Part shown: piece by piece, positions 1 through 64,000 of the stretch | How positions within the stretch are numbered: position 1 is the stretch's first letter | Layout of the letters: every line of letters starts with the position of its first letter | From: Solanum dulcamara | Taxonomy: Eukaryota > Streptophyta > Magnoliopsida > Solanales > Solanaceae | Length of the DNA: 64,000 nucleotides | NCBI RefSeq assembly: GCF_947179165.1 | Contig: NC_077243.1 | Coordinates: forward strand, 10,691,001 to 10,755,000 | Direction: 5' to 3' | Program-made: the position numbers and the translations under genes | The notes under the pieces: generated by a model | The model's input: only the letters and a program-made list of their open reading frames with translations | The model's database searches: none | What the model was told of the DNA's origin: nothing

Positions 1-25
1 CGCTCCAAAAAATTCTCCCACTCAT
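1..25 (-). CDS. CALS10: CALS10 exon 32 (partial, cut by window edge)
   Basis: The first 25 bp of the next exon: with the split base from exon 31 it reads DEWENFLER, the expected continuation after QKIFP. The acceptor is CCATATTAG at 26-34. The exon and the catalytic region continue to the left of the window. Confidence 0.9.
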
Positions 26-3000
26 CTAATATGGAACATACACGGTGGCAAAGATTAAGACAATAAAACAGTAAGGGAAGACAAAATACATAAGGCAGTG
101 ATTGATCATAGAGGCATTATCTTATCCAATGAGATGAACAACAAGATAAAAATTTATAATAGTCCCGTAAACAAACATTATATCAAATATTTTAAATAAA
201 AACAGGATACTATCAGGAAATATATGAACTCATTTTCCCTCGATTCACAGGCTCTGCAATTCCACTTTCCAAGAAGAAGCCACATGACTGATGGTGTCTT
301 CTACTAATGGTTTCTTCCACTTCTTCCTCCTATTTTCCTTTCAAACAAATGACTCTTTCCTTTTCATCTAGTATTCGGACCTATTCTTTTACTACTTTTG
401 ATTTGGTGCTTCTCTTTCACTTTACTCATCCCTTGCACTAAGTCAATTACAATGTAATCAAATAAGAAACTGAATGCCGCAATTTAACTCTTCTTTATGG
501 TTAATTGGAAATGAAAAATAAAAAATGTGCTTCGTGTTATCTTTCAATGACCTCGTTATTTTTTGATAAAGTAAATAGTTTGGTTGATGACGTGAGAAAA
601 CAAACACCTGTGTACAAGTAGTATACTAAAAACTAGAAACTCTACCCCAAAATATGGTTCTCTACAACAGTCACCGACGTTTATACAAGTAAGAACCTCG
701 TGGGTGCACTAAAAACATGAGTGTACTCCTCAAGTTTACATTGGCATTCTTAACACCTTCAAATGCTCTCTATTCCTCCATTCCAAATAACCCATATAAG
801 GGTTAAAGGAGCAACATCCCATGCCCTTGAGCTTCTCTTCCTTTTTTTAATAATCCAACTTCTACAACATTCCCTTTACTTGGAAGCAACCACTATACTT
901 TGACCCAACTCAAAACCTTCCACCACAGAGTCATTGCTCATGACAATGCAATATGAGGTGATTTACATATTCTTCAGAACATCTGGCACATAAAACATCA
1001 GCTAACAAGTGTAATCCTCCTCTTCCTCAGGTTATCAGCTAGGCTTCCTAGCTACTAGCCACACCAAAGAACACACTTCATATGCACCCTAAGAGTCTTT
1101 ATAAAAATAATGCCATAAAGTCATCTTCTCACTCAACAACAGTTTTTAGTTGTAAGCTTTACTAGAGAACATCTTGTCTCTCCTTATAGCCCAATCTGGA
1201 AAACTAGTTTTGGATACTTAGACCGAATTCGAGAGAGAAATTCTGAACAGATTCAATGATTTTTGTAAGCAAAACAAAAACTAAGGTGAAATTGAAGAAA
1301 ATGAAATATCTTGCATATATAACTTTTTATTGCCACTCCTCTTTCTTTTATCTCCTTCCAGAATTTTGCTCCTGATCAATATTTTCTACTCAAGTTTTCC
1401 ACATAATATCTCATAACTTAGGTTTTATAACTCTATTTTTAGCTATTCGAATTATTTTTAGCCGAATCCCCCGCACCCGTATCCATATATGGATCCATAT
1501 CCCCGAATCTTAAACTTTAGATCATAGAGGATCCGACCTCTAGATCCGCACCCTTATCGGACACCCACACCTGAGTCTGAGCAACTTAGCCCTTAACTAC
1601 ATATGCATCTGATCACATATGTATTATCTATTCTAACAAATAATACAAAGGAGGTTTCTCAATGCGAGATCTAACAACATCTCTCTCTGTGGCGTCAGTA
1701 CTAAGTACGCTATGGTTCAGGGCTTTAACAGGTATATTGATAGAGATTAATCGTTTTATCCCTGTGATCGCAAATCCCAAGTTCGTCTATGAAAAGCAGA
1801 TCTAATTGTATTAGTGTCTATAATTGATTTCTTCTGTGTTACTAAGGTAGTTTCCACCGCTTGTCCAAGGTTGAGCCCTGGGATTTGACAGCGGACTTAA
1901 AAAGCCACCTACAGACGCTTTACGCCCAATCATTCCGGATAATGCTTGCATTCTCTGTATTACCGCAGCTGCTAGCACAGAACTAGCCGATGCTCATTCC
2001 CCAGATACCGTCATTGCTTCTTCTCCGGGGAAAAGATGTTCAATCCCTAGATCTTTCACTTTAAATCCTCCTTGTTTTTTCTCTAACATCAGCCCCATAT
2101 TTCAATGACCTTGTTATTATATTGTTTAATTTTGTTTATGCTGATAGCTTTTCTTTTTGATAAAGTAAAGTATTTCATTAATAATATCAAGGCCGAGATG
2201 GCCACATACAAAAGAGATACCCAAAAAGGAAAACCTACAATACCTTGTCCTTTATACAAAAAGGAACTACATTGGTGCACCAAAAGAAAAATACGGGAGC
2301 GGAGGCTATTCCTCTGATGAGCAAAGCTCATCTCTGTTCCTTCAAAATCCCTCCTACTTCTCTCTCCAAATAACCCACATTAACATGGGAGGAGCAACAT
2401 ACCAAAACCTTTTGCCTTCTTCACCTAACACCAGACCATTAACCTTCCAAGTGAGCATAAACTCCATCAAGGATCCAGGCATCTCCCATGAATGCCAAAC
2501 CAACTAAAGATATCCCACAATAACCTTGTAGCTAAGTTGCAATGTAACAGAATATGATGCATGTCTTCAACTATCTCCTTTCAAAGCAAGCACCAACTAA
2601 CGCACATAATTTTCCGTTAGCTCGGTTTCTCCACCATCAAAATCGGCCCCACATCGTCACCTGTCTCCTTACCAAGGAAACACCAACTAACGCAAACAAT
2701 CTTTCGTTTCCTCAGGTTCTCCGCCATCAAAATCACCCCTTTAGCAGCTATTTAAGTGAAGAGCATTAATAACTTGGCTTAATAACTCAGACTCTTCACT
2801 TTCGGTGTCGTACTTTGTAAACACGATATGGGTAATGGGTGTCTGATCCATTTTGAATATAGTCAACCAATTTTGGATACTTTGACCAAAATAGACTAGA
2901 AAAATTCTGGACAAATACAATGATTTCTATAATAAAAACAAAAGTTAAGGTGATATTAAAGAAAATGTAATAGCTTGTACATAGAAATTTCTATATCAAT

Positions 3001-6000
3001 CTTTTTCCTTTTAGCTCCTTTTGAGATTTTCCTCTTGATCAATAGTTTCTCCTCAAGATACCTTGTATAATGTTTCATAATTTAGACATATAACTCTATT
3101 ATTAGTACCTAGATATGTACCCCAAATTTTAAAATTTAGATCATGAATGATCCGACCTCTAGATCCGCACCCGAGTCTAAGCAACATAGATTTACATAAG
3201 AAAATAATATCATGAATGTCCAATATACATTAATAACGACCAGTATCATCATTTTGGTATATTGGATGTTGAATTAGTAATTTTAATTGAAATTTGATTT
3301 CACAATTACTAAATCCATATATGCATGATAATTTTTTAATTCGTTAAACAGTGTTCACTTCAATAAATTATGCACTTCAAAAAATCGCTTTTAAAAATAC
3401 TGGAGAATACTTCAAAAGCAACCTCATTTTGAAATTAAAAATTATTACATTTTTTTAAGATTTAGGATACGTTTGGTATGTATGATGGATAAATGGAGAA
3501 AATCCTAGGATAAATTTTTAGTACCCCTTACTTCCTTGTTTGGTTACAAAATTTGGGATAACTTAATTCTATGATTTATAATTAGTATAGGGATAAGTTA
3601 TCCCTGCTTCTGGGTGGAATAATAATCATTGGATAACTAATCCCATGATTTAAAAAAAAGAAGATAAAATGACAAAAATACCCCCACAAAACCTTTTTAT
3701 ACATCACTTTTCTCACCCTTTCCACTTATGGAGAGTGTTTTTGTAAATATACAACTTATTCTTAGAAATTATGCAATGCAACAAAACAAACATTCACTAA
3801 GGGGTCGTTTGGTTGGGAACAAGTCATCCCAAGATTAGCTATCCTGGGATAAGGTGGGATAACTTATCCCAGCATGTATATGGGATAACTTATACCATCA
3901 TTATGGTATAAATGATGGGATAAGTTATCCCAAACTTGCCAACCTAACAAGACACCAAAATTTTATCCCTAGACTATTAACTATTTATCTTTATCGCTTA
4001 CACCAAACGATCCTAAGAAATAACACTAGGATACCTAACCTCATCAAAACTCTTCTTCAAACCAAACGACCCCTAAGTACTGTATAATTTATTCAATTTG
4101 CTCGATCACGCCCACCCTAGAAGTGAACTAGAATCTAAACAAAAATGTATTGTTTACAAATAACACAATATCATCTTACCAACCAAAATTTAAAAGATAA
4201 CATGAAAATGGTCGGTAATTAATTTCAAGGCGGACTTAACGCCACTGAATTGAAGTAAATGCCCGAAATTCAGATCTCGCAGTAAAAAAAAAAGAAGAGC
4301 ATTTGTTGTTATAGAACACGGAATTCAACGGTAGCAATGACAAAAAATACAAATAGAAAAGGAAAAGGCAGAAATACAATAGAAAGTTGTATACAGATCA
4401 CTACTCGTTTCTGCATTTCCTTAATTGAATTTTGGTGAATTAGGACAAAGTTCCTCAAAATCTCCGCTGACAATAAACTTATAACCGATGCATTAGGCAT
4501 TTAGTTCAATCTTACATTCTTCTCCTCCGTTTTACAGAAACAAGCAATCAAACATGAAAATTAACCTGACCACTTGTCTGGAGCCTGTATTACATGGACT
4601 CATAATGGGTGCATACAGGATACAGGTGTGTACAAGTACATAGACGAGATACGTGTCGATTTCAGTGCTCTTAGTGTAACTTAATGAATATCCACAAAAC
4701 AACCACATCCATCTGACACAAGTACATCAACGAGATGAAGGATCCATGTGACATATCAAACAGCAACACAGTTAATCTAAATTGCTGATTCAAACAAGCT
4801 TGGTCAATTAAAAGGTTAAACAAAATTGAAGAGAAGTAGGAAAATCACTTTTCTGAACTTCTCCAACGTAAAAATAGGAATACAAAGAGAAGGAAAGTGA
4901 AATTTTCCATTTTCCTTCCTGACGGTTAAAGCCAAGATGTAACAGATCTACCAACAAGAAAGTCTCAACAGCTATGCACAAGAGATTAGTAACTGACCAA
5001 ATGAAAAAGATACCTGGAAATATTTTCTGAAGATAGAAAAGGGTAGATATGCCATCTTCATTTTCTTCTCGCAGATCAGAGGAACTATATAGCACTGTTT
5101 CACTATAGTAAGGCGTGAAGACACTGTTTCCAATATAACCATATTAGGAAACATCCAGATTTTGTTCTTATGTCAAAAATTTAACCAAAAAAAGGTGACA
5201 GCATCAAAATACCAGAATGATATCATCTCACTAACTGGCTTAGCTGGTGGCATGTCCATAAATAAAGAATTTGTAAAGAACTCCAATCTTCTTCTTGCTT
5301 CGAGATTCTTAGGAATGTTAGCAGCCGAATCCTTCACAGTAAGAAGTAAATGCAGCCTTTTCACCTGTTCTTTCTGTAAGATGCACAAGAGATTAAACAG
5401 CTTACTATATCAACAAAGGGGACTAGCAAGGGGGGGAAAAGGGGCTAAGAAAGCTACTGTAAAATAGCATGACACATAAATGAAAAATTCAACAAAAAGT
5501 ACTAGATTCGTACAATTTCAGGATCTCTAGGCCACTCCACCCTAGAAAAGAGTCGTCCCTCATTCCTTGCCCTTGCTAATATATTCCAAGTATCGAGCTG
5601 CTCTCTGCCCAGATAAAGAACATATTTAACTCTCAAAACATCCCAAACAACGAACCATTTGATGTTTGAGCAAAATAATCATGAAAAAGATTCACCTTAA
5701 ATCAGATGACAGCAGATCATGGGTAACAACCTCATACAGATCATACATAGCTTTGGCAGCACCCTTTGAAAGTTCAGGAGTTTCATTGCGAATCTGAAAT
5801 GGTACAAGAATTTGGAAATACAATGAGAGACATGAGTGACATAATATCATAAAAGCACAAGATGTATTTAAAATAAGAACCAAGACTAATAATGTGAAAT
5901 CCTAAGAGTGAGCAGCTTAACACAAAATTTATTAAAAACAATCTCAGAGACAAACAACATAATATGGAAAGAATCAAACTTAGAAGCAGGTGTTAAACAT

Positions 6001-9000
6001 AGATTACCTGTGTGATGCAGTCAGTGAAACACCAAAAAAAAAATATAAGGGGAGCCTACGACATGGAAATCTGCTAGATGTGCTGCATAAGGTTCAGTTA
6101 ATTTCAAAATTTTGCACTTTCTCTCATTTATGATCCTGACATGGGATTTCATTGAATGCCACATCGCCTAAAATCTGCTCCATCCGACACAATTTGGTCG
6201 CCCACTTTCGGTTCGGCAAGATTACTAAGAGAGCGAGTACAAACATGAACTATTTATTATTCGCTGCGATACATGTAAAACCAACTTTTGACTAATGTAG
6301 TAGAAACGCCCGTGGTGAGAATAATTATACGAACAAATATCGCTTCAGAATGATATATTGGAAAAGTCAACGAGTTTTATAGGTATGCCAATTTTTAGAA
6401 TAATTCTCGATTCCTCCTCCTCCTTCAAAATAGCTCCCTCTTCCCTCTGACCTAACTTGGTAGCCCACTTTTAATTCAGCACGATCACTAAGAGAGCGGG
6501 TACAAACACGAGCAGTTTATTATTCACTGTGATACATGTCAAACCACATTTTGACAAATATTGTGAAAATGCCAGTGGTGAGAATAATTATATGAACAAA
6601 CATTGCTTCAGAATGATATATTGGAAAAGTCAACGAGTTTTATAAGTATATCAATTTTTCAAATAACTCCTCCTCGGTTCCTCCTCTTTTTGATGAACTG
6701 GTGAAATTTTGATTGCTTGATTTCCTCGCCGTTCTTTTTATGAACCGGGAAAGTCTTGTTTGCTTATTATTTATTGATATAAAATTTCTCTTTACATTTT
6801 TAGAATATATAAATTTTGTGTTATATCCTTACTTGTGACTATTTATGCATGGTCAAGATTTTAAGAAATTGAGTATAAAGATTCATATTCAGTTTTAAGG
6901 TATTGACAATTGTCATTGTCAATTTTATGTGTGCTATTTCGACCGACTTTGAGCACAAGCTCAAGCCTCTTGCTTGTTACATTGACTTGAATTGAGCTCA
7001 AGCTATGAAAGTATTTGTTTAATCAGGAAAAGCTTGAACAAAGAGCAGTTGAGCCAAGCCAAGCTACCCATGTCTCAGCTCACTAGCACCCCTGAGCCAG
7101 CCACAGGCACTAATGTTATGAGTTGCAACACATTTGGTATGACAAAACCACTATAAGAAAAACCCACATGCAGTTACATAAACCAGCATTGGCTATTCAC
7201 AAACACTGAACAAAAGTCTGCTATAAATTTCTAAAAGAAAATGATCTAGAAAATATTAGGTGATCTATATCCCTACATCAAGAAGATCCAAATTGTCTAT
7301 CCACTGAGATGAACACAAGATTCAATTATGGTAGCGTGTTTTTTACTTGGCTAGCTGCTAAAAGGTTTATCTTGACAGCGGAAAATCTTGGAAAGCAGAA
7401 AGTTGCTTGCACAGCAGGTGTTATATGTACAAGGAGGAAGGCGAGGACATGTCATGTTCCTATTCAATGTGATCTCACAATGATATTATAGTGGGATATG
7501 CTTAGGTGGTTTGGTACCTCATGGGCAATGCCAAGAACTGTGAAAGACTTGATGTTCCGTTGGAGGAAAAGACGCAGGACATGGAACGTGGTTCCACTAG
7601 CGTTAATGTGGGCGGTGTGGAGAGAGAAATAGGAGAGCTTTTGAGGGGGAAGAGTCGAGATTTTCTCAATTCAGTAGTAGCCTCTGATCACTTGCTTTCT
7701 TTTGGTGCACCCTTAGAGTTCCCAATTGTATAGAAGATTGGATGGAATTTGTAGAGAATCATCTATTTTTTTTTGTAGATTCTCTACCTTTTTCGTATAC
7801 CCCTTGCATACTGCCAGACTTTTGGCCATCTTAATAAATGAAAATATGTTTACTTGATCAAAAAAAGGTAAAAACAGATATGATAACACACAGGCAGGTG
7901 AGGTCAGTTACCAAGTGGACTACTTAACAATCTCAACACGAACAATAGTACAAGGTAGAATGTTACCAAAAGTCCAGTCAAAGCTGTAAATCTTGATAAC
8001 ACAATTGGAAGTTTCTTCAGTGATAAGGTTATGACAAGTGAACCCTCCATTATGCTACTGTTGATCTCTCGATATATTCTTTCAACCCTACCATCAAGGA
8101 AAACATGAACATTGACCACGTCAGAGCAATAACAACATCAAATAAACCATACGCAACAAGAAAAACTAGGTAAACTCTTGTTTGCCAGGGATAAGAAGTC
8201 ACACCAAAGTCTTCCCTCTCCATCGACCAGAGAGTATAAGATCTTCTCGATACTGTAATAGCACTCCTGGACAGCATAGGACATGTACTCATCCCTGCAT
8301 ATTCTAGTCCACAGATCTCCTTGTGTGTCTTTGCAATCCAAAGCCAAATCAATAGCCAGCAATATCTGTAAATATTGTTCCATTTACAAACAGAGTGTGG
8401 ATACTCTCCGACATAAAAATTATAGGAAAAATTCTGCTGTGAGCACCTTACTGCAGAGAAGAAACAGAGGCCATTGTACAAGTCGTAGACTTCCCATGTT
8501 GCTAGGCATTGAAAGCAAATCCATCTCCCTAGGGAAAATCAGGACATTGGAACCATAAAGAAAATATTTGAGAATGAAAAGCAAAAGATTATAATAGGGA
8601 AAGGGACAACTGCCAAATTGGGTCACAAGAGTCAGAAAATTACCTGTTACTGACGTAATCCTCTTCACGCAAACTTTTAATAATATCATTCCAAAATGGT
8701 GAAAAGAGAGCTGCATATGCTTTGTTGTTATCTTGAGATGTCTGCAAAATTGAAGAAACTTTTAGCTATACATGTTATAATGGAAGAACATATTAACTAT
8801 AGACATACACAAAACACTACCTCAGAGTGTTGGACTAAGAAAAAGTAATGATTCCTTAATCATATCACATCCATATCAAGGAAAAGCACAAGTATATTGA
8901 TAATCCATACAGATCAGAATGCACATTCAGCACATATTTTAGGTTTGAATGGATACTGAAGACTACAGGTACATTTTTAAGTATCTTTCTATTTGTTTTT

Positions 9001-12000
9001 ATCAGGTAAATATTTCATTAATCACAAGGCAATAATCGGTCATATACAAGACGTATACCAAAAAGTAAAGAACCTACAAAAAGAAATGGTTCTCTACAAA
9101 AGAGACCCAATCCACTATACAACCCAGAACTACAGGGGTTCACCAAATATAAATAAAAGATCGGACACTACTCCTCAACTTGCTCAACTCTACCCCTTCA
9201 AAATCCCTCTTGTTTCTCTCTCCAAACAATCCACATCAATGTCATAGGCACAACATTCCATACCCTGTACTTTCTCCTGCTTCTTCCAGTTTTCCAGCAA
9301 AACAACAGGGTTTTTTTTGAAACTGGCAAAACAATAGGTTTCCACAGATCTCAACATTGTCCAAGACATACCAAACCTGCTAAACATATCCCACCAGAGT
9401 CTCGCGGCCAAGCTGCAATGTAGAAGAGGATGATCTTTTTTTTGAAAATTGGTAATTCGTGTTCCCCAACATTAAGGCCTATGCTGGCCACCTCCAAAAA
9501 ATTATCGGCAATGAGCCTAGGAAACACAAACTTGTAGAAGAAGAGGATCTACCGCCTTCTTGCATAAGTAACACCAGCTCATGCAAACAACTTTTCTTTT
9601 TCTAGGGGTTCTACATGGTGAAGATCGCCCCTCTAACAATTAACCATGTGAAAAAACAACCTTCCTTGTCATCTAATAAACCAAATCGAGGTTTTCAGAA
9701 AAAGTCTCTCCTGCTCTCACCAAAAGCATCTCATAAAAGGACTTGACAGAGAATGCACAATTGTTCCCCAACTTACATCTCATCGACTCAAGTCTATAGA
9801 TTGGCTCGCAATGCCTATGGAGTAAAGTTAGCATCCTTTAAAACTCAATTATGTCCCATTCCTGGAAAACCCTCCAAAACCTCTAATCCAAGAACGTTTC
9901 TTCCTCGTGTCCCCCTTAAGCAAGGTCGACTTCTGCACAAGGGTTAACTTCTCTTCCAAAAATATTAATGAGAGTTCGACTGCTGCAAGCCTGGCACCTT
10001 CTCTTCGACTGATGCGAAGGTAAGTTTTCTCTTCGCTTCTTCTGTTCCTCTTCTTCTCTTCTCCTCTATTTTCTATTTTTTCCTCCTCTTCTTCTCTTCT
10101 TCTTTTCTCTGTTGCTACTTGACTGCACTGTTGAGGCTGGGTTACTCTTTTTGGTATTCTTCTTTTATATTTTTCAGTTCAACTTGCTGCATTTATTTTT
10201 TATATTCTGCTTGCTTTTTTTTCTATTCTGCAATTATTTTCTCTGTTTTGTAATTTCTTTCCCTGTTCTTCTCTGTATTTTGACTCTCTCCTGCAATTTT
10301 TTCTCTGTTCTGCTCTGTTTTTTCATCTCAGTTGACTGTCCATTTTCATTGTTTTGTATTTTTTTTGTGTGTGTGATTGTAGTAAATTCTGCTTAAATGA
10401 CATCAAGCCAAAAAGAGAACCAGCTTGGGCATATGGAACTTCAATGGGAAATAACTGAAAAGTCCAATGTATCTATTGTCAAAAGACATACTACGGTGGA
10501 ATACATTATCACAAGAAACATCTAATTGGTGGTTATAGAGATGTCGTTGTATATCAAAAAGTTCCAGATTTTGTTACGGAAGAAATGAGAGAGTATGTTA
10601 GGAGAAAAATGAGGTAAAAACTCAAATGAGCCATGTCGCACCTATGGTTAATTGTGTTGATGAAGATGATCAAACGGATGAGGATGGTGTTGAAGAAGCC
10701 AATGATATATCAATGGGATCTCACTCAAAATCTCAAAGAAAGTCTTCAACTAGTGGAGATCCCTACCTCAATCCCCTTTAGATACCAAAAAATCCAAAAC
10801 GAACTCCCATTCACTATAATAGAGAATCTAGCGGTGGAAATGCAACTGTTGATCCATGTTCTCCACTTGACCCCAAAACTCATCTTCATCATAATGAAAT
10901 CCAGAAAACACCAATTTGCATGGTCCTAAGCTTTCTCAAGATCCAGCTTACATAATATCACGACTCACCTTTCTTCTTTCTAGAATCCACCAATTCATAT
11001 GCCTCAAGAACTGCATCTAGAATCTGCCTTCCTTCCACTAACTTCCACTAATGCATTTTGCAAAGTTGACAGTGTCTCTTCCAGCACCTTCTTTAATCTT
11101 CTTTAGTCTATTGGAAAGCACCTTAGAAATCATCCTATAGATACTTCACACCAAACTAATAGGTATAAAGTCCTTAATGTTTGTCACTCCTTCCTACTTC
11201 AGTAACAACAGTAATAAATGATGCATTAGAATACTATGGAACTGCCCGATTCTTGGGACTCCACAATGGTTTCCATCAACTCTCCCTTAACTGTCCTCCA
11301 ACACTGCTGAAAAAAACTAAAGTGAATTCATCAGGTCCCAAGGCCTTGTCTTATCTCATATTTGATATGAAACAGTACATGCGGGATAAACATGCAGATT
11401 AATTCCTAGTTTTCAATTTAACCTTAGTCAATTGCTCAATCTTACATAACCCCATCGAAAGTACCCAAAAGCCTGAAATATTTCATCTATTTTTTTTTAG
11501 AAAGGTAACGTTTACTTCAATATATCCACAAGTATACTACTCCTTCAAAAAGTTTTACTTACATCATTCCTAAGATCTTCTAGTTACAGCCAATCAATAA
11601 CATTAAACACATCTCCAGTATCTCCTATCACTATTTGCTTACACCAAAAATAGTAAAGCCCTAAGGCAGTTTACCTTTATCTTCTGAATACTGTTTTGTT
11701 TTCCTTCAAAACATCTTTGATTCCTTTCATTCCAAATCATCCACCAAATTCATTGTGTCACGAAATCTTGCTATGGTTGTCATTTTCCAATCATTTAGGT
11801 TCCTTCTCAGAGACAGGTTCCACCCTTGTCTAGTCCATAATTCTGCCACTGTTGCTTCTTGTGCTTGGCTCAGACTATGTAGTACAGGGAAAGCATGTTT
11901 GAGTGTCTCCTGTCCACATCAAATGTCATTCCAAAAAGCTACTTTTTCTCCATTGCCCACCTTACAGCTTGTTCTCTCCCTGAACAGTTGCCATAGGTTT

Positions 12001-15000
12001 CTGATAGATCTCCATACACTACAATTATAACGGTTGGTCGCCACCTGTGTCATCCATTTGTCCTCCTTGCCATGTTTTTCTATTATTACTTCCTTCCATA
12101 GAGATACTTCAGGTGAGACAAATTTCCACAGTCATTTCATCATCAAACTCTTGTTTTGGGTACTCAGCTCTCTGATGTTGAGTCCACCCCTCTCTTGCTT
12201 ACCAACAGTTCCTCCCATTTGACCAAATGGTATTTGTTCTTATCTTCACTGCCCTGCCATAAAAAGTTCCTCCTAATTGCATCCGCCTTTTGGTTACATT
12301 GGTTGGTATAGGGAATAATGATATCATGTACGAGGGAAGGACATCTAGGACACTATTAACTAGAGTTAGTCTACCCCTGAACATAAATATTGACACTTCT
12401 AGTTTGCAAGCTTTCTTTCACACTTTTCAATTATTCCACTCCATATTTATTTTGACTTGCTCTTGGCCCCAAAAGGCATTCCCAAGTAGATTGTTGGTAA
12501 TTCACCCACTTTCCTTCACAGTTTGTCAGCTAAGTCTCCAATATCTATCACTGTGTTGACTGAATAGACGAAACTCTTGCTCCAATTTATGTGCACACCT
12601 GAAACAGCCTCAAAAATATTGAAGATAACCCTCAAAATCAGCATCTGCTCCACTACTGCATCACAAAATACTAGAGTGTCATCTGCATACTGTAGATGAG
12701 TAATCTCTAGGTTATTTCTTGTATTATTCCCCATATTGAAACCTCTAATCCAGCCCTTGATTTTTGCATTCTAAAATAGGCTGCTCAACCCTTCCATGGC
12801 CAAGATAAAGAGAAAAGGGGATAAAGGGTCCCCTTGTCTCAAGACCTCTGTATGATGAGAAGAAGCCACATGAGCTTTTGTTGATCAAAATAGAGAATTT
12901 CACTGAGCTCATGCACTGTCTAATCCACTTTAGCCATTTCGTTCCAAATCCCATCCTTTGCAACATATTCAGCAGAAAGTTCCAATTCAAATGATCATAT
13001 GGCTTCTGGATATCCAGTTTACATAAAATCCCTGGTTGGTTATCTCTCTGCCTGGAATCAACACATTCATTGGCTATCAATACTGCATCCATGATCTGCC
13101 TATTCTTGATAAAGGCCATTTGTTGTCTGTCTACTAGCTTATGTATCAATTTCTTTAGTCTTTCAGCCAATAGTTTTGCAATTATCTTGCACACTCCTCA
13201 TACTAGACTTATTGGTCTGATGTCATTTAGCTCCACATCCCCCGTAGTATTTATACTCTTCTCAAATACCCCTTCCTCAAGGAATTTTTGAACTGCCGCC
13301 ACCACTTCTGTTTTGATGACTTCCCAACACTGACTAAAGAAAGCCATGGAGAAGCCATCTGGGCCAGGGGCCTTGTCTCCAGCATATGCTTTGATGCTTT
13401 CTAGGATTTCCTGTTCTTCAAAAAGGGCCATCAGTTGGTTATTATCATTTTCATCAATCATAGGGCACTTTCTCATTTCTTAAGCCTGGCCTCCAGTCCA
13501 CAGTTTCAGCATATAACTTCTCATAGTATTCTATGATTCCTTCTGTATCTCAGCAGGTTCAGTCACTAACTCCTCCCAGACTTTAATATTATTAATAGTG
13601 TTGGCTCTTATGTGTGCATCTACTGTTTTATGGAAGAAGATTGTATTCCTATCCCCCTGTTTCAGCCAAACTTCCCTAGATCTCTGTCTCCATCTTGTTT
13701 CCTCTTTTTTGACTATTTCTTCAAACTCAGCAGTAAGAGCCAATCTGGAAGTTATCTCCCCTTCCTCCAAATTTCTCTGATCCTGTATCATATCAAATTC
13801 TGCTAACTGATTTAGTACCAGTTGCTTCAGCTGCCTCAGATTGCCTTGGCTGGTCTTGCTCCACTCTTTCAACTTTCCTTTCAATGCCCTTAGCTTTGCT
13901 ACCAGTACGAAGTCTGGTTTTCCATGGAAATGAGAAAACTCCCACCAGGTTTTAACTCTATCATTGAACCTTTTGTAGTCAGCAAACTTGAAATATGATT
14001 TCATTCTCCCCCATTATCCACATTGTAGCATCAATGGGGAATGATCTGAGACAATTCTCTGCAAAACAGATTGTTTAATGTTCCTGAAATTTGAGTCCCA
14101 TTCTTCAGAGATCAGGAACCTGTTTAGTCTTGCTGATGTGGAGTGTCTGTCACCTCTTCTCCAAGTGAACTCTCCCCCTGCTAAGTTTAAGTCCATTAAT
14201 TCCATGTCTTCAATGAATTCTGATAGTTCTGTCATTGACCTGCTGATTCTGTTGCAGTTGAACTTCTCATAAGAGTACGTTACAGTGTTGAAATCCCCAC
14301 ATAAGAGTACCTTTGGTTGCCCCCAGTTCCCACCAAGTTTCTTCCCTTTCTGCTCTATCATTCGGGGCATAGACACTTGTTAGGTTCCATTTAAGATCCA
14401 GATTCTTCCCAGAGAAACAACAAGAAACTGAATATGCTCCCACACTACTCACTTCCCCTCCCATATTCTTTTATCCCACATAATTATTATGCCTTCCCTC
14501 ATCCCACTAGCCTCTAGTTGTACATAATCTGCCCACCTACTACACCAAACTTCTCAAACTATATTGGAAATCTCCTCATCCATTTTGTCTTTTGAAAACG
14601 TACCACATCTGCTTTCCAAGTTTTAATCATGTTCCTGATAATACTCATTTTCCTCCCACAATTCAATCCCCTAACATTCCTAGACACAATGTTTAAATTC
14701 ATTGATCCGTAATGGCCAAATACCCGTTTACTTCTAGTCCCGTTGCTATAGAAGTTAGAATCCAGTTGTAGCTTTTCTAGTTCCAGTAACCCTTTCCTCT
14801 TGCCAATTGTCTGTTCACTCTCTTTCCCCCTATTTTCTTGTTTATTGCTATCAATCTTCATCAACAATTCCTTCACCTTTTCCTCACACCCTCTGAAATT
14901 CACCCCAAATTCTGAGCTTAGCTTAATTATATTTTGTTGAACCCAATCTGAAGTGCTCATGTCTTCTTCTAGGAATTTGATACCCAGTGGGATAGCTTCC

Positions 15001-18000
15001 TCCATACCTCCGTTTATATTCTCCTCCTTCAATGGTTGCACCATTCCCATTATACTCTTCTCCCCAATTCTTCTCTATTTGTGACGGACATCTCCACCAC
15101 CCATCTCGCGACTTCCAGTTCCCCTCCGTCTCTATTCCATCGTGTGATTTGGCTTTGGAATTTGTTTTCCTTAGCTTTGTTTGCTTATATCTCGATATTT
15201 ACTATGTCTTCAGAATGGGTTATTAAAGTTTGGACTCTACCACAGCTATTAGGTCCAAAAATTTTGGGCCCAATTCCTTTTGACCTCTATATACATTATA
15301 TTCCCCCCTTTAAATCCCAAGCCCACTTGCATGCAGGACCCCTCACACGAAGTCCCCACATGCCCATCCACCTTTTACGCTGGTTGTGCCTCATTTTTCT
15401 TTTGCAAAAGTTGATCCTCGGTATTGACCACTGGGTATTTGCCTTTCTCCTCTCCTCCGAGAATCTTACGGTGACTAGAGCTTCGCACCACACCGGAATA
15501 GTATAAGTGAAGTCATCACAAGTTACTTCTACTTCTCGGGGAATCCTCTCTCCATCACCTCGTACTTTGATTCAGGCCTAGTGAAGGTGATACCTAAGAG
15601 AAGTCTCCTCCTCTATCTCGATAAAACCTCCACATATGTCGTCGATCTCCTTGAAGACCTTATGTGACCACAAATTCAAAGGTAAACCCAGCAGCCCAAT
15701 CCATACCATCTCTCCTTATCTCTACCGGCCAGCAGTCCGTCGTTTGTTTCCACCATACGAGCTCCAACTTCATCTTCCTCCAGATCCATTGACCTATTAA
15801 GACATGCTCTGCTACCACTTTGGATGGTAGTTCAAACATGAAATGCCCATCATTCATGGTATACACTTTGATTTCTATCGCCAATTTCCAAGAATTACAA
15901 GCCCATCTTCTTACATCGTTCAAACTGGGGGTTTCATTTGCTTGGCACTAGGATTTTCCTAAGATGCACCTATTCAATAGATCATTTTCTGGTTGAGATT
16001 CACCACCTGTGATTCTTACTTTGTTCCCTGTACTCTGTATTATGGCCATCTCCGTTGCCTCTGTCATCCATCTATCTCGGCAGAAGGCTTCTCTGTAAGA
16101 CTTGTGAAGCTGTTTTCTGTCCTTCACTGCAGTCCCCTGTGTTTTGTCTGGTTCATAAATGAACCCAGCAATCTGGTGAGCCATATTCCCTCAACCTCTT
16201 TTGGGTGTGGACTCGGGAGTTATTATGACAAATTTGTTTTGGCAATGTCATGCTATAAAGCTGATGTATCTCCCACTTTCATTGTATTAAAGAGTGCAAT
16301 AAAATTCTGCAAAATGGTCCTTCATGTTCCACCTCTTAATTGTCCTTCCCTGTACTTTTGAAGCTTCAGTGAGTACAACAACTAACCATTTCAGGACTTT
16401 AATGCTAACTTTCACTCTTCTAATCAGGTTTCGGCGGCACTCCATCCATTCAAACCAACGTCCGACCTCATCTTTGCATCTCGTGATGTCGTAGGACTTG
16501 AACCCTGTGTTGTAAAAGATATTGCCCTCCCATATTGTGAGTGTTCCTGCAGCCTTGCGGGACCCACCCATCTGAAACCCAGAGTTTGGATAATTTAAAC
16601 TGAAAGCTGACAGACCTCGATTAATGTACCTGAGAGCATTCTTTCCCCTTCAATATCTACACTGATTTTTAGGTGGAAGTAAAATTTCTTCTATTAGAAG
16701 ACTATTTAGTCATTTTTTACCCCATATAACTTACCTCCTCCCTCATAATAAGCATGTGAGGTTCTCAGGATAACTTACCCAACCCAAAGACATACCAAAC
16801 ACAAACTGTATGAAAATTAGCCCATCCTCTCATCCTTACAATGCATATAAAACGACCCTAAACCTACAGGGGTAACAAAATGAAAACAATTTGATCAAGA
16901 AACTAGCTCACAAAAAGATAATTTTGATCACCCTTAGGATGCGATTTGCTTGTCTAGTGAAGCTACAATAACAAAAGGCGGCCAAGTTCAAAGATGCTTC
17001 CAAAGTAACAAAGAGGAGACTTGGTTGTTGAAACCGTATGTGTTTTAAAGTGGTATGGCCACTTTTCACCATGCTTCTTACAAATGTTTAAGGTCATATT
17101 TTGGGATAGGAATGTTGAACTTTATTTATTAATATCGGAAGATCCATCCGTCTACAGAAATCAGAAAGACTGCATAATAAGAAATGACAAGAGATACTGA
17201 TTGCTCTGCTAAATAGATGCCTGAAGGAGGATGCTGTGAAAAGGCTAACTGTACATTCAGAGACAGCCAGGGAAGTCAGCTTTCTTTTAACATGTATTTA
17301 TTGGCATGTGAGGGATATTCAAAGTATCACGAATAATTTTTCAGCCATGGAATGTCAACATTTGGTATCAAACTATGCTGCTCTGTATACGTAACTCAAA
17401 CGATGTGGTACACCTCAAAGAGAGAAAAAAAAATAGTGAATAGTGTTAAAATAGATATAAACAATATTCCCACAGCTAAAAATAGTAAAAATGAAATTCA
17501 AAGGATTTTATCGAGAGGATCCTTCTAGCAACAAAACTGAAACCAAGTTGTATCAATCTACATTTAATAACATTTTAAAATGAAATATTGATTATCTTAG
17601 GAATGAACACAAATAGATCCCTGGCCATGATAATTTCAATTAAGTGACTAGATGGAAAGCAACTCCGAAGAGGACGGAATCAAGATGAAACTCACCTCTG
17701 ATAATTGGCTATCAATAGTCATCCTGTAAAAGCATAAAAGTAGACATGTTACACGAATGCAGTATCGGCAGAGGATTTCAAGATTACACGCTTCACATTA
17801 ATTGGTAAGAACATAACAGGGCTGACCAACCAACATGTAAAGAAAAAAAATTCTGAGCATATGTAAAAAACTTAATTATACTATTAAGCAACATAATAGG
17901 TGACGAACAATTGACTATCCCAAGGGCCATCACCTTTTTGTCTGAGGTGACACAAGGTTCTTCACAAAGGCTTCAGGAAAGCTCTCAAAACGTTTATGCA

Positions 18001-20987
18001 CCATCTCAATTGAGCGTATCTGAGAAATTCAATATTTTAAAAGAAAACATTACTTTAGGATAAAGTTGCTTAAAAAAGATTTACAGCATACAACTAAATT
18101 GGCAAGAAGATGCACAAGAAACCTCATTGTTTTCCAGGAAAATTAAGAGAATTGAAATTTGATATTATACCTCCCCTAAGCGAGCCCGCGCTCCCATTAC
18201 ACCGCCAACAATTGCAGATAATAAAGTGTACCATATGTGAATATCCATGAGATAAATCTGGAAATGAAGGGTATTTAAGAGACGAACCAACACCAAACCA
18301 ATATAGACAAAAGGAATACAAAATCCAACAAGACTTTTAGTAAATGAGGATTACAGCCATAACCTAAAAGGCCCTACCAAAATCAGTAAGGGAAATATTA
18401 CCAGCAATCTCAAACAGTAATGGATCAGCATTACTATCAACTTCTAAAGGAAATGGCCCTTATTACTGGCAGTATTTGGATAAGTATAAAACTTTAATAC
18501 GAACAAGTGCGTTCCTAGCGGTAATAATTGGTGAATGGATAGTTTAATATTTGAAAATCTGATGACTTTATTCCCGTTCCACTGCCTTTTTTGCACTTTA
18601 TCATAGCAATGACTAAACAAACTTAGTATATCTCTTATGGGGCTTGCTTATTGAATAAAACACATTCCTTGAATGGAGTTGACAGGGTAAGAGTCAACTT
18701 CTTTAACTATAGATTTGAGTTTTTATATACTAAGGAGAGGAGCAAGATTCTGCAGAGGATCTTCCTCATACCACAGAATTACATTAACATAACGGAATGC
18801 AAAAGTGCAAAAAGAGAAAATAACTAGGCATGGGGTTGATTTGAGGATATCTAACTATAATCAGATTTGATTTTATAGGATCTTAGTTGATCTGATAAAA
18901 TCAGATATGATATCCTATTAGATAGTTTAAGTAATTAGATCAAATAAGATCATCCCTTGATTCTCAAATCAACTAGAATCAAGGGATCAGATTCTTTGTT
19001 TGATTGTTTATTTCTCTGTACTATATATTTGTAGTTCTATAGATGAATAACATGTACAATTTTGGTACCAAAACTTACATGATATCAGAGCAGCTTTATT
19101 TTTGTGTTGCTTATGACTAAAACATCATTTACTGGGCTGCTTGACCCACTGGCATCAACATAAGCCGAGAGTTCTGTTAACAAAGTTCCGACCGAGACAA
19201 CAATGAACCAAGGCAGCGATTCTTCTCATATTTCCTTTCAGCTTACTTCTCACAAGCTGAATGGCAAGAATTATTTGGAATGGGCATCTGTCCGTTTGGC
19301 AATTGATGGTTGAGGAAAACTTGGGCACCTGACTGGAGAAACGAGCAAGCTTGAATCAGGAGACCCGAAAATAAACGCCTGGAGAGCAGAAAACTCAATG
19401 GTAATCCCTTGGCTACTAAATTCCATGGAACCTGCCATAGGTAAACCATATTTATTTCTTCCCACTGCTAGGGATGTCTGGGAGGCTGCTAGAGAAACTT
19501 ATTCTAATGTAGAAAATGCCTCTCAGATTTTTGAATTGAAAAATTTTACTGTGGAAAGCTAGGCAGGGAGAGAGGTGTGACTATTTACTATAGTGAGATG
19601 GTTTCCCTATGGCAAGAATTAAGTCAATGCTATAATGATGAATGGGTTTGTTCTAAGGATTGCGTAAAAGCAATGAAAATGAGAGGGTATATCTGTTTCT
19701 AGTAGGGTTGAACCAAGATTTCGACGAATTTCGTTCTCGACTTACTGGGAAAAATCCACTGCCAGTTTGAGGGAAACTTTTTCTGAGATTGGGTGAGAAG
19801 AAACAAGGAGGAATGTTATGCTGAAAATAGATTTCGATCTGGAAGCAAAAATATAGATTCCTCAGCTTTAGTTGTTGCGAAAAATGAAAATGACAAGAAA
19901 AAGAAGTGGTGTGATTTTTGCAAAAAATATTGGCACTCGTAAGACTTGCTGGAAAATCCATGGAAAACCGCCTAACTGAAACAAAAGAAGGGTAGACAAC
20001 CATGGCAGCCAGGCCTTTCAGTGTACCAGCGGAGAATCGTGGTGAAATCTTCAACAGAAATGCCACCATTCACCAAGGAACAATTAGAGCTACTACACAA
20101 ACTTCTCCAATCCAGTAAACCTGATCCTTCTACTCCCACTTGTTCTTTTTCCCAAACAGGTAATGTGCCATCTGTCTTTTTAAGTACTGATTCAACTGGT
20201 ATAAGCTCTTGGATCATAGATTCAGGGGTTAGTGATCACATGACATGCAAATCCCATTTTTTTCTCGACTTATACTCCTTCATCAAGAAATAAAAAGGTC
20301 AAGTTTGCTGATGGTTCCTTCTCAGCAGTTGCTGGAAAAGGAACAATCAAACTAGCCCCTTTTTTGACTCTTTTTGATGTCCTTCATGTTCCAAAATTGT
20401 ACCATAATCTGTTGTCCATCAGCAAATTGACTCAAAACCTTAATTTGCGTGCTATCTTTGACTCTGTCTCATGCGTATTTCAGAACAAGGTCTCGGGGAG
20501 GATGATTGGCAATGCTAGAGAGTTTGAAGGTCTCTATTTTCTAGAAGATGGTTACAATTCAATAAATTTTAGTTCAGCTTGTTTGAAATCTGTTCTAGTT
20601 GATAATAAAGTCATGTTATGGCACTAAAGACTTGGTCACCCTAGTTTTCAATATTTGAAACTCTTGTTACCTCAGTTGTTTAGTAATAAAAGTACATCCT
20701 CTTTTCAGTGTGAATTTTGTGAAATGGCTAAACACAGATGTTCACCATTTTCTTCCAAAAAATACCATGCCACGAAACCCTTTAAGTTAATCTATAGTGA
20801 TGTTTGGGGGCCTTCTAGGTTAGCAACTGTAAATGGGAAAAGGTGGTTTGTGAGTTTCATACATGATCACACCAGTGTTATCAAAGGCGAAAAGCGCAAA
20901 AAAGCCCTAAGGTCCATTAGGACTTTAAGCGCAGAGCGCAAATAAAGTGTGGGCTCTACTGAAAAAAGGCGCAGAGGGAGAAAAGAT

Positions 20988-21080
<93 letters not shown>

Positions 21081-24000
21081 TAGTCCAAGACCAATGATTA
21101 TAAACATGAATGACAAATATATAACCAAAGAAATTGAAAAAAAAAGTATGATAAAGTAAAATATCAATTGTTTAGGGTCACTTCTTCAAAAGAGGCTCAT
21201 TGGAAAGGAAAAGTTTGCCTTAGAACCTTGGTGACCACACTAAAGTGCATATAAAGCAAGGTAAAGCACTAAACACGTTTTCAGCCTTGCTTCAGGACTT
21301 AAGCGCGCTTAAAGTGCGCCTTTGACGAGACTAGATCACACTTTACTAACTTGGGTGTACCTATTGAAAGACAAAGGGGAAGTAAAACATATGTTTGAGG
21401 CTTTTTTATACTATGGTTGAGACACAATTTCATAAGAAAGATTTAAATATTTCGGAGTGATAATGGGGGAGAGTTTTTCAATGACCAGCTAGCCAATTAT
21501 TTCACTTCCAAGGGAATAGTGCACCAAAGTTCATGTCCTAATACACCCCAACAAAATGGAGTAGCAGAGAGAAAAAATAGGCATCTTATGGAAGTAACTA
21601 GAGCCTTAATATTCACAAGTGGAGTCCCTAAATTTCTTTGGGGAGAAGTTCTTTTGACATCCACCTATCTTATTAATAGGATGTCTTCCCGTGTTCTAGG
21701 TTTTAAAACCCCTTTCAGTATGTTCAAGACATACTTCCCTACTTCTAGATTGACCATTGATCTATCTTTGAGAATCTTTGGGTGTAGTGTATTTGTTCAT
21801 GTCCATGATCATAATAGGAGTAAACTTGATCCACATGCTAAAAAATGTGTTTTTTGTTGGCTATGCCTCTAATCAAAAAGGATACAAGTGTTATGATCCA
21901 AATACTAGGAAGGTTATTGTCACAATGGATGTCACTTTTTTTTGAATCTAAATTGTTTTTTGGAACTCATCTTCACGAGGAAAAACATAGTGAAGATTCA
22001 AGGGATAATAAGGATCTTCTTGACGTCACATATGACAAACAAAAGAATTTAGGTTTTATGATAGATACAGGAAATAGTTCTTTTGGTAATAACAACCTCA
22101 ATAAGGTAAGAGATCCCAACGAAAATAACGAAAATAAGGAAACTGAGACAATAGAGCTTTTTCATGATACAACTAATGACAAGAACAGGGAACAAAAAAA
22201 GGAATTACAGGTTTACATGAAAAGAAATTGGAACCAAGAAAAAGAGATCAAAGACTCTCATCAGAACCAAACGTCCACCCCGCAAGATCTCACTGATATA
22301 CAAGGTAATTCTCCATAACCTAATTCTGATTTACCCCTTGTAAGTTTAGACCTTGATCTTCCAATTCCCAAATGTAAAGGGGTAAGAAAAGTCACCAACC
22401 ATCCCATGTCAATATTTGTGTCATATAGAAACTTGTCCCCTACGTATATAGCTTTTCCTTCTCAATTATCTGAAATGGAGATACCGAGAAATGTGCAGGA
22501 TGCTTTAAACATTTCTGAGTGGAAAGAGGCAATTCTAGAGGAGATGAACGCTCTTGAGAGAAACGAAACCTAGAAATGGTGGAAAGAAACCAAGAGCTAC
22601 AAGTGGGTGTTCACCATCAAATTTGAGGTATAAGGCACGATTGGTAGCAAAAGGGATCACTAGACCTACGTAATTGGCTATCTTGAGACATGCGCTCCAG
22701 TTGACAAGTTGAATTCAATAAGGATTGTTCTAACCATTGTTCCCAACCATATTTGGCCCCTCCAACAACTAGACGTGAAAAATACATTCTGAACGGAAAA
22801 CTCGAAGAAGTCTACATGGATCCACCTCCGAGTTTTGAAGAAAGGAATGGAACTAGAGTGTGCAAGCAAAAGAAATCTCTCTACGGGCTCAAACAATCTC
22901 CAAGAGCTTCATTTGAGAGGTTTACTCAGTTTGTGAAAAAACTAGGGTATACTCAAGGACAAGTAGATCATACCATGTTCATTCGACATTCTATTGAGGG
23001 AAAGACAACTATCTTGAGAGTGTATGTCGATGATATCATACTCACCGGAGAAGACTTATCCGAAATGAAGAATTTAAAAAAACAATTGGCATCGCAGTTT
23101 GAGATCAAAGATTTGGGCCAGTTGAAATATTTTCTTGGCATGGAAAAAGCATGATCAAAAGAAGGCATTATGGTGTCACAAAGGAAGTACTAGAACTTCA
23201 AAAAGAGACAGCGATGAGTGGTTGTCGTCTAGCTGAAATACCAAATTGATTCGAATATAAAACATGGAAACAAAGAAGGAAAAATTCAATTGACCAAAGT
23301 CAACATCAGAGACTGGTGGGGAAGTTGATCTACTTGTCACATACTCGACCTGATATAGCTTTTTATGTAAGCTTGGTCAGTCAATTTATGCACTCTCCAA
23401 AGGAAGAGCACCAAGAAGCGGTCTACAGGATACTAAGATACCTGAAAAGTTCACCGAGGAAAGGACTGTTTTTCAAAAAAGGTCAGGGGCATTGAAAGCT
23501 TTACAGATGCAAATTAGGCAGGGTCTACTACTGACAGAAAGTCAACATCCGGATACTGTACATTTATCTAGGGAAATCTCATGACTTGGAGAAGTAAAAA
23601 ACAGAATGTCGTAGACTGTAGAAGTGCTAAAGCTGAATACCGATCTATGTCCCATGGGATCTGTGAAATGGTTTGGCTCAAGAAGATGATGGAAGAACTG
23701 AAAAAACCATTTGGTTTACAAATGAATTTGTACTGTGACAATAAAGCCGTCATAAGTATTGCTAACAATCTAGTTCAACATGATAGAACAAAGCATGTTG
23801 AAGTAGATAGGCACTTCATAAAAAGAAGATTGAAGAAGGAAGTGTGTGCATGCCTTTCATCCCAACAAATCAGTAAATTGCGGATATTTTCACAAAAGGC
23901 TTGTTCAAACCAAAATTTGAAATTCTTGTAAGCAAGTTAGGCATGAAAGATATTTACATGCCAATTTGAGGGGGAGTGTTGTGATTTGAGGATATCTAAC

Positions 24001-27000
24001 TATATAAACCAGATTTGATTTTGTAGGATCTTAATTGATCTGATAAAATCAGATATGATATGTTATTAGATAGTTTAGTTAATTAGATGATTAGATCACA
24101 TAAGATCATCCCTTGATTCTCAAATCAACTAGAATCAAGTGATCTAATTCTTTTATTTGTTTCTCTGTACTATATATTTGTAGTTCTATAGATGAATAAT
24201 ATGGACAATTTTTGTACCAAAACTTATATAGTAATTAGAGGAGGTTAACGGGTAATCCGCAAGATGAGAGGGAGAAGAGTAACTCGACCAAACAAGATTC
24301 CGATGAAATTTTAGAAGAGCGCAGGCAAAGTGGGTTTGGAGTGGCTAACGGGATATTTAATATCATTTTCAGGACGACAAGAATGATCGAAAATGGTGGT
24401 GTAGCATAGTGATCCCATTCTACAAGAATAAGGGTGATATCCAAATTGCAACAACTATAAGGGTATCAAACTACTAAGCCAGACCATAAAAGTTTGGGAG
24501 AGGGTGAATGAGATGAGGAAGAGGAGGACCGTGTCTATTTTCGAGAACCAATTTGGATTCATGCCAGAGCAATTGAAACGGATGTGATTCACCTTTTAAG
24601 GAGATTGTTAGGAGCGGTATAAGGACTAGTAAAGTTACTTCATATATGGTGTTCATAGACCTAGAAAAGGCATACAACAAAATTCCGAGGAAGATATTAT
24701 GGAGAAGCTTGGAGTCTAGGGATGTACCGGTTGCATACATTAGAGTTAGGACATGTATGGTGGACCCAAGACCTGAGTAAGGATAGTGGGAGGAGACTCG
24801 AAACACTTCAGAGTAAAGATGAGGTTGCACCATGGATCAACTTTCAGCCCGATTTTATTTACCTTGGTGATGGATAAATTGGCACATCATATTCAAAAGG
24901 ACATATCATAGTGTATTTTATTTGCAGATGACATAATATTCATCGACAACACACAGCAGAGTTAATGGGAGATATGAAGAAGAACCCTAGAGTTTAAAAG
25001 CTTCAGGCTTAGCAAGACTAAAATAGAGTACATAGAGTGAAAGTTCAGTGTTGCATAAAAGGAGGCGGATGGGGAAGTGAGAATTGATACACAAGTCGTC
25101 CCAAAAAGACAAAGCTTTAAGTATCTTGGCTATATCCAAAGAAATAGAAGATCAATGAGTATGTAGCACATCGTATTGGAGTCTGTTAAATGAAATAGAG
25201 GCTAGCATCTGATGTCCTATGTGACAAGAACATGTCACTAAAACTTAAAGATAAGTTCAATAGAGTGGTTGTTAGATCTACATTGTACGAGATGGGGTAT
25301 TGGTTAGTCAAGAACTCGCATGTACAAAAGATGAAGGTAGCAGAAATGATGATGCTTAAATAGATGTTTAGGCATACTAGAAGAGACGAGATTAGGAATG
25401 AAAATATACGGGACAGGGTAGGAGTAGCGCAGTGGTGACCAGATGTAGGAAGCAAGGCTGAGAGGGTTCGGGCATGGGCATGTAAAAGAGGAGCACATAT
25501 GCCCAGTGAGAAGGTGTGAAGGGTCGTGGTGATAGGTCTGAGGAGAGTTAGAGATATACCGAGAAAAAATGGGTATAGGTGACAACACAACCCTAAATAG
25601 GTTAGCATGGAGGTCAAGGAATAGGGTAGACGGTTAGTAGGCAAAAGAGTGCTTTCTCTTCTCACAATGGTAGAGCAGGTTTCTAGTCTGGAGCATCTAT
25701 GCATTCACTTATCATACTATAACAACTATTCTAGCATTATCTTATGCTTCAATTTTATTAGTATTGGTGTTTTCTTTACTTTTATCCTCAATATTTATAT
25801 TGTCAAGACTTCTCTTTCAACAATATTTTCATCATAGCATTTTACTCTAGCATTTATATCATAGTCTCGTTATTCTTCCGTATTAGTAAGCGCATTAGCG
25901 CACTATAATTTCTTGTGCTCTGACTTCTGTTATTATCTTTCTATTACTTTATGTGCTTTGATTACTCTATTTTATCGGTGTCGCTTTCGTTATTTGCGTT
26001 ATTTGTTATTTGCTTTCCCATATCATTTTGAATTTCTTAGCCGTATCTGACCTCCTTTTATGCTTCTTTTGAGCCGAGGGTCTCTCGGAAACCGCCGTCC
26101 TACCTTGGTAGGGTAAGGTCTGCGTACACTTTACCCTCCCTAGACCCACGTTGTAGGATATCACTGGGTTGTTGTTGTTGTTGTTGTGTATTTATATCAA
26201 ACCATTTTCTGGAAAAACAATTTTCTTGAGTCAAAGGTCTTTTGGAAACAATCTCTCTACCCTACAAAGGCAGGGGTAATGTCCGTGTACAGTGTACACC
26301 CCACCCTCCCCAAACCTCACTCGTGGGAATATATTGGTATGTTATTGTTAGTCGAGTATAGTGTTGCTATATTGTTAAGATAAGCTTAAAAACATTTCAG
26401 AAAGCAATATCTAAAACAGAGAAAGTATGTTATTGAAATCAATAATGAACACTTACAGCTACAACAGGAGCCCACAAGCTAACAATTGTCAAAAAATTAT
26501 TGTTGTCTGCCAAAAGAAACACAAACATACATCAGAGACCTATTTCCCATCTTGACAAAAAAAAGTTCATTTTCTCTTGGATAAAGAAGAACACTAGATA
26601 TTCAACAACTATCTATAAGTCAACAAGTATGTAAAGATTTGACCCAAAAATAAGGAGGTTAGACAGCCAGACTAAAAAAGTTGGGTTTCCTCATTCGATG
26701 ACCAGATTAATGCACAAAACTTAAACTATTACTAAAATGCAAAGTAAAAGCATTCAAAGATTAATTACAGATGAGGACATAGGAGGAGGAATGCATCACA
26801 AGAAAATGAACATTTTAGAGTAGCTGGAAGATCTCAAGTTTCCTTCCACACCAGTCATTCATTTCCTTCCTAAGCTGGAAGACAGTGTAATCATTGGTTC
26901 AAATGTTATTAATTTACTGTAAACCCAGAATATACCTTTTTGATTAAGAAAACCAGCATATACCTTAAAGTAATGTCACCAGAACTGAAGCAATCCTAAA

Positions 27001-30000
27001 TGGAGTTAGTGTCCATTTGGATAAACTTACAAAAAGTAACTTATAAGTCAAAAGTTAGAAGTCATAAGTAGGGGATACCTAAATTTTGACTTTCAGTTTT
27101 TATTTTTTTTGGCTTAAAGGTGAGTGCTTAAAAGCACTTTTTAACTTTTCCAAATACCTTCAAAATTTAAAAAGTGCCTAAAAGCCAAAAACGCCTAAAA
27201 ATAAGCTAATCCAAACACCCCCTTTAATATTGGATCACACGGACACAAAAAAGAAAAGTTGACTTACTCTTTGATATGAAATCGTGCCAGGAGTATGGCA
27301 GGGAAGGCAAATTGTATATGATCTGAGTAGGCTCAACTAGCGGTTTGATCTGCAATTGTTATCATAGCAAACAAATCATCTAAACACAGTGAAACTAAAT
27401 TGCACCATATGAACTTTAAAAATAAAAGATACAAAAGAGTGATAATTTAAAAGCTAAACACCATCATCACTTGCCTGAAGAAAGTAGGCAAAGGTGAACT
27501 TGCACGCAAATATCACCAACCAATAGAGCGAATATCTGCAGCATTTAAAATACATGAAGACCTCAAACATATGAGAACAAGCCATAATTAGCACTCGGCT
27601 CAAGTAAAGCATTTCGAAGCAGTTTGAAAACATCAAAAAGACTAGGCTACTGGGATAAATTGACCACAATGGAGCTGCAATTTATAGGCTAAGACAACTT
27701 AACAAGTTATACACAAAAAAGTAGAGGAAGTATAACGTAATATAAAAAAAAGAACCAAAATAAAATATAATAAAATGTTAGTCGTGGAAAGTTGTTTGGA
27801 CTCTTCACTTTTGGTGTCGCACATGTGTCGACACGACCTACGAGTGGTCGTGTCATTCGTATCGGATCTGGGTAATCGATTTTGGGTACTTTGACCAAAA
27901 TTAATAGAGATATTTGAGACATATACAATGATTTCTGAAATCAAAACAATAACTAGGGTGAAAACATAATTTAGGCATATGCTTTTTTTATCGTTAAAAG
28001 ATAATTGTATTAAAAAGTCGGCAACCAGAAGGTGCTTTAAGGTCACCTCAGGACATCACTACTGAATGTGCATTGAATTCAAGGAGTCTATCATCACCTC
28101 TATATCATTTGATAAAGCTATATTTCACCAAAAACAGAGTATTTGGAGTGCAAATCGGTGTTGTGTTAAGATGAAGCAGATGTGGAAGTGAGGCTTGCCA
28201 CATAACCTATTCCCAAGAGAGAAAGTTTTAAGTATCTTGGATCCATATCCAGGGTAGTGGGGACATCGACAGTGACATCGCATTGGAGCGGCATGGATGA
28301 AATGGAAGCTTGCCTCTGGAGTCTTATGTGATAAGAAGGTACCACCCAAACTAGAAGGGAAGTTTTACAGCGTGGTGTTTAGACCGTCCTTGTTGTATGG
28401 GATGGAGTACTGGCTAGTCAAGAACTCACGTGTTCAAAAGATGCATGTTGTGGAGATGAAGATTTTGAGATGGATGTGTGGGCATAATAGGAACGACAAT
28501 ATTAGGAATGAAGTTATTCGAGAGAAGGTAGGAGTGCCTATGTGGCGGACAAGATGAGGGAAGCGAGGTTGAGATGGTTTGAACATGTGCAAAGAAAGTG
28601 CTTTGACGCCCCAGTAAGGAAGTGCAAGAAGCTAGTTATAGGTCTAAGTTGCTCGGACTCGGGTGAGGGTGTCCGAGACAGATGCGAATCCAAGAGTCGG
28701 ATTCGGTATAATCTAAATTTTAAGATTCGGGAATACAAATCCGAGTATGGATACGGGTGCGGGAATTCGGCTAAAATATTCAATATTATAAAAATATAGT
28801 TATAAAGATAAAGATATTCTTCCCCTCAAAAAAGATAGAGAAAGTCATTCAAGACCTTCAACCAACTCTTCAACCAACTCTCCTAACAGACCATTGTTAC
28901 TGTCTACCATAAGTCGGAACGGAACACAACCGCTTGAATATTTAGCATCTCTTTGTTTGGATTGAAACATGAAGCTACGAATATTGATCAAGAGGAAAAG
29001 TATCTTGCTCAAAGTATCTGATGTGGGTTGACCGCATCCTCCACCTACACCCGTCTGATGTATCTAATGTAGGTTGTCCATGGACTCTTGGTCAAAGTAT
29101 CCGATGTGGGTTGACCGAATCCCACACGTATCCCGCACCCACACCCGTCTCGTGTCGACACGGATGCGGCAGCAAATATGAAGAGTCCGCGCAACTTAGT
29201 TATAGGGGGGTACCTAAAGGGGCAGAGGTAGGCCAAGAAATATTGGGGAGAGGTGATTAGACAAAATTTGGCATAACTTCATATTACCGAGAACATGACT
29301 CTAGATAGAAAGGAGTGGAGGACGCGTATTAGGGTAGAAGGTTAGTAGGAATGAAGTGGTCTTGCCTTATGTTGTGTATTGTGTTTCAATTATCACACCA
29401 TTTTGTTGTTGTTATTGTTTCTTTCTTGTAGACTTTACATTGTTTTTCTTATTAACGACTATGCATTCTTCGTTGTTTCTTCTTCTTCTTCTTTTACTTG
29501 GGTTTGATGCAGTTGAGCCGAGGGTCTTTCGAAAACAGTCTCTCTATCTCCTCAAGGTAGTGGTAAGGTCTGGGGACACTCTACCCTTCAAGACTTCACT
29601 TAGTGGGATTTCACTAGGTATGTTGTTGTATATTTCACCCAAAAAAAAGAAGATGCAGTTATACTTAATAATTTGGGACACAGGGGATGGGGCGAGAAGT
29701 TCCACTTTGTTCATATGGAGACTCACATACAGAAAAGAAAATGGGAAGGGCTTGGTATTAAAGACTTAAAAGGAACTTAACAAGGTCTTCCTTGGTAAAA
29801 GGCGGTGAAGATTCAAAGTCGAGGTTAATGCTTAATAAGGCCTTGCTTGGTAAATGGTTGTGGAGATTTGGGGTGGAGCTTAATGCTTTTTGGAGAGGGG
29901 TGATTTTTGACAAAATACGGGGCAATGGAAGGCGATTGGAAAACTAGAGATGTGACTGTGCATTTTGGGTGTGGTTTGTGGAGAAAAATCACGAAGGAAT

Positions 30001-33000
30001 GGATGATTTCGAAGTAAGCGTCTCATTCAAGGCAGGAGATAAGAGAAGGGTTGACTTTTGGGGACATAAGTAGTGTGAGGATATTTTACTGAAAAAGAAC
30101 TTGCCAAGCTTACTTAGAATATCTTGCCAAAGGGACATCGATGATACAACAAAATAGGGAATCACAAGGTGGAGACTTTTTGGGACTTGTGATTTAGGAG
30201 GGACTTCCACGACCAGGAGATGGCCGAGTTGCAAAGATTGTTGGCTCTATTCCACAAACAAGTAATTGCGATTGATATTTCTGATACTGTAGTGGGGGAT
30301 GGGGAAGAACGGCATGTTCTCTGTAACGCAGTTTGGATATCCAACGTGCTGAGAAAGGTGTAATTTTTCACTTGGCTAGCTACGAGAAGGGTGATCTTGA
30401 CGGTGGAAAATTTTAGAGAGCAAAAGGTTGTCTACGTCAGCTGGTGTTACAAGTGCAAGGATGCGGGAAAGGATGTAGATCATCTTCGTCTTCATTGTGG
30501 TCTTTCCGTGAGGTTATGGTGGGATATGTTCGAACAGTTGTTACTTCTTGGGCTATGCAAACTATGAAAAAATTAATGGTCAGTTGGAAGAGTGGGAGGA
30601 GGAGGACGTAAAGAATGGAACTTGGTTCCATTAGCAATACTATGGATTGTCTGGAGAGAGAGAAATAGGAGAGCTTTTGAGGGGATAGAGTCGTGCTTTC
30701 CTCTATTGAGAATTAGCCTTCGATCCCTTATTTACTTTTGGTGCACCCACAGAGTTCCCAATAGTATAGAAGTTTTGGATGGAGTTTGTAGAGAATCATC
30801 TTTTGTTGTAGATTCTTTACCTTTTGGCATATTCCTTGTATACGGTCACGTCTCTGACTATGCTTATGAACGAATAAACATTTAATTGATAAAAAAAAAG
30901 AATAATAATAATAATAATAATAATAACAACAATTAAATATTCAAACTTGCTCTAAATATTTATGCATTCTTTTCATTCCAAATGGTCAACCATAATTTAA
31001 GCATATTTTTTTAAACTCTTTTTATATATTTGAAATATTTTTAGTCAAACCCATATCCATACATAGATCAATACCCCCCGAATCTTAAAATTTAGCTCAT
31101 CAAGGATCCGACCTCTAGATTTCCACCAGTAATTTCAAAGGCGCGTTTAAGCTCTGAAGCGAGGCTCAAAACATGTTGAGCACTTCGACTCGCTTAATGT
31201 GCGATTTCGTATCGTCAACAAGGCTTTAAGACATTTTCATATTTTTCCTAGCCAATGAGTGTTTCCAAAAGAGACTATTCTAACAATTGAAATTTCACTT
31301 TTATCTCAATTTTTCAATTTTGTTGTCCATGTATTTCTTATTCGTCCAAAGTATGGGTAAGGTCAAGTACACAGTTCCCTCTCCCCATGCCCCACTTTTA
31401 GGATTACACTTATATGTTATTGTTGTTGTATAATTTGTTATTCGTGCTTATAATTATTAGTTTTGCACTAAGCATATATACTTGTATTTTTCTCCATTCA
31501 CGCCTTTTTTAATTAAAGCTCACGATTTACTTGCGCTTTGTGCTTAAATTCCCAAAAGACTTTTGCGCTTTTTGCTTTTGATTACACAAAATTTGCACTC
31601 GTCTCGTACATCCACACCCGAGTCTCAAGTAGTTAGTTGAAACTTAGATACAGATTACATAAAGGATTGGGAATCACAACTACAACAATAACCATAGTCA
31701 GTACCACAAATTCACATCTCCAGTGTGTTATTATACTTGTATTTTCTTGTTGTGTACCAATGGCGACTGAAGTAACTGAAAACCATGGATGAAATTATCC
31801 ATTTAACAAAATATTCCACTAGTATAAACAAGAATCAAGACTACCGTTACACAATCCAAAAGCTGAAACGTTAAAAGAACAAACCTTAAATAGTCAGTTG
31901 TTTTCTCAACAAGACCACGGCCAACAAAGTATCTCTCCTGGAAATATAATCAATATGTCAAACAAAATGAACGAAGCTAAGTGGGAAGAAAGTCTGATAA
32001 TATATAGAAGAATACCTGATAGATCCACTTAAAAAATTGGAAAAAAGATTGATCAGACATTTCCGATAGCTTGTGACAGGCAGGTAGCTTCATCAGGAGC
32101 GCAAAAACTATTCGTATGCCAGCATAAACACCCAGAACCAGGATATAAAGGCGGAAATAAAAAGGGTCTTTGTTTGTATCCCTCTCTTCTAAAAGTTTCC
32201 TGTATTGTGATTACATCAGATAGCAATCTTTGAAGAGAAAATACAAGAAGAAAAAATAACTCCTAGAGAAAAAAGACTTACAGATAGACATATATTACAA
32301 ATGCTGAGCTCACACCGGTCCAGAAAAACCTGATAACAATCCTTGATATAGCCATTCCTCTCGCAGTACTGTAGGCCCCAAACATGAGAAGCACATCCAA
32401 CAAACCTAAAGAAGAAGCGAGATGACACAGTAAACAAGAATGAAAGCAGAAGAAAAGAAAAGACTAATAATACATAAGAGCAATAGCACAGCTGCCAACT
32501 TACTCTCTATGAAATTCATAACGGCAAATGTAGGGCCAACACTGAGCAGTTTCTTGAAAGTGTCCAGATTGATTTTCTCATGGCTGAAGGCTATGATTGT
32601 TAATGCCTGAACATTAGAGGAAAAAGGCGATAAAACCCCTTTTATGTTTTAGATCAAACTTGGAGGATAAGCCAAAACAAAACAAAAAAACTTGGTTGAT
32701 AAGCAGCATGAGAAAAACGAATATAACCTGGAACATGACAACCAAAAAGATCCACAAACGATGAAAACTTCGGTACAAGTGAAGGAAAGTCCGATGCTCA
32801 ACAAATGTGCTTTTTCCAGTCTGCCGGTTCAGAGGAATAACAAAAGAGGACAAAATTAAAACTAAAGAAAAATGAGAACAGCATAGTACAGTTAATATTG
32901 AGGAAATGGGGATATATACTGGGGGAAAAACTAAAACAAACATAATGCAAGTCAAAATGATTAAAAGGCACAGTAAAAAACAAGCGAAGGAACAGCATGA

Positions 33001-36000
33001 GAAACATTAGTTAATCTCTTGGGACACGTGACAAATTAAAACCAGATTCCTCAAACCCAAATATTCATGCCTACAGAAAGCCCTTTTAGGAGTCATCCTA
33101 AACTTCACCAAATTCAGTCACGAGCCAAAAGCAGTCTTAACACAATCCACAATCATGAAATAGGATAGGAAGACCTTAAGAAACAACTTTCCTCACCATG
33201 AACAGAAAACAACAACAACAACCCAGTGAAATCCCACAACGTGGGGTCTGGACCATGAACAGAAAACTAAATCAAAATTATTAGATATGTAACAAGTCTA
33301 GAGAATCAAATAGCATGTTTCAGTTTGTCATAAAAATCAACCCAAAGAGACATTCTATCATGTGAGACAGTTCATCGTGTGTTTATTATCTGATGACACA
33401 GTAATGTTCTCACGCTTCACATTCAAGTCATTAGTGATACAAATAGAAACCAATTCAAGACACAAAATGAAAAACTAGAAAATACACATAGAGACACAAA
33501 ACAGAAGACTATGTCACGCTTCATCGGAAGGACATATGGAAAAAGTATTTCAACTCTAGATATTGTATATGTAGCATCTAACTAACCAACTCATAAGTCG
33601 AGACAAATTTTAGTACAGAGTAAACCAACCCTTTTGCCTTTCTTAGGAGGCTTCCGCAAGAATGAGGAATCCTTCTTAAAAGGCCAACCCAACTCAAAGC
33701 AAGCAGGTGACCTGGATAAGCATCAGTAACAAAGAATGAGATCCAATTCCATGGGGCTAAACTCATTTTGCACATTAAGAAGGAATGTACGGGCTAAATT
33801 CAAATTGCACATTAAGAAGGAATGTACCAGAAATATTCATTAAAATCATCATAATTCCGCCACTTTGAGTGCGCAGCTTTCCCATTATTGTTTCTTGCAG
33901 CTTCCTGCAGATTAAAAAAAAACGTCAGAAAGAATAAACATTGGTAAATAGGTTAAAGAAAAGTAAACAACTCCCAGAACAAGCACAAAATTTACTGAAA
34001 TATTACAAGATATCAAGATAGCGTTCTAAAGATTTTATGAAGAGTAAACACCATTGCAGAACATACTAACACATTCCTCTACCAACTTGCCAAAAAGATA
34101 TCAAATGACACTACAAATATTTTAGAAGATGCACATTCAATACGCTGCACATACACAAAACCTACTGCTTGTAAAACATCACGCACTGCATAACAAGGAT
34201 TCACCACACCCTTCTGAACAAGATTTTCAGCCATTACAGGAATGTAGCTACAATTGCCACTATCCACAAACCAAAATGGTTGACTATGCTAAAAGATAGA
34301 CCACTGCGGTTACAATACAGTAATACAGAGCATCAGATAATCCTTATTATGGTTGATATTGGATATGACGAGCAAGAGTCTTAAGTATGGGGAGTTGATG
34401 TTCGGTCTAAAATGCATATATTATGTTATTTTTTGCCTCGATTGCACCATAGGAGCACAGAACGAAGGGTACCAAACAAAAGTCAGAAATTAAAAGGTGA
34501 ACATCATTCATTACCAAACAAAAGTCAGAAATTAAAAGGTGAACATCATGCATTTGCATTGAGATCCTTGAAGATATGGAAGCATACTTTTTTTAAAAAA
34601 AATAAACGAGGGAAATGGAAACATAATATGACAAGTATCCACAATTGAATGCACAAGCATTTTCCTACCACAGGCTGGGGAACAAATTGGTTAAGCACGC
34701 ATACTACCTTTCATAGCATAACTAAGCTATTCAAACTTCACCAAATTCTTTCAGTTTATAGCGCTCCAATTTTGATTTTGCAAGCACATTTTCAAGTAGT
34801 GTTCGATCGATTATGCATTAATCAATATTCGATTGATTGGAGCCAAGATCATCTCATCTTCATGGCGCACAATCAGATTTCTTATCAAGTATTATTCATA
34901 ACTCAAACAGTAGTTGTAAGTACAGAAGTGAATTAAAGTTGGAGTAACGGGATAAAATGAGATAAAAGGGCTCACCGATACTATTGTATCATATATAGGA
35001 CGAATAATTTGTTCCAGAAAAGACACAGACTGATTCGCGCCCACACAACTCGTGGCTGGACTGGCTTCTCCATGATCCAAAATAGCATCTAATTCTCTAG
35101 CCATCTGCATAATTCAAAATAACATGTGAACCCATCAAGATACATATTCAAATATTTCTGTGGCCCCAATTTGGAGTCCACATGTTATGCAAACGGAGAG
35201 ATAACTAGTGCTGGAGGCTACTTCGCGAAAAGAAAAAGAACACTATAACATCCTTATAATAATCTCATCTTAACATTTATCTTAAAATAATTTCAAACTG
35301 ACACCACAATGACAAAAGCAGAAAAGGTCGGTAATACTTTAGAGTCTGCATAAACTATCCAACAACGACTAAGCACCAATTATCATGCACTCAACAACAT
35401 ATTTCCACTCATGTTCTCCAAAACTGTCCATTAGGACACGAGAAAAACTGGACTCATGACAGATTCACAGTCACTCAATCCAGTTCACTATGAGTACAAA
35501 TGCTATGACCTTATGACAAGTTGGCAACATAAGTACGACGGCAAGTACTATTGAGTGGAAGGAGCATATAAACACTTCGGCTATGTGAAGCATGTGATCA
35601 TGTATATGGCACATAGAAAATGAAGACACATGTGTTGCCCAATCAATAAGTGCAAACAAGTTGAATGGGCTTGCAAAATATATGAGCAACATCTCAATGT
35701 ATTTGCCACTTTGTTATCAAAAAATCCAAGGAATTCTTTTTCTTAGCATATTTTGATGAATGCAATCAAATAGAACACTCAGAGGCACAGATTTTAATTC
35801 AAAAATGTGATAAAAGATCTTCGGCATTCAGAAGAATTACTATCCCAGTGCGAAGAGAGGCAGGCCAACCAACTAAGAGAAGCAGTCTCACTTATGGGAA
35901 GTAGAAACAGAGCCAAGAGGTTTTCAAGGAATACACTCCAAGATAGAAGGATATCAGTTGACTTCCAAATAAACAAAAGCTGCGTAAGTTAATTGGAGAA

Positions 36001-39000
36001 AATGAGAACATATCTTCTTTTCGAAGGAGAGGAGGGAGAGAACCAAGAAAGAGGAATTAGAAGCCTCGGGAGAAAAAACATTAGCCAGATATTATCAACA
36101 AGAACACAAGAAAACAAACAGAGAAAGGAAGAGAAATCCCCAGTCAACTGCCTTAAAGATTACTGAGCATATAGTAGGTGGTGATTTAGACACTTCAAAC
36201 TAGAAGAAGTGCAACAGTACAACACAGTTGGAATGGACATCCTATAAGACTGAAGTGGTTAAATAAAGGACAGATCACAGCGTCATCTTTTTGACTGTCA
36301 TGAATGCCATGATTGCAAATGAAGCTGTGGACTCAAGAAACAAACAAAAGAAACCTGGTGTACTCTGTAAGCTGGATATAGAAAAGGCATATGATCATGT
36401 TAACTGGAAGTACTTAATAAAGATGCTGGAAATGATGGGTTTTGGGCAGAAGTGGCTGAATTGGGTAAAATTTTGTATCTCAAAAGTTAGCTTCTCAACC
36501 TTATCAATGGCAATCCTGCATGATTCTTTCAAACTCAGAGAGGACTCAGACAAGGTGACCCCTTGTCCCCCTTTCTGTTCCTGATCACTGGAGGGCTTAA
36601 ACAACATGATAAAGACAGCTAACTTGAGAGGGTGGTTAAGGGGCTTTGATTTGGCAAGCGAAGGCACTGAGAGATTAGAAGTTACACACTTGCAATATGC
36701 AGATGACACCCTAATATTTTGTGATGCTGAGGAGGAACAACTAAAGTAGCTAAGGGCGATTCTAGTTCTGTTTGAAGGTGTATCTGGGCTACATATCAAC
36801 TGGAGAAAGAGTGTGATGTATCCTATTAATGAGGTGAGCAACATGAGTTGGTTAGCTTCAATCCTGGGTGGTGAAATAGGAGCATTACCAACTACTTATT
36901 TGGGAATGCCCTTGGGAGCCAATTCTAAGTCCATAGAAATCTGGAACAGTGTGACTGAGAAGTGTGAGAAGAGACTAGCCAAGTGGAAGACTCAGTACTT
37001 ATCCATGGGGGGTAGACTGACCCTTATCAACTCAGTACTTGATGCTTTACCAACCTATATGATGTCCCTTTTCCCTATTCCAGCAGGGGTCATTAAAAGG
37101 TTGGATAGCATCAGGAGGAATTTCTTGTGGCAGGGTAACAAGGAGAAGAAAAATTTTCACTTGGTAAAATGGAAGGAAGTGAGGACTGATAAGAGGAATG
37201 GAGGGATGGGGATAAAGAATCTACAACTTCAAAGCAAGGCCCTAAGCATGAAGTTGTTATGGAAGTACACAAACAATAATCAGATGCTATGGAGGAAGGT
37301 GATTGGAGCCAAATATGAGGAAGAGGACAACTTTACAACTAAAGAAGTGAACACTCCTTATGGGGTAAGGCTCTGGAGATCAATCAGGAGTCTGTGGAAT
37401 GAAGTTAAAAGCAACTCAAAAATAAAAGTTATGGATGGAAGGAAGACCAAATTTTGGAAGGATAACTGGCATGAGAAAGGGAACATGGAAATACTTTTCC
37501 CAGACATTTACAACATGGTTTTGTTCCAACAAAGCACCATAGCAGAGCTATGGTCCCCACAGGGTTGGAATTTCAATTTCAGGAGACATCTGAATGACTG
37601 GGAGATCATGAGAGTGACTGAATTTTTCAACACAGTGGACACTTTCAATGGAGTGCAGACAGGTGAGGATGTTCTGTGGTGGACAGGAGATGACAGGGGA
37701 ATTTTCAAAGTCAACAAAGCTTATAAGATGATGGATCAAACAAACCAGTAGGGTACAAAATGGCCCTGGAAACAAATATGGAAGAGTAGGATACCTCATT
37801 AAGTTTCATGCTTTGTCTGGTTAATGGCTAAGGAAGCAGTCCTTACAAAGGACAATGTCATGAAAAGGAGGATAACCTTGTGCTCCAGGTGTTTCCTATG
37901 TGGTGAAACAGCTGAGACAGTTGAGACATCTATTTTTACATTGCCAATACACCCAACAATTATGGAGAATATTTCTCAGCATTAAAGGCATTTCCTGGAC
38001 CATGCCTAGGAAAGTGACTGAGGCCTTAATGAGCTGGGAGGAAGAAGGGGTCCATGCAAAGGACAGACATAGATGGAGAATTATACCTAGTGCTATATGG
38101 TGGGCTATCTGGAAAGAGAGGAATTCAAGATGTTTTGAGAACATAGAGAACAATGTGCAGAAAGTTTAACTTAACTGCATTTTTCTTTTAGTTTTTTGGC
38201 GTAATCAATCATACTCAAATGACACTATCTCGATTATTGATGTTCTAGATTCAATCTAATTATAGAGAAGTGAAATTAGGAGTACACTTGTATATAAGGT
38301 TTCAATACAACCCATGTATTGTCTTGTGATATAATACAAAGTTACCAAGTTCAAAAAAAAAATTAGATCCTACCTCAACCAAGGAATGCTGGAAAAAAGT
38401 TTAGGACCTTAACCACGAATATTATATAACATTTAAGTTCCAAACAGGATAGATAGTATAGTCAATCCAGCTATCAAGTGTCATACCAGATCCTATGTAT
38501 TACAATGATTGGCAGCATTCACCTTACAGTATATTTTGAAGAGACCATAAGCCTGTCATGCTTCAGGTTCATTGAAACAGTCTAGGTTACATCATAGGTT
38601 CAGCTAAATAAATAGTTCATCAACTAAACATGATTTACATGGTTTTGAAACCGCACCTTTCAGCTACTACACATTGTAATAGAATATCAGAAATTACATC
38701 TTTATAAGTCTTATGATATTTGAGTCAGCTTGTGTAAAACGTAATACTTGAGTAGTTTCATTTTAGAAAATATATCTATTATCTTTGATTTCACGCATTT
38801 ATACTGGGACAGAATATGTCAATAATCTATTTAGCAAATCATCACTAGAAAAGACGGGCACGAATTCCCAGGCGGGGAAACTATCTCACACAAAACAGCT
38901 TATCAAACAGCAAAATAGCTCCAGTTCAACCACTAATCAAATAGCAAAAGAAACAGAAAATAGAGACTGACTTACATGGTGGAATATGTAGCAGATGCAT

Positions 39001-42000
39001 TCAGGAAGGAAACGGACATTTGCAGCTTCACCCCATATGCAGAAGTAGAGTGAAACAAGAAAAAGCTTTCTGTCCCTGTTAATGGCTTCTAATCTGTTGA
39101 CATGATTGAAATGAGAATATATTGTAAATTACATAAGCACTATATATAACAAAGTAGCAGAACTGACTTATTCCACACAAGCCGAATTCGCAAGTATCTA
39201 CACCACTTGATGTAATTATCCAAGACCTTCAGAAACACCTCTGTGATAACCTTCTCATCTATTGTCTGTCAGAGAAAAAGCACATAATTTGGAGTGTAAA
39301 CCTTATCCCTGAAAATGAAGGTACAGATACGATTTGGTATATAAACTGTAATGCCACTTTCAACTGCATTGACCATTTGAGAGTATCAGCTTAAGGTTCC
39401 TATTAAGTCTTCAAGGGAAAAAAAAATGGATTGTATAGAAGATAGTGCAGCCAACCATCAGAAAGAACTTTGACTCATAAGTAGACCTATATCAGAATGT
39501 CTCCAAAACTATTTCAACCAACAAGCTCACAACAATTATTCAAATATTTAAAGAAGACAAAGCTATAAATGTAATCCTGAAGGGTGATGCTGATGCATAT
39601 ACAGCTGAAAAGAGAAACTAGTAGGGAGTTAACGACGATGGTTACTCATCTCAAGGCTGTGACACAGCAATTCTTCTAGATACATTTGAAACGGAAATAT
39701 GCTCAAATGCATTAACTTGAAGTTCATATGACGATTCTACCATGTGACATCTCAGTCATCATATGAACAATGTTCCATATGCTTATTCAAACATAAATAG
39801 AAAAAGAGCCAGTTTGGACATGCAATATGAACCATGATTTGAAATCATGATATGAAATCAGACTGATATTAAGTTGAGGTGTTGTTTGGACATGCAATTT
39901 AGATTTCTTAAGTTGTATTTATTTTCATAAACTTGAAAAACCCACAAGTTGTGAAAACTATCAAATTTCCCAAATTCTTACACGATCTTACCAAATGAGC
40001 ACACCATAATTCATAAACAAGATATCAGGATATCCTAATGCGCCGCATTGATAAATCGCATATCTCCATGTTCCTTCTATAAATAAATAAATGTTTGTAA
40101 TTACAAACTTTCAAATACACATAATTTTATAAAGACCCACTAGTCAATAATAGTAGTAACTAGTTATATTTAAATATAATCCTTCCATATGGTACGAACA
40201 ATCTATTTACGTCAAGCATGAGTTCGTTTTTTGACAAAACATGAAATGATGGGTTTTTTTTTACAGAACATAAACTTATGGGTCAAGTATTATATTTAAA
40301 ATAAATTGAAATCATGACTTGGTATCCCAAATCATGCTTTTTGGAGAACATGATCCCAAATTGCATTTCCAACGCTAATTTGAAATCATGACTTCATATA
40401 GCATGTCCAAAAGCAAGCTAAGACAGCTTTAAAATTGTGGTTATAGCCTTATAGGGTTGAAAATATAATAGATATCCAAGGAATTATCAATATTAATAAG
40501 CAGGACATGATGAAAGAGGGAAAAAAAATTAAAAGTAATATATTGAAAATAACTCACTTCGCCTTCTTGCTTATCAGTCAACTAGGGGATATCTAGTCGA
40601 GAAAGAAAACTACTTCCTTGAACCACGAAGGTATTACATGACCAGTGGGGAGATATACCATTAAGTATTCTCATTTTAACAGTGTTAACAAATTCACCAC
40701 CACACTAGCGAGCACATCTCCTAAACCTTTCCATGTAACTCTTATTTTGTATATAAAATTGTACACAGAGCTTTTACCCCTTCAATAAACTGAAGACTTA
40801 TATTTTATGCAACGACATCAGTACACCAAACAGATAACCAGGTGCTCTAATAATCAATTAATAACTCACTGGATCTGCCTCAACAGGTATCCCAAGTTGT
40901 GACTGGGCATTTGCAACAATGAGGATGACATTCTCGCGCTGGTTCCTTACATTGTCTTTCTGCACATAAGAAAAACACAGATCAGCAAGAATAGTCACAC
41001 AACTCAACAAAGTAGCAAGTCAGAACTAAAGTTATAGGACATGAAACCACTAGAGCTAATGGTTAGATTTACAAAATTGGCTTTGCCTATCCTATAGTTG
41101 ATCATTTTCATTTGCAACTTGCATACAGAGGTATACAATACACAATCCTATGCAGTTTCAGTGAGATTGGTTTGGCAAGACTGTTGTGCCAAAGGAGCAA
41201 CATCCCAACTCAAAACAACGAGGCCTCCATGGAATAGAAATCACCAACTTTTCCCCATAAGAACACTTTTTACAGCTAAAGAAGTTCTCGTGACGGTCAA
41301 AGCTATGCTAAAGCATTCCACCAGTGCAATATCTTGAAATTTAACTACTTACCAATATTATCTGACGAAGGAAATTTTGCAGCATTACAAGGAATTATGC
41401 AATAAGACAGTATTTGGTTTTGTTAGAGAACAAAGGTAATGGCTCATATTTATACATACCCTACAATGTATTTTGGAAGGCAGGATAACTTTTTTAATAG
41501 CCAACAAGAGAAGTTCACTAATCAAATAGCAAATACTAAATTTGGTAAAGTGAAGCTCACAAATTCTTTTTGAGTGTCTTACAAAATTAGAAATAAGGCA
41601 TCTCAAAATGGTATTAAACACCAACCTGAAAGCCAAAGACATATTCTAAAAGATCAAACATATCCATATCCCGCTGTCCAGGAATCTCAAAATCAGCGGG
41701 AAGCTGAGGGAACTGCTCAGTGTACTTAACTGCTGACATGGCACCCAGAACCTGCATATGTTTCCCAGTACAATTACTTCTCTCTGACACAATACATGAA
41801 TGAATATAACGGATCTGTAAAAATATTGAAGAATAGATGATTCCTCAAAGACAGCCAAGCATATAGACATATTATAGAATAGATGAACCTCCAACGGCAG
41901 CAAAGAAGTGTAGTCCCAAAATAAAAGGAAACCTAACACTCAATCCTCACGTTCAGAAACTAATTTAAATTAAGCAGAATACCAATTAAACAGGTGACAA

Positions 42001-45000
42001 GCATAACATGCAGTTTGTCCTTATCAGCTTCAGTAGTGTCAGGCACGCAAGCCCGCATTCTTCTAACGTTAAATAGGTATTAAGAAAGGAAGAAAGCACT
42101 GGTATTCACAAACCTGTTGTCGGGAAGTTTCACTGAAGAGAGACAGGAAATAAAATCAGGTCATACAACCAAAATAAATAATAAGGCCACACTTCAGAAC
42201 AGGCACTAAACTTAGAGCTAAAAGATTAAGTGATAAAAGGGAATGGTTAGGAGATTGATAAATTTGATAAATAGACAAATAAGCAAATAAATATTTCAAC
42301 ATTCTCGACTGCCTGAATATATTTGCACGCAAGTATCTACGTAACACAACCCTATTCTGGTTTGACTAGCATAGAAACTAACAAAGTTCCAAATGGATAT
42401 AGGAGTTACCTAGATATATGCTTCAAATTATAGTTGAAGTGAGTAAAAGTGGTTAATTGTTGAATAGATCGCACATCAAGTTATAAATATTTCGCATTTT
42501 GGCTAAGATGGAAGATATTGTTGTCTAAGGTATAGAGTCAAACAAATTGGAACGCAAGGAGTAAGAAGATGAAGTTGTTTATGTGGTACTAATGATTAAA
42601 GCAGAATGGGAAAATCTTACTGCAGAGTGGTAATAGAATAAAAGATAAAATCAACATTCTTACCTCTGGGAAGAAACCAATTGCATTGGTCAATGATGGT
42701 GCCTCTAGAGGAACAATATTGTATGGTGCAAGTTCCCCCGATAAAGTAGCATCAGATTTCTTGATCCTTTTCAACTGACCAAACCATGAAAGAAGTCATA
42801 AGTAGGGAACTAGTCACAGACAATACTCAGACAAAAATACAAAGAAGCGAAAAGAAATATTACCTCCTCCATTATAAGCCTTCCCACACCATCAGGAGCT
42901 GCATCTTTACTCAGAGACTCCATCACTTCAACCACAGCCCTCAAGGTAGCGAATACCTTTCTCATTTCTGAAAATCTAAGTCCCAACCTAGAAAGAATAA
43001 AAGAACAAAATAATCAGTGAAGCTTTTTCGTTTACAAAAAGATCAAGCAAGGATCAACAAAAAAATCTAAGTTCCGCCCTCAACTTCTGGGATAATAAAA
43101 CAACTATTCAACAATAAAAATTCATTACTGTCGCAATTTTGATCATGATACAGATTATATGCTGAAAGTGAATATGCTAGCCAACTGGAAGAAAGCTGTC
43201 TCAAAGCACTGCAGCAAATAGAAGATGAACAGAAAAGATGCCTCAGCAGACCAAGCCACTTTTACTATGATTCCTAAACATTAACCAACCCACTCAAAGG
43301 ACACCAAGGCAAACAATGACAAGTGTCTCAGTTTGAATGCTGCAGAACCACGTGAAACTACAGAATATCTTCGAGGCTATAAATGACAATTTAAGCTGAC
43401 AAGATTTAATGACATATTTACTATTTTCTCTCAGGATATCTAGTAGTGCATATCATAAAGACTAAAAACAGATTCCTGATGGCTGATAGAAAATCCCTCA
43501 TATGATGCGTAATGCTGCAATCAAATGTTTCAGTATCAGACATTTCAAGCCATAAATTTACATCATTATCATGAAAAGTTTGACAAGATTCTTACAACCC
43601 ATTTTAATTTTAAAAAGAAGATTAATTCCATCTCTCAGGCAAGCACAATCTTGAGCAATTGAATCAGCAAACCTATCACTCCTTACTGCAAAATACACCA
43701 AAGACGAATACGAAGTACGCAAAGTAACACTCAGATATAGCAGTAACAGAAACATACTCTCCTAAATTTGCACTAACTGCTCCAGATTCACGCCATTTTT
43801 GCTCCTCTCTTTGAATATCGTCCACTTTGTGCTGCCTTTTGTATTGCTGATAAAATTCCCATAAGCGTTCCATGTCACGATTACGGTCTATCCGAGCCCC
43901 TTCCTTTTTGGCAAGTTTTTGCTGCACATATTGAACTCCAATCAAACTTCATCACACTCAAAGGATACAGGACATGCTAAAGGGTTAACTGATTACTGTT
44001 TCACATATAAGATTAGGTGGGAATTTTTTGGCTTTTTGTTGTAATATGCAGGATGTAAAAGGATGAAAATTCCATGATAAATTACATAGAATCTTAACAA
44101 GGATAGGGCTTCCACGGTAGGAAGCCTTCTTTTTTTTTCTTGCAAAAAATTATATAAATATAAAATGATAGATTTTTTTTACAAAATATAAACTTGTGGG
44201 TCAATTATTGTATTTCAAAAATGTGAAATCATGAAATGAAATTCCCAAATCAAGCTTTTTGGAGAACTGGGAATTTCATCTCATGATTTGAATCACGAGA
44301 TGAAATCGCATGTCCAAACGCCTACGTAGTTAATTATCTAGTTTTTGTAATTGTTTAGTTTATTGTTGCTTTCAATTCTTAATTTGAAATACAAAAACAA
44401 CTTCTCTTCTTTTTTTTTTGCAGAATCAATTGATGAAGAAAAGCAAATTGATAACAAAAACAACTTACAATTTGGGTAAAAGTTAGGTTAGACAATCAAT
44501 CACATACGAGTACATCTTTCACATGACACCCAAGATTCCCTATGGGATTCGACCCCAACCTTGTTGGGCTCTATATTTGACACTAATCGATCTACACCAT
44601 AGTTAGGGTGTAATTTGAGTATATCAACACCCATTCCTATATACAAATAAGAACTACATAGGTGCACCAAAAGAAGATAAGGGATCATAGACTACTACTC
44701 GATTGAGCAAAGCTCATCTCCAGCATTTCAAAAACTCTCCTATTTCTCTCTTTCCAAATGAACCACATTAAAGCAAAAGGAATAACATTTCAATTTTCAT
44801 GCCTTGTGCCTTCGTCTCCTAGCTCCACTCTTTCAATTGAACATCAACCCTTCATCGGATCTTGGCATTACCCAACTGACGCCAAACCATGGAAACGTAT
44901 CCTCCCATAACCCCATGGCTAATTTGCAATGTAACATAATATGATCGACGTCCTCACCAGCCTCCCTACATAAGAAACATCAGCTCATGTAGACAACCTT

Positions 45001-48000
45001 TGGCTTTTTAAGGTTTTCTATAATTAAAATAACCCGTATAGTAGCTAAACACGTGAAGAAGCCACCTTCTTTATTGACCGATGGTGAATCTTACTTGACC
45101 GATCTACTAAAAGGAGTGAATCTCAGTTGTGAAAATCAAATTTTCAGAGGTGATACTAGAATTGGTATTGGTATCTGGTTAGTAATCAATCTGAGAGTTT
45201 CCTCAATCTTGCTCTTTTGATAAAGTAAAGTAAGATTTTATTGATAATGGGAAACTCCCATAGACAAGAGGTATACTAGTTACTGATCAATCCAGGAGTT
45301 TCTTCAATCTCACCTTTACAATCAAGTAATATTTACAGGAGATATACCAAGACGTAGAGAATCTGCTACAGAAGGTTCATTTTTTATCATCCTTTTCTAT
45401 ATTTACTTTCGATATTTTGATCTATCCAAAAAAGAATTTGAAAATTATACACGGTTGATCATTTCATAGATTTTGTTGAATTGTAAAGTAAAATATAAAC
45501 ACAATCACTACCACATCGCCCAAATGATCAAATCAACATATATATGCCGTCACGAACCAGAAATCAACGTCATAATAACTTTCCTCAACTATGCGGCATT
45601 TTAGATAATTGCCTTAAATTAAGATGGTCCATAATTAGCATTTTCAACTTGAAAAATACCTTAATAACAGACATTAATCCGGTTTTAAATTGAAGAACAC
45701 CTCGACCATCGCTGTTGGGATCCAAATTTTGTGCCATTGAATATGCCTGCTCACATACTTTAGCAAAAAAAACAATATCAGACAAAAGATCCCAGCTAGA
45801 ACCAAAAGAAATTTTAAAATTAAGATAAGCATAAAATTATGGGCGAGTTATCTATATTTGGGCTCATTTTGACACCCTACACATGCACATTTATATATAT
45901 ACTAGTTTAGTGTGCACGCGTATTTATATATACTGATTTAGTGTGTGCGCGTATTTATATATACTAGTTTAGTGTGCTCGCATTGCACGTGTGCATTGCG
46001 TCAATTAAAAATTTTATACACTACAAAAAATATGTAAAATAGAAAATAGCATTAAATAGATGTAACTTCATTTAAATGGAAAAAACTATTAATCATATTT
46101 ATTTAGGCCATTAAAGAAGAAGAAAGCATGTCTTACAAAAATCCTCACATATATAATGTGTGCATTGATAGAATAAAATTCTAAAATAAACTGTTGAAAA
46201 ATAACATAAACTCGAACAACAAATACATTTAACTCCGCTTCCTCCTTCGCTTCTCATAAGAATATGATGATTAATTTTAACAATAACATATATAACCCGT
46301 AGCTAATTTAAACAATTAAAGTAGACACGACCAGCAATTAAGGGGTTTTCTAAATCCTCTCAGGCACACTTCCCTAAAACTCTCTCTCCTACATTCAAGG
46401 AGAGAGAGTAACCTCTTTCCGGTAGGCCGCCTGAGAACTACCAACCTCATCATTCCCTCAGCTATCTTCTTCTGTGATAGCTTTCTCCCTTCCTTCACTT
46501 CAGTTTCTTTCCACATACATGGGGAAAATAGGATTTATTTCAACGCCGGTTTCAAGTCATTCGATATTACCAAATGGACATCTGGCGAGGACGTCTGGTT
46601 TGATTGGGTAGAGCGAAGTAGAAACATGATGAGAAGAATAACTCTCAGCAAAAGAGTGATGGAGTGGGTTTGTTTTGTCCTGAAAGAAGCCTCAAACGAC
46701 AACAAGAATCTTGTGAGGAGATGGAGAATGAAGGACCAAATGGCAGAGTATTTTAGTAGAAGGAAGTTTAATGCTTACGGAAGATTTATGAGTCTTTGTC
46801 TCTAAAGGTGCAGACAGAGCAGTAGTTGTTCTGCCAGAACTTCAATGCGGGTTGGAAAGACATTGCACTCAAGATAGGAAACTTCATTAACTACTCACCA
46901 CCAAGAACATTAAAAGCTCCACACATAATGGATGATACTAACCACCCATTTGCCAAGGTCGGTCGTTAAGGGCAATAAATGGCAGTCATATACCACTGAA
47001 GTTCTAGAAAGCAAAAGGCAGGAGGTTTCCACTATTGCTACAATTGAGTATGACAGAGGTTTGCTTGGTAGTTGTATCACAGGAAACTTCGGCAATCTTG
47101 ACTCTGAGATGCCAACCCTCTCCGAGGTTAGGAAATGGGCATCGTCAACTTGGAAGAAAGCTTTTGGGGTTAACATCTACAAGATGATAGGCAGTTCTTT
47201 CCTTTTTGAATTCCCCAATAGGAATATGGCTGAACAGACACTTCAATGAGGGTGGACCTAGAAGAAATCTAGGGTTTGTTTAGAATGGTTGAACCCTATA
47301 GTTGGGTGCATGCCGGCGGCACAAAAGAGCAAAACGACTAGGGCTACCCCTTCCCTTATGGTCGCATGAAATTTTCCAACAAATTGGAGACCTTCGTGGC
47401 GGCTAGAAATCGACGGAGTAAGAGACTGAATTGAAGAATCACCTGACATGGGCTCGAATCGAAGTAAAGGGGATGGTTGGAACGTTAAGTAACTATCTCG
47501 AAAGAGGGTCTAAATTTCTTTATCCCGATTTGGGTGGAAAGAAAACCTAGTTTTGAAAGAGCTCTGGTGGTGATTCTGGCGCCGGGAGACGGAGAACTCA
47601 ATGGCACAATAAAGAATTTTGTCCAACGGCCCTTAAAGTTGACAGCTATTGACGGGAGGAGTCAGGGTCATGGGGGAGGGGGATATTTCAAATTTTAAAC
47701 ACCACGTGGGGTCACGTGAGGAGCATGGGATTTATTTGGGAGAAGCACAATATCCCTTGGGCCATTTTGACAACAATAATTGTGTTGGGCCTGATCCAAC
47801 CCAATTTATTTACAACAATGTTGTGGAGGAACCCGCTAATGAAAGAAGGGGCATACTATTAGTAGAACTCACGTCGAGCAAACCCCTTTTGAATCAGTTC
47901 GATAATCTATTTGGTACTTTGCAGTTGGCGCTGAAACATGGCAAAGCTCCAGCTAGAGAAATCGACAGCAACATGCTAGTGGTATCTAGGGAAGAAGAAG

Positions 48001-51000
48001 GGGCATACTATTAGTAGAACTCACGTCGAGCAAACCCCTTTTGAATCAGTTCGATAATCTATTTGGTACTTTGCAGTTGGCGCTGAAACATGGCAAAGCT
48101 CCAGCTAGAGAAATCGACAGCAACATGCTAGTGGTATCTAGGGAAGAAGAAGGGAGTTCCAAAGTCGAGAGGAAAGGAGACACGAAAGGGGAAGGTCCAA
48201 TCCAGGAACAACAGCAATTTTCAATTATTGATTTGTCAATCAACGGGGATCTCTGGGAAGTAGAAGAGTAACTCCACTACAAGCAGAAGAAAATGAAGTT
48301 GTTCTGGCAAAGGAGTCGGAAGCAACTGCCTGGGTTAAAAATAATTTGTTAAAACTCAGTAAGATGTTTCGGAATTGATTATAAAGGCCATGAGAAGGAA
48401 ACTCTTAAACTACTTATGCAAATTGATGGGAGTAGGCAAGCAAGAAGAATAGAACCAACCACATATATCAAGAAAATCATAAGCAAAGTCTCGCTCGGGC
48501 TGAAAATTTTGATTACCTTTGATGTAAAATTCAAAAGTGGTGGAGGTAGATCAAAGGGGAAGGGGAAAACTCAGAATGACCAATGAAGCTAAAAATAGTT
48601 TCATGGAACGTGAGGGGGCTGAATGATCAGAGGAAGAAAAGAATCGTCAAGAGCCAACTTTAAGACTAGAAAGCAGACATAGTATGTTTGCAAGAAACAA
48701 GATTAAAAGGAAACTTTCAGGATCACATTAAATAGCTCGAGGGAGGAAGATGGACAAGGTTAGTTTGTCTGGAAGCCGGTGGTACCAGAGGAGGAATAAT
48801 CATGATGTGGGATTGTAGGGTCTAGAAGGGAGAAGTGCTAGAGATGATAGGAGCCTATTCCCTAACCTGCAAATTTGAGGCAGTTCTGCAGGAATTTTCT
48901 TGTCATATCTCTAGAGTATACACACCTAATGGCAAGATAAAAAGAAGGTTAGTTTGGGATGAACTAGGGCAGTGAGAGGATTGATAGAAGGTCCTTGGGC
49001 AATTTGTTGAGATTTTAATGAAGGCTAGTTTTTGATCATATGCCTATTGCACTTCAATGTGGTAGTTGGGAGGTCCCAAATTCTTATTTCAAATTCCAGA
49101 ATTGGTGGTTGACAAAAGAAGGTTATGCGGACAAAGTAAGTGACTGATGGAATTCTTTAGAGTTCTCGAGGAGACATGATTACATCTTAGCCTCTAAACA
49201 TAAAGCCCTCAAAAGTCAAGATTGCTTAACCAAATGGCAGATCTGGACCCAAGGACCTTGACAAAAGAGGAAGTTGATAACAAAGTTGAGTTATATTTGG
49301 AGCTGGAAGAAGTCCTAAAAAATGAGGAGAGTGTATGGAGACAGAAATCAAGGGCACTATGGCTCAATGAGGGTGATAAAAACACCAAGTTTTTCCATCA
49401 ATCAGCAAACGTCCATAAGAGATGCAACCATATTGACAAATTAGAGGTGCAAGGGGAGACTATTATGGAATCAGCAAGAATAAAAGAAGAGATAGTCAAA
49501 TTCTATAGTGAGCTTTATTTAGAGGAGGTAGAATGGAGGCCTACTGGAAACATCAGCAACTGTCCTAGGATTACAAAAGCTGAAAAAGAAGTTTTGCAAG
49601 GAGAATTTGAAGAACAGAAAGTTTATAATTGTCTTAAGATGTGTGCAGCAGACAAAGCCCCAGGCCCAGACAGCTATACTAAGGGTTTTTACATCAACTG
49701 TTGGGAGGTTCTGAAGCATGATATCATGCAAGCTTTCCACAACTTCCATTCTAAGGAGATGTTTGAAAAAAGTTTCAATGCTACCTATATAGCCTTGATA
49801 CCCAAGAAGAAAGGGGCAAAAGAGTTGAAAGATTTCGGACCAATTAGTCTAGTAGGGAGTTTCTACAGATTGGTCTCTAAAGTCTTGAAAGAAAGGTTGA
49901 AAAGGGTGGTGCACACATTGGTAGACTCACAACAAATGGCCTTTATAGGAGGCAGACAAACTATGGATGTTGTGTTGATAGCCAGTGAGACAATTGATTC
50001 AAGAATTTCTTAAAAGAAACCTGGCATTCTATGTAAACTTTACATAGAGAAATCCTATGATCATGTCGATTGGGAATTTATCTTGCAAGTCCTAAGGCAA
50101 ATGGGTTTTGGTGCTAAATGGGTCAACTGGGTGAAGTTTTGTATCTCAACAGTGAAGTTCTCCATTCTTGTTAATGGTGGCCCTGAAGGCTTCTTCAATG
50201 CACAGAGAGGGATCAGACAAGGGGACCCCATGTCTCCGTTCTTGTTCATTTTAGCCATGGAAGGTCTTAACAACATGGTAAAGGTGGCCAATACTAATGG
50301 ATGGATCAAAGGTTTTGAAGTGGACAGAATCAATAACCAAAGAATGGAAATCACTCATCTTCAGTATGCTAATGACACTTTAATATTTTGTGGGGCAGAA
50401 GAGGAATAGTTGAAGTACTTGAGAGTGATACTAACTCTGTTTGAGGCCATCTCAGGCCTGCACATCAACTGGAGGAAGAGCCACATTTATCCCATCAATC
50501 AGATTCCTGAATTTCCCGAGAATCTCCCCATTACATTTTTTTCTGTTCATGCGTGCTCTATAATTGAATGGAAGTGAAAAATTCAATTGAATTTGAAAAC
50601 CATCATACTAACAATTGAAACCAAAAAATCAGTCACACTACTAACTGCAACATTTGTAACATCGAAAACATAACTACACCAAGTAGAAAAAAACATATTA
50701 GGAAAAACTCCAGTTCAGAAGGAATCTGTTTTACCATATGGCTGAAATCGAATAAACTGGCTTACTTAACACTCCCTCTATTCCATTTATATGACATTCT
50801 TCTCTTTTTAATCCGTTCCAAATAGAACGACACATTTTTATAATTGAAAATTGTTTAACTTACACTTCTCACTTTACCCCATAACGATAAGCTAGCTATA
50901 AAAATGTCATGTTATGTTTACGAGTACCAAGCTATATGGCGAATTAGTCTATCTTTCTTAAACTCCGTTCTACTCTAAAATCAACTAGAGCAAAAGTGAG

Positions 51001-51698
51001 AAGAGGGATTAAAAAAACCTGAAAATGACAGCAAGTATGAAAGTAAAACCTGGGATGAGGTTGAGCATTGATGAGGCAAACGAAGCATATGTATAATTAA
51101 TCCCAGTATACCCAGTTAGCTGAGCTGAGCTACTCTAAAATCAACTAGAGCTGATATGGAGTTGCCCCACTAGCACTCATGTGGATCATGTGAAAGGAAA
51201 GCAATAGGAGAGCATTCAAGGAAGCAGAAAACGACTACATATTTTTCAGGAATAGCAACTTTCTAGTTTCTTTTTTTAAGCACCAATGAAGTTCAGGTGT
51301 ATAAAAAAATTGTGTTTCTTTCATGGGGAAACATATTATTTTGTAGAATACCGAATACTCTTAATGAAAAATAGGAACTTTCACATTCACAATACAAATA
51401 AGTAACTACAACAAATCAATAGAAGAGAAACAAACAATGTAAAGCGCAATATAATAAAAAAAAAACGCTAAAATTGCACGTATAACTTACAAATTCTGGC
51501 GACATTGGGATCTTCATCCTGTATCTCATCAGCCGCTTGAAGAATCGCATTAATGTTGGTAGTTCGCTGAAGCGAATCGGGAACGGAACCTGCGATGCCA
51601 CTAGGTGTCCTCCCGTGTCCGGGACCGGTCTGCCGGAGCTGCTCCCTCCGTAACGTAGCTCGCACCAGCCTCTCCCAATTCTCGTAAACCCTCGCCAT
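1..51698 (-). CDS. CALS10: Callose synthase 10-type (GSL8) gene, 5' part, 32 exons, runs off left edge
   Basis: Membrane 1,3-beta-glucan synthase that makes callose from UDP-glucose. The Arabidopsis CALS10/GSL8 orthologue acts at the cell plate, plasmodesmata and in stomatal patterning (family knowledge). Seen: 32 exons joined by consensus splice sites give one open frame of about 1107 codons whose phases all match. The N-terminus reads [16 protein letters not shown], close to Arabidopsis GSL8 as I recall it. Residues about 1-190 fit the Vta1-like region, about 310-425 FKS1 domain 1 ([13 protein letters not shown]), about 490-755 an N-terminal set of membrane segments, and from about 755 the cytosolic loop. 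The catalytic C-terminal part (about 800 residues) lies beyond base 1. The start at 51698 follows conservation; an in-frame ATG at 51755 would add 19 residues. Introns up to 9 kb are filled with transposons, yet no exon is broken. Exons 10-17 exist in a second copy at 57747-60966. Confidence 0.93.
540..1190 (-). mobile_element. L1 LINE 3' fragment
   Basis: Begins with TTTTTTGATAAAGTAAAT, the reverse of the usual plant L1 tail, followed by reverse-strand remains of the ORF2 C-terminus. It is similar to the fragments at 2155-2780, 8993-9955 and 44640-45290. The frame is fully broken. Confidence 0.6.
1190..1605. mobile_element. MULE-type MITE, copy 1 (left end lost)
   Basis: Shares TAGTTTTGGATACTT-like and GATCCGACCTCTAGATCCGC blocks with 2786-3192 and ends GAGTCTGAGCAACTTA, the terminal inverted repeat of this family. 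The left terminus is not recognisable. Confidence 0.6.
1635..1805 (+). pseudogene. psaJ: Nuclear copy of plastid psaJ with its ribosome-binding site (NUPT)
   Basis: The ORF at 1662-1805 starts [19 protein letters not shown] and continues [10 protein letters not shown], matching photosystem I subunit IX (psaJ, usually 42-44 residues) for about 33 residues. After that the sequence diverges and the frame runs to 47 residues. A plastid-style AAAGGAGG lies 10-17 bases before the ATG. Several substitutions (Arg for Gly in the LWFG motif, Thr for Ala) indicate decay. It lies next to the 16S piece in opposite orientation, although these genes are far apart in plastid DNA. Confidence 0.85.
1846..2042 (-). 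pseudogene. rrn16: Nuclear copy of a plastid 16S rRNA fragment (NUPT)
   Basis: On the minus strand this reads as the middle of chloroplast 16S rRNA: a GGAGAAGAAGCAATGACGG segment, then the 530-loop region (GCTAGCAGCTGCGGTAAT, canonical GCCAGCAGCCGCGGTAAT), ATTGGGCGTAAAGCGTCTG and on to GCGGTGGAAACTACC. About 195 bp. Most differences from the plastid sequence as I recall it are C-to-T or G-to-A, including inside the universally conserved 530 loop, so it is a decayed non-functional insertion. Confidence 0.92.
2155..2780 (-). mobile_element. L1 LINE 3' fragment with internal 90 bp duplication
   Basis: Starts TTTTGATAAAGTAAAGTATTTC and reads on the minus strand as the degraded zf-RVT end of L1 ORF2. 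Within it about 90 bp are repeated in tandem (2565-2655 and 2660-2745; both share CACCAACTAACGCA and CCACCATCAAAATC-type words). Nonfunctional. Confidence 0.6.
2786..3192. mobile_element. MULE-type MITE, copy 2 (complete)
   Basis: About 400 bp from TAACTCAGACTCTTCAC to GAGTCTAAGCAACATAG; the ends are inverted repeats. Inside are TTTTGGATACTTTGACCAAA and GATCCGACCTCTAGATCCGC, shared with copies at 1190-1605, 27786-31640 and 28643-29198. No coding capacity. Confidence 0.65.
3465..3797. mobile_element. Probable Tourist-like MITE
   Basis: Starts TTAGGATACGTTTGGTATG and ends CAAAACAAACATTCACTAA, giving imperfect inverted ends with TTA/TAA at the flanks. The interior has GGGATAAGTTATCCC-type palindromes shared with the next element. 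Boundaries are approximate. Confidence 0.5.
3801..4073. mobile_element. Tourist-like (PIF/Harbinger) MITE with TAA target duplication
   Basis: Perfect inverted ends GGGGTCGTTTGGTT / AACCAAACGACCCC flanked by TAA on both sides (3798-3800 and 4074-4076). 273 bp, rich in GGGATAACTTATCCC palindromes, no coding capacity. It shares its left TAA with the preceding element. Confidence 0.8.
5014..5123 (-). CDS. CALS10: CALS10 exon 31
   Basis: 110 bp: [20 protein letters not shown] then [16 protein letters not shown] plus one base. The acceptor is TGGAAACAG and the donor GTATCT. Conserved lead-in to the catalytic half. Confidence 0.93.
5213..5373 (-). CDS. CALS10: CALS10 exon 30
   Basis: 161 bp: [40 protein letters not shown], then [13 protein letters not shown]. 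The [17 protein letters not shown] block is a callose synthase hallmark. The donor is GTATTT; joined to exon 31 it gives [10 protein letters not shown], where relatives have [10 protein letters not shown]. Confidence 0.93.
5514..5604 (-). CDS. CALS10: CALS10 exon 29
   Basis: 91 bp: [20 protein letters not shown] then [10 protein letters not shown]. The acceptor is CTGGGCAG and the donor GTACGA. Confidence 0.92.
5696..5793 (-). CDS. CALS10: CALS10 exon 28
   Basis: 98 bp: [20 protein letters not shown] then [12 protein letters not shown]. The acceptor is CCATTTCAG and the donor GTGAAT. Confidence 0.93.
6186..6710. repeat. Tandem direct duplication, unit about 263 bp
   Basis: Two diverged copies in intron 27, about 6186-6448 and 6449-6710. 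The blocks AGAATGATATATTGGAAAAG and GTCAACGAGTTTTATA occur in both, 263 bp apart. No coding potential. Confidence 0.75.
7320..7866 (+). mobile_element. L1 LINE 3' fragment (zf-RVT region)
   Basis: Plus-strand remains of the L1 ORF2 C-terminus: [20 protein letters not shown], then after frame breaks [13 protein letters not shown] and [15 protein letters not shown]. It ends with AATAAATGAAAATATG and TTTACTTGATCAAAAAAA. Same subfamily as 29660-30930; lies antisense in intron 27. Confidence 0.75.
7967..8087 (-). CDS. CALS10: CALS10 exon 27
   Basis: 121 bp: [20 protein letters not shown] then [20 protein letters not shown]. The acceptor is GATGGTAG and the donor GTAACA. Confidence 0.92.
8205..8365 (-). 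CDS. CALS10: CALS10 exon 26
   Basis: 161 bp: [40 protein letters not shown], then [13 protein letters not shown]. The acceptor is ATTTACAG and the donor GTGTGA. Confidence 0.93.
8447..8528 (-). CDS. CALS10: CALS10 exon 25
   Basis: 82 bp: [20 protein letters not shown] then LFLLCSK. The acceptor is TTCCCTAG and the donor GTGCTC. Confidence 0.93.
8644..8741 (-). CDS. CALS10: CALS10 exon 24
   Basis: 98 bp: [20 protein letters not shown] then [18 protein letters not shown] and the REEDY block are conserved. It follows a 9 kb intron. Confidence 0.93.
8993..9955 (-). mobile_element. L1 LINE 3' fragment
   Basis: Minus-strand ORF2 C-terminus: [16 protein letters not shown] (about 9690-9640), then [15 protein letters not shown] and [20 protein letters not shown] (9405-9235). 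It is interrupted at about 9435-9535 by a short insert flanked by similar GTAGAAGAGGAT words, which look like target duplications. Confidence 0.65.
9970..10930 (+). mobile_element. hAT transposase fragment with BED zinc finger
   Basis: A T-rich leader (9970-10400) precedes a plus-strand frame at about 10465-10617 that reads [20 protein letters not shown] then [18 protein letters not shown] and [12 protein letters not shown]. The C-x2-C and H-x4-H spacing and the LIGG..DV..C/Y.KVP context fit the BED finger of plant hAT transposases. Later sequence to 10930 is broken. The dimerisation and catalytic parts were not found. Confidence 0.7.
10935..11480 (-). mobile_element. L1 LINE reverse-transcriptase fragment
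   Basis: On the minus strand this is the start of an L1 RT: a [14 protein letters not shown] block (KAPGPDGF in relatives) near 11345-11315, then degraded NASFITVV and PISL-type segments. It abuts the 3' end of the larger L1 at 11483. Confidence 0.6.
11483..16575 (-). mobile_element. Nearly full-length, decayed L1 LINE
   Basis: Runs in gene sense within intron 23, about 5.1 kb. ORF1 (about 16571-14703): [20 protein letters not shown], then the DUF4283-like [17 protein letters not shown] and [17 protein letters not shown]2 from 14702: endonuclease start [15 protein letters not shown], later [13 protein letters not shown] and [17 protein letters not shown] with [14 protein letters not shown] (about 13390), [14 protein letters not shown] (about 13020) and an intact YADD at 12689-12678; zf-RVT remains near 12300-11700. 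Stops and frameshifts occur throughout. The T-run at 11491-11499 marks the poly(A) tail. Confidence 0.85.
17696..17723 (-). CDS. CALS10: CALS10 exon 23 (28 bp micro-exon)
   Basis: 28 bp coding MTIDSQLSE after a split arginine. The acceptor is TTTTACAG and the donor GTGAGT. It lies in the variable linker before FSPFWN. Support is phase, splice sites and position rather than strong conservation. Confidence 0.8.
17934..18019 (-). CDS. CALS10: CALS10 exon 22
   Basis: 86 bp: [20 protein letters not shown] then NLVSPQTK plus two bases. The acceptor is TTTCTCAG and the donor GTGATG. Confidence 0.92.
18171..18257 (-). CDS. CALS10: CALS10 exon 21
   Basis: 87 bp, 29 codons: [20 protein letters not shown] then MGARARLGE. 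The [12 protein letters not shown] block is a conserved membrane segment. The acceptor is TTTCCAG and the donor GTATAA. Confidence 0.94.
18831..19079 (+). repeat. Copia 5' LTR
   Basis: Begins TGGGGTTGATTTGAGG and ends CCAAAACTTACA. It matches 23977-24228 except for scattered substitutions and small indels. The immediate downstream TGATATCAGAGCAG is the primer-binding site. Confidence 0.88.
19080..19093 (+). other. Copia primer-binding site
   Basis: TGATATCAGAGCAG directly after the 5' LTR; the usual plant Copia site complementary to initiator tRNA-Met is TGGTATCAGAGC, so this has at least one change. Confidence 0.75.
20873..21333 (+). mobile_element. hAT-type MITE inserted in the Copia integrase
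   Basis: A 461 bp insert flanked by the 8 bp target duplication GATCACAC (20865-20872 and 21334-21341). The ends are imperfect inverted repeats starting CAGTGTTATCAAAGGCG and, reversed, TAGTCTCGTCAAAGGCG. The integrase frame resumes cleanly after it ([20 protein letters not shown]). The interior includes GCGC-rich words and a long TA microsatellite. The same family occurs at 31127-31590 in reverse. Confidence 0.85.
20993..21077. repeat. (TA)n microsatellite
   Basis: About 42 uninterrupted TA units inside the hAT-type MITE. Translations of this stretch are meaningless. Confidence 0.95.
23977..24228 (+). repeat. Copia 3' LTR with polypurine tract just before it
   Basis: Begins TGTTGTGATTTGAGG after the polypurine tract GAGGGGGAG (23968-23976) and ends CCAAAACTTATA. 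It pairs with the LTR at 18831-19079; the many differences indicate an old insertion. Confidence 0.87.
24229..26190 (+). mobile_element. RTE-type LINE, 5'-truncated and decayed
   Basis: Plus-strand RT remains: [20 protein letters not shown] (about 24435), FENQFGFMP (24541), [12 protein letters not shown] (about 24918), then SRTRMYKR and [14 protein letters not shown] toward the C-terminus. The 3' end has the solanaceous RTE signature AAGGTCTGCGTACA, CACTGGGTTGTTGTTG. It starts abruptly at the 3' LTR of the Copia element. Multiple stops. Confidence 0.85.
26230..26355 (+). mobile_element. RTE LINE 3' tail fragment
   Basis: GTCTTTTGGAAACAATCTCT and CTACCCTACAAAGGCAGGGG followed by GTGTACACCCCACCCTCCC match the terminal noncoding part of the RTE elements at 26060-26190 and 29510-29640. 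Confidence 0.65.
26457..26506 (-). CDS. CALS10: CALS10 exon 20
   Basis: 50 bp: [17 protein letters not shown]. The acceptor is TTTGGCAG and the donor GTAAGT. It is followed by the 8.2 kb intron that houses the Copia and RTE elements. Confidence 0.91.
27008..27223. mobile_element. MITE with TTTGGAT-type inverted ends
   Basis: Ends GTGTCCATTTGGAT and ATCCAAACACCCCC are imperfect inverted repeats. The interior has AACTTATAAGTCAAAAGTTA and AAAAGTGCCTAAAAGCC words common to AT-rich solanaceous MITEs (compare 56312-56533 and 57071-57269). Confidence 0.6.
27268..27349 (-). CDS. CALS10: CALS10 exon 19
   Basis: 82 bp: [20 protein letters not shown] then WHDFISK plus one base. The acceptor is AATTGCAG and the donor GTAAGT. 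Confidence 0.92.
27475..27535 (-). CDS. CALS10: CALS10 exon 18 (GC donor)
   Basis: 61 bp: [20 protein letters not shown]. The acceptor is TGCTGCAG. The donor reads CAG then GCAAGT, so intron 18 is a GC-AG intron, required by phase and by homology. Membrane segment. Confidence 0.91.
27975..28120 (-). mobile_element. L1 LINE tail fragment
   Basis: TTTTTTATCGTTAAAAGATA and AAAAAGTCGGCAACCAGAAG resemble reversed L1 3' ends elsewhere in the window. Short and noncoding. Confidence 0.45.
28125..29640 (+). mobile_element. RTE-type LINE fragment, split by a MITE
   Basis: C-terminal RTE protein remains: [20 protein letters not shown] (28297), [40 protein letters not shown] and [14 protein letters not shown] (about 28560-28600), then after the inserted MITE the RPKKYWGE-type tail (about 29215-29340). 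The 3' signature GAGCCGAGGGTCTTTCG and ATTTCACTAGGTATGTTG ends near 29630. Confidence 0.82.
28643..29198. mobile_element. MULE-type MITE, copy 4, inside the RTE
   Basis: Ends TAAGTTGCTCGGACTC and GAGTCCGCGCAACTTA are near-perfect inverted repeats, flanked by GTTATAGGTC and GTTATAGGGG, a probable 9-10 bp target duplication. The interior carries the GGATACGGGTGCGGGAATTC type words of this family and, near 29020-29160, repeated GTATC(C/T)GATGTGGGTTGACC. Confidence 0.72.
29660..30930 (+). mobile_element. L1 LINE 3' part with poly(A) and (AAT)n tail
   Basis: Plus-strand ORF2 C-terminus with frame breaks: the zf-RVT stretch [20 protein letters not shown], the CYKC and HLRLHC finger pairs (about 30450-30500), [20 protein letters not shown] (30628) and [20 protein letters not shown]. 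It ends AATAAACATTTAATTGATAA followed by an A run and (AAT)n at 30900-30926. Confidence 0.8.
31127..31590 (-). mobile_element. hAT-type MITE, second copy, reverse orientation
   Basis: 464 bp, reverse complement of the family at 20873-21333: left CAGTAATTTCAAAGGCGCGT and TCTGAAGCGAGGCTCAAAAC, right CTTGCGCTTTGTGCTTAAAT and GCGCTTTTTGCTTTTGATTA. Flanked by ATTTCCAC (31119-31126) and ATTTGCAC (31591-31598), an 8 bp target duplication with one change. The large duplication starts inside it at 31408. Confidence 0.8.
31885..31937 (-). CDS. CALS10: CALS10 exon 17
   Basis: 53 bp: [17 protein letters not shown] plus two bases. The ERYFVGRGL block is invariant in plant callose synthases. The acceptor is TTTCCAG and the donor GTTTGT. 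Last exon within the duplicated block; its copy is at 57747-57799. Confidence 0.93.
32016..32199 (-). CDS. CALS10: CALS10 exon 16
   Basis: 184 bp, 61 codons. It contains [20 protein letters not shown] (membrane segment) and ends [17 protein letters not shown]. The acceptor is AATACAG and the donor GTATTC. Confidence 0.93.
32282..32405 (-). CDS. CALS10: CALS10 exon 15
   Basis: 124 bp: [20 protein letters not shown] then a second hydrophobic stretch ending [10 protein letters not shown]. The acceptor is TCTTTAG and the donor GTAAGT. Membrane segments. Confidence 0.92.
32504..32606 (-). CDS. CALS10: CALS10 exon 14
   Basis: 103 bp: [20 protein letters not shown] then [14 protein letters not shown]. 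The acceptor is TGTTCAG and the donor GTAAGT. Membrane region. Confidence 0.92.
32728..32820 (-). CDS. CALS10: CALS10 exon 13
   Basis: 93 bp, 31 codons: [20 protein letters not shown] then [11 protein letters not shown]. The SFVEHRT-type block leads into the first membrane segment. The donor is GTTATA. Confidence 0.93.
33213..33250 (-). mobile_element. RTE LINE 3' terminal scrap (copied at 59075-59112)
   Basis: AACAACAACAACAACCCAGT followed by GAAATCCCACAACGTGGGGT is the reversed terminal signature of solanaceous RTE LINEs. Lies in intron 12. Confidence 0.65.
33630..33711 (-). CDS. CALS10: CALS10 exon 12
   Basis: 82 bp: [20 protein letters not shown] then PPKKGKR. The acceptor is TTATCCAG. 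The donor is GTTGGT, placed by phase so that arginine is followed by threonine in exon 13. Confidence 0.89.
33828..33904 (-). CDS. CALS10: CALS10 exon 11
   Basis: 77 bp: [20 protein letters not shown] then FNEYF plus two bases of a tryptophan codon. The [15 protein letters not shown] block is strongly conserved in callose synthases. The acceptor is AATCTGCAG and the donor GTACAT. Confidence 0.92.
34976..35104 (-). CDS. CALS10: CALS10 exon 10 (also present at 60838-60966)
   Basis: 129 bp, 43 codons: [20 protein letters not shown] through [15 protein letters not shown]. The acceptor is ATGCAG and the donor GTGAGC. First coding exon inside the 31408-38138 duplicated block. Confidence 0.93.
36275..38362 (+). 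mobile_element. 5'-truncated L1 LINE in CALS10 intron 9
   Basis: Antisense to the host gene. It begins in [42 protein letters not shown] and YADD at 36696-36707. A 312-codon frame (36813-37751) covers the post-RT region: [40 protein letters not shown] and [20 protein letters not shown]. The zf-RVT end follows with stops ([12 protein letters not shown] near 37895), then the end at the A run 38353-38362. A stop at 36748 and frameshifts make it inactive. Most of it is copied at 62137-64000. Confidence 0.88.
38976..39093 (-). CDS. CALS10: CALS10 exon 9
   Basis: 118 bp: [20 protein letters not shown], then [19 protein letters not shown]. The [13 protein letters not shown] block is a signature of plant and fungal FKS1 domain 1. 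The acceptor is GTCAACAG and the donor GTAAGT. The next intron carries the duplicated L1. Confidence 0.94.
39168..39265 (-). CDS. CALS10: CALS10 exon 8
   Basis: 98 bp: [20 protein letters not shown] then [12 protein letters not shown] plus two bases of a lysine codon. The acceptor is CTCTGACAG and the donor GTCAGT. Opens FKS1 domain 1. Confidence 0.91.
39809..40417. mobile_element. MITE with TTTGGACATGC inverted ends
   Basis: Ends GTTTGGACATGCAATATGA and TCATATAGCATGTCCAAAA are inverted repeats. The interior repeats GAAATCATGA-type palindromes, and an additional TTTGGACATGCAATTTAG at 39886 suggests a compound or nested copy. Lies in intron 7. Confidence 0.65.
40870..40959 (-). CDS. CALS10: CALS10 exon 7
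   Basis: 90 bp, 30 codons: [20 protein letters not shown] then [10 protein letters not shown]. The acceptor is TATGTGCAG and the donor GTGAGT. Confidence 0.92.
41626..41751 (-). CDS. CALS10: CALS10 exon 6
   Basis: 126 bp, 42 codons: [18 protein letters not shown] through [13 protein letters not shown]. The acceptor is TATGCAG. The donor is the weaker GTTGGT. Confidence 0.92.
42664..42774 (-). CDS. CALS10: CALS10 exon 5
   Basis: 111 bp, 37 codons in phase 0: [20 protein letters not shown] and on to TNAIGFFPE. The acceptor is TTGGTCAG and the donor GTAAGA. Confidence 0.93.
42864..42987 (-). CDS. CALS10: CALS10 exon 4
   Basis: 124 bp, 41 codons: [20 protein letters not shown] through VGRLIMEE. 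The acceptor is TTTCTAG and the donor GTAATA. Confidence 0.92.
43758..43921 (-). CDS. CALS10: CALS10 exon 3
   Basis: 164 bp. It begins [20 protein letters not shown] and continues through [20 protein letters not shown] to ANLGE. The acceptor is TGTGCAG and the donor GTATGTT. Helical, charged Vta1-like segment. Confidence 0.93.
44160..44325. mobile_element. Partial MITE, TTTGGACATGC family
   Basis: GAAATCATGAAATGAAATTC, CATGATTTGAATCACGAGAT and the right end GCATGTCCAAACGCC match the element at 39809-40417; the left end is unclear. Lies in intron 2. Confidence 0.5.
44640..45290 (-). mobile_element. L1 LINE 3' fragment
   Basis: Reverse-strand zf-RVT remains similar to 2155-2780 (GAACTACATAGGTGCACCAA, GAGCAAAGCTCATCTC, ACATAAGAAACATCAGCTCA). 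No open frame. Lies in intron 2, in gene sense. Confidence 0.55.
45660..45757 (-). CDS. CALS10: CALS10 exon 2
   Basis: 98 bp, 33 codons with the split leucine from exon 1: [20 protein letters not shown] and on to GLMSVIK. The acceptor is TTTTTTGCTAAAG and the donor GTATTT. This is a highly conserved block of the callose synthase N-terminus. Confidence 0.93.
45890..45985 (+). repeat. 31 bp tandem repeat, about three units
   Basis: Units start at 45901, 45932 and 45963 with the consensus ACTAGTTTAGTGTGCACGCG plus a TATTTATATAT tail. No coding potential. Confidence 0.85.
46320..50525 (+). mobile_element. L1 LINE lacking its 3' end, in CALS10 intron 1
   Basis: Antisense to the host gene. ORF1: [20 protein letters not shown] (46530), [20 protein letters not shown] (47130) and [18 protein letters not shown]2 from about 48587: endonuclease [20 protein letters not shown] and [16 protein letters not shown] deletion near 49015 joins the early endonuclease to [55 protein letters not shown] and [19 protein letters not shown]. 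The catalytic YADD is YAND (50365-50376). It stops near 50520 ([17 protein letters not shown]) with no zf-RVT region or tail, unusual because LINEs usually lose the 5' end. Confidence 0.88.
47848..48151 (+). repeat. 152 bp tandem duplication inside L1 ORF1
   Basis: The segment beginning GGGGCATACTATTAGTAGAA and ending GTGGTATCTAGGGAAGAAGA occurs twice back to back, 152 bp apart (47850 and 48002), with no difference seen. The unit is bounded by GAAGAAGGG words. 152 is not a multiple of three, so the second copy shifts the frame. Confidence 0.93.
50770..50935. mobile_element. Possible Stowaway-type MITE fragment
   Basis: CACTCCCTCTATTCCATTTATATGAC-like start (compare CTCCCTC..TCC..ATTTATATGAC in plant Stowaway MITEs) followed by AATAGAACGACACATTTTTA. 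No clean right end. Confidence 0.4.
51491..51698 (-). CDS. CALS10: CALS10 exon 1 (start codon)
   Basis: Codes residues 1-69 plus one base. It begins [11 protein letters not shown] and ends with DEDPNVARI; the donor is GTAAGT at 51490-51485. The ATG at 51698-51696 sits in GAGGATGG, a good plant start context. It contains the basic segment [10 protein letters not shown] and the start of the Vta1-like region. An in-frame upstream ATG at 51755 leads with a hydrophobic stretch not seen in relatives, so I did not choose it. Confidence 0.92.
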
Positions 51699-52015
51699 CC
51701 TCAAAAAAAGAAAAAGAAAAAAGTATAAACAAAACCCTAGGGCTCTACAAATCAATCAACTTATCTATGTAGAACCCTAAAGTAAGTTCAAATTCAATTC
51801 AAACGTCTCAGATCTAATTGGAAATGAAATGAATCGGTGAATACGTCAAGTTTTGGTTTTTCATTTTCTTTCTCACTTTTTTCTTCTAACGCGTGGTGGG
51901 AATTTGCTTTAAACTTTCAGCCTTCACCATGGAGATTAAGGAAGTAATTACCTGTGTTTTAGACCATTTTAATTATCTGTTTCACTCGTTTTGACTCGTC
52001 AAAGAAAAAAATGTG
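51699..52015 (-). promoter_or_regulatory. Probable 5' leader and proximal promoter of CALS10
   Basis: The 300 bp before the ATG contain a pyrimidine-rich stretch in the sense strand next to the start (TTTTTCTTTTTCTTTTTTTG), common in plant 5' leaders. I cannot place a transcription start or TATA box with confidence. Called by position only. Confidence 0.4.
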
Positions 52016-52860
52016 AGGTCTGTCAGAATTGGGTGGTCTGCGTTTTTTTTTTTCTATTAGAAAGATGAAGAGAAGTGTTGGGTCTAGATGTTTTAAGTGG
52101 AGTTGGGCCGGGTTTTGTTGAAACTTTGGGCCTAATAAAGGTCCAATTTTGGACGGAAATGGTCCTAAATTGGATTTAAATTGGGAAACTTACATAAATA
52201 TAATATATTAAGAAAATATTTATCATTTATAATAATAATATTTTTTTCATTAAACACTTATAATACATTTATAATACAGTTTTAATATAATTTTAATACA
52301 TATTAGCAAAAATAATTTATAAAACTCATATAATACAAGTTTTATTCATAGATAATATATTTATCACGCACTTTAATACACTTATAATACATTGTGTCAA
52401 TTTTTTACCAAACAAGTATATTATAAAAAACACTTATAATACACTTATATTGCATGCATAATTCACTTTTAATACATGATGGATATATCATAATACTGTT
52501 ATGTATTACTATAGATGATAATAAATAAAAAGTATCGCTAAAATCAATAATTATTTATTAAAAAGTGTTCTCCCTGATAATTTTTTCTTTAAATTGATCT
52601 TGAAATTGACTCAAACAAATAGGTAAAGGGACCAGGTCCCTTGGGAATTTTTCATCGATAATTTGAATCCAATGAATACGATACGAAGCGAATTCAAATT
52701 AACTGATAAGCTTCTTATTTTAATAAAGTAAAATAATTATTAAATTACCAAAATAAAATATTGATTACACGTTAACGATAATTTGACTAATAAAAAAGAC
52801 GTAAATACGTAATTGAGTTAAATATCATTTTTGATATGTTTTTTTTAATATTAAAAAAAA
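52016..52860. other. AT-rich upstream region of CALS10, no gene seen
   Basis: Very AT-rich DNA with repeated words such as AATACACTTATAATACA at 52240-52500. No open frame of note, no splice-linked exons and no clear TATA box on the minus strand were recognised. It may contain promoter sequence of CALS10, but nothing specific can be pointed to. Confidence 0.5.
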
Positions 52861-52864
52861 AAAA

Positions 52865-53042
52865 GGGCAGCCCGGTGCACTTAAGCTCCCGCTATGCGCA
52901 GGGTCCGGAGAAGGGCCCGACCACAGGGGTCTGTTGTACGCAGCCTTACCTTGCATTTCTGCCAGAGGCTGTTTCCAAGGCTTGAACCCGTGACCTCCTA
53001 GTCACATGGCAGCAACTTTACCAGTTACTCCAAGGCTCCCCT
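52865..53042 (-). mobile_element. Au-like SINE (tRNA-derived) with target duplication
   Basis: On the minus strand it starts GGGGAGCCTTGGAGTAACTG (A box TGGAGTAACTGG), has the B box GGTTCAAGCC, then AGAAATGCAAGGTAAGGCTG and CGGGCCCTTCTCCGGACCCT, and ends CCGGGCTGCCC followed by T residues, as Au SINEs do. Direct repeats GTTTTTTTTAATATTAAAA flank it (52838-52856, about 53045-53064, one T more on the right). 178 bp, a good full-length size. Confidence 0.88.
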
Positions 53043-53524
53043 TCGTTTTTTTTTAATATTAAAATCAATAAATATGAAACTATATATTATACGTATATCG
53101 AGATGTATATATTTTATAGAAAAATAGAAAAATTGCCTTGAAAATGATTTTAAAAGATTTTTTTTGATTTTGAAAACAATTATTTCAAATTGTTTGAAAT
53201 TGAAGAAACTTGAAAATTAATTTAATTTTGGAAGGCCAAAATTGGGTGTCAACAGCAAGAAGTTGCTTTAGCAATGTAATAATACTAAATAATGAATGGT
53301 GTAAATGTATAAAATAAGGAAGAGAGTACTAAAATAAGAATTTCAAAAATTAATGACTAAAATTAAAATAAGATAAGAAATTTTGTGTAATTAAACCTCA
53401 CAAATTTATGTTGAAAATAAAAGAGAGAGAAAATTTAATTGTCAATTACACAAACTACAAAATAATAATTACAATAATGATAAAAATTTTAAGAAAATCA
53501 TAAAAATCAATGTGTTATTATAGA

Positions 53525-53536
53525 GGGGGGGGGGGG
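53525..53536. repeat. G homopolymer run
   Basis: Twelve consecutive G residues in otherwise AT-rich DNA; length may be unreliable in sequencing. Confidence 0.9.
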
Positions 53537-53989
53537 AAGCTTAACCATATTTTGTAGAAACATTAACATCTAACCACATCTCTTCGAGACCTTACTCATT
53601 CTTGACACATTGTTGTGACTTCAAAACAAATGGTACCATAATAACAAGAACATATCTATTTGTTTTCATTAAAATTAAGAGGGTTAGATCTAAATTCACA
53701 TTTGAATTATTAAATTATTATTTCTATATTAAATAATAAATAACTGAGATTACTTATTTTTTAACATCTGAATGTCCATAGCTTATTTTTTTCTAAACAT
53801 AACAAAATATACAAACAATGTATATATTTAAGATCATTGAAAATGAGAACAAAAAATATCAAAAAGCAGAAGATCCTATGAAATTTCTTGGATTGGACTG
53901 GGTTAACCAGATTATACTCTAAATATTCACCCAGTGTTTTGGGCCTGATGTTTAACAAAGAGTAAATACACAAATTTTATTAGTTTAAA

Positions 53990-54875
53990 GTCTAGTTATG
54001 TGTCTTTTTGTTAGTTTTCGAAATTATATTTTGTACCATATTTACTTCGGTAAATACATGTATTTGGCGCACTTAGATTCATCTAACTAGATATGTGTGT
54101 GCCAAATTAGGTGTAATTTATTCCAAGTACACCATATTCAAGCGTGATTTGTATGTATCTGAATACACTGACTTTCTGACTCATATCTCTCCTCTCTCGC
54201 TAGCCTCTCTCCCTGTCTATCTATATATTCAAAATGTATCTGATATCAAAAATACATGTATCTAATATCTTTGATACATGTATCTGACTTAAAATTTGAA
54301 GAAGTGATGTACATGACTTGAAATCTAGATTGAGGCTATTAAGCAGTAAGACAATATATAATTACTTCAAACCGTAGAGTGGAATAGTATTTATGGTATG
54401 AATGTTGGCGTAATTAGGTAGTTTTTTCAACACAAATCCAATTAGTTCAGAACCTAATTACGTGTCTTCACTTTTATTTTCGAAATTACCTTCGCATTTA
54501 CTTTGCCAGATACATGTATCTATCGCACTTAGATATATGTATCTCATATACATACTAGTCAAATTAGGTATAGTTTGTTCCAAATACATTATATTCAAGA
54601 GTGATTCACTTTTATTTGAAATATGTTGACCCTCTCTCTCGCATCTATCCTCTTTCGCTCACCTCTCTCTCTCTCTCTCTCTCTATGTATGTGTATTTTA
54701 GAATGTATTTGGTATCAATGATACATGTATTTAGTATATTTGATACATGTATTTGACTTAAAAACCGAAAAAGTGGTGTATTTGACTTGAAATCTGGTAC
54801 AAAATTATTAATTAGTGACACAATATGCATTTTGCATTAAAATTTATGGTAGAAATGTTTGTGTAATTTAATAGT
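53990..54875. repeat. Two diverged direct repeats, about 460 bp apart
   Basis: 53990-54430 and 54450-54875 share ordered blocks: TTACGTGTCTT/TTATGTGTCTT, TTTTCGAAATTA, ATACATGTAT, GCACTTAGAT, TCTCTCTC-rich tracts and GATACATGTATTT. An old tandem duplication with no coding sequence; it includes a (TC)n tract at 54666-54683. Confidence 0.7.
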
Positions 54876-55027
54876 TTTTCCTTCAATAAAGGATACTGGG
54901 TTATTCGCATGAATGTCCCTAATTTGGGAACCTTAAGTAATAATAGTGCGAAAAAAAACACTTTTTTATAATTTTTTTTTAAAAAACACAAAAAAATTCG
55001 CTAGCCATAAGTTATGCATTATAAGAC

Positions 55028-56139
55028 GGGTGAAAATAATTTTCACCCAGACTTTGTTTTTAAAATCAAACTCCCCCCTTAATTTTGAACAATAATCAAA
55101 CTCCCCCCTTTATCCATGCATTGTCCATTTTACCCTTGTTATATCACATTTATTTAATATATATTTATATTATATATAGTTTACTTTTTATCATAGATAT
55201 TTATAACTTTTTCTTTAAGTACTTTAACATTATAAGTAAAATAATATTTTAAAGAATTTATCACAAAATTTAATATTATTCTTATGACCATTATTTCAAT
55301 ATAACATGCATTAAGTGTGTGTATATGTATGTATACGTATATTTTTTCTTTTCTCCATCATTTTACTTCATGCGTTTCATATTACTTGACTCTTCTTGAT
55401 ATATATGACACCTCTTAAAAAATTAATTAGAGGTGTATTTTACTAAACTAACATGTTTGAAAGCTTAAATTTGACTATTACTACTTTATGCAGTTATTTA
55501 ATTTTAAGGGTAGACATAAAAAGATATTAAAAATTTCTTAAATTTCATAAATTGGACAAGTAAATTAAAACAATTATTTTTAGAATGAGAGACAAGTAAT
55601 ATAAATGGCGGTGGTTATTCTCTTCTATATAAATAAACAAGTTTGTTTGACATTGATGGAGTATTACATAAATTATAATCTAAAATAATTTAAAATCTAA
55701 ATAATACAATCTTTAAATTTTTTCCTTAATTAAATTAATTATTTGTATTTCCTACATTGAAATATATTTGTATAGTTATTATTCTCTGCTATTTTCACTT
55801 CTATAAATAAATATTAGAGTTTTGATTATTATTATTAAACTAATTTTCTCATTATGCTAATTTACTTCATTATAGAACGTCATTAACTTATTTACTTAAT
55901 TAGTATTTTTCACTTTTTTCCAAAAAATAATGTTTATGCTTTTATGAAAAGTTTGTTACATTAAATAAAAAAAATGAAAATATCATGATTTCTAAAGAAG
56001 TAAAAAAAATTGATAAAGAAAGGTATAATAGGCATTTTAAAAATTTAATTAGGGGAAAGGGGAGAGTTTGATTATTGTTCAAAGTTGAGGGAGGAGTTTG
56101 ATTTTAAAAGCAAAGTTGAGGTGAAAATAATTTTCACCC
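55028..56139. mobile_element. Non-autonomous DNA transposon with long inverted ends (MULE-like)
   Basis: About 80 bp inverted ends: left GGGTGAAAATAATTTTCACC, AAAATCAAACTCCCCCC and AACAATAATCAAACTC; the right end carries the reverse complements. The flanks TTATAAGAC (55019-55027) and TAATAAAAC (56140-56148) are a plausible 9 bp target duplication with two changes. The 950 bp interior is AT-rich without a transposase. Confidence 0.78.
55350..55680. mobile_element. Possible Stowaway-like MITE nested in the long-TIR element
   Basis: TTCATGCGTTTCATATTACT and GAGACAAGTAATATAAATGG are weakly inverted and resemble common short TIR elements. Boundaries uncertain. Confidence 0.35.
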
Positions 56140-56311
56140 TAATAAAACATATGTTCAATTTTAGAACATTGTACCTTAAGAAATTTACACACGAACTTAT
56201 GTCTTTTACAGGCATAACATGTTCCTTGAATTTTTTTTTTGGACTTAAACATAACTTATGTCTTGGGGCATAAGTTTAGTAGTATGTACTTTTATTTTGG
56301 GGTGTAAATTT

Positions 56312-56533
56312 AGAGCCTGTTTGGATTGATTTATCAAACCTATTTTAAAGTTATTTTTAGCTTTTGAGAGTGTTTGACAAAGTTAACTTAAAATGACTTT
56401 AAAAAAGATAAAAATCAAAAGTAGGACTCTCCCTATTTATTTATTTTTAGTTTTTTGACTTAAAAGTCATTTAAGTTTAACTTTTTTTTATATATATAAA
56501 AGCTATTTTTTTCCGCCAATCCGAAAGGACTCT
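56312..56533. mobile_element. MITE with GTTTGGATTG-type inverted ends
   Basis: Left AGAGCCTGTTTGGATTG, right CAATCCGAAAGGACTCT, imperfect inverted repeats of 17 bp. AT-rich interior with AAGTCAAAA words. Confidence 0.65.
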
Positions 56534-57070
56534 TAGTAACATGAACTTGTGTCTTATAGTTATAGAAACATAACTTGTTAGCAATTCTTTTTTTAATAAT
56601 AAGAGTAAATATTTTATGTTGCGAATTAGATAGCACTGCATTTATGCCGCAGAATAAACAATTTTGCCAAACGAAAGTAAGTTATAATTAAGGATATTTC
56701 GAAGGATAAATTTTCATTAAATAATCAGTAGATGCCACACATGTCTGGTTGCCCACAAATTAAATCACAATCTATAATAAAGATCAAAGGTCTCAAATTT
56801 TTAGAGAAATGAAAGTTTTTTTTCTCTCTCTCTTTTCTTTAGTTTTTCTTTTACTTATCCAAAACAAGGGAAAAAGAGAGGCTATTTATTAATTGAACTA
56901 ACATGATCGTTAATGTTAATTTTATGATAGTCGCTAAATATCCTTTTTTTTTAAAATAATAATTAAAACTTTCATGTAATTTTAACTTTAAACTAGTAAT
57001 GGGCTTAACCACTCATGCTCGCCGTTTTTTTTCAATTGTATAAAAATCTCAACGCCAAAAAAACAAGCTA

Positions 57071-57269
57071 GAGGTCATTTGGATTGGCTTATAAGCTGTT
57101 TTTTTTTTTTGAGTGTTTAGCTGACCAACTTAAAGTTATTTCGTGCTTAAAATAAGCCCAATAAATAATTGGGTTTATTTGGATGGATTTATTTCAAGCA
57201 GTTTATAAGTTGAAAACAGTTTATAAGTAAAAAAAAAGTTAGTCTGCACCTACTTTTTATTTTTTTTTA
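57071..57269. mobile_element. MITE fragment cut by the duplication junction
   Basis: Starts GAGGTCATTTGGATTGGCTT and contains GTTTATAAGTAAAAAAAAAG and CACCTACTTTTTATT, as in related MITEs, but its right inverted end is missing because the duplicated block begins at 57270. Confidence 0.6.
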
Positions 57270-57746
57270 ACTTATATGTTATTGTTGTTGTATAATTTGT
57301 TATTCGTGCTTATAATTATTAGTTTTGCACTAAGCATATATACTTGTATTTTTCTCCATTCACGCCTTTTTTAATTAAAGCTCACGATTTACTTGCGCTT
57401 TGTGCTTAAATTCCCAAAAGACTTTTGCGCTTTTTGCTTTTGATTACACAAAATTTGCACTCGTCTCGTACATCCACACCCGAGTCTCAAGTAGTTAGTT
57501 GAAACTTAGATACAGATTACATAAAGGATTGGGAATCACAACTACAACAATAACCATAGTCAGTACCACAAATTCACATCTCCAGTGTGTTATTATACTT
57601 GTATTTTCTTGTTGTGTACCAATGGCGACTGAAGTAACTGAAAACCATGGATGAAATTATCCATTTAACAAAATATTCCACTAGTATAAACAAGAATCAA
57701 GACTACCGTTACACAATCCAAAAGCTGAAACGTTAAAAGAACAAAC

Positions 57747-60700
57747 CTTAAATAGTCAGTTGTTTTCTCAACAAGACCACGGCCAACAAAGTATCTCTCC
57801 TGGAAATATAATCAATATGTCAAACAAAATGAACGAAGCTAAGTGGGAAGAAAGTCTGATAATATATAGAAGAATACCTGATAGATCCACTTAAAAAATT
57901 GGAAAAAAGATTGATCAGACATTTCCGATAGCTTGTGACAGGCAGGTAGCTTCATCAGGAGCGCAAAAACTATTCGTATGCCAGCATAAACACCCAGAAC
58001 CAGGATATAAAGGCGGAAATAAAAAGGGTCTTTGTTTGTATCCCTCTCTTCTAAAAGTTTCCTGTATTGTGATTACATCAGATAGCAATCTTTGAAGAGA
58101 AAATACAAGAAGAAAAAATAACTCCTAGAGAAAAAAGACTTACAGATAGACATATATTACAAATGCTGAGCTCACACCGGTCCAGAAAAACCTGATAACA
58201 ATCCTTGATATAGCCATTCCTCTCGCAGTACTGTAGGCCCCAAACATGAGAAGCACATCCAACAAACCTAAAGAAGAAGCGAGATGACACAGTAAACAAG
58301 AATGAAAGCAGAAGAAAAGAAAAGACTAATAATACATAAGAGCAATAGCACAGCTGCCAACTTACTCTCTATGAAATTCATAACGGCAAATGTAGGGCCA
58401 ACACTGAGCAGTTTCTTGAAAGTGTCCAGATTGATTTTCTCATGGCTGAAGGCTATGATTGTTAATGCCTGAACATTAGAGGAAAAAGGCGATAAAACCC
58501 CTTTTATGTTTTAGATCAAACTTGGAGGATAAGCCAAAACAAAACAAAAAAACTTGGTTGATAAGCAGCATGAGAAAAACGAATATAACCTGGAACATGA
58601 CAACCAAAAAGATCCACAAACGATGAAAACTTCGGTACAAGTGAAGGAAAGTCCGATGCTCAACAAATGTGCTTTTTCCAGTCTGCCGGTTCAGAGGAAT
58701 AACAAAAGAGGACAAAATTAAAACTAAAGAAAAATGAGAACAGCATAGTACAGTTAATATTGAGGAAATGGGGATATATACTGGGGGAAAAACTAAAACA
58801 AACATAATGCAAGTCAAAATGATTAAAAGGCACAGTAAAAAACAAGCGAAGGAACAGCATGAGAAACATTAGTTAATCTCTTGGGACACGTGACAAATTA
58901 AAACCAGATTCCTCAAACCCAAATATTCATGCCTACAGAAAGCCCTTTTAGGAGTCATCCTAAACTTCACCAAATTCAGTCACGAGCCAAAAGCAGTCTT
59001 AACACAATCCACAATCATGAAATAGGATAGGAAGACCTTAAGAAACAACTTTCCTCACCATGAACAGAAAACAACAACAACAACCCAGTGAAATCCCACA
59101 ACGTGGGGTCTGGACCATGAACAGAAAACTAAATCAAAATTATTAGATATGTAACAAGTCTAGAGAATCAAATAGCATGTTTCAGTTTGTCATAAAAATC
59201 AACCCAAAGAGACATTCTATCATGTGAGACAGTTCATCGTGTGTTTATTATCTGATGACACAGTAATGTTCTCACGCTTCACATTCAAGTCATTAGTGAT
59301 ACAAATAGAAACCAATTCAAGACACAAAATGAAAAACTAGAAAATACACATAGAGACACAAAACAGAAGACTATGTCACGCTTCATCGGAAGGACATATG
59401 GAAAAAGTATTTCAACTCTAGATATTGTATATGTAGCATCTAACTAACCAACTCATAAGTCGAGACAAATTTTAGTACAGAGTAAACCAACCCTTTTGCC
59501 TTTCTTAGGAGGCTTCCGCAAGAATGAGGAATCCTTCTTAAAAGGCCAACCCAACTCAAAGCAAGCAGGTGACCTGGATAAGCATCAGTAACAAAGAATG
59601 AGATCCAATTCCATGGGGCTAAACTCATTTTGCACATTAAGAAGGAATGTACGGGCTAAATTCAAATTGCACATTAAGAAGGAATGTACCAGAAATATTC
59701 ATTAAAATCATCATAATTCCGCCACTTTGAGTGCGCAGCTTTCCCATTATTGTTTCTTGCAGCTTCCTGCAGATTAAAAAAAAACGTCAGAAAGAATAAA
59801 CATTGGTAAATAGGTTAAAGAAAAGTAAACAACTCCCAGAACAAGCACAAAATTTACTGAAATATTACAAGATATCAAGATAGCGTTCTAAAGATTTTAT
59901 GAAGAGTAAACACCATTGCAGAACATACTAACACATTCCTCTACCAACTTGCCAAAAAGATATCAAATGACACTACAAATATTTTAGAAGATGCACATTC
60001 AATACGCTGCACATACACAAAACCTACTGCTTGTAAAACATCACGCACTGCATAACAAGGATTCACCACACCCTTCTGAACAAGATTTTCAGCCATTACA
60101 GGAATGTAGCTACAATTGCCACTATCCACAAACCAAAATGGTTGACTATGCTAAAAGATAGACCACTGCGGTTACAATACAGTAATACAGAGCATCAGAT
60201 AATCCTTATTATGGTTGATATTGGATATGACGAGCAAGAGTCTTAAGTATGGGGAGTTGATGTTCGGTCTAAAATGCATATATTATGTTATTTTTTGCCT
60301 CGATTGCACCATAGGAGCACAGAACGAAGGGTACCAAACAAAAGTCAGAAATTAAAAGGTGAACATCATTCATTACCAAACAAAAGTCAGAAATTAAAAG
60401 GTGAACATCATGCATTTGCATTGAGATCCTTGAAGATATGGAAGCATACTTTTTTAAAAAAAAATAAACGAGGGAAATGGAAACATAATATGACAAGTAT
60501 CCACAATTGAATGCACAAGCATTTTCCTACCACAGGCTGGGGAACAAATTGGTTAAGCACGCATACTACCTTTCATAGCATAACTAAGCTATTCAAACTT
60601 CACCAAATTCTTTCAGTTTATAGCGCTCCAATTTTGATTTTGCAAGCACATTTTCAAGTAGTGTTCGATCGATTATGCATTAATCAATATTCGATTGATT

Positions 60701-60966
60701 GGAGCCAAGATCATCTCATCTTCATGGCGCACAATCAGATTTCTTATCAAGTATTATTCATAACTCAAACAGTAGTTGTAAGTACAGAAGTGAATTAAAG
60801 TTGGAGTAACGGGATAAAATGAGATAAAAGGGCTCACCGATACTATTGTATCATATATAGGACGAATAATTTGTTCCAGAAAAGACACAGACTGATTCGC
60901 GCCCACACAACTCGTGGCTGGACTGGCTTCTCCATGATCCAAAATAGCATCTAATTCTCTAGCCAT
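57747..60966 (-). pseudogene. Partial second copy of CALS10 (exons 10-17 only)
   Basis: Exact copies of exons 10 (60838-60966), 11 (59690-59766), 12 (59492-59573), 13 (58590-58682), 14 (58366-58468), 15 (58144-58267), 16 (57878-58061) and 17 (57747-57799), with intact frames and splice sites. It ends in intron 17 at 57270 without exons 18 and later, so it cannot make a full synthase as it stands. Exons 1-9 could exist beyond the window. A transcript starting there would run toward the promoter of the complete gene. If the assembly is wrong, this is not a separate locus. Confidence 0.85.
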
Positions 60967-62136
60967 CTGCATAATTCAAAATAACATGTGAACCCATCAA
61001 GATACATATTCAAATATTTCTGTGGCCCCAATTTGGAGTCCACATGTTATGCAAACGGAGAGATAACTAGTGCTGGAGGCTACTTCGCGAAAAGAAAAAG
61101 AACACTATAACATCCTTATAATAATCTCATCTTAACATTTATCTTAAAATAATTTCAAACTGACACCACAATGACAAAAGCAGAAAAGGTCGGTAATACT
61201 TTAGAGTCTGCATAAACTATCCAACAACGACTAAGCACCAATTATCATGCACTCAACAACATATTTCCACTCATGTTCTCCAAAACTGTCCATTAGGACA
61301 CGAGAAAAACTGGACTCATGACAGATTCACAGTCACTCAATCCAGTTCACTATGAGTACAAATGCTATGACCTTATGACAAGTTGGCAACATAAGTACGA
61401 CGGCAAGTACTATTGAGTGGAAGGAGCATATAAACACTTCGGCTATGTGAAGCATGTGATCATGTATATGGCACATAGAAAATGAAGACACATGTGTTGC
61501 CCAATCAATAAGTGCAAACAAGTTGAATGGGCTTGCAAAATATATGAGCAACATCTCAATGTATTTGCCACTTTGTTATCAAAAAATCCAAGGAATTCTT
61601 TTTCTTAGCATATTTTGATGAATGCAATCAAATAGAACACTCAGAGGCACAGATTTTAATTCAAAAATGTGATAAAAGATCTTCGGCATTCAGAAGAATT
61701 ACTATCCCAGTGCGAAGAGAGGCAGGCCAACCAACTAAGAGAAGCAGTCTCACTTATGGGAAGTAGAAACAGAGCCAAGAGGTTTTCAAGGAATACACTC
61801 CAAGATAGAAGGATATCAGTTGACTTCCAAATAAACAAAAGCTGCGTAAGTTAATTGGAGAAAATGAGAACATATCTTCTTTTCGAAGGAGAGGAGGGAG
61901 AGAACCAAGAAAGAGGAATTAGAAGCCTCGGGAGAAAAAACATTAGCCAGATATTATCAACAAGAACACAAGAAAACAAACAGAGAAAGGAAGAGAAATC
62001 CCCAGTCAACTGCCTTAAAGATTACTGAGCATATAGTAGGTGGTGATTTAGACACTTCAAACTAGAAGAAGTGCAACAGTACAACACAGTTGGAATGGAC
62101 ATCCTATAAGACTGAAGTGGTTAAATAAAGGACAGA

Positions 62137-64000
62137 TCACAGCGTCATCTTTTTGACTGTCATGAATGCCATGATTGCAAATGAAGCTGTGGACTCAAGA
62201 AACAAACAAAAGAAACCTGGTGTACTCTGTAAGCTGGATATAGAAAAGGCATATGATCATGTTAACTGGAAGTACTTAATAAAGATGCTGGAAATGATGG
62301 GTTTTGGGCAGAAGTGGCTGAATTGGGTAAAATTTTGTATCTCAAAAGTTAGCTTCTCAACCTTATCAATGGCAATCCTGCATGATTCTTTCAAACTCAG
62401 AGAGGACTCAGACAAGGTGACCCCTTGTCCCCCTTTCTGTTCCTGATCACTGGAGGGCTTAAACAACATGATAAAGACAGCTAACTTGAGAGGGTGGTTA
62501 AGGGGCTTTGATTTGGCAAGCGAAGGCACTGAGAGATTAGAAGTTACACACTTGCAATATGCAGATGACACCCTAATATTTTGTGATGCTGAGGAGGAAC
62601 AACTAAAGTAGCTAAGGGCGATTCTAGTTCTGTTTGAAGGTGTATCTGGGCTACATATCAACTGGAGAAAGAGTGTGATGTATCCTATTAATGAGGTGAG
62701 CAACATGAGTTGGTTAGCTTCAATCCTGGGTGGTGAAATAGGAGCATTACCAACTACTTATTTGGGAATGCCCTTGGGAGCCAATTCTAAGTCCATAGAA
62801 ATCTGGAACAGTGTGACTGAGAAGTGTGAGAAGAGACTAGCCAAGTGGAAGACTCAGTACTTATCCATGGGGGGTAGACTGACCCTTATCAACTCAGTAC
62901 TTGATGCTTTACCAACCTATATGATGTCCCTTTTCCCTATTCCAGCAGGGGTCATTAAAAGGTTGGATAGCATCAGGAGGAATTTCTTGTGGCAGGGTAA
63001 CAAGGAGAAGAAAAATTTTCACTTGGTAAAATGGAAGGAAGTGAGGACTGATAAGAGGAATGGAGGGATGGGGATAAAGAATCTACAACTTCAAAGCAAG
63101 GCCCTAAGCATGAAGTTGTTATGGAAGTACACAAACAATAATCAGATGCTATGGAGGAAGGTGATTGGAGCCAAATATGAGGAAGAGGACAACTTTACAA
63201 CTAAAGAAGTGAACACTCCTTATGGGGTAAGGCTCTGGAGATCAATCAGGAGTCTGTGGAATGAAGTTAAAAGCAACTCAAAAATAAAAGTTATGGATGG
63301 AAGGAAGACCAAATTTTGGAAGGATAACTGGCATGAGAAAGGGAACATGGAAATACTTTTCCCAGACATTTACAACATGGTTTTGTTCCAACAAAGCACC
63401 ATAGCAGAGCTATGGTCCCCACAGGGTTGGAATTTCAATTTCAGGAGACATCTGAATGACTGGGAGATCATGAGAGTGACTGAATTTTTCAACACAGTGG
63501 ACACTTTCAATGGAGTGCAGACAGGTGAGGATGTTCTGTGGTGGACAGGAGATGACAGGGGAATTTTCAAAGTCAACAAAGCTTATAAGATGATGGATCA
63601 AACAAACCAGTAGGGTACAAAATGGCCCTGGAAACAAATATGGAAGAGTAGGATACCTCATTAAGTTTCATGCTTTGTCTGGTTAATGGCTAAGGAAGCA
63701 GTCCTTACAAAGGACAATGTCATGAAAAGGAGGATAACCTTGTGCTCCAGGTGTTTCCTATGTGGTGAAACAGCTGAGACAGTTGAGACATCTATTTTTA
63801 CATTGCCAATACACCCAACAATTATGGAGAATATTTCTCAGCATTAAAGGCATTTCCTGGACCATGCCTAGGAAAGTGACTGAGGCCTTAATGAGCTGGG
63901 AGGAAGAAGGGGTCCATGCAAAGGACAGACATAGATGGAGAATTATACCTAGTGCTATATGGTGGGCTATCTGGAAAGAGAGGAATTCAAGATGTTTTGA
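62137..64000 (+). mobile_element. Second copy of the intron-9 L1 LINE (runs off right edge)
   Basis: Identical to 36275-38138 as far as I compared, including YADD at 62558-62569, the stop at 62610 and the 312-codon frame at 62675-63613. It was copied as part of the large duplication, not by separate retrotransposition, since the flanks are copied too. Confidence 0.88.

Follow-up and report, generated by a model that had tools for sequence, protein, structure and literature searches.

The window, by which we mean the whole 64,000-nucleotide stretch of Solanum dulcamara DNA analyzed here, contains the 5′ portion of a large minus-strand gene which, judged by its deduced protein, is callose synthase 10 (CalS10/GSL8). 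Its model, from spliced alignment with the potato protein, has 51 exons running from an ATG at 51698 to -18510 in window numbering, followed by a TAG. The complete gene product has 1,908 residues without internal stops or gaps, 1,841 of which are the same as in potato callose synthase 10, and carries an FKS1_dom1 domain (PF14288) at residues 349–457 and a glucan synthase domain (PF02364) at 1029–1722. Its closest named proteins among the matches listed are callose synthase 10, and a protein tree places the gene, with modest support (80/86), next to those of potato and tomato. Exon 1 is located at 51491–51698 (minus strand) and exons 1–17 together span 31885–51698, with exon 17 at 31885–31937; exon 18 follows at 27475–27535, and the remainder of the gene from there onward occupies 1–27535 and runs past the window start. 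Exons 1–19 are the same in an independent first model, and both models give exon 18 a GC donor at 27475 instead of GT. In Arabidopsis, gsl8 mutants are reported to be mostly lethal, with failure of cytokinesis (PMC6249969), and by analogy the gene is probably of similar importance in S. dulcamara.

The size of CalS10 (∼70 kb) is explained in part by LINE-like and Copia-like open reading frames in its large introns (8800–26400; element names assigned by reading). The introns also contain a minus-strand match to the bacterial-type small-subunit rRNA family at 1647–2109, shortened to 463 bp and probably organelle-derived, and two direct copies of a 228-bp sequence at 6179–6669 (83% identical, with starts 263 bp apart).

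Self-comparison of the window and its flanks identified a 25,862-bp unit repeated head to tail at the CalS10 locus. Copy 1 occupies 31408–57269 and copy 2 occupies 57270–83131, of which 57270–64000 lies within the window. The two adjoin directly, with copy 1 ending at 57269 and copy 2 starting at 57270, ruling out a dispersed or inserted copy. The extent was established by extending the sequence 20 kb leftward and 40 kb rightward; the match stops at 64000 only because the window ends there, and the flanking sequence carries it to 83131. The unit comprises 5.57 kb of DNA 5′ of the ATG (51699–57269, the upstream region of the complete gene) together with CalS10 exons 1–17. Its left border falls in intron 17, 477 bp beyond exon 17, and its right border at 83132 sits 5′ of the copy-2 ATG; about 1.8 kb beyond that point a divergent GDSL lipase-type gene begins. 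A genome search (32 contigs, 942,432,443 bases) with the block's first 2,001 bp gave full-length matches at the two copies only among the best 40 of 808 candidates, the other 38 of these 40 being short repeat matches of 78–84% identity.

The original prediction, made from the window alone, had described a 6.7-kb piece. Its observations hold: 31408–38138 recurs in the same orientation at 57270–64000 (6,731 bp identical but for T34594/A60456), the spacing is 25,862 bp, exons 10–17 lie within the block in agreement with the new gene model, and the second copy, placed about 5.6 kb upstream of the ATG, is 5,572 bp from 51698. The window edge had, however, clipped the match, and what had been read as exons 10–17 placed upstream of the start is in fact a 25.9-kb unit with promoter region and exons 1–17. 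The original reading, a very recent partial tandem duplication of a gene essential for cytokinesis, is supported as to the kind of event, with an extent (exons 10–17 only) that was too small. Because the unit includes promoter region and exons 1–17, the complete gene keeps its own 5.57 kb of upstream DNA, and copy 1 joins the single-copy exons 18–51 to form one complete open gene. A perfect 152-bp tandem direct repeat at 47843–48146, in an intronic LINE-like element (named by reading), has its copy-2 counterpart at 73705–74008 (by shift) and, lying in an identical stretch of both copies, predates the 25.9-kb duplication.

Across 25.9 kb the copies show five differences, three of them substitutions and two one-base indels: T34594A, A51459T, 53525 (G-run length), 57099 (T-run length), and C57146A. 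All are noncoding and three fall in the 5.57-kb upstream region; the exons are free of differences, with all 17 copy-1 exons (1,982 coding bases) found letter-perfect once each in copy 2, and the copies agree without interruption for up to 16,864 bp. All of the differences but C57146A involve homopolymer runs (T34594A moves the boundary between runs of T and A, and A51459T interrupts an A run). Homopolymers are the usual error sites, and short-read polishing can add or erase differences between copies, so these four may be polishing or sequencing errors, and the age has to be estimated from one to three substitutions. At the Arabidopsis mutation rate of 7 × 10−9 per site per generation, three substitutions correspond to ∼8,300 generations (Poisson limits 1,700 to 24,200); errors at the homopolymer positions would make the duplication younger still. 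Its formation is therefore likely to date back no more than about ten thousand generations. An older duplication whose copies were kept almost the same by gene conversion would leave little divergence too, and tandem copies are well known to convert one another. Such tracts tend to be short and patchy, however, and the identity seen here is even across 25.9 kb, noncoding DNA included, right up to the borders, making this explanation highly improbable.

The junction (57260–57276) joins the end of the unit, a T run and an A, to its start. Seven bases, ACTTATA, are common to both joined borders; they occur at 57270–57276 and also at the outer breakpoints 31408 and 83132. As a result of this microhomology the placement of the unit is ambiguous by up to 7 bp, and the limits given for copy 1 may shift rightward by that amount. 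Among 1,000,000 random position pairs in the region, 0.075% share at least 7 bp, and for pairs of A+T-rich sites (≥80% A+T) the figure is 0.45% (2,269 of 500,000), or 0.43% in another sampling. A chance match of 7 bp is therefore unlikely but possible, with odds about sixfold higher under the A+T-rich control.

The two borders lie in two different interspersed repeats that have only these 7 bp in common at the borders. The left breakpoint at 31408 falls in a repeat at 31344–31432 (limits approximate), of which 31347–31426 matches a copy ∼200 kb away and which splits a second repeat (about 31205–31343 and 31433–31587). The end pattern of this left-border repeat was matched at 2 of 34 loci, the window's own copy being one of the two. 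The right end of the unit cuts a high-copy, A+T-rich palindromic element, identified by repeat search and hairpin folding, part of which lies at 57087–57269; the uncut element is found outside the window at 82950–83195, and a second, inverted copy occurs at 83731–83972, ∼0.6 kb past the right border. Dispersed copies of the element have 82–89% identity (best 40 of 3,831 candidates), and a query containing it returned at least 69 listed matches, part of them in a neighboring repeat. Its hairpin folds better than all 200 of 200 shuffles (z −4.53). We read it as MITE-like. Interspersed repeats at both borders might suggest unequal crossing-over between them. That process requires homology much longer than 7 bp, and border sequences as different as these make it barely credible as the origin. 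With the borders in different repeats, no long homology drove the duplication, and microhomology-mediated joining likely made it.

We accordingly consider it probable, at roughly 0.83, that the locus carries a real and recent head-to-tail duplication of 25,862 bp, mediated by microhomology, that left a working CalS10 and, upstream of it, a 5′ fragment lacking the catalytic domain. On this explanation the junction would be present in the DNA of the plant and not in the assembly alone. A break or a stalled replication fork within the right-end palindromic element, perhaps at its hairpin, may have started the event, followed by end joining or template switching, between which the sequence here does not discriminate.

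The main competitor is that the plant has no duplication, and that the assembly joined two alleles in succession or used one sequence twice. This we regard as unlikely, although it has to be weighed with care given that introns and dead transposons are nearly identical between the copies. Most HiFi reads are no longer than the identical run of 16,864 bp, which is thus perhaps beyond read span, and because of this run the assembler may have misjudged copy number, order, or the phase of the differences. A like layout, with most of a gene repeated beside itself, is also known, from an older assembly (PMC9516828). According to the same source, false duplications usually show reduced read depth and a gap separating the copies, such gaps being a primary sign (PMC9516828). 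Here there is no gap between the copies, nor any N in 324 kb (20 kb to the left, the window, and 240 kb to the right), and the same 324 kb holds no other repeat longer than 600 bp at ≥95% identity. The daSolDulc1 assembly is described as having been built with hifiasm from 27× HiFi reads with 10X polishing, for a published total of 946,926,110 bp in 145 contigs and 105 scaffolds (contig N50 44.2 Mb, QV 57.2), and its curation combined purge_dups with the removal by hand of 15 haplotypic duplications (PMC10585204). An artefact would thus have had to survive a pipeline in which haplotypic duplications were purged. Contiguity on this scale and the absence of N in 324 kb make a scaffolding error or misplaced haplotig unlikely, and the misplaced haplotype contig offered by the original prediction as the alternative to a real event is disfavored by the gap-free junction, the contig N50, and the 7-bp microhomology, since arbitrary contig ends rarely have 7 bp in common. 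String-graph contigs, as produced by assemblers of the hifiasm type, draw their sequence from reads, and a gap-free junction in such a contig should derive from at least one read. At a QV of 57.2, the two copies, 51.7 kb in all, would be expected to contain ∼0.1 errors, compared with the five differences observed. If the duplication were nonetheless false, a false gene fragment would persist in a high-quality, purged, gap-free HiFi assembly.

If the duplication is real, as we favor, copy 2 is by its predicted coding content a 5′ CalS10 fragment without the glucan-synthase (catalytic) domain. A Pfam domain search of the protein encoded by exons 1–17 found PF14288 and did not find PF02364. Within the window the fragment is represented on the minus strand by exons 10–17 (57747–60966, with exon 17 at 57747–57799 and exon 10 at 60838–60966), exons 1–9 being situated past 64000. 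Copy 2 would likely be transcribed, as expected from upstream DNA of 5.57 kb that nearly matches that of the complete gene, and with its own copy of the promoter region it would give a truncated or degraded product because an exon 17–exon 2 splice breaks the reading frame. The predicted splice places a stop at residue 663, two residues after exon 17, and predicted retention of intron 17 places one at residue 688. When exon 17 is joined in turn to the 16 acceptors of exons 2–17, premature stops follow in 12 cases; the acceptors of exons 4, 9, 12, and 16 are in frame and leave the reading frame open to the natural stop. A fusion protein with repeated exons is therefore possible in principle, and would need exon skipping; an in-frame exon repeat like KMT2A-PTD is disfavored, the acceptor of exon 2 being among the 12 that lead to a premature stop.

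From these predicted products, the transcript would most likely be degraded or encode a half-protein without activity, and the complete gene would not be affected. It would still work and the duplication would then be near neutral. A more consequential reading is that the 25.9-kb duplication segregates and that the second GSL8 promoter drives a truncated, membrane-anchored N-terminal half together with transcripts that read through into the complete gene, tuning GSL8 dose. Such tuning would act by interference or through a dominant-negative half-protein at a locus that is lethal when lost in Arabidopsis; we think it very unlikely. The duplication is of an ordinary type among plant structural variants and stands out for its freshness, its readable borders, and the importance of the gene. 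If real, it provides a nearly unaged example of the partial duplication of a large and important plant gene in which the joining bases are still legible.

Our literature search found no paper on callose synthase 10 with a partial tandem duplication, and the closest comparisons come from other systems. KMT2A-PTD in leukemia is a partial tandem duplication within one gene. As in that case, exons of a single gene are tandemly repeated via a break in an intron. Unlike KMT2A-PTD, the CalS10 unit includes the promoter region and first exon, so that the downstream copy is a complete gene, and the joint between exon 17 and exon 2 is out of frame. In plants, the tandem duplications of BOR1 described in Arabidopsis thaliana from Cape Verde, one of them ∼38 kb, show microhomology of 3 and 6 bp where they are joined, and in one case 26 bp of novel sequence (PMC13037888). 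The CalS10 duplication resembles them in being recent, head to tail, and joined at a few bases of microhomology. It differs in extent, as the BOR1 duplications are described as covering the whole gene and raising its dose (PMC13037888), whereas the CalS10 unit has only 17 of 51 exons. The evidence differs as well, the BOR1 duplication having been reported as checked against reads and an independent assembly and as present in several plants (PMC13037888) and the CalS10 case coming from one assembly. With the false heterotype and homotype duplications described in genome assemblies (PMC9516828), the CalS10 locus shares a gene segment lying beside itself with little difference between the copies. 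Unlike those, it has no gap between its copies, it lies in a purged HiFi assembly of high contiguity, and its copies meet at a join marked by microhomology.
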